In this document: one piece after another, positions 1 through 56,697 of the stretch
How positions within the stretch are numbered: the first letter of the stretch is position 1
How the letters are laid out: the number at the start of each line of letters is the position of its first letter
Virus record (IMG/VR): IMGVR_UViG_3300021141_000011
Coordinates: 1-56,697 of that record
Direction: 5' to 3' (one strand)
DNA: 56,697 nucleotides
Source of the DNA: a virus
Made by a program: the position numbers and the translations under genes
Notes under the pieces: model-generated
What the model was told of the DNA's origin: nothing
Databases searched by the model: none
The model's input: only the letters and a program-made list of their open reading frames with translations

Positions 1-304
1 GTATGCACGGTGAATTGAAAGCATCATCCGAGTGACAGCAGTCATCTATAATAATGAGATTGTAGTTTTCTACACGGAGGCGGTTGACCGGTACCCCCTA
101 CTCAAGCTTCACATATCAACGGAACCCTAGTAACCCGATCAAGATCCAAGTCCTATAAGCATGGGGTGTATCTTCTTCACAGAGCCCAAACCATTTGTTG
201 CCTTAAGTTAGCAATTGCCTTTGACGTCCAAGTCCAGACCGGGTATCTCACCGTTCCTCAATGGAGCCGAACCAAACATTCGGCACAGTGTCGTTTGTGT
301 TGCC
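1..304. other. Left-edge stretch without an assignable gene
   Basis: I see no convincing gene, tRNA or promoter here. The 11-bp word TGTTGCCTTAA occurs at 196-206 and again at 298-308, exactly 102 bp apart; the second copy covers the stop codon of the GIY-YIG gene. A short hairpin (TGTAG, four T, CTACA) lies at about 61-74. On the minus strand a short open frame begins with ATG at 45-43 and runs off the left edge; another minus frame from about 102 to 1 reads like protein but has no start. On the plus strand a frame is open from 88 to 322 without an ATG. Any of these could be the remains or beginning of a gene, or the region could make a structured RNA; I cannot choose. Confidence 0.3.
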
Positions 305-733
305 TTAAATTTTGTTTATGATGTGTGAGCCATGTACTCTGACTGAGATATGGCCATTGTAATAATCTGCGGATTCCAATACCTTGCGATTGAACTGTTC
401 TCTAGCTTCAATGTATGAACATTGTGCTTTTGAAGTGCAATAGTAAAGTATTTCTCTGGTGAAGTTTTCGGTGCCTAGGGTGTTTACGTCAACAGTAAGA
501 TTTTCGCTTGAACCGTAGTAGTCGCGCCAATCACTGTCAATTTTGGTTCTAATTTTCTTTTTTTTCTTGATGCCGTTTTTTTGCTTGACTGTTTTGTATG
601 TGGTTTTTGAAAATTTAGCTAGTTTTTTGCCTATGTACTTGCGACCAGAAAGATTATTGGTGATCAGGTAAACAAATCCTATGCATTCTTCGGGCAGTGT
701 CTCAACTGGAGTGTTTTGATAGTGCCATGTCAT
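305..733 (-). CDS. GIY-YIG-like endonuclease (Seg-type)
   Basis: This 142-residue protein resembles the small GIY-YIG endonucleases of T4-like phages. The VYL (residues 21-23) and KYIG (32-35) strings occupy the place of the GIY...YIG pair. A basic stretch follows (about 55-64, mostly Lys), then DWRDYYGSS (68-76) and a glutamate-bearing helix (YIEAREQF, 107-114) where the family has its catalytic Glu. The family nicks or cuts DNA at a Mg2+-dependent site; phage members act as free-standing homing endonucleases or in host DNA breakdown. It is the last gene of the minus-strand operon, 33 bp after the dehydrogenase, with a poor ribosome site. There is no clear C-terminal DNA-binding domain. The family call is fairly safe; the target site is unknown. 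Confidence 0.7.
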   Translation of the reverse strand: MTWHYQNTPVETLPEECIGFVYLITNNLSGRKYIGKKLAKFSKTTYKTVKQKNGIKKKKKIRTKIDSDWRDYYGSSENLTVDVNTLGTENFTREILYYCTSKAQCSYIEAREQFNRKVLESADYYNGHISVRVHGSHIINKI

Positions 734-766
734 GCGAAAATTTGTTGTATTACCTTTGCAGTATAG

Positions 767-1351
767 TTATGCCTTGTGGTTGAGATTGCAGTAAAAAGTT
801 GCCTCTTCTAGCACTGTGTTTGAATCCACAGTGATAGCGTATTTTATAAAATTGCTTATGTCGTTTAGATTGATTCCGTTGCCTGTCCAGGATGCGCGGC
901 TACGAGTCAACTCAGTATCCAGTCTATCCAGTGTTATTAGTGTGGTTTTGAATCCCACTTGATTTTGTTTAAATGCCTGTGTACCTTGCTTGCTGGCATG
1001 CGACAAGGCAGCTTTGGCTACTCTGTAGGTTTCAAATCTGGGCTCAGGTGCAACAACGGTCTTGTTGCCCGAGCTGCCGATGTTGAAAATATGTCCTGTC
1101 TTGCCAGCAGTTTTCCACGCATCATACACTGCAAAGTACACCTGTGACTGTGCAAAATTTGCCCAGGATTCTTGCGGAGGACCGTCAAATGCATTGTTGA
1201 TAAACACATCGTAGTCTATGCTGTGGGCAGCAATTTTTTCAACATCTTTGGTGATATCCCAGCCGTTTGCTCTGCTGATGCTTTGTGCATTCAATGCAGT
1301 TGCTAGATACAACCCTAGCCCTTTGTTGCCACCTGTGATCAATGTGTTCAT
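767..1351 (-). CDS. Short-chain dehydrogenase/reductase (SDR)
   Basis: A compact 194-residue SDR. It has the glycine-rich dinucleotide motif TGGNKGLG (6-13), the NNA motif (52-54), the catalytic serine in NIGSSG (90-95) and YRVAK (Tyr109, Lys113) matching the Tyr-x-x-x-Lys pair. These signs point to an NAD(P)-dependent oxidoreductase with one Rossmann domain; classical SDRs are about 250 residues, so this is a trimmed form. The substrate cannot be read from the sequence. The start ATG overlaps the stop of the upstream radical SAM gene by 4 bp (ATGA), which supports translational coupling. That neighbour suggests a sugar or nucleotide-sugar substrate, but this is inference. Confidence 0.85.
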   Translation of the reverse strand: MNTLITGGNKGLGLYLATALNAQSISRANGWDITKDVEKIAAHSIDYDVFINNAFDGPPQESWANFAQSQVYFAVYDAWKTAGKTGHIFNIGSSGNKTVVAPEPRFETYRVAKAALSHASKQGTQAFKQNQVGFKTTLITLDRLDTELTRSRASWTGNGINLNDISNFIKYAITVDSNTVLEEATFYCNLNHKA

Positions 1352-2451
1352 CTAACGGATCCTCCTTGATCCCATACTTTTTGCAATTTTGACCCGCAAG
1401 TCATTGCGCATTCAAACAGCCTATTTTTATTGTTCCAACTGCTCACCAGATCATTCCAGAACGCATTGTTAAAAATAGCATCAAGTGAATGATGTTGTAT
1501 GCTCAAATTATCTAATCCGTATTTTTCTAAAAATTCACGAACTTGATTCTTGCCATTGACCTGGCTCAAGGCGTTTGCACCTGGCAACGAATTATTGCGG
1601 AACCTAGCATCGTACAAATTGTGATTGAAAAAATTGCAAGGTAGCACGACACCTTGTGCTGTAATCACAACTTTTTTACCTAGTAAGGAATCACATTTTA
1701 TCTCAGTTGTATCAAAATAGTCTTTGATATTTTTGTATTCACTCTTGAGCATGGGCAGGAACATCATACTACGGTTTCTGTATTCAGAATTTTCTGGAGG
1801 CTCTAGCACCTGGCTACTGTTTGATACAGGCCACTCAGACAGTTCTTCCAGAGTGTCATGATTTAAAAATCTTCCCGTTTTACGTATCAGTATATTAAAA
1901 AATCCCATGTCGTGTGCCAGTTGCTTTGCAGCCTCAACTTGATGTTCGTTGTGTTTGAACACAATAAAATTCCACTGCGCTCTACCGCCGGCATTTATAT
2001 AGGCTTGAGCATTTTCAATGACTTTGTGATATTTTACATTCTTTCTATACAGATGTAAAGTATCTTCCAGGCCGTCGATGCCAAAATCAATTTGTCCATA
2101 CCCGTTCATGATTTGTGCTATCTCTGTCCAGTACGCTGGCTCATGCACTCCTCCATTGGTATGGATATACAACCACAAGGTAGGATTTTTTCTTCTAAAA
2201 TCTCTAAGTATACCCAGGAAGTCTGGATGCATGATTGGATCACCGTAGCTGCCACAAAAGAACACTTGTCTCAATCGTTGACACAACTCGTCAGTGAATG
2301 CTGTGTCAATTACCATTCTGTCAAGATGATCCAGCGGCATAAACGGATTGAGTCCGTGCCCAAGTGAGTTTCGTGGACATTGAGGACAAGCAGCATTGCA
2401 GTAAGTTGTAATTTCCAACTGATACTCGTCAATGGTATCAAAATTAAACAT
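1348..2451 (-). CDS. Radical SAM protein with C-terminal cysteine (SPASM-like) region
   Basis: The protein of 367 residues carries the radical SAM cluster motif C18-x3-C22-x2-C25 almost at its N-terminus; these cysteines bind the [4Fe-4S] cluster that cleaves S-adenosylmethionine. The usual GGEP motif is replaced by GSYGDP. FGIDGLE follows, and a C-terminal set of cysteines (CDSLLG, VLPCNFF, ECAMTCG) suggests a SPASM or twitch auxiliary cluster. The start chosen is the ATG at 2451, which overlaps the previous stop by 8 bp; the open frame extends further upstream but only over the previous gene. It is a clear tandem paralogue of the next gene upstream (shared YRKNVK, NAQA.I.AGG and KHN.HQV). 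The substrate is unknown. Confidence 0.85.
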   Translation of the reverse strand: MFNFDTIDEYQLEITTYCNAACPQCPRNSLGHGLNPFMPLDHLDRMVIDTAFTDELCQRLRQVFFCGSYGDPIMHPDFLGILRDFRRKNPTLWLYIHTNGGVHEPAYWTEIAQIMNGYGQIDFGIDGLEDTLHLYRKNVKYHKVIENAQAYINAGGRAQWNFIVFKHNEHQVEAAKQLAHDMGFFNILIRKTGRFLNHDTLEELSEWPVSNSSQVLEPPENSEYRNRSMMFLPMLKSEYKNIKDYFDTTEIKCDSLLGKKVVITAQGVVLPCNFFNHNLYDARFRNNSLPGANALSQVNGKNQVREFLEKYGLDNLSIQHHSLDAIFNNAFWNDLVSSWNNKNRLFECAMTCGSKLQKVWDQGGSVR

Positions 2452-3310
2452 GCAGTTCAGTCTCTCTTTGCCATTGGTTACTAAAACTAGAGCCGCCATC
2501 TTTGGATCCGCATGTGTCTACACAAACAATATTGGGCTGCGGACTATTCCAGGAACTTTGCACACTGTCAAAATCTGTGACAAAATCTCGTTGTCTAGAA
2601 CCCAACCAACAGCAAGGACTCATATTACCTTGCGCATCAATGTATGCGCTTTGCTCTTGGAGTGCATGACAATTGATTTGGGCAGAAATCACTTGAGGAA
2701 GATGCCATCCTACAGGTGCTTCAAGTCTATCTGTGAATCCACGGCGGCTAATCTTGGCACGAAACCATTTGAATCCCATGTTGCGAGCAAGTTGTTCGCA
2801 CTCATCAACTTGATGTTGATTGTGCTTGTACACTAGCATATCCCAGTGTGCAGAGCCCCCAGCTTCTATAAACGCTTGTGCGTTTTGCATTAGCTTAGAC
2901 CACTTGACATTCTTTCGATACACTTCGTTTGTGCTTTCTAAACCGTCAATGCTAAACACCGCATAATCCTGGGGCTGGTTAAACATAGTGCCCAGGGCAT
3001 GCCACCATAGTGTGGTTTGCAGGCCACCGTTGCTGTTTATACCCAATGTAATGTTAGGGTTTAAATTTCTAAAATAATTGTAAATGTCCAGAGTGTGTTT
3101 TCCAGCTGCTGGATCACCATATACACCGCACATGAACATCTTGTCAAGTTGTGCAATTTGTTCGTCAGTGAAGTGTTCAAGAATCTTTGACACTGTGAGA
3201 TGATGCTGACGATCCTTGCGGAAGTTGAGATCAGTTTCTCTGGCACACAGGGCACAGGCGGCCTGACACACGTCCGTGGGTTCCAAATGTAGGACTTGAA
3301 TACTACGCAA
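2444..3310 (-). CDS. Radical SAM protein, tandem paralogue of its neighbour
   Basis: About 288 residues with the radical SAM motif C-QAA-C-AL-C at residues 15-22, GVYGDP in place of GGEP, FSIDGLES, and C-terminal cysteines (SPCCWLG, VCVDTCGSK) that could hold an auxiliary iron-sulfur cluster. No ATG lies ahead of the cluster motif. The TTG at 3310 sits 6 nt after GAGG and is the best start; another in-frame TTG at 3316 directly abuts GAGG and is less likely. The start overlaps the end of gp46, so it is probably co-translated. It aligns along its length with the radical SAM protein downstream and is about 80 residues shorter, mainly near the C-terminus. Function unknown. Confidence 0.82.
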   Translation of the reverse strand: MRSIQVLHLEPTDVCQAACALCARETDLNFRKDRQHHLTVSKILEHFTDEQIAQLDKMFMCGVYGDPAAGKHTLDIYNYFRNLNPNITLGINSNGGLQTTLWWHALGTMFNQPQDYAVFSIDGLESTNEVYRKNVKWSKLMQNAQAFIEAGGSAHWDMLVYKHNQHQVDECEQLARNMGFKWFRAKISRRGFTDRLEAPVGWHLPQVISAQINCHALQEQSAYIDAQGNMSPCCWLGSRQRDFVTDFDSVQSSWNSPQPNIVCVDTCGSKDGGSSFSNQWQRETELHV

Positions 3311-5384
3311 GTTCAACCTCGGTGTTGTAGTTTGTGAATCCGTTTTCCTTCACAACCTTGAGGATGTTTTCTACTCGTCCACTCAGTTCATCTCTATGAC
3401 TCACAAGCCAGATACTCTTGTGGCGTTCACGACTCATGCGTTTGAGCAGGGCCAGCGCATTCTCTACACCTGCTGTGTCCAGGCCATTGTCAATCAGTTC
3501 ATCTACAAACAACAGGTTGATTGGTGAGTACAGGCTTTCCCAAACGTCGCGGAATGCAAAGTTTAAACTCAAGATCAGTCTGGTGCGTTCACCTCTGCTG
3601 AGATTGTCAAAGTCCAGTTCACGACCCAGTTCTTCAATGCTGACACTGAGATCGTTTTGAAACTTCACAGTGTGCGGCAACCCAATGCGATCCAGATAGT
3701 GCGTGAGCCTTGCGTTGAGATAACTTAGATTCTGATCAATAATCTTTTTGCGAACAAAACTGTCCTTGCTGGTCAGCAGTTTAAGCAGGAAGTCCTGATG
3801 CTCTTGCAGTCGATTGAGATCGTTTAGTGCATCATAACTCACAATCTGCAGAGCCTGATCTGTCATGTCGTCGATCTGATCAGTGTAAGGATCAGATTCG
3901 GCTGTCTTGGTTGTGATCTGTTGCAACAGATTAGCAACCTGACTCATGTGTGTGACGGCCTTGGCTTCGGTGTCGTAATGAGTAACTGGTTGAGCACCCA
4001 GCACAACCTCAGTGTATTCCAAAATCTGTTCAGCATAAGGATCAAGTTCCAAAAGTTTGGTATCAATTTGCTTTTGAATATTTTCCAACTCGCTTGAATG
4101 TCTAATAGCTTCTGCTTCAGTACGGTAGTGTGTAACAGGCTTTGCACCTAACACGCCTAGTGCAGACAGTGCTGCGGCGTGTTCGATCAGCTGACTGTTT
4201 GTGGCCAAGATCTGTAGTTCAGCTTCTTGCAGGGTCTTGCGTTTGGCTTCCAGTACTGCTTCGTGACTTCCGTCGTGGAACTCTTGTCCACAAGCATAGC
4301 ATTTGTGTGCTTCTAGTTCAGCAATCTCTGCAGCTAGTTTGGCAATAGAGGTTTGCTCTCGAATCTCATCAGACTTGCAACGAGCAATCAGCTTTTCAAG
4401 ATCTGCTGTGTTCTTGGACTGGTGTGTGTAAGCAGTCAGAGCAGTGTGCGCTGCCAGTTCGGCCTCAATGTCAATGTGACTTAGTAGATCATAGTTGGCT
4501 CGAAATTCAGCCACATCTCGAAATTGTTTTTGTCTCCAGGCTGTAGATCTAGCCACCAAGGCAGTGTGAGCATCCTGCGCTGTCTTTTGTTGACTGTAGA
4601 CAGCAAGATCTCGATGTGCCAGCAATTCAGCTTCAATGTTGATCTGTGTTAGGTCAGCATACTGTGTGGCAAGATATTCAAGATCGCTGTCTTGCTTTTT
4701 TTGCCATAACACTCGTCGACGCCGGAGACTTTCAATCTGTTCTGCAATACGACTGTTGGCTTCAACTACTGCTCTGATTCTAAATTCTTCTTGAGATACA
4801 GCATCCTTGGTGCCTCTGGCCAGTTCCTTGATTGCATCAGCACGTTCACTCAGCAGGGTAATGCCCAACAACTGTTCAATAATGGTTCGTTGATCATTGG
4901 CTTTTAGACCCAGGAACGGTTCAGTGTAGGTATTGAGAGCCACAACATGTTTGAACATGTCGTGACTCATGTTCATGATACGTTCCACAGCGTCTTGAGT
5001 TTCTCTGGAATCACCTTGTGCTTCGTCTGTGGCCACAGTGGCTTCGTTGTTCACATAGAATTTCAGTACGTTGGGTTTGCGACCGCGCTCAATTCTATAC
5101 TCTGCACCGTTGACTGCAAACTCCAGGCTGACCAACATGTTTTTGCCGTTGGTCTTGTTGACCAGATTATCCTTGCGGATGTTTGACAGAGCATTACCAT
5201 ACAAGGCATAGCTGAGTGCATTGATAATTGTGGTCTTGCCTGTGCCGTTGCGTGATCCGTCGCCGCCTAGGTCAAGATTTTCGCCCAGCACCAGGGTAAT
5301 GTCTTTGCGGTCAAAGTTGATGGCCTGTGTGGCAGCCCCCACACTCATGAAGTTTCGAACAGTGAGATTTTTTATTGATATCAT
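3303..5384 (-). CDS. gp46: Recombination endonuclease subunit gp46 (Rad50-like ATPase)
   Basis: SMC/Rad50-type ATPase that works with gp47 in resecting DNA ends for phage recombination-dependent replication. The Walker A motif is GSRNGTGKTT (43-52), the zinc hook is CYAC (Cys362, Cys365), the ABC signature is LSRGER (595-600) and Walker B is LLFVDEL (624-630). Long coiled coils run from about 180 to 360 and 370 to 545. At 693 residues it is well over the T4 protein (about 560). The surplus is explained by internal duplications in both arms: residues 225-262 resemble 281-318 (offset 56), and 411-460 resemble 461-510 (offset 50). It starts in a 4-bp ATGA overlap with gp47, which couples the two subunits. 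Confidence 0.95.
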   Translation of the reverse strand: MISIKNLTVRNFMSVGAATQAINFDRKDITLVLGENLDLGGDGSRNGTGKTTIINALSYALYGNALSNIRKDNLVNKTNGKNMLVSLEFAVNGAEYRIERGRKPNVLKFYVNNEATVATDEAQGDSRETQDAVERIMNMSHDMFKHVVALNTYTEPFLGLKANDQRTIIEQLLGITLLSERADAIKELARGTKDAVSQEEFRIRAVVEANSRIAEQIESLRRRRVLWQKKQDSDLEYLATQYADLTQINIEAELLAHRDLAVYSQQKTAQDAHTALVARSTAWRQKQFRDVAEFRANYDLLSHIDIEAELAAHTALTAYTHQSKNTADLEKLIARCKSDEIREQTSIAKLAAEIAELEAHKCYACGQEFHDGSHEAVLEAKRKTLQEAELQILATNSQLIEHAAALSALGVLGAKPVTHYRTEAEAIRHSSELENIQKQIDTKLLELDPYAEQILEYTEVVLGAQPVTHYDTEAKAVTHMSQVANLLQQITTKTAESDPYTDQIDDMTDQALQIVSYDALNDLNRLQEHQDFLLKLLTSKDSFVRKKIIDQNLSYLNARLTHYLDRIGLPHTVKFQNDLSVSIEELGRELDFDNLSRGERTRLILSLNFAFRDVWESLYSPINLLFVDELIDNGLDTAGVENALALLKRMSRERHKSIWLVSHRDELSGRVENILKVVKENGFTNYNTEVELA
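3855..4154 (-). repeat. Internal duplication in gp46 descending coiled coil
   Basis: Codes for gp46 residues 411-510. VLGAKPVTHYRTEAEA (411-426) recurs as VLGAQPVTHYDTEAKA (461-476), and LDPYAEQI (447-454) recurs as SDPYTDQI (497-504), an exact 50-residue period. It lies after the zinc hook, opposite the other duplicated arm. Confidence 0.82.
4377..4712 (-). repeat. Internal duplication in gp46 ascending coiled coil
   Basis: Codes for gp46 residues 225-336. The segment around QINIEAELLAH (248-257) recurs as HIDIEAELAAH (303-313) at an offset of 56 residues, and the preceding W.QKQ..D motif is repeated as well. This is seen directly in the protein; the DNA copies have diverged, so the duplication is old. 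Confidence 0.75.
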
Positions 5385-6397
5385 AAGTTTTGATAAATCT
5401 TCAACAGCAGTTTGTTATCGTAGAATTCGGATTCAATGTTGGTAATCTGGTCTGTGACAATTTGATCCACTGATTCAAACTTGATCTCACCAGGCGACAT
5501 GTCGGTGTCTACCGAACTAGACTTGTTGGGTATCAGAGCCATCTCTCTAAGTCCGTAGTCTTTGATAAACGTTTCTTTGATAAAGTTGGCTTCTTCGTAT
5601 GAAATCTCAATGTCTAACTGCACACGCACATGCATGCCTGGCGCCAGGATAGTGGCAGCATTGTCAATGATGTTGCTGAGACCAAACACACGATATCTGG
5701 GCTGATCTGGCCAGGCATGGAACTCGGGCTCCTTGTCCCATTCTAGAATCATCATGCCGCGATCATCGTCGCCGGCATCTGCATAGTTGTGCGGAAAACA
5801 ATTGCCAATGTAGGTAATGTTCTTTTTGGTCTGCCGCTTGTGAAAGTGTCCAGTGAACACATGTTCAAAGCCGGTGAAGTGTTCCCGTTGCACTTCGCCA
5901 TGATCGGGCATTTCAATTTGTGCATTCATCAAGTAACCGGGCAGCTCAAAGTGCCCAAACATGTACTTGCCCGTTAGTTTGGGTATGCGTTTATGATCAT
6001 CTCCACATAGCCAAGGGGCAATAGTGACATTACCGTGGCTAACCCAATCATTGCAGATTTCCACATTAGGGAGGTGCTTTGCCCACTCCACGCTTTGAAT
6101 GTCACGTTTATCGCGATAATATAAATCGTGGTTACCAGGAATAAAATACACACGTTGAAAATTAGCATTCATGTGCTCCAGTGCTTGTAGGCTGTAGTTG
6201 AGTGTGACAATGTTGAGACTGGCACGGTTGTTGTGCCAGTCACCCAGAAACATGCAGGTTTCGCAACCTTGTTCCATGGCCTTGGCCGTGGCCCACTTCA
6301 CAAAGTTCAGGCAGTCCTCATTGTGTTGAGTGCTGTTGCTCTTGAGTCCAAAATGTATGTCCGTGAAGACCGCAGCTTTGCGAAATAGATTTGTCAT
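5381..6397 (-). CDS. gp47: Recombination endonuclease subunit gp47 (Mre11-like)
   Basis: A 338-residue metallophosphoesterase of the Mre11/SbcD type, close to the T4 length. The metal-binding motifs are all present and in order: DIH (13-15), GDWHNN (about 52), GNHD (about 88) and GHFH (about 190). It forms the nuclease half of the gp46/gp47 complex, which processes double-strand ends to load the phage recombinase. It follows the radical SAM gene after a 9-bp gap and overlaps gp46 by 4 bp. In T4 relatives gp47 and gp46 are also adjacent, so the pair is conserved and only the upstream neighbour is unusual. Confidence 0.95.
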   Translation of the reverse strand: MTNLFRKAAVFTDIHFGLKSNSTQHNEDCLNFVKWATAKAMEQGCETCMFLGDWHNNRASLNIVTLNYSLQALEHMNANFQRVYFIPGNHDLYYRDKRDIQSVEWAKHLPNVEICNDWVSHGNVTIAPWLCGDDHKRIPKLTGKYMFGHFELPGYLMNAQIEMPDHGEVQREHFTGFEHVFTGHFHKRQTKKNITYIGNCFPHNYADAGDDDRGMMILEWDKEPEFHAWPDQPRYRVFGLSNIIDNAATILAPGMHVRVQLDIEISYEEANFIKETFIKDYGLREMALIPNKSSSVDTDMSPGEIKFESVDQIVTDQITNIESEFYDNKLLLKIYQNL

Positions 6398-6406
6398 TAA
6401 TACAGT

Positions 6407-7564
6407 TTACAGGTATTCTTCTACTAAGTCGAGTATATTGGGCCAAAGATCTTGAAATTTTTGATGATTGTATTGATCATACTGGATTATTTGATCATTG
6501 AACATTTTCAAAGTGACTAATGCTGGTTCCTTGGATTTGGTCAATCGATTGAATGTGGCATCTATTCCTTGTATAGGATAAAAATCTCTATCTTCGGGAT
6601 GTAAGTTTTCAAAATGCCATTCACTGGCTGCCTTGAGCTCGTATGCGGCTTTTTTGCGAATAGACTCTGGCATGTTAAACACATCCATGCTATAGTTGTC
6701 GATAATCGGAAACATGTTGATTTTTTTGATTCCAGCCTGATGAAAAGTTTTTATAGTTTCTACAATGTCAAATGCACTAAACATACTATAGACAAAATTG
6801 ATAGAGACTGTGTCGGGCCAATGTTGCACCAGATATTGTAAGTTGTCTTCAATTAGAGACCACTTGCCCATATTTCGAACATATTCAAATTTTGCACCAG
6901 TGTTTTCTAAACTCACATTCCACTTGGTGTTTGATCTAGGTCTGCTCAATAATCGTGGCGTGCATGGCAGCTCGGACAATTTGTAACTGAGATTGGTTAT
7001 GATGCTGATTTTGCATTGGTCAGATAAATTATCAATCAATTTGTAGTTTTGTTTCATCAACATGGGTTCACCACCTACTAACATAATCTCATCTATCTCT
7101 GTACTCCGGCTCAATATCCATTGCAGTAGATCGTCTTGGTACGGCTTGATCACCAAACTGCGTTTGATGTTGAGCCGATCTTGCCATACGCTGCTGAAAG
7201 TGGGATTACAATACACACATCCAAGATTACAGGCGTTGTTCCACCTTATATCCAAACATTTTAGATTCAGTTGATCTTCAACAAAATCAGGATAGAATAA
7301 ATTGTAGTGTTCTTTAAGAGTAGCTAGCCCTGACTGAGTTTCAGACTCAATACAAGTTTGACAATTTTTTTGGTCAGGTTTACCGGATAACATATTTTGT
7401 TGTATCTCTTTGAGCGACTGAGATTTTAATATCTCCTGGATGCCGGTCTCATTAAGATTCCCTAGCGAAGTGCCGCCAACACAGCAAGTTCGAACATGAC
7501 CATCTTCTCGAACAGTCAATCCTGTCCAGGGTGCAGTGCAAAAAACTTTTGCCATGTGATTCAT
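6407..7564 (-). CDS. Radical SAM protein with N-terminal twitch-like cysteine module
   Basis: 385 residues in two parts. The N-terminal module has C9, C27-C28 and C68-x2-C71, a spacing shared with several radical SAM proteins near the right end of the window; it probably binds an auxiliary [4Fe-4S] cluster. The radical SAM core follows with CNLGCVYC (Cys112, 116, 119) and LVGGEPML. The start is the ATG at 7564, in a 4-bp overlap with the gp55 stop; a second Met three codons later is possible. It sits between the late sigma factor and the gp47/gp46 nuclease pair. The substrate is unknown; family members with a twitch or SPASM part modify peptides, proteins or sugars. Confidence 0.88.
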   Translation of the reverse strand: MNHMAKVFCTAPWTGLTVREDGHVRTCCVGGTSLGNLNETGIQEILKSQSLKEIQQNMLSGKPDQKNCQTCIESETQSGLATLKEHYNLFYPDFVEDQLNLKCLDIRWNNACNLGCVYCNPTFSSVWQDRLNIKRSLVIKPYQDDLLQWILSRSTEIDEIMLVGGEPMLMKQNYKLIDNLSDQCKISIITNLSYKLSELPCTPRLLSRPRSNTKWNVSLENTGAKFEYVRNMGKWSLIEDNLQYLVQHWPDTVSINFVYSMFSAFDIVETIKTFHQAGIKKINMFPIIDNYSMDVFNMPESIRKKAAYELKAASEWHFENLHPEDRDFYPIQGIDATFNRLTKSKEPALVTLKMFNDQIIQYDQYNHQKFQDLWPNILDLVEEYL

Positions 7565-8469
7565 TCGTCTACACTGTAAGTTGTAATTGTAACCGGACCG
7601 CTCAGGGCTGCCATTGAGTGCTTGCCAGAATTCTGTCGCGTCCAGCTAGGGTTGAGTCCGTTCATCTCTAGAATATCATCACGAATGTTTTGACTTTTCT
7701 TTTCAATGTTCAGGATACGAGTAAAGCTATTGGTAATAGCGGCAGTATAATACGCAAAAGGATTCTGCGATTTTGATTCATCAAATTGCAGTCCGATTTG
7801 ACTGAGTTGTAACAAGGCTTGTCCACGCATTTCTTCATTGTAGGTGTATCCTCTCCAGTTTGATCTTGTGGCATAACGTTCACACAGTTTCATGAACATC
7901 ATGGCCAATTTTCTAGTCATGTCACCGTGATCCTTGGAAAACTCTCCGGTTTCAAGATCGCCTTTCCAGTGGCTCTTGCCCACCAGGAACGGCACCTTGG
8001 CGTCGTCTATACGATAGTGAAAAAACGGAGGAAAGTTCACTCGAATATGTGTGGGATCCAACATTGGTGCATCAATCAGATCAGCTAGCGGATCTTCGAC
8101 CACTTCGTCTATCTCTAATAAATCTTCTAGTTTGCTGCGCTTTTTTGCTTCGGCCTTGGTGATTTTCTTGGGTGCCATGGGTACGTGTTCCCAGGTCATG
8201 ATTCGAAACACAATGTCTGTGTTGGGTATTTTTTTTGGATCAAGTATCTCACCAGTTTCACGTTTGATACGATCAGCACGATTTCTACGGGCTTCCGCTA
8301 TGGTTTTTTGATTGATCTTGCTCAGACTTGGCAGAATAATATCGCACTGGTGATCTAGATCAGGATCTCTATAGGCACAGTAGTTTTTTTTGCTGGAATG
8401 AATCTCTTTGAGAATGTCTCTGTTGTTGAGATAATTGGTTTTTGGTGTGGTCCTTGCGATGATTGCCAT
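7561..8469 (-). CDS. gp55: Late-transcription sigma factor gp55, long form
   Basis: Related to T4 gp55, the sigma-like subunit that directs host RNA polymerase to TATAAATA-type late promoters. NYLNNRDIL (12-20) matches the T4 N-terminus, and RGYTYNEEM (206-214), FDESKSQNPFAYYT (229-242) and RILNIEKK (251-258) match the conserved helical core. At 302 residues it is much longer than T4 gp55 (185). Residues about 25-185 are extra, with a charged region (IAEARRNRADRIKR, 57-70) and an acidic stretch (115-130). It is the first gene of the minus operon, preceded by AAGGA and a strong sigma70-like promoter, so it would be made early. Its likely targets, GGTAAATAA boxes, lie ahead of the structural genes. 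Confidence 0.8.
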   Translation of the reverse strand: MAIIARTTPKTNYLNNRDILKEIHSSKKNYCAYRDPDLDHQCDIILPSLSKINQKTIAEARRNRADRIKRETGEILDPKKIPNTDIVFRIMTWEHVPMAPKKITKAEAKKRSKLEDLLEIDEVVEDPLADLIDAPMLDPTHIRVNFPPFFHYRIDDAKVPFLVGKSHWKGDLETGEFSKDHGDMTRKLAMMFMKLCERYATRSNWRGYTYNEEMRGQALLQLSQIGLQFDESKSQNPFAYYTAAITNSFTRILNIEKKSQNIRDDILEMNGLNPSWTRQNSGKHSMAALSGPVTITTYSVDE

Positions 8470-8495
8470 TAAGACAGGTCCTTAAAATATTACTT

Positions 8496-8523
8496 AGTAT
8501 AACATATTTTGCCACTTTGTCAA
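8496..8523 (-). promoter_or_regulatory. Sigma70-type promoter for the gp55 operon
   Basis: On the minus strand a perfect TTGACA (8523-8518) is followed after 16 bp by TATACT (8501-8496). Transcription would start near 8489, about 20 nt before the gp55 ATG, with AAGGAC as ribosome site. It is the best sigma70 match I saw and fits early expression by unmodified host polymerase. Confidence 0.82.
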
Positions 8524-8552
8524 CCTTTATAAACTGAGTGGTTTATTTTTTG

Positions 8553-8562
8553 GGTAAATAAG
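8553..8562 (+). promoter_or_regulatory. Late-type promoter box GGTAAATAAG ahead of the structural genes
   Basis: TAAATA at 8555-8560 lies 16 bp before the ATG of the first structural gene, with AGGA as ribosome site between. The same GGTAAATAA word precedes gp6 and the 48-residue gene after the giant protein. It resembles T4 gp55-dependent late promoters (TATAAATA). Confidence 0.65.
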
Positions 8563-8576
8563 ATATAGGAATCACT

Positions 8577-9965
8577 ATGTCTACATTCTCATCCACAGTC
8601 ACTGCCTCAGATGCCAACACCGCTCAGGATCTGGCCGAAGCTGGTGCACGGGCTCAAGTGGCCGCATCACTGGGCGGCGATGTTGTAATAATCAGCAGTT
8701 TTACCAACACAGTGGTTGATGCCACTGGCAGATACACTTCTACCTTTACCATTGACGCTGAACCATTTGTTGCACCGCCAGCAGTTGTGATTCCGCCATT
8801 TGATGAATTTGCAGGAGTTGATGCAGCAGTAGCAGCACAGGCTGCAACGCCAGTGAACACATTTCTAGATCCGCAACAGCAGGCCGAAGCCCGTGACGCT
8901 GCTCTTGCCGAAGCCGCTGCAGAAGCCAATGCAGCCAGTGCTGCCGACCCTGTTGATGCAGCAAACGATCAAAGCCTTCAAGATCAAGAAGATGCCAGAC
9001 AACTTGCAGCAGCACAACCCACAACCTCTGCTACTCCTGTAGATATATTTCCAGAGTTGATCCCACCCAACACCAATGTGGCCTTGCCCAGTCTGGGCAC
9101 TTTCACCAATGATCAGGCCATAGCAGCGGCTGCCAAACAACAGGCAGGCACTCTGTTGGCACAGCGTCAAGCCACGCTGGAAGCACAACGCAAGATGACC
9201 AACAACGGGGACTGGCGTGTTAGACTCAGCCTGGCTCCCAGTGCCACCTATTTGTACAATGCAAGTCCTCCAGGAATACTGGCTCCTTTGGCCAAAACAG
9301 GTGGAGTAATATTTCCCTACACACCCAAGATTGAGATCAACTACAAGGCTGAGTATTCCCCATACGCACTCACTCACTCAAACTACAAGGGCTATTTCTA
9401 CCAGTCAAGCTATACTGATGCAGTAAATATGTCAGCCACATTCACAGCACAAGATTCTGCTGAAGCAGATTACATGTTGGCAGTGATACACTTTTTTAGA
9501 TCAGTGACAAAAATGTTCTATGGGCAAGATGCAGAACGAGGTGCACCACCTCCTTTGGTGTTCTTGACAGGCTTGGGGCAGTATCAGTTTTCAGCGCATC
9601 CTTGTGTGGTCAGCAGTTTTCAATACAGCCTGCCAGCCGATGTTGATTATATACGGGCCAGAAGTACCAATGTCAACGGAACCAATCTGTTGTCACGCAG
9701 AGACCGACAAGACTTGCCCACAAATCCTATCTCCAGTGCAGTCAATCGACTGGCAAATCTTTTCTCCAGTCAAGGCATAAGCAAAGGAGCAATGTCCAGT
9801 CCAGACGCTCCGGCCACCCTGGGAAAAAATGAACCAACCTATGTGCCCACAAAACTTGAAATCAGCTTGGTATTGTTGCCAATACAAACTAGATCGCAGG
9901 TCAGCCAACAGTTCAGTGTCAAGGGATTTGCCAACGGTGATCTAATCAAAGGAGGGTTCTGGTAA
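8577..9965 (+). CDS. Baseplate/tail-tube structural protein (gp48/gp54-like)
   Basis: 462 residues. The first half is Ala/Gln-rich and probably flexible, with FLDPQQQAEARDAA near residue 95. The folded part (about 210-360) contains FPYTPKIEINYKAEYSP, LTHSNYKGYFYQ and AVIHFFRSVTKMFYG, a pattern I associate with tail-tube cap or baseplate proteins of the gp48/gp54 group. It would join the tail tube to the baseplate hub. It is the first plus-strand structural gene, directly downstream of a late-type promoter, and its stop overlaps the start of the gp53-like gene by one base. The assignment to gp48 or gp54 specifically is not secure. Confidence 0.6.
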   Translation: MSTFSSTVTASDANTAQDLAEAGARAQVAASLGGDVVIISSFTNTVVDATGRYTSTFTIDAEPFVAPPAVVIPPFDEFAGVDAAVAAQAATPVNTFLDPQQQAEARDAALAEAAAEANAASAADPVDAANDQSLQDQEDARQLAAAQPTTSATPVDIFPELIPPNTNVALPSLGTFTNDQAIAAAAKQQAGTLLAQRQATLEAQRKMTNNGDWRVRLSLAPSATYLYNASPPGILAPLAKTGGVIFPYTPKIEINYKAEYSPYALTHSNYKGYFYQSSYTDAVNMSATFTAQDSAEADYMLAVIHFFRSVTKMFYGQDAERGAPPPLVFLTGLGQYQFSAHPCVVSSFQYSLPADVDYIRARSTNVNGTNLLSRRDRQDLPTNPISSAVNRLANLFSSQGISKGAMSSPDAPATLGKNEPTYVPTKLEISLVLLPIQTRSQVSQQFSVKGFANGDLIKGGFW

Positions 9966-10264
9966 TGGCCACTTATGATTCAACCAGCGCATACTATGCC
10001 ACTGGCTATAGTCAGTTCTTTCTGGACACCATGACCAATCGTCCCATTCCCAAAGAAACTGATGATCGTGTCATGCTGATCAACACCACGTATCAGTATA
10101 GACCAGATCTCCTGGCATTTGACTTGTACGACACACCAGAGTTGTGGTGGGTGTTTTATCAACGCAATCCCAATACTCTGACTGCACCTCCCCTGGACTT
10201 TAAGGCCGGTGTACAAATTTATCTGCCAAAAATTACCACATTACGCAGCGTGTTAGGATTCTAA
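9965..10264 (+). CDS. gp53: Baseplate wedge protein, gp53-like (LysM-like fold)
   Basis: A 99-residue protein. LYDTPELWWVFYQRNPN (about 58-74) followed by DFKAGVQIYLPKI (about 79-91) is the pattern of LysM-like baseplate proteins (gp53 and tail protein X). These sit in the wedge and help clamp neighbouring wedge arms. T4 gp53 is about twice as long, so only the LysM-like half is present here. It lies between two structural genes with almost no spacing, inside the baseplate block that also holds gp5, gp25 and gp6, which supports the call. Confidence 0.65.
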   Translation: MATYDSTSAYYATGYSQFFLDTMTNRPIPKETDDRVMLINTTYQYRPDLLAFDLYDTPELWWVFYQRNPNTLTAPPLDFKAGVQIYLPKITTLRSVLGF

Positions 10265-10266
10265 GC

Positions 10267-11805
10267 ATGGCCACTCAGGATCAGATCTCGCAGTTTCTAG
10301 CAGCATTTTATCAATCTTGGAATTCTTCTATCCAAGATCGGCAAGCATATCGCACTGCAATTTCTATAGCAGAAATACGGACTGGATTGCAAGTTGGCAG
10401 AGCCATCAATGCCCCGGCTGGTATCAATTTCAATCTTATTTCACCTGACGATATACCTTCATTTGAATCTCTTACCGCTGGAATAAATCCACCCAGTAGT
10501 TCAGCCGATACCACCAGAGCCGCACAAACTGCACGGGACGACCGTGCCAGTTCAAGCAATCCTGTTCCTCCTCAGCAGGTTGAAACGTTTGATGGCAGAA
10601 TAGTTGAAAAAACCACAGCAGGTCCAACCAATGCTGACCCACCACCGACCACAGAAACAGGAGATGTTGACTCGGGCACTGATGCAACCACGGTTACATA
10701 CAACAATAGTCAATCCACATCTTCTCCTCCGGCAAGCGGCCCGTTACCATCTCCGCCATCTTCTACATTCCTGGATCCTGCGCAGCGAGCAGAATTCAAT
10801 CAATTACAAGGTTCAGGAGCAGTGCCCGGAGCCACTCCTGTAAACAACGCTAAACAAGGCGGGGTAGGAGCTCGTAGCGATGATGCTGCTGGTGTCAACG
10901 GCACCGCAGCGGTTCGTAATAGACTGGATGAATTGTATGGCGGTGCCTCCAATGCCATTGTGGCACAAGACAATGTACTAGATCAGTATGCCAGCTATAC
11001 ATATAGTCTAAGTTGGTATTTAATGGATCCTGACACATACACCGCACTAATGAAATCTCCAAAGAAAACATTAAATGGCTACTATTTGTTGGCACAAAGT
11101 GGTGGCGCAGGTGTTACAACACAGACACCTACCGGTGCAACCAGTGTGGGCACTGGTCGCAGTCCGTTCTTTCCGTTGGATTATTATCTTGACAATTTTG
11201 AACTCACCACTGCGTATGGCAGCTCTATAGGCAGCGGCGGTGCAGCAAAACTTACGGACTTGAGTTTTACAGTAACTGAGCCCAATGGAATCACACTGTT
11301 GAGCAATTTAATAAAAGCTGTTAGAGATTTATATGAAACTAAAAATATAACCAAGCCAGGAACTCCTGTAAACTACGCAGCGGCACAATATTGTATGGCC
11401 ATAAGATTTTATGGCTACGACATCAATGGCAATCTTGTACAACCTATTGCACGAAAAACTGGCAGCACAGATAATCGTGCAGCAATTGAAAAGTTTGTGC
11501 CTTTTATTATCACTGAACTTGAATTTCGAGTGGCAAACAAGTTGGTTGAATACACCATCAAAGGAGCAAGCCCTGGCGATATCACTGGCAAAAGTACCAA
11601 TCGTGGCAGCATACCACAGAATTTTCAGTTCCAAGGCAGCACAGTCAAGGACATATTGGTTGGTACTGTGATACAACAAACAGCAAGCCAGGCAGCAGGA
11701 GACGAAACCAGACTTGGTGTTCCTATAGAATCATCGCCACCGGGCAGTAACACTGTACAAGATCCTCAACAACGAGCACAAGCACTTTTAGAGGCCGGAC
11801 AATAA
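10267..11805 (+). CDS. Virion structural protein, baseplate hub region
   Basis: 512 residues, not matched to a named T4 gene. The N-terminal 65 residues look folded. Residues about 75-215 form a Pro/Ser/Thr/Gly-rich linker with FLDPAQRAEF. A folded part from about 220 contains YTYSLSWYLMDPDTY, FELTTAYGSS, LSFTVTEPNG and YCMAIRFYGYD. The C-terminal tail ends with QDPQQRAQALLEAGQ, echoing the FLDP motif in the linker and in the first structural gene. It is placed between gp53-like and gp5, where T4-like phages carry hub components, so a hub or hub-adapter role is likely but inferred. It is followed by another protein of similar style after 1 bp. Confidence 0.6.
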   Translation: MATQDQISQFLAAFYQSWNSSIQDRQAYRTAISIAEIRTGLQVGRAINAPAGINFNLISPDDIPSFESLTAGINPPSSSADTTRAAQTARDDRASSSNPVPPQQVETFDGRIVEKTTAGPTNADPPPTTETGDVDSGTDATTVTYNNSQSTSSPPASGPLPSPPSSTFLDPAQRAEFNQLQGSGAVPGATPVNNAKQGGVGARSDDAAGVNGTAAVRNRLDELYGGASNAIVAQDNVLDQYASYTYSLSWYLMDPDTYTALMKSPKKTLNGYYLLAQSGGAGVTTQTPTGATSVGTGRSPFFPLDYYLDNFELTTAYGSSIGSGGAAKLTDLSFTVTEPNGITLLSNLIKAVRDLYETKNITKPGTPVNYAAAQYCMAIRFYGYDINGNLVQPIARKTGSTDNRAAIEKFVPFIITELEFRVANKLVEYTIKGASPGDITGKSTNRGSIPQNFQFQGSTVKDILVGTVIQQTASQAAGDETRLGVPIESSPPGSNTVQDPQQRAQALLEAGQ

Positions 11806-11806
11806 T

Positions 11807-13468
11807 ATGGCTACTAACGCAATCCCTCGAATAATATCAGCAACTGACAACGTACCACAAACCAAACCAGGCGAAAATGCAGTTGGCGGTGTTGGTGCCC
11901 CTCCCAAGGCCGATGCAGCGCCTAAACCTGGTGCTACCACACTTGGCAGCGGTCTATGTGCGGCACTAAATGCTTACTATGCAGAGCAGGCCAAACGCAG
12001 TGGATTTATACCAGACGTTTATGAAATTAAATTTGCTGATCCCATACTAGAAAATGCCAGCCTTGTTCCTCCAGGCGACTATTTCGACAAAAGCCTAGTA
12101 GGCGGTTCAGCTACAGCAACAGCAGCAGATCAACTGCTGAGTGAAAAACAAAGCATTAACACTACTGTGCGTCAAAAGTCTGCCACAGCAGGACAACAGA
12201 TTGTGCAATTTATTGACACAGTGTTACGCAGCAGCAGTTATATTACTGCTCAACAAAAAGTTACCTGGAATCCAGATACCTACACCTGGAACGATAATGG
12301 CCCGCCTCAGAGATTTGCCTGGTTTGATATCAGTTGTGAAGCACAGCAATTGAAATATGATTCAAAACAAAACGATTTTGCGTACAAAATGATTTATACC
12401 ATATCGCCGTTTCAAACGCCAGTGATCAGTGAATATTTTGAAAGTGGAGAATTCAGAGGAGTGCATAAGGTTTATAACTATTGGTTTACTGGACAAAACA
12501 CTCAGGTATTGCAATTTGAACAGGCATTCAACCACTTATGGACACAGGCTATCACCAGTGATGTTTCGATAGCCTCTGCTACGCAATCATCACAAACTGG
12601 ACAAAATAGCGAATCACTTTCAAAAAAACGACCAATGCCAGCCAGCGGTCAGGCACGTCAAGGCGGTGATAGCAAGACATTCGAGCCCGGTGCCAATGCA
12701 GCCGATTATCTATATTCAGCTGATCAGGCCGACATTAGATTGGTAATCGTAGGAGATCCTGCCTGGATTCCTTCTCCCAAGGCCATGCAACCAGGAAAGT
12801 TTGTCTCAGCACCTTTTGAAGCTGATGGCACTATAAATGTAAGTGCATCGGGCGCATACTTTGAATTTGCATGGAATCGGCCCAGGGACTATGATCTCAG
12901 CACAGGAATCATGGACACAGGAAAAAATAATAATTTTGCAGATCGCATCCAGGGCAAACCAGGACTGGCGCAACAAACTGTCACATACATGGCCACTACC
13001 AGCAAAAGTATATTTCGTGGAGGAAAATTTACTCAGGAACTTGAAGGGGCTCGGGTAGAAAATACTTTTTCTACCAAAGCAGCTGATGCTGGAAGAAACA
13101 CTACTCCGCCAACAACCACAGCAAAAACCTCAGGGATCGCCGGCATAATAGCGGCAACCAATAATGTATCGCCTGTCAACCAAATAATACAATCAACATC
13201 AAAAGTGTTGCAAGCAGGTTCTGCTCGGGCGTTGCAGGCTGTTACAGAATACACATCGCCTGCACCTACGCCAGTTTCTATCACATCAGTTTCAGGAGCA
13301 CAACCAGTGCCGGCAAAACCTGCCAGTGTAGATGGTGCAGATATTCCAAACACAGAATTTCAACCGCCACCTGTTCTTTCTGGAAAACCTGGAGAAAACA
13401 GACTTGGCGGATTCGATCTATCGCCGAATCCGTCTCAAGGTGTAGTAAACGACGATCAAGGAACCTAA
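11807..13468 (+). CDS. Virion structural protein adjacent to gp5 (possible hub protein)
   Basis: 553 residues. A folded central part (about 60-430) contains FAYKMIYTISPFQTP, VHKVYNYWFTGQNTQ, IRLVIVGDPAWIP and YFEFAWNRPRDY. Low-complexity linkers occur at both ends. A KPGEN..GG motif occurs near the N-terminus (20-28) and again near the C-terminus (about 527-534). It directly precedes gp5. In T4 the partner of gp5 is the hub protein gp27, so this may be its counterpart, but I see no decisive gp27 motif. It is clearly coding: long, well spaced and in line with its neighbours. Confidence 0.6.
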   Translation: MATNAIPRIISATDNVPQTKPGENAVGGVGAPPKADAAPKPGATTLGSGLCAALNAYYAEQAKRSGFIPDVYEIKFADPILENASLVPPGDYFDKSLVGGSATATAADQLLSEKQSINTTVRQKSATAGQQIVQFIDTVLRSSSYITAQQKVTWNPDTYTWNDNGPPQRFAWFDISCEAQQLKYDSKQNDFAYKMIYTISPFQTPVISEYFESGEFRGVHKVYNYWFTGQNTQVLQFEQAFNHLWTQAITSDVSIASATQSSQTGQNSESLSKKRPMPASGQARQGGDSKTFEPGANAADYLYSADQADIRLVIVGDPAWIPSPKAMQPGKFVSAPFEADGTINVSASGAYFEFAWNRPRDYDLSTGIMDTGKNNNFADRIQGKPGLAQQTVTYMATTSKSIFRGGKFTQELEGARVENTFSTKAADAGRNTTPPTTTAKTSGIAGIIAATNNVSPVNQIIQSTSKVLQAGSARALQAVTEYTSPAPTPVSITSVSGAQPVPAKPASVDGADIPNTEFQPPPVLSGKPGENRLGGFDLSPNPSQGVVNDDQGT

Positions 13469-13477
13469 AGGACACTT

Positions 13478-14992
13478 ATGGCACAAAATAATACCCAACA
13501 ATCGGGCAGCGCACCCAATTATAAATTTGATCGTGGTGGCACACCTGCAGAAATGGGGCCATTTGTTGGTCGTATTGTAAACACTGTGGACCTTACACGA
13601 ACTGGTCGCTTGCAGGTTTTCATTGAACAGTTTGCCAGCGGTCGACCCAGCACCAATCCTGAAACCTGGCGTTGGGTAAGATATTTGTCACCCTTCTATG
13701 GAGCCACAGAAAAAACCAGCACCAGTGCAGGTGTAGGCACATACCCTGGAAATCAACAAAGTTACGGCATGTGGTTTACTCCACCGGATATTGGTACATC
13801 TGTTATGTGTTTTTTTGTTGAAGGTGATCCTGACAAAGGTTACTATATTGGGTCAATAATTGAAGACAGCTTGAATCATATGCTGCCAGCCATTGGCGCT
13901 GCCAAGTCAGGTGAGTATGTCACACAAAACAAGTCACAAGCAGAATATTTTGCCAATGCACCTCAGTTGCCTGTTACCGAAATCAACTCTGCCAACAAAG
14001 AAATTAACAAAAATCCACGATTCTTTGATCAACCCAAGCCTGTGCATAGTTTTCAAGCAGCTATATTTTTTCAGCAAGGACTGAACAAAGATCCTGAACG
14101 TGGTCCTATTATTTCAAATGCACAACGAGAAAGCCCTAGCACAGTGTATGGAATTAGCACACCCGGCCAGCCTATCTATCAGAGTGGTGCAGACCCCAAT
14201 ACCATACGAAAACAACTTAATTCTGGATCTCTCAAACCGCAAGATGTTAAAGTGATAGGCCGCAAAGGTGGGCACACACTGGTCATGGATGATGGCGATC
14301 TAGACGGCAACAATGCCTTGCTTAGACTACGAACTGCCAAGGGTCATCAGATCATGATGAATGATTCTGAAAACTTTTTTCAGTTCATTCATTCCAATGG
14401 ACAAACCTGGATTGAACTAGGGTCCGAAGGCACAGTAGATATTTTTTCAACCAACAGTGTAAACGTAAGAACTCAAGGAACTATCAATTTACATGCTGAC
14501 AAAGATATCAATATGTTTGCTGGTGGCAATATCAATCTGAAATCAAATGCAGCCACTAATATTGGTGCTGTGACTACCATGAACATAGCCAGCCAAGAAG
14601 CCATGGTCATTTATGGTCAGTCCACAGTAGGAATAAAAGCTAACGGATCATTGGCTTTGCAAGGTAAAACAACTGCATCAATATCTGGTGGCACATCGTT
14701 GAGATTTAGTGCAGCAAGGATAGATCTCAACGGGTTACCAGCAACGTCAGTGAAAACCCCTAAACTGTATCCTAAAACAATCTTGGATGATACTACCTTT
14801 AATAATTCCACCGGCTGGCAAGTAAAACCCAATGGACTAACAAGTATTGTTACTCGCGCCCCAACACATGAACCGTATCCGTACCATAATCAGGGTGTAG
14901 CTGTCAGCGTGAGTTTAACTGAAGGAACTCCTACTCCACCGCCAGACGCTGAACCAGTTCCTTCCAGCTGGGGCATAGTTAGAAAATCATGA
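13478..14992 (+). CDS. gp5: Baseplate central spike protein gp5, no visible lysozyme domain
   Basis: 504 residues. Residues about 26-150 form the OB-fold: FVGRIVNTVDLTRTGRLQVF, then WVRYLSPFYG, MWFTPPDIGTSVMCFF and GYYIGSI. The C-terminal third (about 325-425) is a beta-helix-like run (INLHADKDINMFAGGN, INLKSNAATNIGA, LALQGKTTASISGG), as in the gp5 C-terminal needle and VgrG spikes. The spike pierces the outer membrane when the sheath contracts. T4 gp5 carries a lysozyme between these parts; here the middle (about 150-320) shows no lysozyme catalytic pattern. The stop overlaps the start of the glycine-rich gene by 4 bp. Confidence 0.82.
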   Translation: MAQNNTQQSGSAPNYKFDRGGTPAEMGPFVGRIVNTVDLTRTGRLQVFIEQFASGRPSTNPETWRWVRYLSPFYGATEKTSTSAGVGTYPGNQQSYGMWFTPPDIGTSVMCFFVEGDPDKGYYIGSIIEDSLNHMLPAIGAAKSGEYVTQNKSQAEYFANAPQLPVTEINSANKEINKNPRFFDQPKPVHSFQAAIFFQQGLNKDPERGPIISNAQRESPSTVYGISTPGQPIYQSGADPNTIRKQLNSGSLKPQDVKVIGRKGGHTLVMDDGDLDGNNALLRLRTAKGHQIMMNDSENFFQFIHSNGQTWIELGSEGTVDIFSTNSVNVRTQGTINLHADKDINMFAGGNINLKSNAATNIGAVTTMNIASQEAMVIYGQSTVGIKANGSLALQGKTTASISGGTSLRFSAARIDLNGLPATSVKTPKLYPKTILDDTTFNNSTGWQVKPNGLTSIVTRAPTHEPYPYHNQGVAVSVSLTEGTPTPPPDAEPVPSSWGIVRKS

Positions 14993-16296
14993 GTAAATTT
15001 TCATTCACAGGACCAAACGGTGAAGTATATGATGTAGACGGTCCATCGGGTGCCACTGTGGAGCAGGCTAAAGCAGTATTTGATCAACAAATCAACACCG
15101 GCGGATTAGTAGGAATCCCGGTGGGCGGTCTAGTGAATGCAGTTACACAAGCCACAGGTGGCTTGTCATCGGCTATAGCGCAAATAGGACCAGCATCATT
15201 TGCACAGGCCCTACAACTAGGTAATATAATTAATCTTCCAGACCTAAGAGGATTACCCATTCCTAATCCAATAGGAGTAAGTGACTTTATCAAAACAACC
15301 ATAGGTCAACAGAGCATTGGCACAATTGATACTACACAAATACAAGGTCTAATAGCACAAACTGGTGTGTCAGTTGGACAAGCAGCGTCAGCAATCACTG
15401 ATTTCAAAGGGCTTGGTAAGTTTGGCCTTAATGCTGATCAGTTGCAATTGTCAGGCTTGATCAAACCAGGGCTGGCTGAACAAATCAACCTGGATCCCAG
15501 CAAATTTACAAGCATCTTGTCGAGCCCTACCAGTTGGACGGGCAAGTTAGGCGCTACAGATTTAACTTCTGTACTAGGCAACGAACGTTTGCAAACCACA
15601 GTACAACAAGGACTAATGAATGTGAACTTTGACCAACTCAAACAAATAGGAGTAATCAGCGGCACAGAAGCAGCATCGCAACTGGGTCCGTTGTTGAACA
15701 TCTCTACAAAATTTGGCCTAGGCAATGCAACAGAATGGCTCAAAACCGCACCGTCAATAGGATCGTTGGGATCATTGGGGTCACTAGTAAGTGACGGTGG
15801 AATAGGTAGCGGAATAAGCAGTTTAGTTAGTGGTGGTGGCATTGGTGGTGGCATTGGTGGACTACTAAGTGGTGGTGGCATTGGTGGACTACTAAGTGGT
15901 GGTGGCATTAGTGGAATAGTCGGCGATATGACCAATTTTGCCAAATCAGCAGAATTTGCACAGTCATTTAGTGGACTACTAAGTGGTGGTGGCATTGGTG
16001 GACTACTAAGTGGTGGTGGCATTGGTGGACTACTAAGTGGTGGTGGTGGTATTGGTGAATTACTAAGTGGTGGTGGCATTGGTGGATTACTAAGTGGTGG
16101 ATTTGGTGGATTTGGTGGATTTGGTGGATTTGGCGGTTTTGGAGATTCCGGCGGCAACCCATTAGAATCAGGGGTACAAGTGGCCAAAGGATTTACCAAC
16201 ACTGTGAATCGATCTAATTTGAATGAAGCAGTGAAAAAAGTCATTGGCAACAGCAAGATATCTGTGCCAGATTTTGCACCTCCAGGCACCAGCTAA
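14989..16296 (+). CDS. Glycine-repeat protein between gp5 and gp25
   Basis: 435 residues. The N-terminal part (FSFTGPNGEVYDVDGPSG, then VEQAKAVFDQQ) is a small domain often found in phage tail proteins. A helical, Ala/Leu-rich middle follows. Residues about 279-384 are tandem SGGGIGGLL units ending in a run of five FGG units, interrupted once by an ordinary segment (DMTNFAKSAEFAQSFSG). A short C-terminal domain ends the protein. The place between gp5 and gp25 suggests a spike-tip or baseplate component; glycine-rich repeats could form a beta-helix or flexible tether. The function is not known. The DNA repeat could change copy number by slippage. Confidence 0.65.
   Translation: MSKFSFTGPNGEVYDVDGPSGATVEQAKAVFDQQINTGGLVGIPVGGLVNAVTQATGGLSSAIAQIGPASFAQALQLGNIINLPDLRGLPIPNPIGVSDFIKTTIGQQSIGTIDTTQIQGLIAQTGVSVGQAASAITDFKGLGKFGLNADQLQLSGLIKPGLAEQINLDPSKFTSILSSPTSWTGKLGATDLTSVLGNERLQTTVQQGLMNVNFDQLKQIGVISGTEAASQLGPLLNISTKFGLGNATEWLKTAPSIGSLGSLGSLVSDGGIGSGISSLVSGGGIGGGIGGLLSGGGIGGLLSGGGISGIVGDMTNFAKSAEFAQSFSGLLSGGGIGGLLSGGGIGGLLSGGGGIGELLSGGGIGGLLSGGFGGFGGFGGFGGFGDSGGNPLESGVQVAKGFTNTVNRSNLNEAVKKVIGNSKISVPDFAPPGTS
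15826..16140 (+). repeat. 27-bp tandem repeats encoding SGGGIGGLL, then 9-bp FGG repeats
   Basis: The unit AGTGGTGGTGGCATTGGT plus GGACTACTA recurs nearly unchanged, giving seven SGGG-type copies in two blocks separated by a unique segment. A final GGATTTGGT array of about five copies follows. The near-identity of copies at DNA level suggests recent expansion or gene conversion. Confidence 0.88.
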
Positions 16297-16299
16297 ATA
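16294..16299 (+). promoter_or_regulatory. Possible late-type box TAAATA before gp25
   Basis: TAAATA overlaps the stop codon of the glycine-repeat gene and lies only 5 bp before the gp25 ATG. It lacks the GG prefix seen at the better sites. A start here would leave almost no leader. It may be chance. Confidence 0.3.
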
Positions 16300-16304
16300 T
16301 CTGT

Positions 16305-16679
16305 ATGGCCACATTCATTGGATTTAACACACAGAATCAATTTAAAAAATTCACGCTGGTAGACGGCGAATTAATCAAGCGCGACCTACTGAACGCATTC
16401 AATGTCTGGCAAGGGCAATTGCCTGGCCGCCCGTCATACGGAACCACACTCTGGAGTTTTTTGTTTGAAAGCCAGGATCAAACTACCATGGCCAATATTC
16501 TGCGTGAAGTACAAAGAGTAGCCGGCGGCGATCCTAGAATTTATCTAAATGATGTACAAGTGTACCCACAGGAAAACGGTGTGTTGATTGAACTGGAGAT
16601 ACAACTAGTGGCTGGTGCAGATGCACAGTTGCTGAGTGTATTCTTTGATCAACAACAGCGCAGAGCTTCGTTTGTATAA
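16305..16679 (+). CDS. gp25: Baseplate wedge protein gp25
   Basis: A 124-residue member of the GPW/gp25 family, at the usual length. KRDLLNAFNVWQGQLPGRP (about 25-43) followed by SYGTTLWSFLFE is the family hallmark, and the C-terminal half (IYLNDVQVYPQENGVLIELE) is the expected beta-rich part. gp25 forms the inner core of the baseplate wedge with gp6 and gp53 and helps start sheath assembly. It lies directly upstream of gp6, as in T4-like phages. There is no clear ribosome site, so it may depend on translation of the upstream gene. Confidence 0.92.
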   Translation: MATFIGFNTQNQFKKFTLVDGELIKRDLLNAFNVWQGQLPGRPSYGTTLWSFLFESQDQTTMANILREVQRVAGGDPRIYLNDVQVYPQENGVLIELEIQLVAGADAQLLSVFFDQQQRRASFV

Positions 16680-16699
16680 AAGTAGCCGTTTACTTTATC

Positions 16700-16709
16700 G
16701 GTAAATAAC
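16700..16709 (+). promoter_or_regulatory. Late-type promoter box GGTAAATAAC ahead of gp6
   Basis: TAAATA at 16702-16707 is in the 46-bp gap between gp25 and gp6, 18 bp before the gp6 ATG. It shares the GGTAAATAA word with the boxes at 8553 and 34176. Confidence 0.65.
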
Positions 16710-16725
16710 ATATTAACGGAATATC

Positions 16726-19700
16726 ATGGCACGCACCACTAGACAAACAGTTGTATTTGGCGTTGAAGACTGGAAACGCATCTATCAGACCTTTAGAGAA
16801 GCTGACTTTCAAAGCTACGACTTTGAAACTTTGCGAAAAAGTTTTGTAGATTATCTTCGACAGTACTATCCTGAAACATTCAATGACTACATTGAAAGTT
16901 CAGAATTTATTGCATTACTAGACGTTGTTGCATTCATGGGTCAGGCAATGGCCTTCCGTAACGATCTGAACACCCGTGAAAATTACATAGACACGGCTGA
17001 GCGTAGAGACTCAGTGGTGCGCCTGGCCAACCTAGTGAGTTACACTGCCAAAAGAAATACGGCTGCTCAAGGTTACCTCAAAGTATTTTCAGTGCAGACC
17101 ACTGAAAATGTCACAGACTTCAACGGGATTGACCTAGCCAACGTTACTATCAACTGGAACGATCCTACCAATTTCAACTGGGCAGAACAATTCACAGCCA
17201 TTTTAAACGCTGCTCTAGTGGACACTCAACGTGTGGGTCGTCCAGGCAATCGTCAAGACATTGTGGGTGTAAACACATCTGAATATGCTATCAACCTGGT
17301 TCCAGGATTCTTGCCTGTGTTGCCATACAATGTTACTGTGGACGGCGTCAACATGCCGTTTGAAGCAGTAAATTCTACATCCGTGGGCCAAGACTACATC
17401 TACGAGCCTGCCCCTGTGGCCAACGGCATTTTTAATATCCTGTTCCGCAGCGACTCGCTGGGATTTGCAGCAGCCAATACTGGCTATTTCTTTTATTTCA
17501 AACAAGGTGTGTTGCAAAGTCAAGATTTTAATCTGGCAGAACGAATCAGTAATCGCACAGTCAACATCAACATTGAAGGGGTTAACAATGAAGACCGCTG
17601 GGTGTTCCAGTTGGACAATGTGGGTACTGTTGTAAGCCAGTGGCAATATGTAGAATCAGTTTTTGCTGCGGCAGCAGAACAGTTAACACCTGATCAACGC
17701 AAATTGTTTTCCACAACATCAAGAACCAACGATCAGATCACTTTGACATTCGGTGATGGTGTGTTTTCTGCTATTCCAGTGGGACTGTTCCGTGCTTATG
17801 TTCGTGCATCCAACGGCCTGCAATACATTATCAATCCTGAAGAAATGCAGAGTGTAGTCTTGCCAATCAGCTACATCAGCAGAACTGGTCAGTTGCAAAC
17901 AATCACATTCACCTGTGGCATCACCACTCCTGTCAGCAATGCGCAGGCCAGAGAAACTCTAGACGAAATCAAGCAACGTGCCCCTGCTAGATACTACACA
18001 CAAAATCGCATGGTCAACGGTGAAGACTACAACAACTTTCCGTTTACCTTGTACAACTCAATTATCAAAAGCAAGGCCCTGAATCGTGCCAGCATTGGTA
18101 CCAGTCGATATCTTGACCTGGTGGACAACACAGGCAAATACAGTTCAACCAATATTTTTGGATCCGACGGTGCCTTGTGGGAACAAAATCAACTGCCCAC
18201 GTTTGTATTCTCGTGGTTGAATCGCAATGACATTGCTAGCGTAATCACCAACCAGATACAACCACTGTTAATTACCAACGGTTTTACGCAATTCTATTAT
18301 GCAAATTTTCCAAGACCAAACCTGGCGGTACTCAACATCACTTGGAATCAAAGTACCACAATGGCCAATGAAACCACTGGCTATTTTGTAAATGCCACTG
18401 GTGGTCCTGTTCCGATTGGCACCTTTTCTAGCAACAACACAAAATATATTCAAGTAGGTAGCCTGGTAAAGTTTGCTGCACCTGCTGGCTACTATTTTGA
18501 TGCCAACAATAGACTCAAACTAGGAACTCCGGTTCGTGCAGACGAAACACTGACCATCTGGGCCAGTCCAAGCATTATTGTTTTGAATGGTACCAATCAG
18601 GGTCAGGGCAACTTTGACAACGGAACCGGCCCAGTTACACTCAATAATTTTGTGCCCACAGGAGCAATACCTGTGTCCGTAATTCCGTTACTGGTCACAG
18701 ATATTCCGGCCAGCCTTGAATCGTCAATTGCTGATCAGATTTTGTTGTTTAGAAACTTTGGACTTGGCTATGATAATACCACACAGACCTGGTATCTGAT
18801 TACATCCAATAATCTTGCCGTCAATGCGGACTTTAGTCTGGCCGACGCACAAGATACATCGGGCACAGGCCAAGATGCAAGCTGGGTTATTCAATGCCTG
18901 ACAGATGGCCTCAGCTATACGGTGACCAGCCGTTCACTAATATACAACTTTGGATCTGTGCTGCAAACAAGATTTTTCTTTGAATCGGGACAACGCATTT
19001 ATGACACTCGCACAGGTACAACAATCAGCGACTTTGTTAAAGTGTTGAGAACCAACAGCTTGCCTGATTCCAATCAACCCCTGCCGGGCGACATCAGTCT
19101 TTCTATCATTGGTCAGCCAGTTGAGTCAGACGGATATGTCGACGACTATCAAGTGATTGTCAGTTATCAAGATGTTGATAGTGATGGGGTAGCAGATGAT
19201 CCTGATTTCTTTGATGAAATTGTAGCACCATTGGTTGTTCCTAATTCAAAATTGGTATTCTTTGAAAAGACTGTGGACTTTGACAATTTACAACGTTATA
19301 TTTTGGTTGAGCCAGGCCGCGTGGTCAGTGAATTTGCTACCAAGAATGATATTGAAGCAGTCAAGGGAGAATATGTAGCAGGACAAATTTTCTATGCCTA
19401 CAATCAAGAAATTTATGTTGGACCCCTGGCCGGCCAGGTGGGTGCTTTTTATGAACTAGCGGTTAGTACAACATTTGTAAGATCACTTGTAGATGTATCG
19501 TCAGATTGGATTGCACGAATAGGCCGTCAAAGTTTGTATTTTCAATACAGACACAATGCTCCGTTGACTTCTCGTATTGACCCAGGGACTACCAACATCA
19601 TTGACTTGTATGTGGTCACACAAAGCTATTATAATGCTTATCAAAACTGGATTAGAGACACCACCGATACGGTGCCTAAACCTAGTGTGCCCACAATCAA

Positions 19701-20166
19701 TGAGTTGTCAACCGCTTATCAAAATCTCAACAACTACAAGATGATTTCAGACAATGTGGTTGTAAATTCAGTGGTATTCAAGCCACTGTTTGGCGCCAAA
19801 GCAGCACAAGAACTCAGAGCCACAATCAAAGTTATTCGTGCAGCCAATTCAACAGCTAGCGAAAGTGAAATTAAAAATCTAGTAGTTGCCAACTTGAATG
19901 ATTATTTTTCAATTGATATATGGGACTTTGGAGATACATTTTATTTCTCAGAACTTGCAGCCTACATCCACAGAAATATGGGCGGCATTGTGAGTTCTGT
20001 GGTACTAGTACCTCTGGACCCATTAAAGAGTTTTGGTGACCTGTATGAAATACGGTCAGCCCCAGATGAAATTTTTGTCAATGCTGCTGGCGTCAGTTCA
20101 GTAGAAGTGATCACAGCATTGACATCAACCAATCTTAGAACCGCACCAGGCAGTGGAGTAATTTAA
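16726..20166 (+). CDS. gp6: Baseplate wedge protein gp6, enlarged
   Basis: 1146 residues. The N-terminus is typical of gp6: [55 protein letters not shown]. The C-terminal part (about 1010-1120: [36 protein letters not shown]) is baseplate J/gp6-like. gp6 forms the inner ring holding the wedges together and gates sheath contraction. T4 gp6 is 660 residues, so about 480 residues are added, mostly beta-rich material in the middle. Its stop overlaps the start of the giant downstream gene by 1 bp, matching the gp6-gp7 order. Confidence 0.9.
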
Positions 20167-23100
20167 TGGATAGAACAAGAACCGTAGATTTTCTACCACC
20201 AATATTTCAAACTGCTACCAACAAACAGTTTTTGGCAGCTACTCTGGATCAATTGGTTCAGGAGCCACAGTTTAAAAAGACACAAGGTTTTGTTGGTCGC
20301 AGAGTTGGCCCAGGTGTAAATCCCAATGACTATTATGTGATTGAGCCCAATGCCACCCGAGCAAATTATCAACTTGAACCAGGTGTAATCAGCCTAACTC
20401 CAGACACAACAGATATTTCTGATGCAATAACTTATCCTGGCATCACTGACGCACTGGCTCGCCAAGGTGCCAAGACAAACAACTCAGACAGATTGTATAC
20501 CAGTGATTACTATACCTGGGATCCGTTTATTAGTTTTGACAAATTTGCAAACTACAGTCAATACTACTGGTTGCCGGCTGGTCCGTTGTCAGTGGACGTT
20601 GGTGCCACAGTAATTCCACTAACAGATAGTTTTAACATTACCCGCGGTCTAGATGTGTATGAATTCTCAGGCGTTGCCGGTGAGAATCCCATCATCACTC
20701 TGGTTCGCGGTGGCAACTATGATTTTGTGGTGAATCAAGCTCCCAATGGATTTTTTATACAAACTGATCCTGGTGTCAACGGTCGCTTGCCTTATGCTCC
20801 TAATATCAGTTCAAGAGACGTACTTGGAGTGATCAACAACGGCGAAGACGCCGGCACAGTAACTTTTAATGTTCCGCTGAAAAACGCTCAGCAATTCTAT
20901 TATGATCTAACACTGGTACCAACTACCCCAACAGCAGGACAAGTGGACTTGATAACTGATTTGAAATTCAATCAGATCAACAACATATACCTGACAGAAT
21001 TTTTAGCACAATATCCGTCGGGTATTGATGGCATCACAAATCTCAACGGACGCACAGTGGTGTTCACCAATCAGATTGCTGACCCAACCGACGGCGGCTG
21101 GTTGATCACTAGTCAATTTGACCCATTGGCTCAGATTCCCACCAACAATGGATTGCTAGGTAGTTTTGACACACAAGTATACGATCAAACAACGCCAATT
21201 CTTAATGTTGACACACGATATAGTGTTTGGGCAATACAATACCAGTATGACAATGATGGAAATGCCATCCTGCAATTGTCATCAATAACACAGTGCCCAC
21301 TGCTGAATAAATTTATCGTGATGTTTGGGACCCAATGGGCAGGAACTCAGTGGTATCGTGATGCAGAAGGATACTTTGAAGAAATACCATTGCTCACAGC
21401 AATCAAAGATCTGCTGTGGTATCAAGATGGAACCAACCCAGAAATTTTTGGTCAGATTCGACTGATTGATCAGAGTCAGGTCGAAACACTGAACATAGTA
21501 ACTGACATCCTTGGCAAGAAAAATTATGTTGCACCCAACGGCGTGGTGTTTACCAACAATCTCAAAGTTATCTTTAGAGGCAGTGTTGTTCCTGCCGGTT
21601 ATCAGAATCAAACCTATTATGTGGCCGGAGTAGGCACAGCCATACAACTGTTGCCAATCACTGATTATGTTACTCCAGAGACCTACACCAAAAGCGCCAC
21701 GGTGCCGTTTGATTCGTTGCCGTTTGACATAGGCAACTTTGATGCCAGCCTAAATCAACCTCTGGTGCCTGATTATCTTACCATTGCACTGGATAGTCCT
21801 GATCGTAATGCCTGGACCAGATCTAATCGTTGGTTTCATATTGACGTCATCAATGCATCTGCAGAATACAACAACACAGTTCCACTAATAGACAATGCGT
21901 TTCGTGCCAAGCGACCTATCTTGGAATTCCGTGGTGGCACAAGATTGTTTGGCATGGGAACTCAGGCCAAGACACCAGTCAACATCATAGATTTTCAAAC
22001 AACCGACGCTTTGTCAACTATCAACGGCACCATTGGATACGCAGTTGACGGATATTCGTTTATTTCTGGAAGTCGAGTGATCTTTGCAGCAGACAACGAC
22101 CCGCAGGTTCGCAACAAAATTTATCTAGTGGAGTTTATCACTCCCAGCACAGATGGCAGCACGTTGATACTCCAACCAGTTATTAATCTAGTGCCTGCAT
22201 CTGACGCAGATGTCTTGATTGATCAATGCACGGTTTGCTCAAGCGGCAACACTTTGCAAGGAACAAGTTTTTTCTACGATGGTGTTCAATGGATCACAGC
22301 ACAAGAAAAAACATCAGTTAACCAGGCACCTCTATTTGATGTTTATGATCAAGATGACTTTAGTCTTGGTAATCGGGCAGTCTATCCTAGTTCGACGTTT
22401 GTAGGCAGCAAATTGTTCAGTTATGCTGTGGGATCAGGAGTTGAAGATACTGTATTGGGATTTGCTCTAAGATACCTCAGCATCAACAATGTGGGTGACA
22501 TTGTGTTTGACAATAACTTTTACACAGACACATTTATTCATGTAGACAACAATGTCAGCACTGAAAATCCCGTCAGCATTGGATTTGTTCGTCAATACGC
22601 TGATAGAACAGTGTATGAAAAAGAAATTGGTTGGCAACGTGCTGCAACCAAAAGTTTAATTTATCAACAATTTAGTTTTACATCAGTTGTTGACACACCC
22701 TTGGTACTTGATGTGGCTGTGGTTCCAACAGGAATCGTGCCCAGTGTTAAAATTTATGTAGGTAGTGTTTTCCAGGACCCCACAGCGTATACCTTTACCA
22801 CAACTGCCAATACTACCACAATTACATTTAACAGCAACATTGTTATAGTACCTGGCGATGTTGTTGAAGTGCTGGCCCTAAGTGATCAAATTAGTTCTGT
22901 GGGCTTTTATCAAGTTCCTGTCAATCTTGAAAACAACCCATTGAACGGCAACTCAGCAAACTTTACACTGGGCACAGTAAGAACACACTACGAAAGCATT
23001 GCACAGAATCTAGTGGCATTGACTGGCAAAGTCAACGGTGCCAACAACACACGCGATCTTGGTAATATTATTCCTTATGGTCTGAATATTCTGCAGCAAA

Positions 23101-26100
23101 GTTCGCCAATGACTCTGGCCGGTTATTTCTTACGTAAACCTGAATACGAAATTTTTGCTGCTCTTTCATACAACTCAAGAGAATACGAAAAATTCAAAGC
23201 ACAATTGTTGAACACAGCAGTGACCAATGATTATGTCAATCTCACTGTGCCAGAAATACTCACAGCAGTAATTTCTGACATCACACTTGGCCGTACCAGC
23301 AGCAATCCATTTTATTGGAGTGACATGTTGCCTACCGGCAGTGTGTACACACAACTACAAACCACAGTAACGCCAATTTCTACAGCGGTATTTGACACCA
23401 CACAGGTGTACAATTATACTTCAGCCAACTATCTTGGACTGCTGGTCTATGTAAATGATATTTTATTGACTCGAGATATTGGTTATGTGGTTGCCACAGA
23501 TGGCCCTAGAATTACTATCACAGTGCCACTGGCAGTGGGAGATGTAGTTGTCATACAAGAATATTCCGCAACCTACGGCAGCTATGTGCCAAACACTCCT
23601 ACCAAATTAGGCCTGTATCCAGCATATATTCCAGAAATTTTTCTTGATGAAACTTACGTAAATCCAGTTTTTGTTATTCGCGGACACGACGGATCTATTA
23701 CCAGAGCATTTGGTGATTTCCGTGATGCATTGCTGCTGGAGTTTGAGACCAGAATCTATAACAACCTTAAACTAGACGGTAATCCTGTGCCCTTGATTAC
23801 AGCTGAAGTTGTGCCTGGACAATTCCGTACTACTGATTATACACTTGGTGAGATAACAGACATTCTTAGCGAAGATTTTCTGACCTGGGTTGGCTGGAAC
23901 AAACTAGACTACAAAACACAAGATTATCAACAGAACAATCAATTCACCTGGAATTATTCCACAGCGTCAAACAAGTTGACTGTTAACCAGCCGCTGGTGG
24001 TAGGTGCCTGGCGCGGACTTTACAATTATTTCTACGATACAATTTATCCAAACACTAGACCCTGGGAGATGTTGGGTTTTAGTGTTATACCTGTATGGTG
24101 GGAAGACGAATATGGACCAGCCCCTTACACTTCGGGCAACTTGGTGCTCTGGGAAGACCTAGCAGCAGGCCTGGTTAGAGATCCTGTGGCTCCGTATGTG
24201 CTGCCAGAATACGTTCGTCCCGGGCTGACAGATGTGATTCCGTCTGGCAGCGAAGGTGCCTTGTTGAGTCCCATGCAAGTGATGGTAGGCAATTTCAACA
24301 GCAATGACTTCCGCAAGAGCTGGGTGGTAGGGGATGATGGTCCGGTAGAAAACGCCTGGCGTACCTCCAGTGCATATCCATTTGCTGCCATGCGACTGTT
24401 GGCCCTGACTCGCCCAGCAGAATTTTTCTCATTGTTTGCCGACAGAGATCTTTATCGATTTGACACGTCTATCAACCAGTATCTCTACAATGGACGTTAT
24501 AGACTAGACGCCAATGGTATTGAAGTGTATGGCAACGGCGTCAGCAAGGCCAGTTATATTGATTGGATTGTGGACTTTAACCGTGTGAGCGGAATTAATT
24601 CTACCACTGCTCTCACAGCTGATCTTAAAAATCTTGACGTGAGACTGTGCTACAGAATGGCATCGTTTACTGGTAAAAATCTCCTGGAAATTTACACTGA
24701 AAAATCCAGTCCCAACAGTCTGAACTCAACTCTGTTGCTGCCGGACGAAAGCTACAATCTCTTGTTCTACAAGAATGTGCCATTTGCTCAACTCACATAC
24801 TCAAGTGTGATTGTTCAAAGCACAACCACAGGCTGGGCAGTGTATGGCTACAACATGACTCAGCCATACTTCAGTATATTGCAAAGTCTAATCAATGGCA
24901 ATTTAGCAACTATTTCAGCCGGCGGTAGTACGGTGCGTGTTCCTGTGGAATACAGCAACAATGTGGTTCAAATACCATATGGCTATGTGTTTACCAATCG
25001 CACTCTTGTGGCAGACTTTTTACTAAGCTATGGCGCATTATTGCGGAGTCAAGGCCTATCATTTAATATATTGGAAAACGGATACGTGCTAGACTGGAAC
25101 CAGATGGTCAGCGAGTTCCTGTACTGGAGCAATCAGGGCTGGACCGACGGTGCTATCGTCAATCTCAACCCCGGTGCATCCCAACTAGTAGTAGAACGTG
25201 CCGGAGCAGTGGTTGATAGCATTGCTGTTCAAACTGCTGAAAACATGATACTCAATGCAGATCGTAAACCGTTCAATGCTAGAGATCTTGTGATTGAACG
25301 TAGTGACAACCGTTTTGCTGTGCGTAGTGTGACCAACGAAACCATCAACTTCTTGAACATCAAGTTTACCAGTTACGAAAATATGGTTGTGCTGGACAAT
25401 GTGAGTATTTTTGCAGACTTGATATATCAGCCAATTACCGGTGCAAGACAAGACCGTGTGAAATTGGTTGGAACAACCACAACTGAGTGGAACGGCCAGC
25501 TGAATGCACAAGGATTTGTTCTCAACCAGGACAACATCAAGCCCTGGAGTCAGAACGTCAAGTATGCTCGCGGCGAGATTGTAGAGTACAAAAACTTTTA
25601 TTACAGTGCAATTGACATTGTTCAGCCCAGCTCCAAGTTTGATTTCAACGAATGGACCATTTCGGACTATACCAAAATACAACAAGGTCTACTGCCCAAT
25701 TTGGCCAACAAGAGCAATCAACTGGCCAACAGCTACAACACATACACCGCCAATCTTGAACAGAATCAAGACTTGTTTTCATATGGCTTGATTGGATTCA
25801 AACCTAGACAATACATGGTTTCCTTGAATCTTGACAGCACTAGCCAGGTCAATCTGTATCAACAGTTCCTGGGCACCAAAGGCACTGTTAGAGCAGCTGA
25901 ACTATTTTCGTTTGCTGATCTGGGCCGCGGCCCTGCACAGTATGATATCTATGAAAACTGGGCAGTGCTGAGAGCCACATATGGTGCCAATGCCAATCGT
26001 AGTTTCTACGAATTGCAATTGAACGAAGCCTTGCTTGGAGCAAACCCCAGCTTGATACAAGTGGTACAGCCAGGAGAAACCAGCGAAGCCGATCAAACAG

Positions 26101-29100
26101 TATTGTTGAGCAACTTGTGGAAACAAAGCTACAAGATACCTAGCACTGATATTCTTACAACCACAACAGTCAACCCAACTGATGTGGCCCTGCCAGGTGC
26201 CGGCTATGTTAATCTTGATGACATTGACATTACTATATTTGATATCACCAACACAGCAAGTCTGGATGCAAATCTTGATCAAATTGGTGTAGGAACAGTT
26301 ATCTGGGTGGCCAAGATTAACGACTACGACTGGAACATCTATCGAACAAGCCAGGTTCCTGGTTATATTTCTTCAGTAAGCAGCAATCTTGATGGAACCG
26401 CGGTGTTGACATTTACTGTACCACATGGCATCACAGTTGGCCGTCAGGTTGTGGTAAGATTTTTCTCCATAGAAGTTGATGGAGTGTACCGAGTAATCAA
26501 TGTACCCAACATTACTCAAATTGTTGTTGATTTTTCTTTTGCGAATGGTGGCCAGCTTGTGGCCACAGGAACTGGCATTGGATTTGTGCTGCAAACTCAG
26601 CGTGTGGCACAAGCCAGCGACATAATAACCTTGCCATATGCCAATGACTTATTGCCAGGCAACAAGGTATGGGTCGACAACAACGGTGCCGGCCTATGGG
26701 AAGTATTAGAAAAACAAATAGTATTTTCTTCTGCAACAGAAATAACAGCAACGAATCCTGTGACCAACAGCAAGTTTGGGCAAAGCGTAGCTCAAGCCAA
26801 GAGCAACTTGTATGCTATTGTTGGTAGTCCTGCATATAGCCAAGGCTACGGCGATGGTGCATTATATACCTATGTTCGCACATCATCTGCTCCGTTTACT
26901 GAAAATTCAACACTAGAACTTGATGGCGCTGTAGATACTGTGGGCTTTGGATCCAGTGTCAGCATTGGCAATCAAACATGGCAAGCAGTGGGCGCACCAG
27001 CAAGTTACAACAACAGAGGATACGCATCAGCTGTATATCGCCAACCAGATTCAGCAAGTTTTATCAATGCCAATCTGCTAACAGTGCCAGACATTAGAGA
27101 TCTAGCATTGCCAGCAGAATTTGGATATAGTGTTGCTGTCAGTCCTGACGAACACTGGATGTATATTGGTGCGCCGGGTATCAACAAAGTATTTGCGTAC
27201 GGGTTGGTTGAAGTTGAAAATCAATCAGTTGCGTATGTGGCTGATGGTCAACAATTTACATTTAACTTCAGCGATCATATAATAATTGATACCGGCTATG
27301 ACCAACAACTTATTGTGGTGTTGAACAATACACTGTTGACATACGGAGTAGACTATTCTCAAACAGCAACAAACATTGTGTTTGCTGCCGCTCCTGCAAA
27401 AGATCTGGTCTTGAAGATTGTTCGTAGAACTCAGTATTCTTACACCGGCAACGGATCAACCACACTGTTCTCACTAAACGAATACCTGTATTCTGCTACC
27501 AATATCTACAGTTTCAAAGTTACGGTCAACAGTGTGTTGCAACGTCCAGGCATTGATTATGATTTTGATTACGACGATAGTACTGTTGTTGACAGAGACT
27601 TGATATTCTTTACTGCACCCAGCAACGGAGCAACAATCACGGTTGCAACACAGAGTTATTTTGTTTTTGTTGACACTATTGAATTCACACAACAAGTAAC
27701 GGCATCAATATCAGGAACCACACTAACAGTGTCTAGTGTACAACCAGGAGCATCAGCACTTACTGTGGGCATGAACCTAAGCGGTGCAGGCCTGGCTCAA
27801 GGAACAAAAATCACAGCGTTGTTGACAGGCACCGGGGCCGCAGGAACATATCAGGTAAACGTCAATCAAACTGTAGCTTCCACTACGATTACTGCTAGAC
27901 TAGGTGACTCTGCCAGATTTGGCGAAAGTTTGAGTTGTACCACTGATGGCCGTCAGGTCATGGTTGGCACACCAAATGACTATTACAATGCAACTACTGA
28001 TGCTGGTGCAGTATATGTATTTGATCGTGCGGTGCAGAATTTTGTTGTAACCAATGCGGCAACGCTGATCTATAAGGTCGACGGAACTCTAATTGAGCCA
28101 ACATCTGTAATTCTAAACAATTCATTCTTGACCAATACCGAAGGAAATGTCACAGGAACTTTCACCGTGAGTCGAGATATCAACACCGGTGTTAGAAATA
28201 CTGTCACAATTGATACACCACTGGCAGTGGGCGACATAATTGAAATTGAAGTAAACAAATTTAATCTGCTGCAGATTGTTGGCGCCATTGCTCCGTTCCA
28301 GAGTGCTAATTTTGGCGCTGCTATTGACCTGTGCAAAAGCAATTGCAGCTTGTACGTGGGTGCACCACAAGATGGATCAGTACTGCCTGCTGCAGGCTTG
28401 GTCCAGCGCAATGTAAATCAAAGTCGAGTGTACGGTATAACAGCCAGTACCAATCCTGGCCCTCGGTTGATTCCTGGTGAAACAATTAGAATCAATGACC
28501 AGGAGGTTGCATTATCTCAGCCAGTGGCCTGGAACAGCGCATCGACATACACAGTGGATACCATTGTTGATTATGGACTGAGTCTCTACATTTCAATCAG
28601 ATCAGTACCAACAGGAACAGCACTATCTAACACCACATACTGGCAACCCAGCAGCTGGACAGCAGTGCTAGCACAAGACATCAACAGTGCAGGCATAGAC
28701 AACGTTGTGGCCACTGCTGGCGTAGCAGGCACAGCCAACTATGGCCTGATAACAATTGCTGTTAAAAATATTTTGGCAGCTGATGCTGGCAACCGACTCA
28801 CAGTGTTGCCCGGACTGGTTGGAACCACATTCCAACGCCTGGTATTTGAAACATTTGCATACACTCAAACTGTTGAAAGCCCAGCACCTGCAGCATATGC
28901 CGGATTTGGATCAGCAGTAAACATTGATTCGTTTGCTACCACTCTCACAGTGGGTGCTCCTCGTGGCAATCTGTATCGTCCAAATACGTTTGATGCTGGA
29001 ACCACGTACTTTGATAGTCGAACCACAACAATAAGTGGTCCATTGACACAAAGTGGCGTGGTATACACTTATGATTATTTGCCCAGTGCCAGCGATTCAA

Positions 29101-32100
29101 TCGGCAATCCGGGTAAATTTGCATTTGGTCAACAAATATATGATCAACGAGTACAAGAACTAGATCTGTTTGGAACATCCATTGATTATACCAACGGCGT
29201 ATTGTTGATTGGTAGTCCAGGCAGTGACATTGACGACAGTACTCAGAGCGAGCTGGATTATGGTCGGGTTGCTGTGTTTAGAAATCTCACACTGACTCCG
29301 GCCTGGACAACAATACACCAACAGTTGCCTGTGGTGGATGTCAAGTTGGTCAATTCAGTATTCACATATGATCGTGTCACTGGTGCAAAAACCAATTTCT
29401 TTGATTTCTTTGATCCTTTGCAGGGCAAAATCCTCGGTGCTGCACGAGAAAATATCAACTATATTGGTGCAGTAGATCCTGCGGCCTACAATGTGGGACC
29501 AGTCAACAACTATGGCAGAATCTGGGGACAAGTACATGTGGGAGAAATTTGGTGGGACACCAACAATGTTCGTTTTATTGATCCAAATCAAGACAGCATT
29601 GTGTATGCGGCACGCCGCTGGGGCCAAGTGTTTCCAGGATCCACAGTAGATGTATATCAATGGGTGGCCAGCAGCCAACCGCCTGCAACTTACGCCGGCG
29701 AAGGTACTCCTAGAAGTCTGGTCAGTTACGATTTGTCAACTGGACTAAATCTTGATGGGCTTTTCACCACAACATATTATTTCTGGGTCCGCGGCATTAC
29801 ATCAATTGACACTAATGCAGGAAAAACGCTCAGCACCACTGGCGTTGCCAGATACATTGAAGAACCTCGTAGTTCGGGTATTCCGTATGTGGCGTTTGTT
29901 AGTCCCAGTGCCACTGCTATCTATAATGCAGTCAATGATATTTCTGCACAAGATACTATTTTGAGCATTGAGTTTGATAGAGAATACACCGACGACAACG
30001 TTCACGTGGAATACAGCCTGATTCCAGAAAATCGTGCCGATGGATTCTTGCCAGATAATTTGTATCTCAAATTCCAGGATTCTTTGTGCGGTGTTAATAC
30101 TGTTGGTGCCAAGGTACCGGACCCAAATCTAAGTCCGGCCAACAGCTACGGTGTTCAGTTCAGACCACGTCAGTCAATGTTTGCTAACAGATTCCTGGCA
30201 CTAGAAAATTATTTTGTAAGAGTCAACAGTGTGCTTGTACAATTTCCTATCTCAGAAACTCGCAGTTTTACCTTGTTGAATTCCAGCGAACCAGAGCCAA
30301 CTGCGGGCACAGGAGCCTGGGACAAACGTGTGGCCAATCTTGAAGAACTCAGCTATCAAGATTTTGCCATAGTACCTGTGGGTTACAAGTATCTGGTTGC
30401 AGCTGATTCTGCGCAAAATGGTTTATGGACCATATACAGCGTTACCACAACAAAAACGTTTGCATCGTTGATGCTGGTGCGAGTACAAAATTACGACACC
30501 CGCAAATACTGGAGTTACATTGACTGGTATCTGATTGGTTACAATCAGAGCAGTCAGATAGTAGCCGAAGTACTGGTCTATAGTAGTCTTGACACACTTA
30601 GTATATACACCGTTCCTGTTGGTGCCAGTGTAAGAGTCACGGCCAATGCCCAAGGTAAATGGGAAATTTATCTACGAACTGACACTGGTTGGGATCGAGT
30701 AGGCCTGCAGGATGGCACCATTGCTATTGCTGCCGAACTGTGGGATTATCAACTGGGACGCTTTGGGTTTGACTCTGAAGTGTTTGATGCGCAATATTTT
30801 GATCAAGAACCAGTGATAGAAACTCGCAAAATTATTCAAGCCATCAATCAAGAATTGCTGATCGGCGAATTGTTGATTGAACGAAACAAAGCTCTAATAC
30901 TGATGTTTAACTTTGTGCTCAGTGAATTTGAAGCCCCTGACTGGTTGAGCAAAACCAGCTTGGTTGATGTTGATCACAAGATCCGTCAACTGTTGCCATT
31001 CCAGACTTATCAACGTGACAATCAAGACTTTGTGGTGGACTATATCAAAGAAGTCAAACCATATCATGTGCATATCCGCGAGACCAATCTAATATACGAT
31101 GGTTCTGACGTTTATCAAGGCACTATGACTGACTTTGACGTTCCGAGTTTTTACAACACTATACAAATTCCAAATCAGTTCATGAGTCCAGTGTTAACAC
31201 CATACACTCAAAGCACTGCGGTGGGCACCGGCACATCAAACACCTACAGTGATACAGCACCCAACAGTCTGGTATGGCAAACAGAGCCTTGGAAATTCTG
31301 GTATAACAACTATACTCTAAGCATTCAAGACATTGTGGTTGTAGACGGCGGCGTTGGATATACCGATCCTCCTATTGCCACAGTTACTGGAGATTGTTTG
31401 ATACAGGCTACCATGACTGTGGACGTTAACAGCGCAGGAAAAATTACTGGAGTAATTATAACTGAGCCCGGAGCCGGTTACCTGACCACAGCACTGATAG
31501 AATTGTCAGGCGGCAATGGTGTGGGTGGCAGAATTGTTGCAGTAATGGGCAATGGACTGGTACGCAGCATCAACACCACAATCAAGTTTGACAGATATCA
31601 ATATGTGAGTACCATCCTAGATTGGGAACCAACAGTTCAGTACGACAACGGAACTTTGGTTCGATATGACAACAGAGTATGGGAAGCCAGCAATGCCGAC
31701 TCAAGTGCAGTGCAATCTGTAACGTTTGATCCTGAACAATGGACCCTGGTCAGTGCATCTACCCTGTCCGGCGTGGATAGAACCATGGGTCTGTATGTGC
31801 CTACTGCCAATGAACCTGGGCTAGATTTACCCTTGTTGATTGATGGTATTGATTATCCAGGTGTGCAAGTTACAGCACCCACATTTGATCAGAACTCAGG
31901 ATTTGATGTTGGAAATTTTGACATCAATCCGTTTGATAATATTGCATATGGCCCCGAGGGTCTTCCTACATATGATCCTGCAATTCTAGATGCCATCTAC
32001 GAAAGTCGTTTTGTTGATATCTATCTTGGCACAAGACCCTATGATGTAAATGTGGTTGGCGGCGAATTTGTTGGTCCTTATGAAAGCCATGCTCCGGAAG

Positions 32101-34175
32101 AACTGATACCTGGCTCAGAATACGACACACTAGATTTCCGTGTGTACACTCGCCCCGGCTCAGATTGGGAATTAAATGGACACGGATTTGCCTGGGAAAT
32201 TGTCAAGTGGTACTATAATTCTGTCAGCGCAGCCAGTCAAAGTTTTGACGGTATTATACCAAATCCGGTGCAGGTGCGAGTAACCAATCAAACACAAGGC
32301 CGTGAACTAAATCTTGGAACAGATTACATTGTAAATTGGGTCTCCAACACTGTGACTATTTTGACCAGTGTCAGTGCTCCTCCAGCAGCCAACGGTGATG
32401 TATTAGTTGTCAGCATATACGGCATGGGTGGTGGTAATCAACTGTACAAAACCAGTGTCGATGGCGCCACTGTGGGGAATACCTTTAATATTCCTGTGGC
32501 TGTTAACGAAATTGAAGACATGGTAATTTTTGTCAACGGCGTATTGATAATCAATTACACATTTGTTGCTGGAACAAACAATACCACAAACATCTTGTTT
32601 GCAAATTCCTATAGCGTGGCCGACGAACTTAACATCACTGCCATAGGATCCACAGATGGATCCTTGCCCAACAGTTGGTCAACTCCACAAACGCAATACT
32701 TTGTGAGCGTTGGACAACTGGATTACAATCTTGACAACTCCTTGCAAGGAACCAATCCTGCCAACCTAATTGTTGAACGAAATGGTATCCGAGCAAGACC
32801 ACCCGAGGGTGCATACTACATTGCTGACGGCAGCTCAGCTTATCCACTACCCACTCGTGGTGGATACAGCCTGGCTCTTGTGGCAGACAACGATGTTCGT
32901 GTGTGGGTCAACAATCAAGAACTTACCTTGTACAGCGAATTTACTGTAGAACCTTATGTGCTCGACGACGACACCAGAGACGTGGAATTTGCAACACCAC
33001 CATCGTCAGGATCAGAAGTCCTGATCAGTGTAAGCACCAAAGCAGACTATGTGTTACAAAGTGATGGCAGCAGCTTGTATAGTAATGTGTTGGCGTGGCG
33101 CACTACCAATGGCTTTTATCCTATTGCAGGAGACATAATTTCTGTGACATCATGGAATGACACAAGCCAACAAGAAATAGTAACTTTGGTATATCAAGGA
33201 CCTGTGACAACAGGTGTAGTGGTTCCTGAGCCATATGATTCAACTGACTTTGACGTGGGCCTAGTAACTGGATCACCAGGCAGCTATGACTACTCAGCAG
33301 GACAACTGGTGACCACAAATGATTTTCAGTTGGGCAGAATTGTGCCTGATCCAACCAGAATGGTAGTGACCAAAAATGGCAATCGTATATTCTACGGTGA
33401 TGATTACTTGATAGTTGGTGAGCAGTTGGTCATACACGGCCCTGTGATCAGCGTTATAGATGTTGTTGTTGCCCAGTTGTTTACAGACAGTGTTGTTCCT
33501 GAACAAATGGAATTCCGTATTTTCCAAGACATGCGTGGAGTACAAGCCACCTACAGAATGACACCGTCAACCACAACTGCCCTGGCACAGGACTTGTACC
33601 TGGATCAGGACATAATTTATGTTGACAATGCAGCAGCGTTGACACAGCCAAACTTGGCAATCAATGTCTGGGGAGTGCTAACAATCAACGGTGAACGAAT
33701 TATGTATCGTTACCTTGACATTGTGAACAACCTAGTAAGTGGACTACGCAGAGGAACAGCAGGAACAGCACCAGATGTGCATACAGCAGGCGCAATAGTA
33801 TATAATCTGGGTCGTGGTAATTTGGCTCCTGAAGAGTACCAGGATCATGTGGTGTATACCAACACTCTGGGCAACGGAACAGCAGTTACATTCAGTGCGC
33901 CAAACATTGATTTGAGTCAGTTGACCCTGTCGTTTGCCGAACAAGCAATTCTGGTGTTTGTGGGTGGCATCCGTGTCACTGTCGGATATACTGTGGATTC
34001 TGTGGCGCCTGCCACAGTAACCTTCGACACAGCACCCAACGACGGATACGAGGTTTCTATACTGGTACGCCAAGGATTTGGCTGGTATCAACCAGCCAAC
34101 GGCAATCCATCAGACGGACAAGCACTGCAAGTGACCAATACCGATGCAGCAAGGTTTTTCCGAGGACAAATCTAA
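20166..34175 (+). CDS. Giant virion structural protein in the gp7 position (4669 residues)
   Basis: One uninterrupted frame of 14 kb. The N-terminus ([23 protein letters not shown]-like [20 protein letters not shown]) resembles large baseplate-region proteins of cyanophage-type T4 relatives. Residues about 2200-3040 contain seven FG-GAP motifs (FG.S...........VGAP), the number in an integrin-type beta-propeller. At least ten beta-rich units of the form V.VNG.L....Y ... GD.V.I are scattered from about 860 to the C-terminus. [18 protein letters not shown] (about 3724) is a small beta unit common in phage fibres. Its place after gp6 suggests a gp7 equivalent (T4 gp7 is about 1030 residues), carrying extra domains that may project from the baseplate. 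It could be a fusion of several wedge or fibre proteins. Confidence 0.85.
26766..29290 (+). repeat. Seven FG-GAP blade motifs within the giant protein
   Basis: Blade starts are KFGQSVA (residue ~2203), GFGSSVS (~2260), EFGYSVA (~2317), RFGESLS (~2583), NFGAAID (~2715), GFGSAVN (~2913) and LFGTSID (~3001). Most are followed about 10-15 residues later by VGAP, IGAP, VGTP or VGSP. Large beta-rich insertions separate blades 3/4, 4/5 and 5/6. Confidence 0.75.
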
Positions 34176-34185
34176 GGTAAATAAA
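34176..34185 (+). promoter_or_regulatory. Late-type promoter box GGTAAATAAA after the giant gene
   Basis: TAAATA at 34178-34183 directly follows the stop codon of the giant gene and precedes a 48-codon gene by 4 bp. It shares the GGTAAATAA word with the boxes at 8553 and 16700. It may mainly serve the larger gene at 34341. Confidence 0.6.
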
Positions 34186-34187
34186 TC

Positions 34188-34334
34188 ATGCAGCAAAATC
34201 AACAAACTCCCTCACAGCCGCCCAAACCGCAGCCTGTTGCTCGTCCAAACGAAAAAGGGTCAATTGCAGTTTCGGGGTTTGTAAAGATTTCAGATCCCAA
34301 CACCAAACAAGTATTTGTGGAGACGCGAGCGTGA
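34188..34334 (+). CDS. Small 48-residue protein of T4-like phages
   Basis: A short gene that a length filter would miss. The first 20 residues are Gln/Pro-rich (QQNQQTPSQPPKPQP). The rest, GSIAVSGFVKISDPNTKQVF (about 24-43), resembles the N-terminus of the next protein (IIKGHIKITDPVTGEVLV), so the two share one small module. A late-type promoter box precedes it. There is no Shine-Dalgarno sequence, so expression could be weak. Function unknown; likely virion-related by position. Confidence 0.55.
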   Translation: MQQNQQTPSQPPKPQPVARPNEKGSIAVSGFVKISDPNTKQVFVETRA

Positions 34335-34335
34335 T

Positions 34336-34341
34336 TAAATA
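34336..34341 (+). promoter_or_regulatory. Possible TAAATA box overlapping a start codon
   Basis: ATTAAATATG places TAAATA right on the ATG of the 211-residue gene. It has no GG prefix and could not give a leader, so it is probably not used for this gene. Confidence 0.2.
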
Positions 34342-34976
34342 TGAGCAAAGAAAAAGCGAACAACACCATGCTTATTAACACCTACGGTCCTATTATTAAA
34401 GGACACATTAAAATTACTGATCCAGTCACTGGAGAAGTACTAGTTGATAAAGACAATGCTATTCATTATGAAAACATGAGTATTAGCCTGGCTGAAACTT
34501 TGGCTCATAGAAATCAGGGCTGGATTTATGAAATGGCATTTGGCAACGGAGGAAGCTCAGTGGACCCCACTGGTGTTATCACCTACTTGCCTCCTAATAC
34601 CACTGGTCAAAACGCTGATCTTTACAATGAAACCTATGCTAAAGTTGTTGATGATGAATCAGCAGCCGATACTGATCCAATCAACAACAACATGACGGTG
34701 TTACACACCTCGGGCCAAGTGTATACAGATATCCTGGTCAGCTGTTTGTTGGACTACGGCGAGCCACCGGGGCAGCAAGCGTTTGATAATTCAACCAATT
34801 ACAACGGGGAATATGTGTTTGACGAACTAGGACTCAAGGCCTGGACCGGAGAAGGTAACGCATTGCGTTTGTTAACGCATGTGATTTTCCATCCAGTTCA
34901 GAAGAGTTTGAATCGTCAAATTCAAATTGATTATACTGTGCGTATACAGACCTTAACTAACCTGAGCGCAGCATAA
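34341..34976 (+). CDS. Conserved virion-associated protein (211 residues)
   Basis: Not tied to a named T4 gene. The N-terminal part carries IIKGHIKITDPVTGEVLVDK and then NAIHYENMSISLAETLAHR, a pattern I associate with T4-like cyanophage proteins encoded near the baseplate and fibre genes. The middle (NNMTVLHTSGQVYTDILVSC) and end (QKSLNRQIQIDYTVRIQT) are beta-rich. The first segment is shared with the 48-residue neighbour. A structural role, perhaps linking fibres to the baseplate, is inferred from position only. Confidence 0.6.
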   Translation: MSKEKANNTMLINTYGPIIKGHIKITDPVTGEVLVDKDNAIHYENMSISLAETLAHRNQGWIYEMAFGNGGSSVDPTGVITYLPPNTTGQNADLYNETYAKVVDDESAADTDPINNNMTVLHTSGQVYTDILVSCLLDYGEPPGQQAFDNSTNYNGEYVFDELGLKAWTGEGNALRLLTHVIFHPVQKSLNRQIQIDYTVRIQTLTNLSAA

Positions 34977-34993
34977 ATATTAGTAGATTAACA

Positions 34994-35004
34994 GGTAATA
35001 AATA
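34994..35004 (+). promoter_or_regulatory. Late-type promoter box GGTAATAAATA ahead of the fibre gene
   Basis: ATAAATA at 34998-35004 lies 24 bp before the ATG at 35029, with CGGAG as ribosome site. The box sits in an inverted repeat (AGGTA, five bases, TACCT). It is the closest match in the window to the T4 late consensus. Confidence 0.62.
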
Positions 35005-35028
35005 CCTATAAGATTCGGAGCAAGCAAT

Positions 35029-36423
35029 ATGTCATACACAATCAATCTTACCGACGGTACAATTTTTGCAGTAATAGCAGATGGTACCATCAATACCAGT
35101 TCAAGCATGATCCTGGTGGGTAAAAATTACGCCGGTTACGGCGAATTTCTGGACGAGAATTATATCCACTTGTTGGAAAATGGTTCAAACACCACTGCGC
35201 CCGGCGCACCCTTGACAGGGCAATTGTGGTGGGATCAGACCACAGATACCATGAAAGTCTACAATGGAACTACATTCAAAGTAATTTCTGGTGCCACTGC
35301 AAGTGCGTCAGCGCCTACATCAAATGTGGCTGGTGATTTATGGTACGATTCAGTCAATGCCCAACTTAAAGTTTATACCGGTACTGCCTTTTTGCTGGTA
35401 GGTCCTGCATTTACAGCAGGTACAGGAACCACAGGCGCAATTGTAAACACAATCACAGACAGCAATGCTGTGAGTCACGTTGTGGTTGAAATGTATGTGG
35501 AAGACAGTGTTGTGAGTATCTTTAGCAAGGACCTGGCATTTACTCCTCAAGTTGCTATCCCGGGATTTACCACAGTCAACCCTGGGGTCACAATGGCCAG
35601 TTCAATTTCGGGTGTGCCACAATTGTTCCAGGGCACAGCAACCAATGCACAGTTGCTGGATGGACTGGATTCAACAGACTTTTTGAGTTCTACCAGCAAT
35701 GACTCTACAACGGGTACCCTGGGCATTGTTAATAATTCCGGACTGTCAGTGGGAACTAACTCTGACTTCCGTGCAACAGTTACAGGCTCTGATGTGTATC
35801 TGCGTAACCAAACCAGCGACGGTAATGTGTACTTGCAAATCAACGATGGCGGCGTAACAACCACCATGGTCACCTTGTTTGGTGCAAACAACATGACAGC
35901 TATTCGCGGATCAACTACAGTAAACACTGCTGGTGTGGCCACTGCCATTGTGAATGGCGCAGGCAATGCAATAGGCAACATTGGGTCAAGCTCAAGCTAT
36001 TTCAATACTATATTTGCTCAAGCAACCACAGCACTGTATGCTGACGTTGCAGAACGTTTTGCTGCTGACGAAATATACCTGCCAGGCACAGTGGTCGAAC
36101 TTGGCGGCACAAATGAAATTACTCGTGTCAAAGATGATGCTAGTGATCGAGTGTTTGGTGTGATTTCTACTAGACCAGCATTCACAATGAATGGTGGTGC
36201 TGGCGACAATGAAACTCATCCTCCAGTTGCCATGACAGGACGTGTGCCTGTGTTGGTATTGGGCGTTGTGGCCAAAGGCGACAGATTAATTTCTGCAGGA
36301 GACGGCATTGCTCGTGCTGCTGCACCAGGCGAAGCCACAGCATTCAATGTTATTGGCCGTGCTCTAGTTGGAAAAACAACTGCTGAACTGGGCACAGTTG
36401 AAGCCATTGTTACAATAAATTAA
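35029..36423 (+). CDS. Tail fibre-like protein
   Basis: 464 residues. Two tandem units near the N-terminus, TGQLWWDQTTDTMKVYNGTTF (about 63-83) and GDLWYDSVNAQLKVYTGTAF (about 104-123), are typical fibre modules. A beta-rich shaft contains NAQLLDGLDSTDFL (about 205-218). The C-terminal tip contains LYADVAERFAADEIYLPGTVV and FGVISTRPAF, a conserved end piece of many phage fibres. It probably forms part of a host-contacting fibre; the receptor cannot be read. It is preceded by a good late-type promoter. Confidence 0.75.
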   Translation: MSYTINLTDGTIFAVIADGTINTSSSMILVGKNYAGYGEFLDENYIHLLENGSNTTAPGAPLTGQLWWDQTTDTMKVYNGTTFKVISGATASASAPTSNVAGDLWYDSVNAQLKVYTGTAFLLVGPAFTAGTGTTGAIVNTITDSNAVSHVVVEMYVEDSVVSIFSKDLAFTPQVAIPGFTTVNPGVTMASSISGVPQLFQGTATNAQLLDGLDSTDFLSSTSNDSTTGTLGIVNNSGLSVGTNSDFRATVTGSDVYLRNQTSDGNVYLQINDGGVTTTMVTLFGANNMTAIRGSTTVNTAGVATAIVNGAGNAIGNIGSSSSYFNTIFAQATTALYADVAERFAADEIYLPGTVVELGGTNEITRVKDDASDRVFGVISTRPAFTMNGGAGDNETHPPVAMTGRVPVLVLGVVAKGDRLISAGDGIARAAAPGEATAFNVIGRALVGKTTAELGTVEAIVTIN

Positions 36424-36434
36424 CAGGAAAAAAA

Positions 36435-37412
36435 ATGACATACACATCTGGCAGCCTTATACAAGCAGCAGACTACAACGGTTTTGCGGGCAATATCAAT
36501 GCATTCTGGGGAACCACTGTCAGTGGATCTCAAGGATGGGGCCAGGCAAACGTTGCCTTTGTGAGTGGTGCCGGTGACGGCGTAGTAACAGCCACCAATT
36601 GGGCAACTCTGGTCAACAACCTGGCCGCCGCCAGCAATCAAACCGGCCAAGCCATCACAACTAGAACAGCTCCTGTGACAGGAAATATTGTTTCTATTTT
36701 GGCCAATGTGGCCACTGATATCACAAACTTGACAACCAGCAGTGCCAATGCTGTTGCATCAGGTACACAATACACTGCTTGGACAGGTACTGCAAGCAAA
36801 ACCACTGCAACTGGATCTGGCTCTACTCCTTGGACCATCACATTTACAAATACAGTTACCTGGGCCAGTGCCGACGCTGCTCGTTACTTCTGGAACGCAG
36901 GCGGGCTTGTCAAATGGGAAACATCCAAAACCGCAGACACAACCGCAGCCGACACAGAGTGGAATGACTTGGCCAACACACTGGTCGGTGACATCTATAT
37001 CAGCAACGGAGCAGGCACACAAACAATTGCAGCAGTACCCTACACAGGAACAACTAAAGTTGGCGGAACAGGAACTCCCACCACGCTGTTGACCACAATT
37101 GGCTGGTATGACCTGACCACAACAGATACCACTATCTACAAACAATTTGCAGACACCAGTCCATACACCGGGCAGTACATACAGATCAATGCCAAAACAG
37201 CAGGCGCCGGAACACAATTGGTATTGACCACAACCTGGGTAGATCCCGGAGGTTCAGTAACAGGATCAAGTGATAACATTTCGGGTGGTACAGCAACCAC
37301 TGGTATCACTTTTGGTACAGCACCTGCCACAGTGGTAACATATTTCCCACCAAGCTCAACCTATTTGAGTGCTGCATGGGGAACACCTACTGTTGCTGCT
37401 ACTGTTGCCTAA
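36435..37412 (+). CDS. Virion structural protein, beta-rich (possible fibre component)
   Basis: 325 residues, Thr/Ala/Gly-rich, with few charged residues. The N-terminus (YTSGSLIQAADYNGFAGNIN) is followed by segments such as TWASADAARYFWNAGGLVKW and GWYDLTTTDTTIYKQF. It looks like a virion protein with beta structure, but I recognise no domain. It follows the fibre gene after 11 bp, with AGGA as ribosome site, and is the last gene before a terminator, so it ends the structural transcription unit. Confidence 0.6.
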   Translation: MTYTSGSLIQAADYNGFAGNINAFWGTTVSGSQGWGQANVAFVSGAGDGVVTATNWATLVNNLAAASNQTGQAITTRTAPVTGNIVSILANVATDITNLTTSSANAVASGTQYTAWTGTASKTTATGSGSTPWTITFTNTVTWASADAARYFWNAGGLVKWETSKTADTTAADTEWNDLANTLVGDIYISNGAGTQTIAAVPYTGTTKVGGTGTPTTLLTTIGWYDLTTTDTTIYKQFADTSPYTGQYIQINAKTAGAGTQLVLTTTWVDPGGSVTGSSDNISGGTATTGITFGTAPATVVTYFPPSSTYLSAAWGTPTVAATVA

Positions 37413-37430
37413 TTGGTAATATTCCAGCGG

Positions 37431-37455
37431 TAAAGGGCCTTAGGCCCTTTACTTT
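37431..37455 (+). terminator. Intrinsic terminator ending the structural block
   Basis: TAAAGGGCC (37431-37439), loop TTA, GGCCCTTTA (37443-37451), then CTTTTATC. The 9-bp stem is perfect and GC-rich in the middle; the U tract is short. It sits 19 bp after the last structural gene. Confidence 0.82.
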
Positions 37456-37476
37456 TATCTAGATTTGTTGTATAAT
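37448..37476 (+). promoter_or_regulatory. Sigma70-like promoter at the start of the accessory cassette
   Basis: TTTACT (37448-37453), 17 bp, TATAAT (37471-37476). The -10 is perfect; the -35 matches 4 of 6 bases and overlaps the terminator stem. Transcription would begin at about 37482-37484, on the ATG of the next gene, so the message may have no leader. Confidence 0.6.
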
Positions 37477-37481
37477 ACAGC

Positions 37482-37787
37482 ATGGATACTGATGCTTTAA
37501 TTGCCCACGCACGAGTACGTTTTGATCATGTGGCTGCTCGCCGCGTACTAAAAGAAAAATACCAAGCCCGTATGTTGTTTGCCTACCGCGGCGGAATGTG
37601 GCGTGCTGATCCTGAACTGCTGGTACTGTTGGCCACTGTGCCTCCAGGCGATGCAGTGGTGTTGGACCTGTATGAAACTCCGGTACAGGTCAATCCTGAA
37701 CAACTACGAGGCCTGGCCATGCAGTTATGGCAAGAGCAAATGAATGCATGGCTAGTGGAACTTGATCAACAACGTCAACTACGATGA
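37482..37787 (+). CDS. Conserved hypothetical phage protein (101 residues)
   Basis: A small, mainly helical protein. ALIAHARVRFDHVAARRVLK (about 5-24), FAYRGGMWRADPELL (about 34-48) and VQVNPEQLRG (about 67-76) recall a short protein found beside fibre genes in T4-like cyanophages; its function is not known. It is the first gene after the terminator and seems to start at the very beginning of its transcript. Its stop overlaps the next start by 4 bp (ATGA). Confidence 0.65.
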   Translation: MDTDALIAHARVRFDHVAARRVLKEKYQARMLFAYRGGMWRADPELLVLLATVPPGDAVVLDLYETPVQVNPEQLRGLAMQLWQEQMNAWLVELDQQRQLR

Positions 37788-38596
37788 CCTGCGGTGCGTT
37801 AATATTTGCCTTCAACAACGAAGCCACCGACTATGTGAGCATGGCTGCCTGGAGTGCAGGTCGTATTCGCCACCATCTGGGCATACCAGTTGCTGTTGTG
37901 ACCAACAGCCAAGATCCTGCACTAAACAAAATGTTTGATCAAGTTATCTACGCAGAGCCTGAATCAGGTGGCACAAGATTTTTTGAAGACTACAACTCAA
38001 CCGTGACCTGGCACAATGCCGGTAGAGCAGATGCATACTCTCTCACTCCTTGGGAACAGACGCTAGTACTGGATGCAGACTATGTGGTGGCCAGTTCGCA
38101 GTTGAGTCTGGTGCTGGACAGTAATCGTGATTTCATGTGTCACGATCGTGCTTACGATATTGCAAAATCTCGATTGCTGGATGAACTAAACACATTTGGC
38201 GAACATCGCCTGCCCATGAGCTGGGCCACTGTGATGATGTTTCGCAAGAGCAACACTGCTGCCTACATATTTGACTGTATGCACATGGTGCGACACAACT
38301 GGGACCATTACAGAGCCTTGTACAAGATTCAGAAAAGTACCTATCGCAATGACTTTGCACTGAGCATTGCTCTAGGAATCATCAGCGGCGGCACCTGGAG
38401 AGTCGACAGTATTCCCTGGAGTTTGGCCAGTATCCTGCCCGAGTATGACCTGGAACAAATTGCCACTACTGACGAAACATTCAAAATTACGCATCGTGCG
38501 TCTGATGGAGGAAATTTGTACTGTGCCCTAAATGGCGTGGACTTTCATGCCATGGGCAAAAAACATCTAGGAGACATCATTGAAGCCCATAGCTGA
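37784..38596 (+). CDS. Glycosyltransferase-like protein (GT-A type suspected)
   Basis: 270 residues. The N-terminus (GALIFAFNNEATDYVSMAAW) looks like a first beta strand and helix, VAVVTNSQD (about 36-44) like the second strand, and TLVLDADYVV (about 89-98) has a DxD motif that would bind a metal and the sugar nucleotide. SWATVMMFRKS and FALSIALGI fit the GT8-like pattern of the second half. A transferase of an unknown sugar is the most reasonable reading. It starts in a 4-bp overlap, and its end overlaps the related gene downstream. Confidence 0.62.
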   Translation: MTCGALIFAFNNEATDYVSMAAWSAGRIRHHLGIPVAVVTNSQDPALNKMFDQVIYAEPESGGTRFFEDYNSTVTWHNAGRADAYSLTPWEQTLVLDADYVVASSQLSLVLDSNRDFMCHDRAYDIAKSRLLDELNTFGEHRLPMSWATVMMFRKSNTAAYIFDCMHMVRHNWDHYRALYKIQKSTYRNDFALSIALGIISGGTWRVDSIPWSLASILPEYDLEQIATTDETFKITHRASDGGNLYCALNGVDFHAMGKKHLGDIIEAHS

Positions 38597-39362
38597 ACAA
38601 GGCTACTTGATTGTGGCCTGTAATTCCACCACAGTTGACTATGTTGACTGTGCCAGATCTCTGGTCCGAACATTAAAAATGCACAATCCTGCTGCTGAAG
38701 TTTGCCTGGTCACAGATTCGGAATGCACCGATCCTGTGTTTGATTATGTGCGCTATATTACCAATGCGAATCCTGCTAATCCATACGAGAATGACTGGCA
38801 GGCGTTTTATCAAACTCCGTTTCGTGAAACCATCAAGCTGGAAGCAGACATGTGGATTGTGAGCAACATTGACCACTGGTGGGATATGTTTAGACACAGA
38901 GATCTTGTGATATCAACTGGCTGCAGAACCTGGAGAGATCAAGTCAGCCACAATAGACATTATCGAAAAATATTTGATGACAACAACTTGCCCGATGTAT
39001 ACAACGCTATCACCTACTGGCGTCTTAGTCAAACAGCACAGGAGTTTTTTGTACTGGTACGCAACATATTTGCTCATTGGGCAGAGTATCGTAAACTGTT
39101 GAAGTTTCCTGAAGATGTTCCATCCACTGATGTGGTGTATGCTATGGCAGCACAAATTATAGGTGCTGAATCAGTCACTTTGCCATTTGCAACATATCCC
39201 AAAATGGTGCATATGAAACAGCATCATGCAGGAACACGAACCGAAGACTGGACACAGGAGTTGGTATGGGAATACCGCAACAAGCAACTGCGGATACAAA
39301 CACACGCACAATGGGGAGCTTTTCATTATCATGTCAAACAAGCAGCCACTCAGTGTAGATGA
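38580..39362 (+). CDS. Glycosyltransferase-like protein, second copy type
   Basis: 260 residues, distantly similar in plan to the upstream protein. GYLIVACNSTTVDYVDCARS (8-27), VCLVTDSE and TIKLEADMWIV (about 79-89), where the DxD motif appears as EAD, are followed by YNAITYWRLSQ and TDVVYAMAAQ. The best start is TTG at 38580: AGGAG lies 7 bases upstream and no ATG exists before the first strand. The sugar and acceptor are unknown. The EAD in place of DxD could mean weak or altered metal binding. Confidence 0.58.
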   Translation: MKPIAEQGYLIVACNSTTVDYVDCARSLVRTLKMHNPAAEVCLVTDSECTDPVFDYVRYITNANPANPYENDWQAFYQTPFRETIKLEADMWIVSNIDHWWDMFRHRDLVISTGCRTWRDQVSHNRHYRKIFDDNNLPDVYNAITYWRLSQTAQEFFVLVRNIFAHWAEYRKLLKFPEDVPSTDVVYAMAAQIIGAESVTLPFATYPKMVHMKQHHAGTRTEDWTQELVWEYRNKQLRIQTHAQWGAFHYHVKQAATQCR

Positions 39363-39684
39363 TTTCTGGGCAGCACTCAGTGCCATGCCTGCACCTGAGC
39401 CGGTGTTCTACAGACTATACTACAACAGCGATGGTTATCCTGTGGCGTATTCAATGGAGGATATTCCGGGACTGTATGTTGAAATAGATCAGACTACCTA
39501 TAATGCAAACAACAAGCACATTAGAGTTGTTGACGGAAAGATTGTGACCCAACGGTTTAATAGAATAACTAAACTTGTGCCTGCTGACTCTGGATCCCCT
39601 TGTCATCCTGACAATGTCGCTGTAATCGTCAGTGAGCACAAGCCCCACCAAAAATGGACCAAGAAAACTTATGAACCAAATTGA
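39331..39684 (+). CDS. Conserved hypothetical phage protein (117 residues)
   Basis: Start chosen at the ATG at 39331. An open frame reaches back to 39226 but only over the previous gene. FYRLYYNSDGYPVAYSMED (26-44), GLYVEIDQTTY (47-57) and IRVVDGKIV (64-72) form a small beta-rich protein of a type I associate with T4-like cyanophages, without known function. It overlaps the genes on both sides (32 and 14 bp) and belongs to the same coupled series. Confidence 0.62.
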   Translation: MSNKQPLSVDDFWAALSAMPAPEPVFYRLYYNSDGYPVAYSMEDIPGLYVEIDQTTYNANNKHIRVVDGKIVTQRFNRITKLVPADSGSPCHPDNVAVIVSEHKPHQKWTKKTYEPN

Positions 39685-40597
39685 CATTGCAGATCTTGAT
39701 TGTGTATACTTGACCTATGATGAACCCAAGAAAGAAGAAAACTGGGTCAAGATCAGAAACATGATACCATGGGCTCGTCGTGTAGACGGAGTTCGAGGGT
39801 CTGACGCAGCACACAAGGCCGCAGCAGACGCCAGTACTACTGAGCGTTTTGTTCTGATTGACGGAGATAACATTCCTGATGCTAAATTTTTCAATCAAAC
39901 ATTGATATTTCCCACTGCTGATTATGAATCTGCTGTGTTTCGTTGGAAAGCAAGAAACGCCATCAATGGACTCATGTACGGCAATGGTGGACTGAGCTCA
40001 TGGACGCGGCAATATGTGCAAAACATGAACACACATGAAAACACAGACGGTCGTACAGAAACACAAGTAGAGTTTTGTTTTGATCCGTTATACTGGCCCA
40101 TGCACGACTGTTACTCAACCACCTATCCCAATGGATCAGCATTTCATGCCTGGCGTGCAGGATTCCGTGAAGGTGTAAAGATGTGCCTGAATCGTGGAGC
40201 AAGACCCACACTAGCAGAGTTCAAGGATCAAGTGCATCAACGAAATCTAGATCATCTCACAATATGGCACAACATAGGTGCAGATGTAGAATACGGTTAC
40301 TGGGCCATGGCCGGCGCTAGACAAGGCACCTACATGACCATGCTCACAAACTGGGATTACCTGCAGGTGCAGAACTTTGATGCACTAGCCGAACTATGGA
40401 ACACTGTGGAATCAGAACAGCCTGAGATTCTGGCCAATAGAATTGCTGACGAATTGCACACACAGTTGGATCTGCCCATGCACATGCTCACTGTAGAAGC
40501 CAGTGAATTCTTTAAACGACACTATAGATCAAACTGGCACAATCAAGGCGTAATGGTTCGTGAGATTGATGTAATACGACAACAAGAAGGATGGTAA
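39671..40597 (+). CDS. Conserved phage protein, glycosyltransferase-like
   Basis: 308 residues from the ATG at 39671, where similarity to other phage proteins seems to begin; an open frame to 39632 covers the upstream gene only. DCVYLTYDEPKKEENW (10-25), WARRVDGVRGSDAAH (33-47) and FVLIDGDNIP (about 59-68) look like the first half of a GT-A fold with a DGD metal site. FEEGVK-like FREGVKMCLNRG and YTMAG-like YWAMAGARQGTYM follow. The family is common in T4-like phages and often lies near sugar genes; its exact role is not known. Confidence 0.6.
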   Translation: MNQIDIADLDCVYLTYDEPKKEENWVKIRNMIPWARRVDGVRGSDAAHKAAADASTTERFVLIDGDNIPDAKFFNQTLIFPTADYESAVFRWKARNAINGLMYGNGGLSSWTRQYVQNMNTHENTDGRTETQVEFCFDPLYWPMHDCYSTTYPNGSAFHAWRAGFREGVKMCLNRGARPTLAEFKDQVHQRNLDHLTIWHNIGADVEYGYWAMAGARQGTYMTMLTNWDYLQVQNFDALAELWNTVESEQPEILANRIADELHTQLDLPMHMLTVEASEFFKRHYRSNWHNQGVMVREIDVIRQQEGW

Positions 40598-40598
40598 T

Positions 40599-41123
40599 AT
40601 GCTCAAACCAATTTATTTAAATTATGATTTTTCAAAGATTTTATCTGCTGACTATTCGCAACATGAGGGTAGTTGCATCAGTCATTTGGCCACAGAGTTA
40701 GCAGATGATTATGCGCCATACGGCGGTCTTCCAGGATCATACTGTTATGAAAACACAAAGATACATCAGTTATGGTGGACCAATGATGACATTGACTTTG
40801 ATGAGATTGGGCATAAATTAAACATGCAAGTGATTACTGTTAGTAGTATATGCCAGCCTCCGGGATGTATAGTTCCTTTGCATCGAGACACTTTTTATCA
40901 AATCAATCAACGTTGTCCAGAACGAACAGAACTCAAAGTCCGAGCCAACATCTATCTTGAAGATTGGAAACTAGGGCAGTTTATACAATATGACAATGAC
41001 ATCAGTGCTAAATGGAAAGTAGGTGAAGGATTTATGTGGGATTCTACTCATTTACATCTTTCAGCCAATGCAGGCATGCAAAACAAATATACCTTACAAG
41101 TATCAGGATTTTTAAAACAATAA
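40599..41123 (+). CDS. 2OG/Fe(II) oxygenase-like (cupin) protein
   Basis: 174 residues. LHRDTF (94-99) gives an HxD pair, and THLHLSANAG (150-159) gives the distal His; together they fit the 2-His-1-carboxylate iron site. KYTLQVSG (163-170) may supply the 2-oxoglutarate contact. GEGFMWDST precedes the distal His, as in aspartyl hydroxylase-like and small phage oxygenases. It would hydroxylate an unknown substrate using O2 and 2-oxoglutarate. It is within the sugar-enzyme series, so a sugar or nucleotide-sugar target is possible. Start at the ATG at 40599, with AAGGA upstream. Confidence 0.6.
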   Translation: MLKPIYLNYDFSKILSADYSQHEGSCISHLATELADDYAPYGGLPGSYCYENTKIHQLWWTNDDIDFDEIGHKLNMQVITVSSICQPPGCIVPLHRDTFYQINQRCPERTELKVRANIYLEDWKLGQFIQYDNDISAKWKVGEGFMWDSTHLHLSANAGMQNKYTLQVSGFLKQ

Positions 41124-41124
41124 G

Positions 41125-42054
41125 ATGTTCACTATAATTTGCAACAATGACAAAATTTGGAATCAACTCGAGTTGATCGACTATCTTGTCAAGAACCAAG
41201 ACAAAACAGTTGAGTTAGATATAAATCCTGAAGCAACATGCCTGACAAATCTTGGTGTATATCAATTATTAGATCTTTTTAGTTTTAAACAGGTGAACAT
41301 TTACACTTGGAATCCTTTAGAATACCACCCTAAATATCAAATCAAATTGGTAGATACAAATTATGTATTAAAAAAAACAATACAAATACCCACTCAACTG
41401 CAAACATGGGATCAAACAAAAATTTTCTTTTGTTTTTATGGTCGCCCTACTGCTGGTAGATTGGGGTTAGCAGGACATTTGTTCAAGAAGTACAACCAAC
41501 AAAGTTTAATTCATTTTTCAACAGACACCGACGACTATTATAAATTTGAATTTGATAAGCTATTGTCGTATGATACAGCTAGTGTACCCGACGCCAGTGC
41601 TCTGCTACAACATCTTCCAATTCTACAATCAAGCAACAATCAATATTCACCGCTTGAATATGATTTCCGTGACAAACTTACAGAGCTTTATCAAAGTATT
41701 TTAATAGATGTAGTAGGAGAAACTTTTGTTCAAGGAACAACATTTTTTCCTTCAGAAAAAACTACCCGGCCCATGCTACTGAAAAAACCTTTTGTAACAT
41801 TTGCATCACAAGATCATATGGCGTATCTTCGGCAGATGGGATTCCAAACATTCCACGGATTTTGGGACGAAGATTATGATGGATTTGAAGGGAGAGACCG
41901 GTTGATTCGGCTATATCAAGTTATTGGTGATGTAGCAAACCGGCCAATGAATGAATTAGTTGACATGTATAAAGAAATGCAACCAATCCTGGACCATAAT
42001 TACAATTTACTAATGTCTCAAAGTTACAACAAAACTATAACAAAAATAATATGA
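41125..42054 (+). CDS. Putative glycosyltransferase-related protein, repeated family member A
   Basis: 309 residues. Near residues 195-255 it has GETFVQG, SEKTTRPM, KKPFV, YLRQMGFQTFHGFWDEDYD, the shared motif of five proteins in this window. Upstream, FFCFYGRPTAGRLGL (about 98-112) is a degenerate form of the NGR.R.HR segment seen in member B. The late (T/S)EK motif resembles the donor-binding part of exostosin or GT10-type transferases, but I cannot confirm this. It lies directly ahead of a radical SAM gene with a 4-bp overlap. Confidence 0.6.
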   Translation: MFTIICNNDKIWNQLELIDYLVKNQDKTVELDINPEATCLTNLGVYQLLDLFSFKQVNIYTWNPLEYHPKYQIKLVDTNYVLKKTIQIPTQLQTWDQTKIFFCFYGRPTAGRLGLAGHLFKKYNQQSLIHFSTDTDDYYKFEFDKLLSYDTASVPDASALLQHLPILQSSNNQYSPLEYDFRDKLTELYQSILIDVVGETFVQGTTFFPSEKTTRPMLLKKPFVTFASQDHMAYLRQMGFQTFHGFWDEDYDGFEGRDRLIRLYQVIGDVANRPMNELVDMYKEMQPILDHNYNLLMSQSYNKTITKII

Positions 42055-43424
42055 GCAAAAGCGATTTTTTATCTTCAGCCGAAAAAATGCATGCCGAGCT
42101 TGGTCCTGCCTTGTGCTTGGCCAAATGGAAACAGGTCAGTTTTCATCTACCCACAGGGCTCAATAACTCATGCTATCATCCGCCCTTGCACCGAATACCC
42201 ATCGAAGACATTGGACGTAATCCTTCCGCATTGCATAACACTCCGCACAAGAAAGAACAGCGCAAACTCATGCTGGCAGGTGTCAAACCTGCGGAGTGTA
42301 GCTATTGCTGGAACATGGAAGCACAAAACAAGCTGAGTGATAGACACTACAGATCAGGCGAGCCCTGGGCCGCAGTAGATTTTGACAAAATAAAAAGCTC
42401 AACAGGAGATGAAGATGTTATTCCCAGTTATGTGGAAGTTAATTTTAACAATGTTTGCAACCTTGCATGCAGCTATTGCAGCCCGCAGTTCTCAAGCACT
42501 TGGCAGCAAGAAACTGATCGGCACGGTGCATATCCTACTCTGGTGCCTCATAACGCTCCTGAGCATTTTTCTGGTGACCGTAAGCCCATTCCAGCCCGTG
42601 ATCACAATCCTTATGTAGAAGCATTTTGGGAGTGGTGGCCCACCTTGTATCCTGAGCTGGAACACTTTAGAATGACCGGCGGCGAGCCCTTGTTGGATCG
42701 CAATACCTATAGAGTATTCGACTATGTGCTGGAGAACCCTAGTCCCAAATTACACCTGAATGTTACGTCAAACTTTAGTGTAGATGAAAAGTCATGGCAA
42801 AAATATCTAGCCTATGTGAAACAACTATGTGATGGGCGCATAGAACACTTCATGCAGTATGTGAGTCTAGATGCCTGGGGAGCTCAAGCAGAGTACATAC
42901 GTCACGGTCTGGACTTTGATCTGTTGTGGGATCGAGTTGACCAGTTTCTTACTCAAGTGCCTAGCTACAACAGCCTGACATTTATTGTCACAATGAACAA
43001 TCTCAGTGTGTCAAGCCTGGACCGATTGTTGGCAGGCATACTGGAACTACGTAAAAAACACAGTACAACATATCAGCGTGTGTGGTTTGATACTCCTGTG
43101 CTGCGTGAACCTGCATGGCAGAGCCTGCAAACACTGGGAGAATCTTATGCTGCACGGCTTGACACAGTCAAAGACTACATGGCTGCACACTTGGAAACAT
43201 CTGCAAATCCATTCAAAGGTTTCAAAGACTACGAAGTGGCCAGGCTAGACAGAGACATTGCCTGGATGCGATCAGGGCAAGCTGCGGATCAAAGTTGTAG
43301 TCAAGCAGACTTTTATCGTTTTTTCAGCGAAGCAGATCGCCGTCACGGAACAAATTTTTTACAAGTGTTTCCTGAAATGCGAGCCTGGTGGGCCGAATGT
43401 GAGTACCATGCTAGACAAAACTAA
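42051..43424 (+). CDS. Radical SAM protein with N-terminal module, C-x-H-P-P variant
   Basis: 457 residues. The N-terminal module has C22, C41 and C83-x2-C86. Where related proteins have CC, this one has CYHPP (41-45), so one cysteine is lost and a His could replace it as a ligand. The radical SAM motif is CNLACSYC (Cys136, 140, 143), then MTGGEPLLD. A C-terminal domain of about 150 residues follows. It is similar along its length to the radical SAM protein at 44550. It starts in a 4-bp overlap with member A and ends in an overlap with member B. The substrate is unknown. Confidence 0.85.
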   Translation: MSKSDFLSSAEKMHAELGPALCLAKWKQVSFHLPTGLNNSCYHPPLHRIPIEDIGRNPSALHNTPHKKEQRKLMLAGVKPAECSYCWNMEAQNKLSDRHYRSGEPWAAVDFDKIKSSTGDEDVIPSYVEVNFNNVCNLACSYCSPQFSSTWQQETDRHGAYPTLVPHNAPEHFSGDRKPIPARDHNPYVEAFWEWWPTLYPELEHFRMTGGEPLLDRNTYRVFDYVLENPSPKLHLNVTSNFSVDEKSWQKYLAYVKQLCDGRIEHFMQYVSLDAWGAQAEYIRHGLDFDLLWDRVDQFLTQVPSYNSLTFIVTMNNLSVSSLDRLLAGILELRKKHSTTYQRVWFDTPVLREPAWQSLQTLGESYAARLDTVKDYMAAHLETSANPFKGFKDYEVARLDRDIAWMRSGQAADQSCSQADFYRFFSEADRRHGTNFLQVFPEMRAWWAECEYHARQN

Positions 43425-44553
43425 TCTAGTAGTAGATACATTCAGTGTTGTATACGATTTACTAAAACCCTTTGCTAGTCAGGAGTTCTGGGAGTTTGCT
43501 GATCATGTGCCAGTCACGGGTGCAACCTATGTTATAGGACGCAAACAACTGGTAGAAAATAGACCCAGAATCAGAGCCATGTGCGAGTCTAACCAATACT
43601 GCATGGTGTTTGACGGTGCTGCTGAAGGATCCTGGACACTGATAGAACAAATACGCATGTTGGGCATAGAAGATCTTGTGTTGAGCAAGCAACTGCTGAT
43701 ACTCAGTGGCGGTGTCATGCCCGCTAAGTATCCTGCACTAACACATGATCATTTCTTTAATGTGATACTGGGCTATGACGAAAATCTACAGCAGATGGAA
43801 CGCATGCCCGAAATTTACAATACCACATCCAAGCCTTATGATTTTTTATTCCTAAATGGGCGAGCAAGGCCACACAGAAAATACCTGTGGGAACGATTGA
43901 ATCAACTGGGCCTGCTGGATCGGGCAATATGGTCCATGCTCGATGGAAGGCCCACGCTCAAAGGCACAGAGCTAACGCTCATGTCCGGCAGTGTCGATTT
44001 AATGACCACAGTGACACCTATACGTCAACTGGATTCCCAATACGAAGTTGCACGATACCAAAACAATTCAGTGGAGATAACCGAACCCAAACGGCAATTT
44101 ATCAAGCAAGACATGTTTCACAACACCTGGGGTGAAATTTATCTACAAACCGAACCCTATGCTGATACCTACTTTAGTCTGGTCACAGAAACCATATGCG
44201 AACACGGCAACAGTTTTCGAACTGAAAAGATTGCCAAACCGCTGGCACAAGGACATCCGTGGATCGTGGCAAGCAATGCTGGATTTTATCGTGATCTTCG
44301 CAACTTGGGATTTCAAACATTCGGGCATGTGATAGACGAGTCGTTTGATTTGATTGACAACACCCAAGATAGACTCAATCGAATTGTCGAAATTGTACAG
44401 GATCTTTGCAGTCAAGACCTTGCAAAATTTCTCAATGAGTGTTACACTGTATGTAAATACAATCAACAACATCTCGGTGAGTATCGAGAGCAACTACGCC
44501 GCGACTTTCCCCAGCGGTTGTTTGATTTTTTACAAGAGCATACCCTTCAGTGA
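43408..44553 (+). CDS. Putative glycosyltransferase-related protein, repeated family member B
   Basis: 381 residues from the ATG at 43408; a GTG at 43399 is a possible alternative, and the longer frame back to 43258 is inside the previous gene. FLFLNGRARPHRKYLWERL (about 146-164), then LLDRAIWSML, is the first half of the family pattern; VTETICEHGNSFRTEKI, then DLRNLGFQTF and VIDESFD, is the second. This is the fullest copy in the window and would be the best query for identifying the family. It is flanked by two related radical SAM genes, with 17- and 4-bp overlaps. Confidence 0.62.
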   Translation: MLDKTNLVVDTFSVVYDLLKPFASQEFWEFADHVPVTGATYVIGRKQLVENRPRIRAMCESNQYCMVFDGAAEGSWTLIEQIRMLGIEDLVLSKQLLILSGGVMPAKYPALTHDHFFNVILGYDENLQQMERMPEIYNTTSKPYDFLFLNGRARPHRKYLWERLNQLGLLDRAIWSMLDGRPTLKGTELTLMSGSVDLMTTVTPIRQLDSQYEVARYQNNSVEITEPKRQFIKQDMFHNTWGEIYLQTEPYADTYFSLVTETICEHGNSFRTEKIAKPLAQGHPWIVASNAGFYRDLRNLGFQTFGHVIDESFDLIDNTQDRLNRIVEIVQDLCSQDLAKFLNECYTVCKYNQQHLGEYREQLRRDFPQRLFDFLQEHTLQ

Positions 44554-45887
44554 ATGATTTAGAATTTAAACGCACAGTGCTAGACCCACTGAGTGAGAGT
44601 TTTTGTGCAGCGAAATGGTACAATGCTACCATTTGGTTAGGAAGTGGACAGACCACAAGTTGTCATCACCCGCCAGCCCATTTGGTCGACAAAGATAAAG
44701 TCAGTATCAACCCTAGGCTGCTGCACAATACTGATCAGAAGAAAGCAGATCGCGCAAAAATGCAGGCAGGCGAGCGTCCTGCAGGTTGCGAATACTGCTG
44801 GAAGATTGAAGACATGGGTCGAGACGCTGTGAGCGACCGTGTGTACAAGAGCAAGATTTATCCCATTACCACACTGAAAGAAGCATATGAAACTCCACCA
44901 GATCAAGACGTTAATTTACGCACTCTTGAAATCGCCTTTGACCGCACTTGTCAGTTTGCTTGTAGTTATTGTAACCCTGCTTTCAGTAGCACCTGGGTAC
45001 GAGATATTAAAAATAATGGCCCGTACATAGGATTGGTTAGTGATGGTCGTAATCACTTTACGCATGGGCATGATAGCTCACAACTGTATAGCTTTAATGA
45101 AACTAATCCCTATGTCGAAGCGTTCTTTAAGTGGTGGGAAACGGATCTACATAAAACACTCCAGGAGCTGAGAATAACAGGTGGTGAACCGCTAATGTCG
45201 GGTTATACCTGGAAGCTGATTGACTGGTTCAAACAGAACCAAGGTCGCAGCACAACCCGGTTGGCTATCAATTCAAACCTAGGCTTTGATTCACACAAAC
45301 TACAGGAGTTTGTCACAGCAATTGAATCATTGCCGCATGTGGAACTTTACACATCCATGGAAGCGGTGGGTACTCAAGCTGAATACATTCGTGACGGTCT
45401 GGACTATGCTCAGTGGTTGGCCAATGTACACACTCTGTTACAGAGTCGTGCAGTAAAAACTCTGCATGTGATGTGTACTATAAATGCCTTGTGCCTGAAC
45501 AGCTTGCCCGAGTTGCTGAATCAACTCATGGATCTAAAACGATTGTATGGTCGCGATCAAGTGAGCTTTACCTTGAATATTCTACGCTTTCCCAGCTTTC
45601 AGTCAGCCCTGGTGTTGCCCGAAGATATTCGCACCGGCTATAGAGTTGTGCTGGAAGAATGGCTGTACAAGAATCGTGCCAACCCGTGGCTGCATGAGCA
45701 TGAAGTAAATCACACACAGCGTCTGATTGATTACCTAGATGTGGTCAAGACACCGCACTCGGACGCTTTTGAACAGCCCAAACTGCTGAATGACTTCCGT
45801 GAATTCTATTCTCAATACAACGGCCGCAGAGACAAGAACTTTGGCGCCGCATTTCCTAAATTAGCCGCATGGTATGACACATTATGA
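44550..45887 (+). CDS. Radical SAM protein, paralogue with C-H-H-P-P variant
   Basis: 445 residues, starting with GTG inside a GTGA overlap. C19, CHHPP (38-42) and C80-x2-C83 make the N-terminal module; again one cysteine of the usual CC is replaced. The core has CQFACSYC (Cys134, 138, 141) and ITGGEPLMS. It aligns with the protein at 42051 through the AKW, HNT..KK and EYCWK / SYCWN segments and the C-terminal FP..AWY/AWW ending. The two probably arose by duplication with member B left between them. The substrate is unknown. Confidence 0.85.
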   Translation: MNDLEFKRTVLDPLSESFCAAKWYNATIWLGSGQTTSCHHPPAHLVDKDKVSINPRLLHNTDQKKADRAKMQAGERPAGCEYCWKIEDMGRDAVSDRVYKSKIYPITTLKEAYETPPDQDVNLRTLEIAFDRTCQFACSYCNPAFSSTWVRDIKNNGPYIGLVSDGRNHFTHGHDSSQLYSFNETNPYVEAFFKWWETDLHKTLQELRITGGEPLMSGYTWKLIDWFKQNQGRSTTRLAINSNLGFDSHKLQEFVTAIESLPHVELYTSMEAVGTQAEYIRDGLDYAQWLANVHTLLQSRAVKTLHVMCTINALCLNSLPELLNQLMDLKRLYGRDQVSFTLNILRFPSFQSALVLPEDIRTGYRVVLEEWLYKNRANPWLHEHEVNHTQRLIDYLDVVKTPHSDAFEQPKLLNDFREFYSQYNGRRDKNFGAAFPKLAAWYDTL

Positions 45888-47599
45888 CCTTGAATGAAAA
45901 AATAACAGAATTACAATCTCAGTACGATGTATTGGCCGTGATTGATCTTGACCCTTGGCATGATTTAAATATCTATAATAAAAAGCCCTGGATGATAAAA
46001 ACAGTTCAATCGGTACATAGAGATTATTATGATACCACTCAACGAATATTATTTACAATGTCGCGTGGTGACATATATGAAGATGTTGAACAATCGGCAG
46101 GGCAATTGCTAACACAACTACAGCACAGACTCAATGACATTGACATATCTAATTTTTTTGTCATCTTGCTGACCAATGATGTTACTGTGCGCAATGCTTA
46201 TACGGCTAACTACCAGTCTCTTTCTAAAGATTCAGTCCCTTTTACAATTGAAGTTTATACGGTTGAACACACGGATCGTCGGCCACAAGATAAAATGACC
46301 AAAAATATAAAACCAGGCAGTTATCAATACAATTATCTAGGTCCAATGAGAGTTGATATAGAAGATCTCACCGAACAAGAACAATTCTTACTGACCAAAA
46401 GTTCTACGTTTTGCATGTATCCCTGGATGCATTTTCATGCCTATCCCACTGGAGCAGCATATCCATGTTGCCAGGCAGATATGGAATTTTCTATTGGAGA
46501 CATGAGAAAGAATACTATCAAGGAAATATGGAACCAAGAACCGATAAAAAAAATACGTAATCAGATGCTGAATGAACAATCTGTTTCGGCGTGTAACAGG
46601 TGCTACGAGCAAGAGTCGGCGGGATTTGTCAGTGGAAGAATGAGTGCCAACAAACATCACGGACATCTTATCAATCGAGTACATGAAACTGAACCTGATG
46701 GAACTCTAGACAGATTTGAGTTGACCTACTGGGACATAAGATTTTCAAATCTCTGTAATCTAAGTTGCCGCAGTTGTGGCCATATTTTTTCAAGTTCTTG
46801 GTACAAGGATCAAGCCAAACTAGCCGGCCCTGACTGGAAAAAAACACACAAGGTGTTGAACTATGCTGGTAGATTTGAAACTGATGCATGGGATCAATTA
46901 GTGGATCATATTGAGCATGTTGAACAGATCTACTTTGCCGGCGGCGAACCATTGCTCATGGAAGAACACTATAAGATTCTAGACGAACTGGTGCGACAAA
47001 AAAAGTTCAATGTACGATTAATATACAACACTAATTTCACGCATACCAATCTCAAAGATAAGAGTGTATTTGAATATTGGAAATTGTTTGATTCAGTTAG
47101 TGTAGGTGCCAGTCTAGACGCTAGCGGTGCTCGCGGTGAATACATACGCAAGGGTACCAGCTGGACAGTGGTAGAACAAAACCGTCGAAAAATGATTGAA
47201 ATCTGCCCTGCTGTAGACTTTTATATCAGTCCCACACTCAGCATAATGAATGCTCTACACTTGCCAGACTTTCACAAAGATTGGGTTGCAAAAGGCCTGA
47301 TTCGAGCACAGGATCTCAATGTAAACATTCTGCAAGATCCTGCACATTACAGAATAGACATAGCACCTGCTGAATACAAAGGTATATTGCTAGCCCGATA
47401 TCGCGAACACATTGAATGGCTTCGCGGGCAAGATCCATTACAGCGAGCCACAGTGGGATTCGAATCGGCTATCACCTACATGACAGCCACAGACAACACA
47501 CACCTACTGGATACATTCTGGCGCAAAACACATGAACTGGATGGTATTCGTAACGAACGTATGCTGGACATTATTCCTGAATTGTCGGCACTCAGATGA
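45884..47599 (+). CDS. Radical SAM protein with about 165-residue N-terminal extension
   Basis: 571 residues. Residues 1-165 form an extra domain without cysteines (VLAVIDLDPWHDLN, FFVILLTNDVTVRNAY), of alternating beta/alpha look, with no family I recognise. The cysteine module follows (C177, CC195-196, C237-x2-C240), then the radical SAM core CNLSCRSC (Cys291, 295, 298) and FAGGEPLLM. The spacing from first Cys to CC is 18 residues, as in the three other CC-type proteins. The extension might bind the substrate or a partner. It overlaps both neighbours by 4 bp. Confidence 0.85.
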   Translation: MTLNEKITELQSQYDVLAVIDLDPWHDLNIYNKKPWMIKTVQSVHRDYYDTTQRILFTMSRGDIYEDVEQSAGQLLTQLQHRLNDIDISNFFVILLTNDVTVRNAYTANYQSLSKDSVPFTIEVYTVEHTDRRPQDKMTKNIKPGSYQYNYLGPMRVDIEDLTEQEQFLLTKSSTFCMYPWMHFHAYPTGAAYPCCQADMEFSIGDMRKNTIKEIWNQEPIKKIRNQMLNEQSVSACNRCYEQESAGFVSGRMSANKHHGHLINRVHETEPDGTLDRFELTYWDIRFSNLCNLSCRSCGHIFSSSWYKDQAKLAGPDWKKTHKVLNYAGRFETDAWDQLVDHIEHVEQIYFAGGEPLLMEEHYKILDELVRQKKFNVRLIYNTNFTHTNLKDKSVFEYWKLFDSVSVGASLDASGARGEYIRKGTSWTVVEQNRRKMIEICPAVDFYISPTLSIMNALHLPDFHKDWVAKGLIRAQDLNVNILQDPAHYRIDIAPAEYKGILLARYREHIEWLRGQDPLQRATVGFESAITYMTATDNTHLLDTFWRKTHELDGIRNERMLDIIPELSALR

Positions 47600-48366
47600 A
47601 TATGTTTGGGTCATCTTATAAAAACTTGCTGGTGTCAGGGTGTAGTTTTACGCATAACAATTATCATACTCCGGTTTCATGGGCAAACAATCTAGCACAC
47701 TGGGCCGGATTAAACATTCACAATTTGGCAATACCAGGGGCTGGCAACACACATATCAAAAACAGCATTATATTATGGCTTGAACAACACAAACCCAATC
47801 CCAAGGACCTATTGATTATGGTCATGTGGAGCGGAATCGAGCGTGTGGATTGGATAACTGATCCAACACTTAGCAACTTTAAAAAGGCATACCAATTTAC
47901 CTATGATTATTCAGACTGCACTGAATTAGTAGTAGGTGGCAATTGGTGGGCAAATCGTCAAGTATCACTGGTAGAACAAGCTCTTAAAGAATATACAAAA
48001 TTTCAAAACAATCAAAGTTTGGCATTGACTTCCTGGCTAGCCATGACACAGTTAACTGATTATCTCAGACAAAGAGATTATACGTTTTACTACACTGCCT
48101 ACCAGAATTTATGGTGTGAGGGTGATAAAACCAATCAATGGATCAACTATGGCATAGAACTTGAAAAACTTAATCTGATATTAGATAATGCTCCTTGGTT
48201 GTTTTTTGATCACAAGCATTTTCTAGGAACATGGGTAAAAACACATAATCATCTGTGGGAAGATAATCTACATCCTTCACATATAGGACACGAACTATGG
48301 TGTCAAGAAGTGTTGATACCGTTGCTGATAGAAAAAAAAGCGTTATATGAACTTACCACACAATAA
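47596..48366 (+). CDS. SGNH/GDSL-type hydrolase, first copy
   Basis: 256 residues. Block I is SGCSFT (14-19, nucleophile Ser17), block III fits GAGN (about 52-55), and block V is DNLHPSHIGH (about 227-236) with the Asp and His of the triad. The family removes or transfers acyl groups, often acetyl groups on sugars. There is no signal peptide, so it acts inside the infected cell. It lies between two radical SAM genes in the coupled series. Either ATG at 47596 or the Met two codons later could be the start. Substrate not known. Confidence 0.75.
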   Translation: MNMFGSSYKNLLVSGCSFTHNNYHTPVSWANNLAHWAGLNIHNLAIPGAGNTHIKNSIILWLEQHKPNPKDLLIMVMWSGIERVDWITDPTLSNFKKAYQFTYDYSDCTELVVGGNWWANRQVSLVEQALKEYTKFQNNQSLALTSWLAMTQLTDYLRQRDYTFYYTAYQNLWCEGDKTNQWINYGIELEKLNLILDNAPWLFFDHKHFLGTWVKTHNHLWEDNLHPSHIGHELWCQEVLIPLLIEKKALYELTTQ

Positions 48367-49561
48367 ATTTTGTATATTACCTTGGATCAGCTTAGAAGCT
48401 AGTCCAATTGGCACTGTGCGACCTTGCTGCCTAGCCGATGACGAAATTTTGGACAACAACGGAAACAAGTTTGAATTATCTACTGCCAATTTTGTTGACA
48501 TACAAACCAGTGATCACATGCGTGATTTACGCATTAAATTCTTAGCAGGGAGCCGGCCCGAAACATGTAGAAAATGTTGGAATGAAGAAGATGCAGGACG
48601 CAAATCAAAACGAATGCATACCCTAGATCGCCTTAAACACTCTTTAAGAGATGAGCCCTGGACTACAGATGCCAGGCCATTGATGTTCCTGGATCTCAAA
48701 CTGGGCAACATCTGCAATTTAAAATGTCGCATATGCGGTCCCTGGAGTTCAAGTCAGTTTGCCACAGAAGAATTGAACTTCATGCCGCGGGCAGAACAAA
48801 AAAGTTCTCATGCATATCAAATGCTGCGAGCCGGTGCCTGGCCCCGAGAAAATGAACAATTCTGGAGCCAGATTGACAGTGTGCTAACAGACATACGCTA
48901 TATAGAATTCACCGGTGGCGAGCCCTTTATGATCGCTGAACACTTTGCAATGCTGCAAGGTATTGTGGATCGCGGAATTGCACATCAAGTTGAAATTCAT
49001 TACAACACAAATGGTACTCAATATCCAGAAAAGGCGCATGAAATATGGCGTCATTTCAAAACAGTAGAAATTGCATTCTCAATTGATGACCTGAATCAAC
49101 GCTTTGAATATCAGCGCACCAATGCTGTGTGGACTGAAGTGTGTGACAATCTACAACGCTTTAGACAACTGCGCACACAATATCCCAACATTCAACTACA
49201 GTGTTGCTCAACTGTGAATGTGTTCAATGTGCGTTACATAGATCAGCTGGCCTGGTGGATCCAGGATCAGAAATTTAATTATGTGTACTGGAATATCATG
49301 CACGATGCCTGGTACTTTAGTATCTCTACTCTGCCAGATTCAGCTAAAACTGCTATCACACACTATTTGAAATTTAATGCTGGACCGGCCCGCTACCAAC
49401 AAGATATCAATGGTGTGATTGATTTCATGAATCATGGAGCCAGCACAGATGGGGTTATGCTGAGATCAAATATAGCAGATCTGGACCGCAAAAGAAATCA
49501 AGACTTTGCTGTGATCTGTCCCGAAATGGCTCAGTTGATTGAGTACAAGTTCAATGGCTAA
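48347..49561 (+). CDS. Radical SAM protein with N-terminal CC module
   Basis: 404 residues. N-terminal cysteines C9, CC27-28 and C74-x2-C77 precede the radical SAM core CNLKCRIC (Cys123, 127, 130) and FTGGEPFMI. FCILPW at the start matches the FC..PW opening of the other CC-type proteins. The gene starts 20 bp inside the upstream SGNH gene and its end overlaps member C of the repeated family by 8 bp. It is closer to the proteins at 6407 and 51116 than to the HPP pair. The substrate is unknown. Confidence 0.86.
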   Translation: MNLPHNKFCILPWISLEASPIGTVRPCCLADDEILDNNGNKFELSTANFVDIQTSDHMRDLRIKFLAGSRPETCRKCWNEEDAGRKSKRMHTLDRLKHSLRDEPWTTDARPLMFLDLKLGNICNLKCRICGPWSSSQFATEELNFMPRAEQKSSHAYQMLRAGAWPRENEQFWSQIDSVLTDIRYIEFTGGEPFMIAEHFAMLQGIVDRGIAHQVEIHYNTNGTQYPEKAHEIWRHFKTVEIAFSIDDLNQRFEYQRTNAVWTEVCDNLQRFRQLRTQYPNIQLQCCSTVNVFNVRYIDQLAWWIQDQKFNYVYWNIMHDAWYFSISTLPDSAKTAITHYLKFNAGPARYQQDINGVIDFMNHGASTDGVMLRSNIADLDRKRNQDFAVICPEMAQLIEYKFNG

Positions 49562-50453
49562 ACTGGTATTGCAACCGGAACAATTTACCAGTTTTACAAG
49601 CTGGTATCTGGAACCGTTGTGGCAAGAATATTTCAATATTGAGACTTACGATGAATCTAAGACCTACAGTAAAAATTCATTGTTTGTGTTCTGGTGGATG
49701 AATGCTCGAGACCCATTGGCAAATCAACTGTTGAATCGAGGTTATAAAGTTATTGTTGATAATTTATGGGAAGAGCCTAATACTTCATTTGCCCGGTTTT
49801 ATCAACTGTCAAACGCAAACTGGTTCAGATGGAACGAAGCATTATGGTGGCAAGCTCTAGGATATCATCAATACAGCGCAGAAAAAACCTATAAAAAAAT
49901 TGCATTGATGCCCATACACAGAGTTAGTCCACGTCGTGACCGAATTGTTGAAGAATTACATCCCTGGCTAGAACACATGTTGTGGAGTTACAAAAATAAC
50001 AGACTGCCCAATGATGAATATACCATTGACAATTTAGACGTTAATCAACGTTTTATGAATCCGCAATGGTATAATGATACCTGTATAAATTTAGTAGTGG
50101 AAACTGCCCAGCATGGTCAACTTTTTCGTCTGACAGATAAAACCTACAAGTCATGTGCTTTTTATCAGCCCATGTTGATAATAGGGCAATCAGATTCGTT
50201 GACATTTCTAAGAGACCAAGGGTTTGAAACATTTGATAATATATTTGACGAAAGCTATGATCAGGAATCTAATTTTGAAAAAAGATTAAAACTAGTGATA
50301 GAAAATCTAAGTCTAGTCACACAGGAGCCATATTCTCCAATTACCTGGCAAAAACTACAGCACAATCACAATCATTTTTTCAATGAACAATTATGTAAAC
50401 AAGGTATAATAACACAAATCATTGAACCTCTAATAGAATATGCAGAATCTTGA
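49554..50453 (+). CDS. Putative glycosyltransferase-related protein, repeated family member C
   Basis: 299 residues from the ATG at 49554 (the frame extends 5 codons back to a TTG). The second-half motif reads VVETAQHGQLFRLTDKTYK, then FLRDQGFETF and IFDESYD. The first half (IALMPIHRVSPRRDRIVEEL) is a weak form of the NGR.R.HR segment. The TDK in place of TEK and the loss of the Pro after it make this a divergent copy. It directly follows a radical SAM gene with an 8-bp overlap and precedes a second SGNH gene. Confidence 0.6.
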   Translation: MAKLVLQPEQFTSFTSWYLEPLWQEYFNIETYDESKTYSKNSLFVFWWMNARDPLANQLLNRGYKVIVDNLWEEPNTSFARFYQLSNANWFRWNEALWWQALGYHQYSAEKTYKKIALMPIHRVSPRRDRIVEELHPWLEHMLWSYKNNRLPNDEYTIDNLDVNQRFMNPQWYNDTCINLVVETAQHGQLFRLTDKTYKSCAFYQPMLIIGQSDSLTFLRDQGFETFDNIFDESYDQESNFEKRLKLVIENLSLVTQEPYSPITWQKLQHNHNHFFNEQLCKQGIITQIIEPLIEYAES

Positions 50454-50472
50454 ATCAAGGAAACTAATTTAA

Positions 50473-51129
50473 ATGAAATACAATCGAGTTTTTGCGTTTG
50501 GAGACAGTTTTACCTATGGGCATGAATTAAGTGATTGTCCTACTAATAACTGGCCGACTCCGAGCAATCTTTCATACGGGGGATTAGTAGCTAATAAGTT
50601 ATCTGCAGAATATCATTGCCATGCCATAGGAAGCTATGCCAACAACGCAATTTCTAGAAGAATAATACAAGCACTTCCAATATTAACACAGCATGACATG
50701 GTATTAGTTATGTGGACTGCCACTGTGAGACACGAGTTACTTTTACAGGATGAAGGGTGGATAAGTCTTTTGCCAACTAGCACCATGCCAATGTCAATAG
50801 AATATTTTAAACACATTGATACAACCCCACAGTATCATATTGACAAGACTTTAAAAGAAATATACATTTCTCAACAACTTTTAACCTCAGCAGATATACC
50901 ACATATCTTTATGAGTTCAATGACCGATTTGTCTCAAGGAATACAAAATCAAGAAAATTTACTGTCAACAAAACTTGATCTTGACAAATGGATATTTCTT
51001 GACAACGGCCTTGGGTTTGTCGAATGGTCAAAAAATATATTAAATCTTCAATTTAGTGGGCATCCTCGAGATGCCGCCCATGAAGCATTAGCAAAAAAAA
51101 TACTAGCCAAAATACATGACCAAACCTGA
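50473..51129 (+). CDS. SGNH/GDSL-type hydrolase, second copy
   Basis: 218 residues. Block I is GDSFTYGHE (10-18, Ser12), NNAISRR provides the block III Asn, and SGHPRDAAHEALA (about 193-205) provides the distal His. It differs strongly from the first SGNH protein in length and motif details (GDSFT against GCSFT), so the two probably act on different bonds. No signal peptide. AAGGA ahead of the ATG and a 19-bp gap make this one of the few genes in the cassette with its own ribosome site. Confidence 0.76.
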   Translation: MKYNRVFAFGDSFTYGHELSDCPTNNWPTPSNLSYGGLVANKLSAEYHCHAIGSYANNAISRRIIQALPILTQHDMVLVMWTATVRHELLLQDEGWISLLPTSTMPMSIEYFKHIDTTPQYHIDKTLKEIYISQQLLTSADIPHIFMSSMTDLSQGIQNQENLLSTKLDLDKWIFLDNGLGFVEWSKNILNLQFSGHPRDAAHEALAKKILAKIHDQT

Positions 51130-52405
51130 TTCACTATGCTTGGCCCCCTGGGTCCACACCTATCTTTCGCCGCAGACCGAACGCAGAATGTGCTGTGCTT
51201 CGCGAGAGCCTGCACAGAATTTTGCGCAGTACATAGACACAGCCGCAGGCACAGGACGGTATATTCCCATCACACTAGAGCAACACTGGAATGGTGAACA
51301 CATGCGAAGTGTGCGCAGACGCATGCTAGCTGGAGAAACCTTGCCCGAGTGCGAAGTGTGCAATGACCAACTGCTGAACACTGATGTGTACCGCACCTAT
51401 TTTGAACACCTGTTCCGCCACAAACTGCCCGAAGTAATCAGCAGTACTGCCCCAGACGGCAGCACCACTATGCAGCCCGTGAGCTGGGATTATCGTTTTA
51501 GCAATCTGTGCAACTTCAAGTGTAGAATGTGCGGTGATATGTTGAGCAGCGCCTGGGAAAGCGAACAGCGTCAGCATAAAATGATTGACTGGACCAATCC
51601 CAAGAACGCCTGGATGCAGCCTGAGATTCGCCAAGAGATTGCTGTGTTTCAGGATACTCAGATTGAAAAAGAATTTTCAGATGCTGTAGAGCAACATCGT
51701 GTGGAAGAAGTGTACTGGGTAGGCGGCGAGCCCTTGATGTATGAACAGCACTGGCGCTACATGGCTCGTATTGTGGAACTCGATGATGGCCACAGAGTAT
51801 ATGCCAGGTACAATACCAATCTCAGCAGAGTTGACTACGGTGGGCGTAATTTATTTCGTGATATACTGGCTCACATGCGCGATTGGCAAATATGCGCAAG
51901 TCTGGACGGAGTTGAAGCCACAGGAGAATACATTAGAACAGGACTTGACTACGATCACTGGCTTGCGAACTTCCGTCAAGGATTAGAGTACAGTTCGCAT
52001 CCAAGACAAATGCGCATAGACTTTACACTAACTCTACCGGGTATGACACAGGTCCTAGCGGTACAGCAACTAGCCCAAGAATTGGGTGTGCAACTGCTGG
52101 CCAAAGTGGTGTTTAGTTTCAGTCCAGATATCATAATGAGCCCACTGGCATTACCAAGAGAAATACTGCATCCTTGGCTGGACGAGCTGATTGATGTTAC
52201 TTCAGGTGCCATGCGTGACGTGCTGGTGCAGTTGAAATCACGTCCCACATTTGACGAACAATGGCCAGACACCTATGCTTCGGGTCTTGCAAAAGGCCGG
52301 GCATATATGTTACAATTAGAAAGCATACGCAAATCATCAACTTCGATGGCTGATATCCTGTCAGCAAGACCTGCGGTGCTAGAATGGTGGAACCAACATG
52401 CTTGA
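51116..52405 (+). CDS. Radical SAM protein with N-terminal CC module
   Basis: 429 residues. C8, CC26-27 and C79-x2-C82 form the auxiliary-cluster module; the core carries CNFKCRMC (Cys132, 136, 139) and WVGGEPLMY. LCLAPW at the start fits the family opening. It overlaps the SGNH gene upstream by 14 bp and the uncharacterised gene downstream by 8 bp. It is the last radical SAM gene of the series and sits nearest the carbamoyltransferase. The substrate is unknown. Confidence 0.86.
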   Translation: MTKPDSLCLAPWVHTYLSPQTERRMCCASREPAQNFAQYIDTAAGTGRYIPITLEQHWNGEHMRSVRRRMLAGETLPECEVCNDQLLNTDVYRTYFEHLFRHKLPEVISSTAPDGSTTMQPVSWDYRFSNLCNFKCRMCGDMLSSAWESEQRQHKMIDWTNPKNAWMQPEIRQEIAVFQDTQIEKEFSDAVEQHRVEEVYWVGGEPLMYEQHWRYMARIVELDDGHRVYARYNTNLSRVDYGGRNLFRDILAHMRDWQICASLDGVEATGEYIRTGLDYDHWLANFRQGLEYSSHPRQMRIDFTLTLPGMTQVLAVQQLAQELGVQLLAKVVFSFSPDIIMSPLALPREILHPWLDELIDVTSGAMRDVLVQLKSRPTFDEQWPDTYASGLAKGRAYMLQLESIRKSSTSMADILSARPAVLEWWNQHA

Positions 52406-53435
52406 TACTATACGGATGGACCTGAGAAGCACTGACGATCAAGTGATGTCAGTGTACATTGATGTAGAGGATAACAGTCTCTCACGCAAATGGTTGGCAG
52501 CATTGAATCAGTTGATTCAGAATCAGAATCATCTAGAAAAGAATTACTGTTGGATAGGATGGGCAAACAGCAAACGTGATCCAGAATACATCTGTACACA
52601 AATTAATCGCAGCATACATGCTGTTAATTCAGCAGGTCTAGGATATGTTATAAAAGACTTTTTCACTCCTGCCAACACAATTGATATCAATCTTGGTATT
52701 AATCATGCCCACATGAATCAATTACACAGATATTTTGAAGACCTTCAAGGGGTATCGGGCGCAATGAGTCCGTATTACACAGCCGCAGATGATACAACTC
52801 GTTGGCACATACGTCAGTTGAATTTGCTGTGTCATGAACTAGAAAGTCTGGTATTAAGCATTCGCAAGTTAAAAACTGCTCCTGTATGGCAGCGACCATC
52901 GCAACTGATGTGTTGGCTGCAAGCACCACGTTTTGAATTAGATGCTGAAGATTATGAATTGTTCGGAATAGAAACAATAAATCGATCTTTGGGCGGTGTG
53001 TATGCGGGAGTAAACAAAGCTGTGGGTAAACATCATTGGGAAGTGTTCACAGACGAAGGCCGAGACAGTCGTGTGAATGAACTGGTAACCAGTACACTTA
53101 GATCACAAACTCAAGCAGCCGGCGATTTTGATATAGAATGGGCCAATGATCCGGGTGCATTTCCGTGGCAGATTTTGGCACTCAAAGAATTTCGCGAATG
53201 GTTAGTGGCCAACGGCTTTGATCCTGAAGATAAAAGTTTGACAATTGGCCATCCTAAGGTAGCACAAGTGGATCTTGTGCGCAGCTTTGGCACAACAGAT
53301 TATGAAAAAATATGGTCGCAGTTATACAAGCACCAGGATGTGCATAGAATAAGTACTAGCACCGCTACTGCAACATACGAATATCACTGGAATGATCCAG
53401 ACTATGATCTACAACAAATAAGGAAATTGAAATGA
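52398..53435 (+). CDS. Uncharacterised phage protein (345 residues)
   Basis: I do not recognise the family. INHAHMNQLHRYFEDLQG (about 96-113) and WHIRQLNLLCHELESL (about 135-150) are His-rich helical segments, and FPWQILALKEFREWL (about 252-266) is another conserved-looking helix. The C-terminus YEYHWNDPDYDLQQI is polar. There are no membrane segments or signal peptide. It overlaps the radical SAM gene by 8 bp and the 33-codon gene by 4 bp, so it is likely made with the modification enzymes. The histidines could bind metal, but that is a guess. Confidence 0.65.
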   Translation: MLDTIRMDLRSTDDQVMSVYIDVEDNSLSRKWLAALNQLIQNQNHLEKNYCWIGWANSKRDPEYICTQINRSIHAVNSAGLGYVIKDFFTPANTIDINLGINHAHMNQLHRYFEDLQGVSGAMSPYYTAADDTTRWHIRQLNLLCHELESLVLSIRKLKTAPVWQRPSQLMCWLQAPRFELDAEDYELFGIETINRSLGGVYAGVNKAVGKHHWEVFTDEGRDSRVNELVTSTLRSQTQAAGDFDIEWANDPGAFPWQILALKEFREWLVANGFDPEDKSLTIGHPKVAQVDLVRSFGTTDYEKIWSQLYKHQDVHRISTSTATATYEYHWNDPDYDLQQIRKLK

Positions 53436-53533
53436 CCTGGCTAAAGAACTTATGGGCAAGAATTACCCTGGAATATCGTTACCGAAAGAAATTAAAAGAA
53501 TTGAGAAAGCGTGATCCTTTTATCTATAAATGA
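53432..53533 (+). CDS. Very small basic protein (33 residues)
   Basis: Missed by length filters but well supported: AAGGA lies 7 bases before the ATG, and it overlaps both neighbours by ATGA (53432-53435 and 53530-53533). The protein is a basic amphipathic helix (TWLKNLWARI, then RKKLKELRKRDPFIYK). The RDPFIYK ending recalls short proteins in T4-like cyanophages. It may bind nucleic acid or a partner protein, or mainly couple translation into the carbamoyltransferase. Function unknown. Confidence 0.6.
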   Translation: MTWLKNLWARITLEYRYRKKLKELRKRDPFIYK

Positions 53534-55011
53534 ATATACTAGGAGTCTCGGCAGGGTTTCATGACGCTGCTGCCACAGTGCTGAGTTCACAAGGTGACGT
53601 GTTGTTTGCTGGACACAGCGAACGCTACAGCAAACGCAAGAATGATGCCGACTTCTGTCCAGGGCTCTTGGATGATATCTTGCCGTATGCACCTGCGCAT
53701 GTGGCCTATTATGAACGTCCCTGGGCCAAGCAACTGCGTCAACTTTATGCTGGACAAGGCATTGACTGGAACAAACTCACAGTAGGGCAAATACTCAAGT
53801 CTCAGCTGGGCGACAGTATTGAACCAGAGCGAGTATCTAGTCACAGTCATCACCTGAGCCATGCGGCTTCAGGATTTCAAACCAGCCCGTTTGATCGTGC
53901 CACAGTCGTGGTAATAGATGCAGTGGGCGAATGGGAAACAGTTACTATATGGGGCGCAGAATATGATTCAACGGGTCGTGCAATTTATAAAAAACTGTGG
54001 CAACAAAATTACCCACATTCCATCGGACTCTTTTATAGTGCAGTCACTGGCCGCGTTGGCCTACACCCACTAGACGAAGAATACATACTAATGGGCATGG
54101 CTGCTTATGGCAATCCGGGCATCAGCGAACTCATGAGAATGAATCTGGTGCAGGATGAATGGGAAATTAGATTCAAAGAAAATCTACACACAGGACTAGA
54201 TCCCAAGTATCTGGAACATTTTAGTGACGCAGATCTGGCAGCAGGGGCACAGGATCTAGCGGAAGACTTGATTCTAAACGTCATGATGCGAGCTCGAAAC
54301 TTCAAGTTCAGCAGCAATCTAGTTTATCAAGGCGGGGTTGCACTCAATTGCAGTGCCAACAGACGAATAGGAAATTATTTTGAAAACATTTGGATTATGC
54401 CTTGCCCTGGTGATGCTGGCTCTAGCCTGGGAGCCGCTGCGTTGGCTTATGGTCAGCGGGTTAATTGGACTAGTGCTTTTCTTGGCCATGATATCCCCGG
54501 TGCTTATCCTGTTAATCTTCTACTTGATAATCTTGTTACCACTGGCATTGTTGGCGTGGCCTCAGGTCGTGCAGAGTTTGGACCTAGAGCCCTTGGACAT
54601 AGAAGCCTGCTTGCAGACCCCAGAGGACCAGACATAAAAGATCGTGTGAATGAAATCAAACGACGTCAACAGTTCCGACCATTTGCTCCTGTGATACTGG
54701 AAGAACTGGCTGATCAGTACTTTATCATGCCTCGTGGTTGGGAACACAGTCCTTACATGCAGTCAGTGAGTCATTGTCGCAGTCCTGAACTGTATCCTGC
54801 TATTGTGCATCATGATGGCACCAGCAGAGTACAAACTGTATCAAAAGATTCGCCATCGGGCATTAGAGAACTCTTGGAAAAATGGTATGTCATGACCGGC
54901 TGTCCCATGCTGCTGAACACCAGCCTGAACATACGCGGTGAACCCATGGTCAACGATCGCGCGGACGCAGATCGATTCGAAGCCTTGTACGGTGTTACTG
55001 TGTGTAGCTAA
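53530..55011 (+). CDS. Carbamoyltransferase (NodU/CmcH family)
   Basis: 493 residues. GVSAGFHDAAATVL (5-18), SHSHHLSHAASGF (about 104-116) with the metal-binding histidines, and VVVIDAVGEWET are N-terminal domain motifs. GGVALNCSANR, PCPGDAGSSLGAA and GRAEFGPRALGHRSLLADPR are C-terminal ATP-site motifs. The family makes carbamoyl-adenylate from carbamoyl phosphate and ATP and transfers the carbamoyl group to a hydroxyl, typically on a sugar. It is the strongest hint that the cassette decorates a sugar-like acceptor. It overlaps the 33-codon gene by 4 bp. Its end overlaps the convergent gene by 17 bp, with no terminator visible. Confidence 0.9.
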   Translation: MNILGVSAGFHDAAATVLSSQGDVLFAGHSERYSKRKNDADFCPGLLDDILPYAPAHVAYYERPWAKQLRQLYAGQGIDWNKLTVGQILKSQLGDSIEPERVSSHSHHLSHAASGFQTSPFDRATVVVIDAVGEWETVTIWGAEYDSTGRAIYKKLWQQNYPHSIGLFYSAVTGRVGLHPLDEEYILMGMAAYGNPGISELMRMNLVQDEWEIRFKENLHTGLDPKYLEHFSDADLAAGAQDLAEDLILNVMMRARNFKFSSNLVYQGGVALNCSANRRIGNYFENIWIMPCPGDAGSSLGAAALAYGQRVNWTSAFLGHDIPGAYPVNLLLDNLVTTGIVGVASGRAEFGPRALGHRSLLADPRGPDIKDRVNEIKRRQQFRPFAPVILEELADQYFIMPRGWEHSPYMQSVSHCRSPELYPAIVHHDGTSRVQTVSKDSPSGIRELLEKWYVMTGCPMLLNTSLNIRGEPMVNDRADADRFEALYGVTVCS

Positions 55012-56167
55012 GACGGTCAATCAAGCGAGCTAGACTGGGCCTGGAACGCTGTATAAACAATTGTTGGTTGTGTATCAAATCGGGCATGCATTTCAAATAC
55101 CATTGATGCAGGTCCTGCTGTTTGATCTGCTGCAAAGTTTGTTTTACAGCAAACCAACGTTGAGTATTATCTACTATGCTATCGTAACTGTTGTCAATCA
55201 CTGAATCAAATGTACGATATCCTGCAGAACGCAAGGCCGCCAAACTGCCCACGGGTCCTGCTATCACAAATGGTTGTCCAAACTTCATGCACTTGTAGGT
55301 TTTTTCAGTGATAAAAGCACCACCGCTTTGATCCACATCAAACAAGGTTTCGATTGAGATGTGGCAATAGCTGTTAAGATAAAGATCAGTATTGATCATT
55401 CTGTGATCGTTGTGTGCATCTGAATCAGGACCGTCACAGTAGTATGGACCATTTGCCAGGAACAACTGTAGTTTTTTGACCCAGTCCGAGTCAGACTTTA
55501 TGCTAATAGGGTTGTTGTCCTCCAGATCATCTATAGTGCAATCAGTATTGTAACTCCACAGGCTGTTGTTTAGAATACCATCGGCATGCAGATCACTCAT
55601 GATGCTGCCGCGCCACCATTTGTGTATGCGATTCAGTGCAGTAAAGTCATACTGTCTAGGAAGATCAGTTACAGGAGTGTAACCTTGACGACGATTAACA
55701 TAACTCAAAAAGTATTCGTGATCTGGAAAGTAATGGCATCTAGCCACAGAATTGGCCACAGTATTGGCACTCACAAACAAATAACAATCCACAGGCAGCT
55801 GATGTTGCACACACAAACTATCCAGACGTTCTCGTATGCGATCAGGATTGTCCCCTTCGTGATAGTAGAACAATACTTTTATTTCTTTCAGCTGCAATTT
55901 AGCAATAGTGTTGAGTTTCATTAGTCCAAAATAATCACAATCAAAATCGTGCCAGCCCAGCGCAACCGGATACCAACTACCTGCGGGTGCTTGATCCACT
56001 GTGCTGCTGGTCCAAACGGCCCCTGCATGTTTGAGATATACTAGCAGTCTGAATGCAATTGTTCTGGGCCAGGTGTTGTCAAAGTCGTCTGGCCCTAGAC
56101 CTAGATCAGCAAGATTAGGATATCCTAATTCAGGATCACTCATGGTGTCGTAGCAAAAATTTATCAT
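54995..56167 (-). CDS. Putative glycosyltransferase-related protein, repeated family member D
   Basis: 390 residues. The C-terminal third has the family motif: ISIETLFDVDQSGGAFITEK, then GQPFVIAG, ALRSAGYRTFDSVI and DNSYD. The first 200 residues (VALGWHDFDCDYFGL, IKVLFYYHEGDN, CYLFVSANTVANS) form a separate domain that looks like the first half of a GT-B fold. It runs opposite to the rest of the cassette and ends inside the carbamoyltransferase stop region. Its start overlaps member E by 4 bp, so D and E form one minus-strand unit. GT activity is inferred. Confidence 0.62.
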   Translation of the reverse strand: MINFCYDTMSDPELGYPNLADLGLGPDDFDNTWPRTIAFRLLVYLKHAGAVWTSSTVDQAPAGSWYPVALGWHDFDCDYFGLMKLNTIAKLQLKEIKVLFYYHEGDNPDRIRERLDSLCVQHQLPVDCYLFVSANTVANSVARCHYFPDHEYFLSYVNRRQGYTPVTDLPRQYDFTALNRIHKWWRGSIMSDLHADGILNNSLWSYNTDCTIDDLEDNNPISIKSDSDWVKKLQLFLANGPYYCDGPDSDAHNDHRMINTDLYLNSYCHISIETLFDVDQSGGAFITEKTYKCMKFGQPFVIAGPVGSLAALRSAGYRTFDSVIDNSYDSIVDNTQRWFAVKQTLQQIKQQDLHQWYLKCMPDLIHNQQLFIQRSRPSLARLIDRLSYTQ

Positions 56168-56697
56168 GTATCTATCTGTGCCAGCATGTTGTTTAGTTCA
56201 GTCCACAATACTGCTTCAAAACCACCCTTGTAGAAATGATTCCAGTTGTGTTCTATTACTTCTTGAGCTGCATCAAACAACTGTTGCTTGGCTTTGGTAG
56301 ACAGCACGTCTAGACTCTTTAGCAGTTCAGCAATGCGAGTAATACGCAAATCGTCCTCGGCCAAATCATAACTCTCGTCCCAGATGTTGCCAAAGGTTCG
56401 GAAACCGTAACTGCGCAGGTATTCGAGACTACCACGTGTGCCCACAACAACAAATGGCATACCTAGAGCAATGGGCTTGAATGTCTTTTCAGTCAAATGA
56501 TGTCTACGTCCTGTAGCCACAGTTTCAGTCACAAGATATAGTAGGCTTTCGGCTGCCTCATCAAACAAGCTGAGCCAACAGCTATGCATGGGATGGTCGG
56601 TTTCATTCACAAAGTTGATGGGCAAGGTCTGTGCCGCAAATACAGATTCAATGTCAGGATATTTTGCTGCCAAGGGCTTGATGGCATGGTGTATGCT
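56164..56697 (-). CDS. Putative glycosyltransferase-related protein, repeated family member E (5' end cut by window)
   Basis: The frame is open to the right edge, so this is a C-terminal piece of at least 177 residues. It has VTETVATGRRHHLTEKTFKP, then GMPFVVVG, YLRSYGFRTF and IWDESYD, the cleanest copy of the shared motif. The ending (IEHNWNHFYKG, VLWTELNNML) is similar in style to members A and B. A TTG at 56673 is not a credible start because the coding pattern continues upstream. It overlaps member D by 4 bp. Confidence 0.62.
   Translation of the reverse strand, partial: SIHHAIKPLAAKYPDIESVFAAQTLPINFVNETDHPMHSCWLSLFDEAAESLLYLVTETVATGRRHHLTEKTFKPIALGMPFVVVGTRGSLEYLRSYGFRTFGNIWDESYDLAEDDLRITRIAELLKSLDVLSTKAKQQLFDAAQEVIEHNWNHFYKGGFEAVLWTELNNMLAQIDT

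Follow-up and report, generated by a model that had tools for sequence, protein, structure and literature searches.

Collinear radical SAM, glycosyltransferase-like and carbamoyltransferase genes next to the tail module of large freshwater phages

Relation to described phage gene clusters

The host recognition clusters of pelagimyophages (T4-like phages of SAR11) combine tail fibre and glycosyltransferase genes, GT8 being the best represented glycosyltransferase family, and include radical SAM cassettes in some genomes (PMC7029224, passages covered). The T4-like marine genome TARA_ERS488813_N000010 has 12 radical SAM genes and one for an A-type Fe-S carrier (PMC5332604, passages covered). The initial annotation of the DNA studied here knew of no described phage system with its composition, which is too strong a statement as these clusters and this genome are published. 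Genomes of environmental phages contain radical SAM genes by the dozen, with no assigned role.

The window is the whole stretch of 56,697 nt that was analysed, positions 1 to 56,697 of the IMG/VR virus record IMGVR_UViG_3300021141_000011, from a large freshwater (jumbo) phage. The cassette, considered from position 37482 to the window end, codes for five radical SAM proteins, five members of the TEK/DESYD family, three GT-A-like proteins, one O-carbamoyltransferase, two SGNH-like proteins and one weakly 2OG-like protein; a near-identical 261 kb record shows that it runs on beyond the window. It adjoins tail-module or tail-fibre genes in large freshwater phages. Coordinates and gene order agree with the initial annotation. 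Of the 17 junctions on the plus strand, 10 are overlaps of 4-23 bp by these coordinates. The initial description of most neighbours as overlapping by 4-20 bp holds for these ten with a slightly wider range, but not for four junctions with short gaps and three with larger overlaps (53, 137 and 167 bp), which probably result from gene starts called too early.

Synteny was assessed in 75 non-redundant viral loci for a core of 14 genes. Sixty-six loci, 27 of which have all 14, are collinear in whatever core genes were found, and the five radical SAM orthologues follow in identical order in 62 of the 75. The same gene set is thus present in other phages and its members are not non-syntenic singletons. 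The core order is fixed and accessory enzymes exchange in a few slots. Where computable, dN/dS ranges from 0.06 to 0.47, mostly below 0.3, with dS near saturation.

The pelagimyophage host recognition cluster is the closest known parallel, and the ordered core is what is new here. Both systems have radical SAM and glycosyltransferase genes and tail fibres adjacent to the tail module of T4-like phages. However, the pelagimyophage cluster, which lies between VrlC and gp14, is described, in the passages covered, as non-syntenic and hypervariable, unlike the core that is collinear in 66 of 75 loci here; the present loci also differ by their five orthologous radical SAM genes, the TEK GT-B family and, in many relatives, an amidinotransferase. 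Many radical SAM genes and an Fe-S assembly protein are common to TARA_ERS488813_N000010 and the present phages; IscU, reported in the passages covered of PMC5332604 for other genomes, is encoded in the large records of this study as well. The term “glycosyltransferase” is absent from the main text of that paper, whose passages covered report neither a cassette nor synteny. Synechococcus phage ACG-2014f has a distant GT2 homologue (5e-5) among genes for GDP-mannose dehydratase, epimerases and glycosyltransferases, with a tail fibre gene lying about 4 kb away, but no radical SAM gene is annotated in the stretch examined. The carbamoyltransferase gene nol of cyanophage P-SSM2, unlike the present one, sits among replication and purine genes. 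Vibrio phage K566 (K566/K567 isolates) has four clustered radical SAM proteins of this family type, two of them above the NF033640 cut-off (see below), accompanied by proteins reading as glycosyltransferases and by a Ser/Thr-rich protein; its transferases match none of the present family models, and the stretch examined has no TEK, carbamoyltransferase or f4 gene. The literature searched gave no account of a viral pathway for glycans that centres on a radical SAM array.

Predicted enzymes of the cassette

Family membership of the radical SAM proteins was tested with NCBIfam NF033640 (N_Twi_rSAM, N-terminal twitch), whose curated cut-off is 170 bits. All five proteins recognized initially, encoded on the plus strand, lie above it (287-395 bits): A (42051..43424, 308.5 bits), B (44550..45887, 289.7 bits), C, which has an extra N-terminal domain (45884..47599, 394.8 bits over residues 173-569), D (48347..49561, 334 bits) and E (51116..52405, 287.5 bits). 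Three further radical SAM genes, missed by the initial annotation, are found on the minus strand of the window at 1348, 2444 and 6407, the last (6407..7564, 213.8 bits) coding for a sixth N_Twi_rSAM protein outside the reported cassette stretch. The CxxxCxxC motif is kept in 405 of 405 radical SAM cluster members of at least 330 aa, 386 of which also have a CxxC ahead of the core. Judged by sequence, these radical SAM proteins are predicted enzymes with intact catalytic motifs. Gene E is directly followed by the plus-strand gene of f4 (52398..53435), a conserved protein with a possible cyclophilin-like barrel (model pLDDT 88.4; Z 8.5), and their junction is free of inserts in 58 of 58 scored loci. 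Prokaryotic viperin was rejected as an identity for the radical SAM proteins, which reach at most 37.3 bits against the NF038283 cut-off of 180 bits. A role against host defence, also proposed initially, finds no support: the PADLOC matches of ten cassette proteins all reflect similarity of their radical SAM core to viperin and do not exceed 34.6 bits.

It is their gene company that suggests sugar tailoring by these enzymes. Of 20 bacterial regions picked by hand for their N_Twi_rSAM genes, six contain any cassette sugar gene, one being the phage-like unit itself, versus one of 20 control regions, and TEK was absent from all 20. A link to sugars is therefore not general in this family. Peptide maturases typically have the twitch/SPASM domain, and the named radical SAM/SPASM families matched below cut-off in NCBIfam include such maturases. 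This would fit a RiPP-like or protein-modifying system in which the radical SAM enzymes act on a peptide or virion protein by cross-linking or epimerisation and the transferases glycosylate it. We regard this as improbable: no small conserved gene of at least 60 aa sits between the radical SAM genes with their tight overlaps, the only small and conserved proteins (f9 and f7) are encoded among the transferases, and the carbamoyltransferase, amidinotransferase, DegT and epimerase genes are of sugar type.

The five TEK/DESYD copies of the initial annotation do form one BLAST cluster, without a credible Pfam or PHROG match. Two plus-strand copies (41125..42054 and 49539..50453) occupy variable slots, while 43258..44553 (plus strand; true start probably downstream of 43258) is the core copy, its fold being taken from a modelled family member. 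The modelled protein is encoded on the minus strand (54995..56167; pLDDT 89.5), as is a copy cut by the window end (56164..56697), which has 422 aa in the longer record. The model resembles a GT10 alpha-1,3-fucosyltransferase with GDP (VIA Z 13.7, 4.5 Å over 267 residues) and SenB (Foldseek 6e-5); 341 of 997 chains have Z of at least 8, and the top ones among the matches listed are glycosyltransferases. From this model we confidently predict a GT-B glycosyltransferase fold for the family. Membership of GT10 itself was rejected, as the Pfam model PF00852 matched in none of five phage records at E ≤ 10; nor was it among the Pfam matches of 70 TEK members at E ≤ 0.05. A search with one member gave no match in an isolate phage.

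The second-best fold family for TEK is T4 beta-glucosyltransferase (Z 13.1), and carbamoyltransferases are known in DNA hypermodification pathways. A pathway of that kind, like those of phages glycosylating or carbamoylating modified bases, is nevertheless highly improbable here. Tet_JBP was found in none of 12 records at E ≤ 1 and the thymidylate-synthase family (base hydroxymethylases) in none of six, in both cases in records that may be incomplete, and the cassette is located in the tail module.

Two of the three GT-like proteins noted initially, the GT8-like a (37784..38596) and b (38580..39362; phrog_1903), belong to one cluster whose profile matches glycogenin (E 9.3e-5 over about 100 residues). 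A DxD motif is present in 89 of 123 family members, and a Pfam scan of 23 members gave no GT family. The third, GT3 (39632..40597; true start probably downstream; family in 73 of 77 sets), is weakly assigned as GT-A-like by its DGDN motif, found in 61 of 94 family members, the best PDB comparison (E 0.26) being no match. The gene of f7 (39226..39684; true start probably downstream), a small conserved protein with a family median of 122 aa in 55 of 77 sets, precedes it; all four are plus-strand genes.

The O-carbamoyltransferase (53530..55011, plus strand; phrog_1601), of NodU/CmcH type and with NovN/GdmN/TobZ as PDB relatives, bears out the initial assignment: Carbam_trans_N and Carbam_trans_C match at 127 and 165 bits, both far over the Pfam cut-off, and the metal-site HH..H and EFGPRALGxRS motifs are kept in 53 of 53 family members. 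Catalytic residues are thus conserved in the core families. Carbamoyltransferase relatives occur in 134 of 50,697 phage records. The genes noted as two SGNH hydrolases and a 2OG oxygenase-like protein are present, all on the plus strand in variable slots, but their sequences support these names weakly. The SGNH-like proteins match below cut-off (47596..48366, DUF6071 at 1e-4; 50473..51129, Lipase_GDSL at 16.2 bits), with the block I Ser in 16 and D..H in 12 of 21 family members; the possible 2OG/Fe oxygenase (40599..41123; family in 4 of 77 sets) has 15.2 bits against Asp_Arg_Hydrox, whose cut-off is 22.6.

Further genes in the 261 kb record are those for a DegT aminotransferase and an NDP-sugar epimerase, shortly past the window end, and for a StrB1-like amidinotransferase and IscU/IscA; the UDP-glucose/GDP-mannose dehydrogenase family is also among the sugar enzymes found. 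Amidinotransferase, DegT and epimerase genes lie near the cassette in many relatives. The amidinotransferase of the phage itself, encoded outside the window, is closest to StrB1 (1.3e-46), and the family member of a relative is homologous to solved AGAT/StrB1-type enzymes. Of the 49 loci with a length of at least 20 kb, 33 have this family, and the catalytic Cys motif is kept in 33 of 34 members.

The tail protein f6 and the start of the cassette

The gene upstream of the cassette codes for f6 (36435..37412, plus strand; 28.9% S+T), a Ser/Thr-rich tail-module protein that is probably a virion protein and a candidate acceptor. It ranks first in S+T among 152 phage ORFs of at least 200 aa, with another ORF of the same phage close to it (0.279 versus 0.289). 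Tail proteins are often Ser/Thr-rich in any case. An f6 of a divergent clade has a match in PA5oct, a protein with an ESI-MS/MS annotation that is encoded near a long tail fibre gene. A protein ranking first in S+T also sits at two other cassettes, in Vibrio phage K566 (among 25) and in a bacterial contig (f6, among 35). With f6 as bait, radical SAM genes were found in 44 of 45 long loci, many of them on the same contigs as the synteny set.

An intrinsic terminator hairpin (37430-37452) overlaps a sigma70-type promoter in front of the cassette (37430..37476, plus strand; TTTACT-17-TATAAT, -10 at 37471). In related loci, a hairpin with a T run is found in 42 of 49 upstream regions, and 44 of 48 have the -35 at a spacing of exactly 17 nt. 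The ATG of the first cassette gene, coding for the conserved 101 aa protein f9 (37482..37787, plus strand; family in 48 of 77 sets), lies 5-7 nt downstream of the -10 in 42 of 48, making it near-leaderless. A terminator thus sets the cassette apart from the late virion genes, and the conserved promoter in front of it is of sigma70 rather than late type; this arrangement fits early action on the host at least as well. Remodelling of a host envelope glycan (O-chain or core) by the same enzymes early in infection, masking receptors from other phages or altering the surface, is the main rival to a virion target, though rather unlikely in our estimation. It also accords with the O-chain modification inferred by the pelagimyophage authors for their GT-rich clusters (PMC7029224, passages covered), with the position of some bacterial relatives within about 15 kb of genes whose ORFs read as GmhA-like, HldE-like and GT9-like heptose genes, and with that of the Vibrio K566 cassette near an annotated PagP. 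Against it, no membrane transferase, flippase, polymerase or ligase was seen and the cassette has no multi-segment protein; in a simple hydropathy scan of the window from 34.3 kb on, its enzymes have no hydrophobic segment and f9 has one. In the 205 kb by which the longer record extends past the window, the sole ORF with more than four hydrophobic segments resembles a TctA transporter. Furthermore, GT2 and GT3 stay near f6 in all 45 long loci.

Proposed pathway and acceptor

Of the glycan or small-molecule pathway suggested initially, the glycan is best supported, because GT-B and GT8-like transferases and a carbamoyltransferase recur in one set order and, in many relatives, have amidinotransferase, DegT and epimerase genes nearby. 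The cassette probably encodes a phage pathway that builds and tailors a glycan. Judging by fold and motif, the GT8-like and TEK transferases would add sugars, while the carbamoyl- and amidinotransferases, with DegT and epimerase from beyond the window, would by their families make and decorate amino- or deoxy-sugars. The five or more radical SAM enzymes, with a second Fe-S cluster domain, may edit single residues, for example by dehydrogenation, epimerisation or deoxygenation. We propose more tentatively that the whole is a soluble pathway acting most likely on f6, the candidate acceptor by virtue of linkage, which heads the unit f6-f9-GT-GT-f7-GT. The exchange of accessory enzymes at a few positions would make the product vary from phage to phage.

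A more specific version is doubtful: a slot-based glycan writer with a fixed soluble core of glycosyltransferases and radical SAM enzymes, swappable accessories and phage-borne Fe-S assembly, placing on f6 an unusual glycan that would be guanidino, carbamoyl and radical-edited, in part aminoglycoside-like. If true, phage-made sugars would be chemically as elaborate as antibiotic sugars, and swappable slots would explain differing surfaces of close relatives toward hosts or rivals. Since the radical SAM orthologues, with intact motifs, keep a set order and stay linked to the genes of sugar transferases and of a tail-module protein, a concrete substrate class and a candidate acceptor can now be tested. 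Phage IscU and A-type carriers may help supply the Fe-S clusters; six of 11 records have IscU, each of these six being at least 225 kb long, and 7 of 11 an A-type carrier.

Source phage and gene inventory

The IMG/VR virus record, which is the window itself (56,697 bases), has matches to baseplate-wedge, tail-fibre-like, SMC/metallophosphatase and late-sigma proteins that mark its source as a T4-like tailed phage; the T4 labels of the structural and sigma matches are in part our presumption. The cassette (37482-56697) is also present in a 261,673-base record of the same phage (G001), with query proteins 100% identical (loci L008 and L047), and in a third record from another metagenome in which both query proteins are again 100% identical (L009 and L048). 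These matches show that the window assembly did not arise as a chance chimera. In the 205 kb examined, the longer record encodes 29 tRNAs and one tmRNA. By reading only, it also has TctC/TctA-like transporter, PstS-like and porin-like genes at 71809-73989, 213385-214380 and 232149-233030, which we presume might hint at a betaproteobacterial host. A SegE-like GIY-YIG homing endonuclease gene is found at the start of the window (305-733, minus strand), and a protein with many GGGIGGLLS repeats (14989-16296) is flanked further on by baseplate-like genes.

Every gene listed for the cassette in the initial annotation is present. The five radical SAM proteins (rSAM A to E) score 287 to 395 bits against the N_Twi_rSAM model (NF033640; cut-off 170). 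The window has three more radical SAM genes outside the cassette: a sixth N_Twi_rSAM at 6407 and those at 1348 and 2444. The identity of the carbamoyltransferase is certain, while for the SGNH, 2OG and third glycosyltransferase genes the family assignments turned out weak. In G001, two more radical SAM proteins lie outside the cassette (82456-83940 and 105142-107067, both minus strand) and have B12-binding matches, one over the Pfam cut-off and one below.

Conservation of gene order

Two scans with radical SAM queries yielded 119 viral loci, 76 once near-identical ones were removed; the window-identical record (L047) was left out for collinearity and orthologue counts, leaving 75. The recurring order begins with the tail fibre gene (f8), the gene of a Ser/Thr-rich tail-module protein (f6), f9, two genes of GT8-like proteins (GT2a and GT2b, at 37784 and 38580 in the window), f7, the GT-A-like GT3 (39632) and a slot of variable content. 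It continues with rSAM A, a gene of the TEK/DESYD-motif family (TEK), rSAM B, rSAM C, a slot, rSAM D, a slot, rSAM E and f4, and ends with the carbamoyltransferase, a slot often occupied by an amidinotransferase, two TEK genes, a GT3 fusion and DegT. The possibility that these genes are non-syntenic singletons in relatives fails: all core genes found are collinear, in either direction, in 66 of the 75 loci. All 14 core genes are present in 27/75, many others being cut by contig ends, and in 62/75 each of the five radical SAM genes has its reciprocal best hit, in the order of the window.

Among loci with the window orientation and order, inserts were absent between f9 and GT2a (0/40), GT2a and GT2b (0/55), f7 and GT3 (0/53) and rSAM E and f4 (0/58); they are usual between GT3 and rSAM A (46/62) and between the carbamoyltransferase and TEK (33/44). 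By position, the SGNH, 2OG-like and extra TEK genes of the window are slot genes. A divergent clade (8 of the 76 loci, e.g., L037 and L041) has at most four radical SAM genes, which face an f8-f6-f9-GT2-GT2-GT3 block; no TEK, f4 or carbamoyltransferase was found in this stretch. In the short single-cell record of Marine virus AG-345-D19, an amidinotransferase, two SGNH, a carbamoyltransferase and radical SAM genes stand in a row (2585-7953); this stretch is a marine counterpart to the cassette's right end. No match in isolate phages was found for one TEK member, f4, GT3, GT2a or f9.

Since loci picked by radical SAM necessarily contain radical SAM, f6 was taken as bait. The 45 non-redundant loci of at least 18 kb (from 65) contain GT2 and GT3 in 45/45 cases, radical SAM in 44/45 and TEK in 40/45. 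With GT2 as bait, radical SAM is found in all 43 loci of that length (from 69). These figures cover the best 80 of at least 444 (f6) and the best 80 of at least 543 (GT2) confirmed relatives, and many of the contigs, the twin of the window included, were already in the first set. The f4 and carbamoyltransferase genes lie more than 10 kb from the bait and can hardly show in this test.

Enzyme families and proposed pathway

No credible Pfam match was obtained for 70 TEK members (seven families were hit, by one or two members apiece; best E 0.0093), nor any PHROG at 1e-3 for the window copies. In the alignment of 70 sequences R186, G316 and N367 are invariant and E273, E288, K289, P293 and F320 nearly so. 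With the AlphaFold2 model (pLDDT 89.5) as query, the best Foldseek match was the GT-B enzyme SenB (6e-5), followed by T4 beta-glucosyltransferase. VIA-align placed a GT10 alpha-1,3-fucosyltransferase with GDP at the top (Z 13.7, 4.5 A, 267 residues), followed by T4 beta-glucosyltransferase (Z 13.1); the two are tied because their Z values are within 1. By the fold of its predicted model TEK is a GT-B glycosyltransferase. Its E-K pair presumably resembles the GT10 donor-binding pair. Membership of PF00852 was ruled out by sequence (no match). An identity for GT3 from the PDB was likewise dropped, the best match having an E of only 0.26. A cyclophilin-like barrel is only possible for f4, given a VIA Z of 8.5 to cyclophilins, close to what the tool gives as background, and no Foldseek match under E 0.4.

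Loss of catalytic residues, envisaged at the outset as a reason to doubt the pathway, was not found: the carbamoyltransferase motifs are kept in 53/53 members and the radical SAM CxxxCxxC in 405/405 long members, 386 of which also have the CxxC of the N-terminal domain. The amidinotransferase Cys motif is present in 33/34; a second pattern for this enzyme, D..H, matched 0/34 and was dropped as ill-chosen. Regular expressions undercount the TEK motif (172/198), RxxR..E..EK (106/198) and DGDN (61/94). Where computable, dN/dS in comparisons with three relatives ranges from 0.06 to 0.47 and in most cases stays under 0.3, with dS near saturation. By pN, TEK and f7 evolve fastest and rSAM E and f4 are among the slowest.

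Relatives also encode an AGAT/StrB1-related amidinotransferase, an NDP-sugar epimerase, FkbM and other methyltransferases, and DegT. The window's own phage has a DegT aminotransferase and an epimerase shortly past the window end and, elsewhere, a UDP-glucose/GDP-mannose dehydrogenase-family protein and an amidinotransferase much nearer StrB1 (1.3e-46) than AGAT (8.5e-22). We may fairly infer that sugars would be aminated, then amidinated and carbamoylated. DNA hypermodification was rejected as unlikely (Tet_JBP in 0/12 and the thymidylate-synthase family in 0/6 records). A viperin or defence role was also rejected: the viperin-type matches are confined to the radical SAM core, and the suggested action against host defence was not borne out.

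Eleven large records have 7 to 21 NF033640 matches each, 5 to 16 of those listed being over cut-off. IscU is found in six, namely all those of at least 225 kb, and A-type carriers in seven. This link between radical SAM and Fe-S supply is not new, since 12 radical SAM genes and an Fe-S carrier were reported in 2017 for a T4-like genome of marine origin (PMC5332604). The initial annotation knew of no described phage system of such composition, yet its kind is already known: T4-like phages with glycosyltransferase and radical SAM genes clustered at the tail module are in print (PMC7029224). Moraphages have glycosyltransferases, but neither "radical" nor "carbamoyl" occurs in the main text of their description (PMC12619734), and none of five terms was found in the text of a jumbo-phage review (PMC13282480). 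Beyond PMC7029224, no description of the gene combination was found in the open-licence literature, judged mostly from listings. New within the literature searched are the fixed order of the core, the assignment of TEK to GT-B, the amidinotransferase, the conserved promoter-terminator and the connection to f6. The ordered radical SAM array would surprise a specialist, and the acceptor question is now testable.

Candidate acceptor and transcription

Among 152 long ORFs, the candidate acceptor f6 has the highest Ser/Thr content (28.9%; family median 30.4%). It is probably a virion protein, judging from its divergent-clade homologue (L041), which shares 29% identity with a protein of Pseudomonas phage PA5oct that is annotated with ESI-MS/MS and encoded two genes from a long tail fibre subunit. 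A crude hydropathy scan found no hydrophobic segment in the window cassette enzymes, and over the 205 kb that follow the window it turned up nothing resembling a flippase or polymerase.

The region between f6 and the next gene contains a hairpin followed by a T run in 42/49 cases. One of the 49 upstream regions had no −10 and was dropped; the remaining 48 have TATAAT (34), TACAAT (9), TAAAAT (3) or TAATAT (2). A −35 (TTTACT, TAGACT or TTTACC) precedes the −10 at exactly 17 nt in 44/48; in the window it overlaps the terminator. The ATG is 5 to 7 nt past the −10 in 42/48, so that the message of the first cassette gene would be nearly leaderless. The T4 late promoter TATAAATA was not found in the window. 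The looser [AG]TAAATA precedes each of the 13 f8 starts whose upstream sequence is long enough (the f8 family counts 49 members), 0/48 f6 starts and 6/45 f9 starts (shuffle expectation 1.3). The conserved −35/−10 before f9, as against [AG]TAAATA at f8, suggests that the cassette is probably transcribed by host-type RNA polymerase and separately from the late virion genes. Such a separate promoter speaks against an exclusively late role coupled to the virion and is the chief brake on confidence in f6 as the target.

The glycosyltransferase unit and f6 stay together in separate settings, as they are also joined on a bacterial contig (L157; G177 contig 21, 118001-138000) in the order rSAM-GT3(minus strand)-rSAM-f6-f9-GT2-GT2-(163 aa)-GT3-rSAM-rSAM-rSAM. 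Its phylum is that of a genome titled Bdellovibrionia, and reading of the upstream ORFs indicates housekeeping genes. This unit could be an integration remnant, a gene transfer or an assembly join. Within the phylum, f6 is found in 1/290 genomes and N_Twi_rSAM exceeds the cut-off in 55/191, often in clusters. Twenty bacterial N_Twi_rSAM regions, hand-picked from long contigs, have a cassette sugar family in 6/20 cases versus 1/20 controls (p 0.046, weak), the phage-like L157 unit being one of the six; none of the 20 has TEK. The radical SAM family thus extends beyond the proposed glycan pathway. Bacterial TEK amounted to 18 pattern stretches, 2 of them confirmed, and one bacterial island combines TEK, GT3 and SGNH with thirteen ORFs matching the radical SAM model.

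Two isolates, Vibrio phages K566 and K567, have a cassette of radical SAM and GT-like genes. In K566 the radical SAM genes number four, of which two exceed the NF033640 cut-off; they sit among proteins reading as glycosyltransferases, and at the end of this run lies the protein with the highest S+T share in the stretch. A gene annotated PagP (lipid A acylation) is found near it at 24984-25433.
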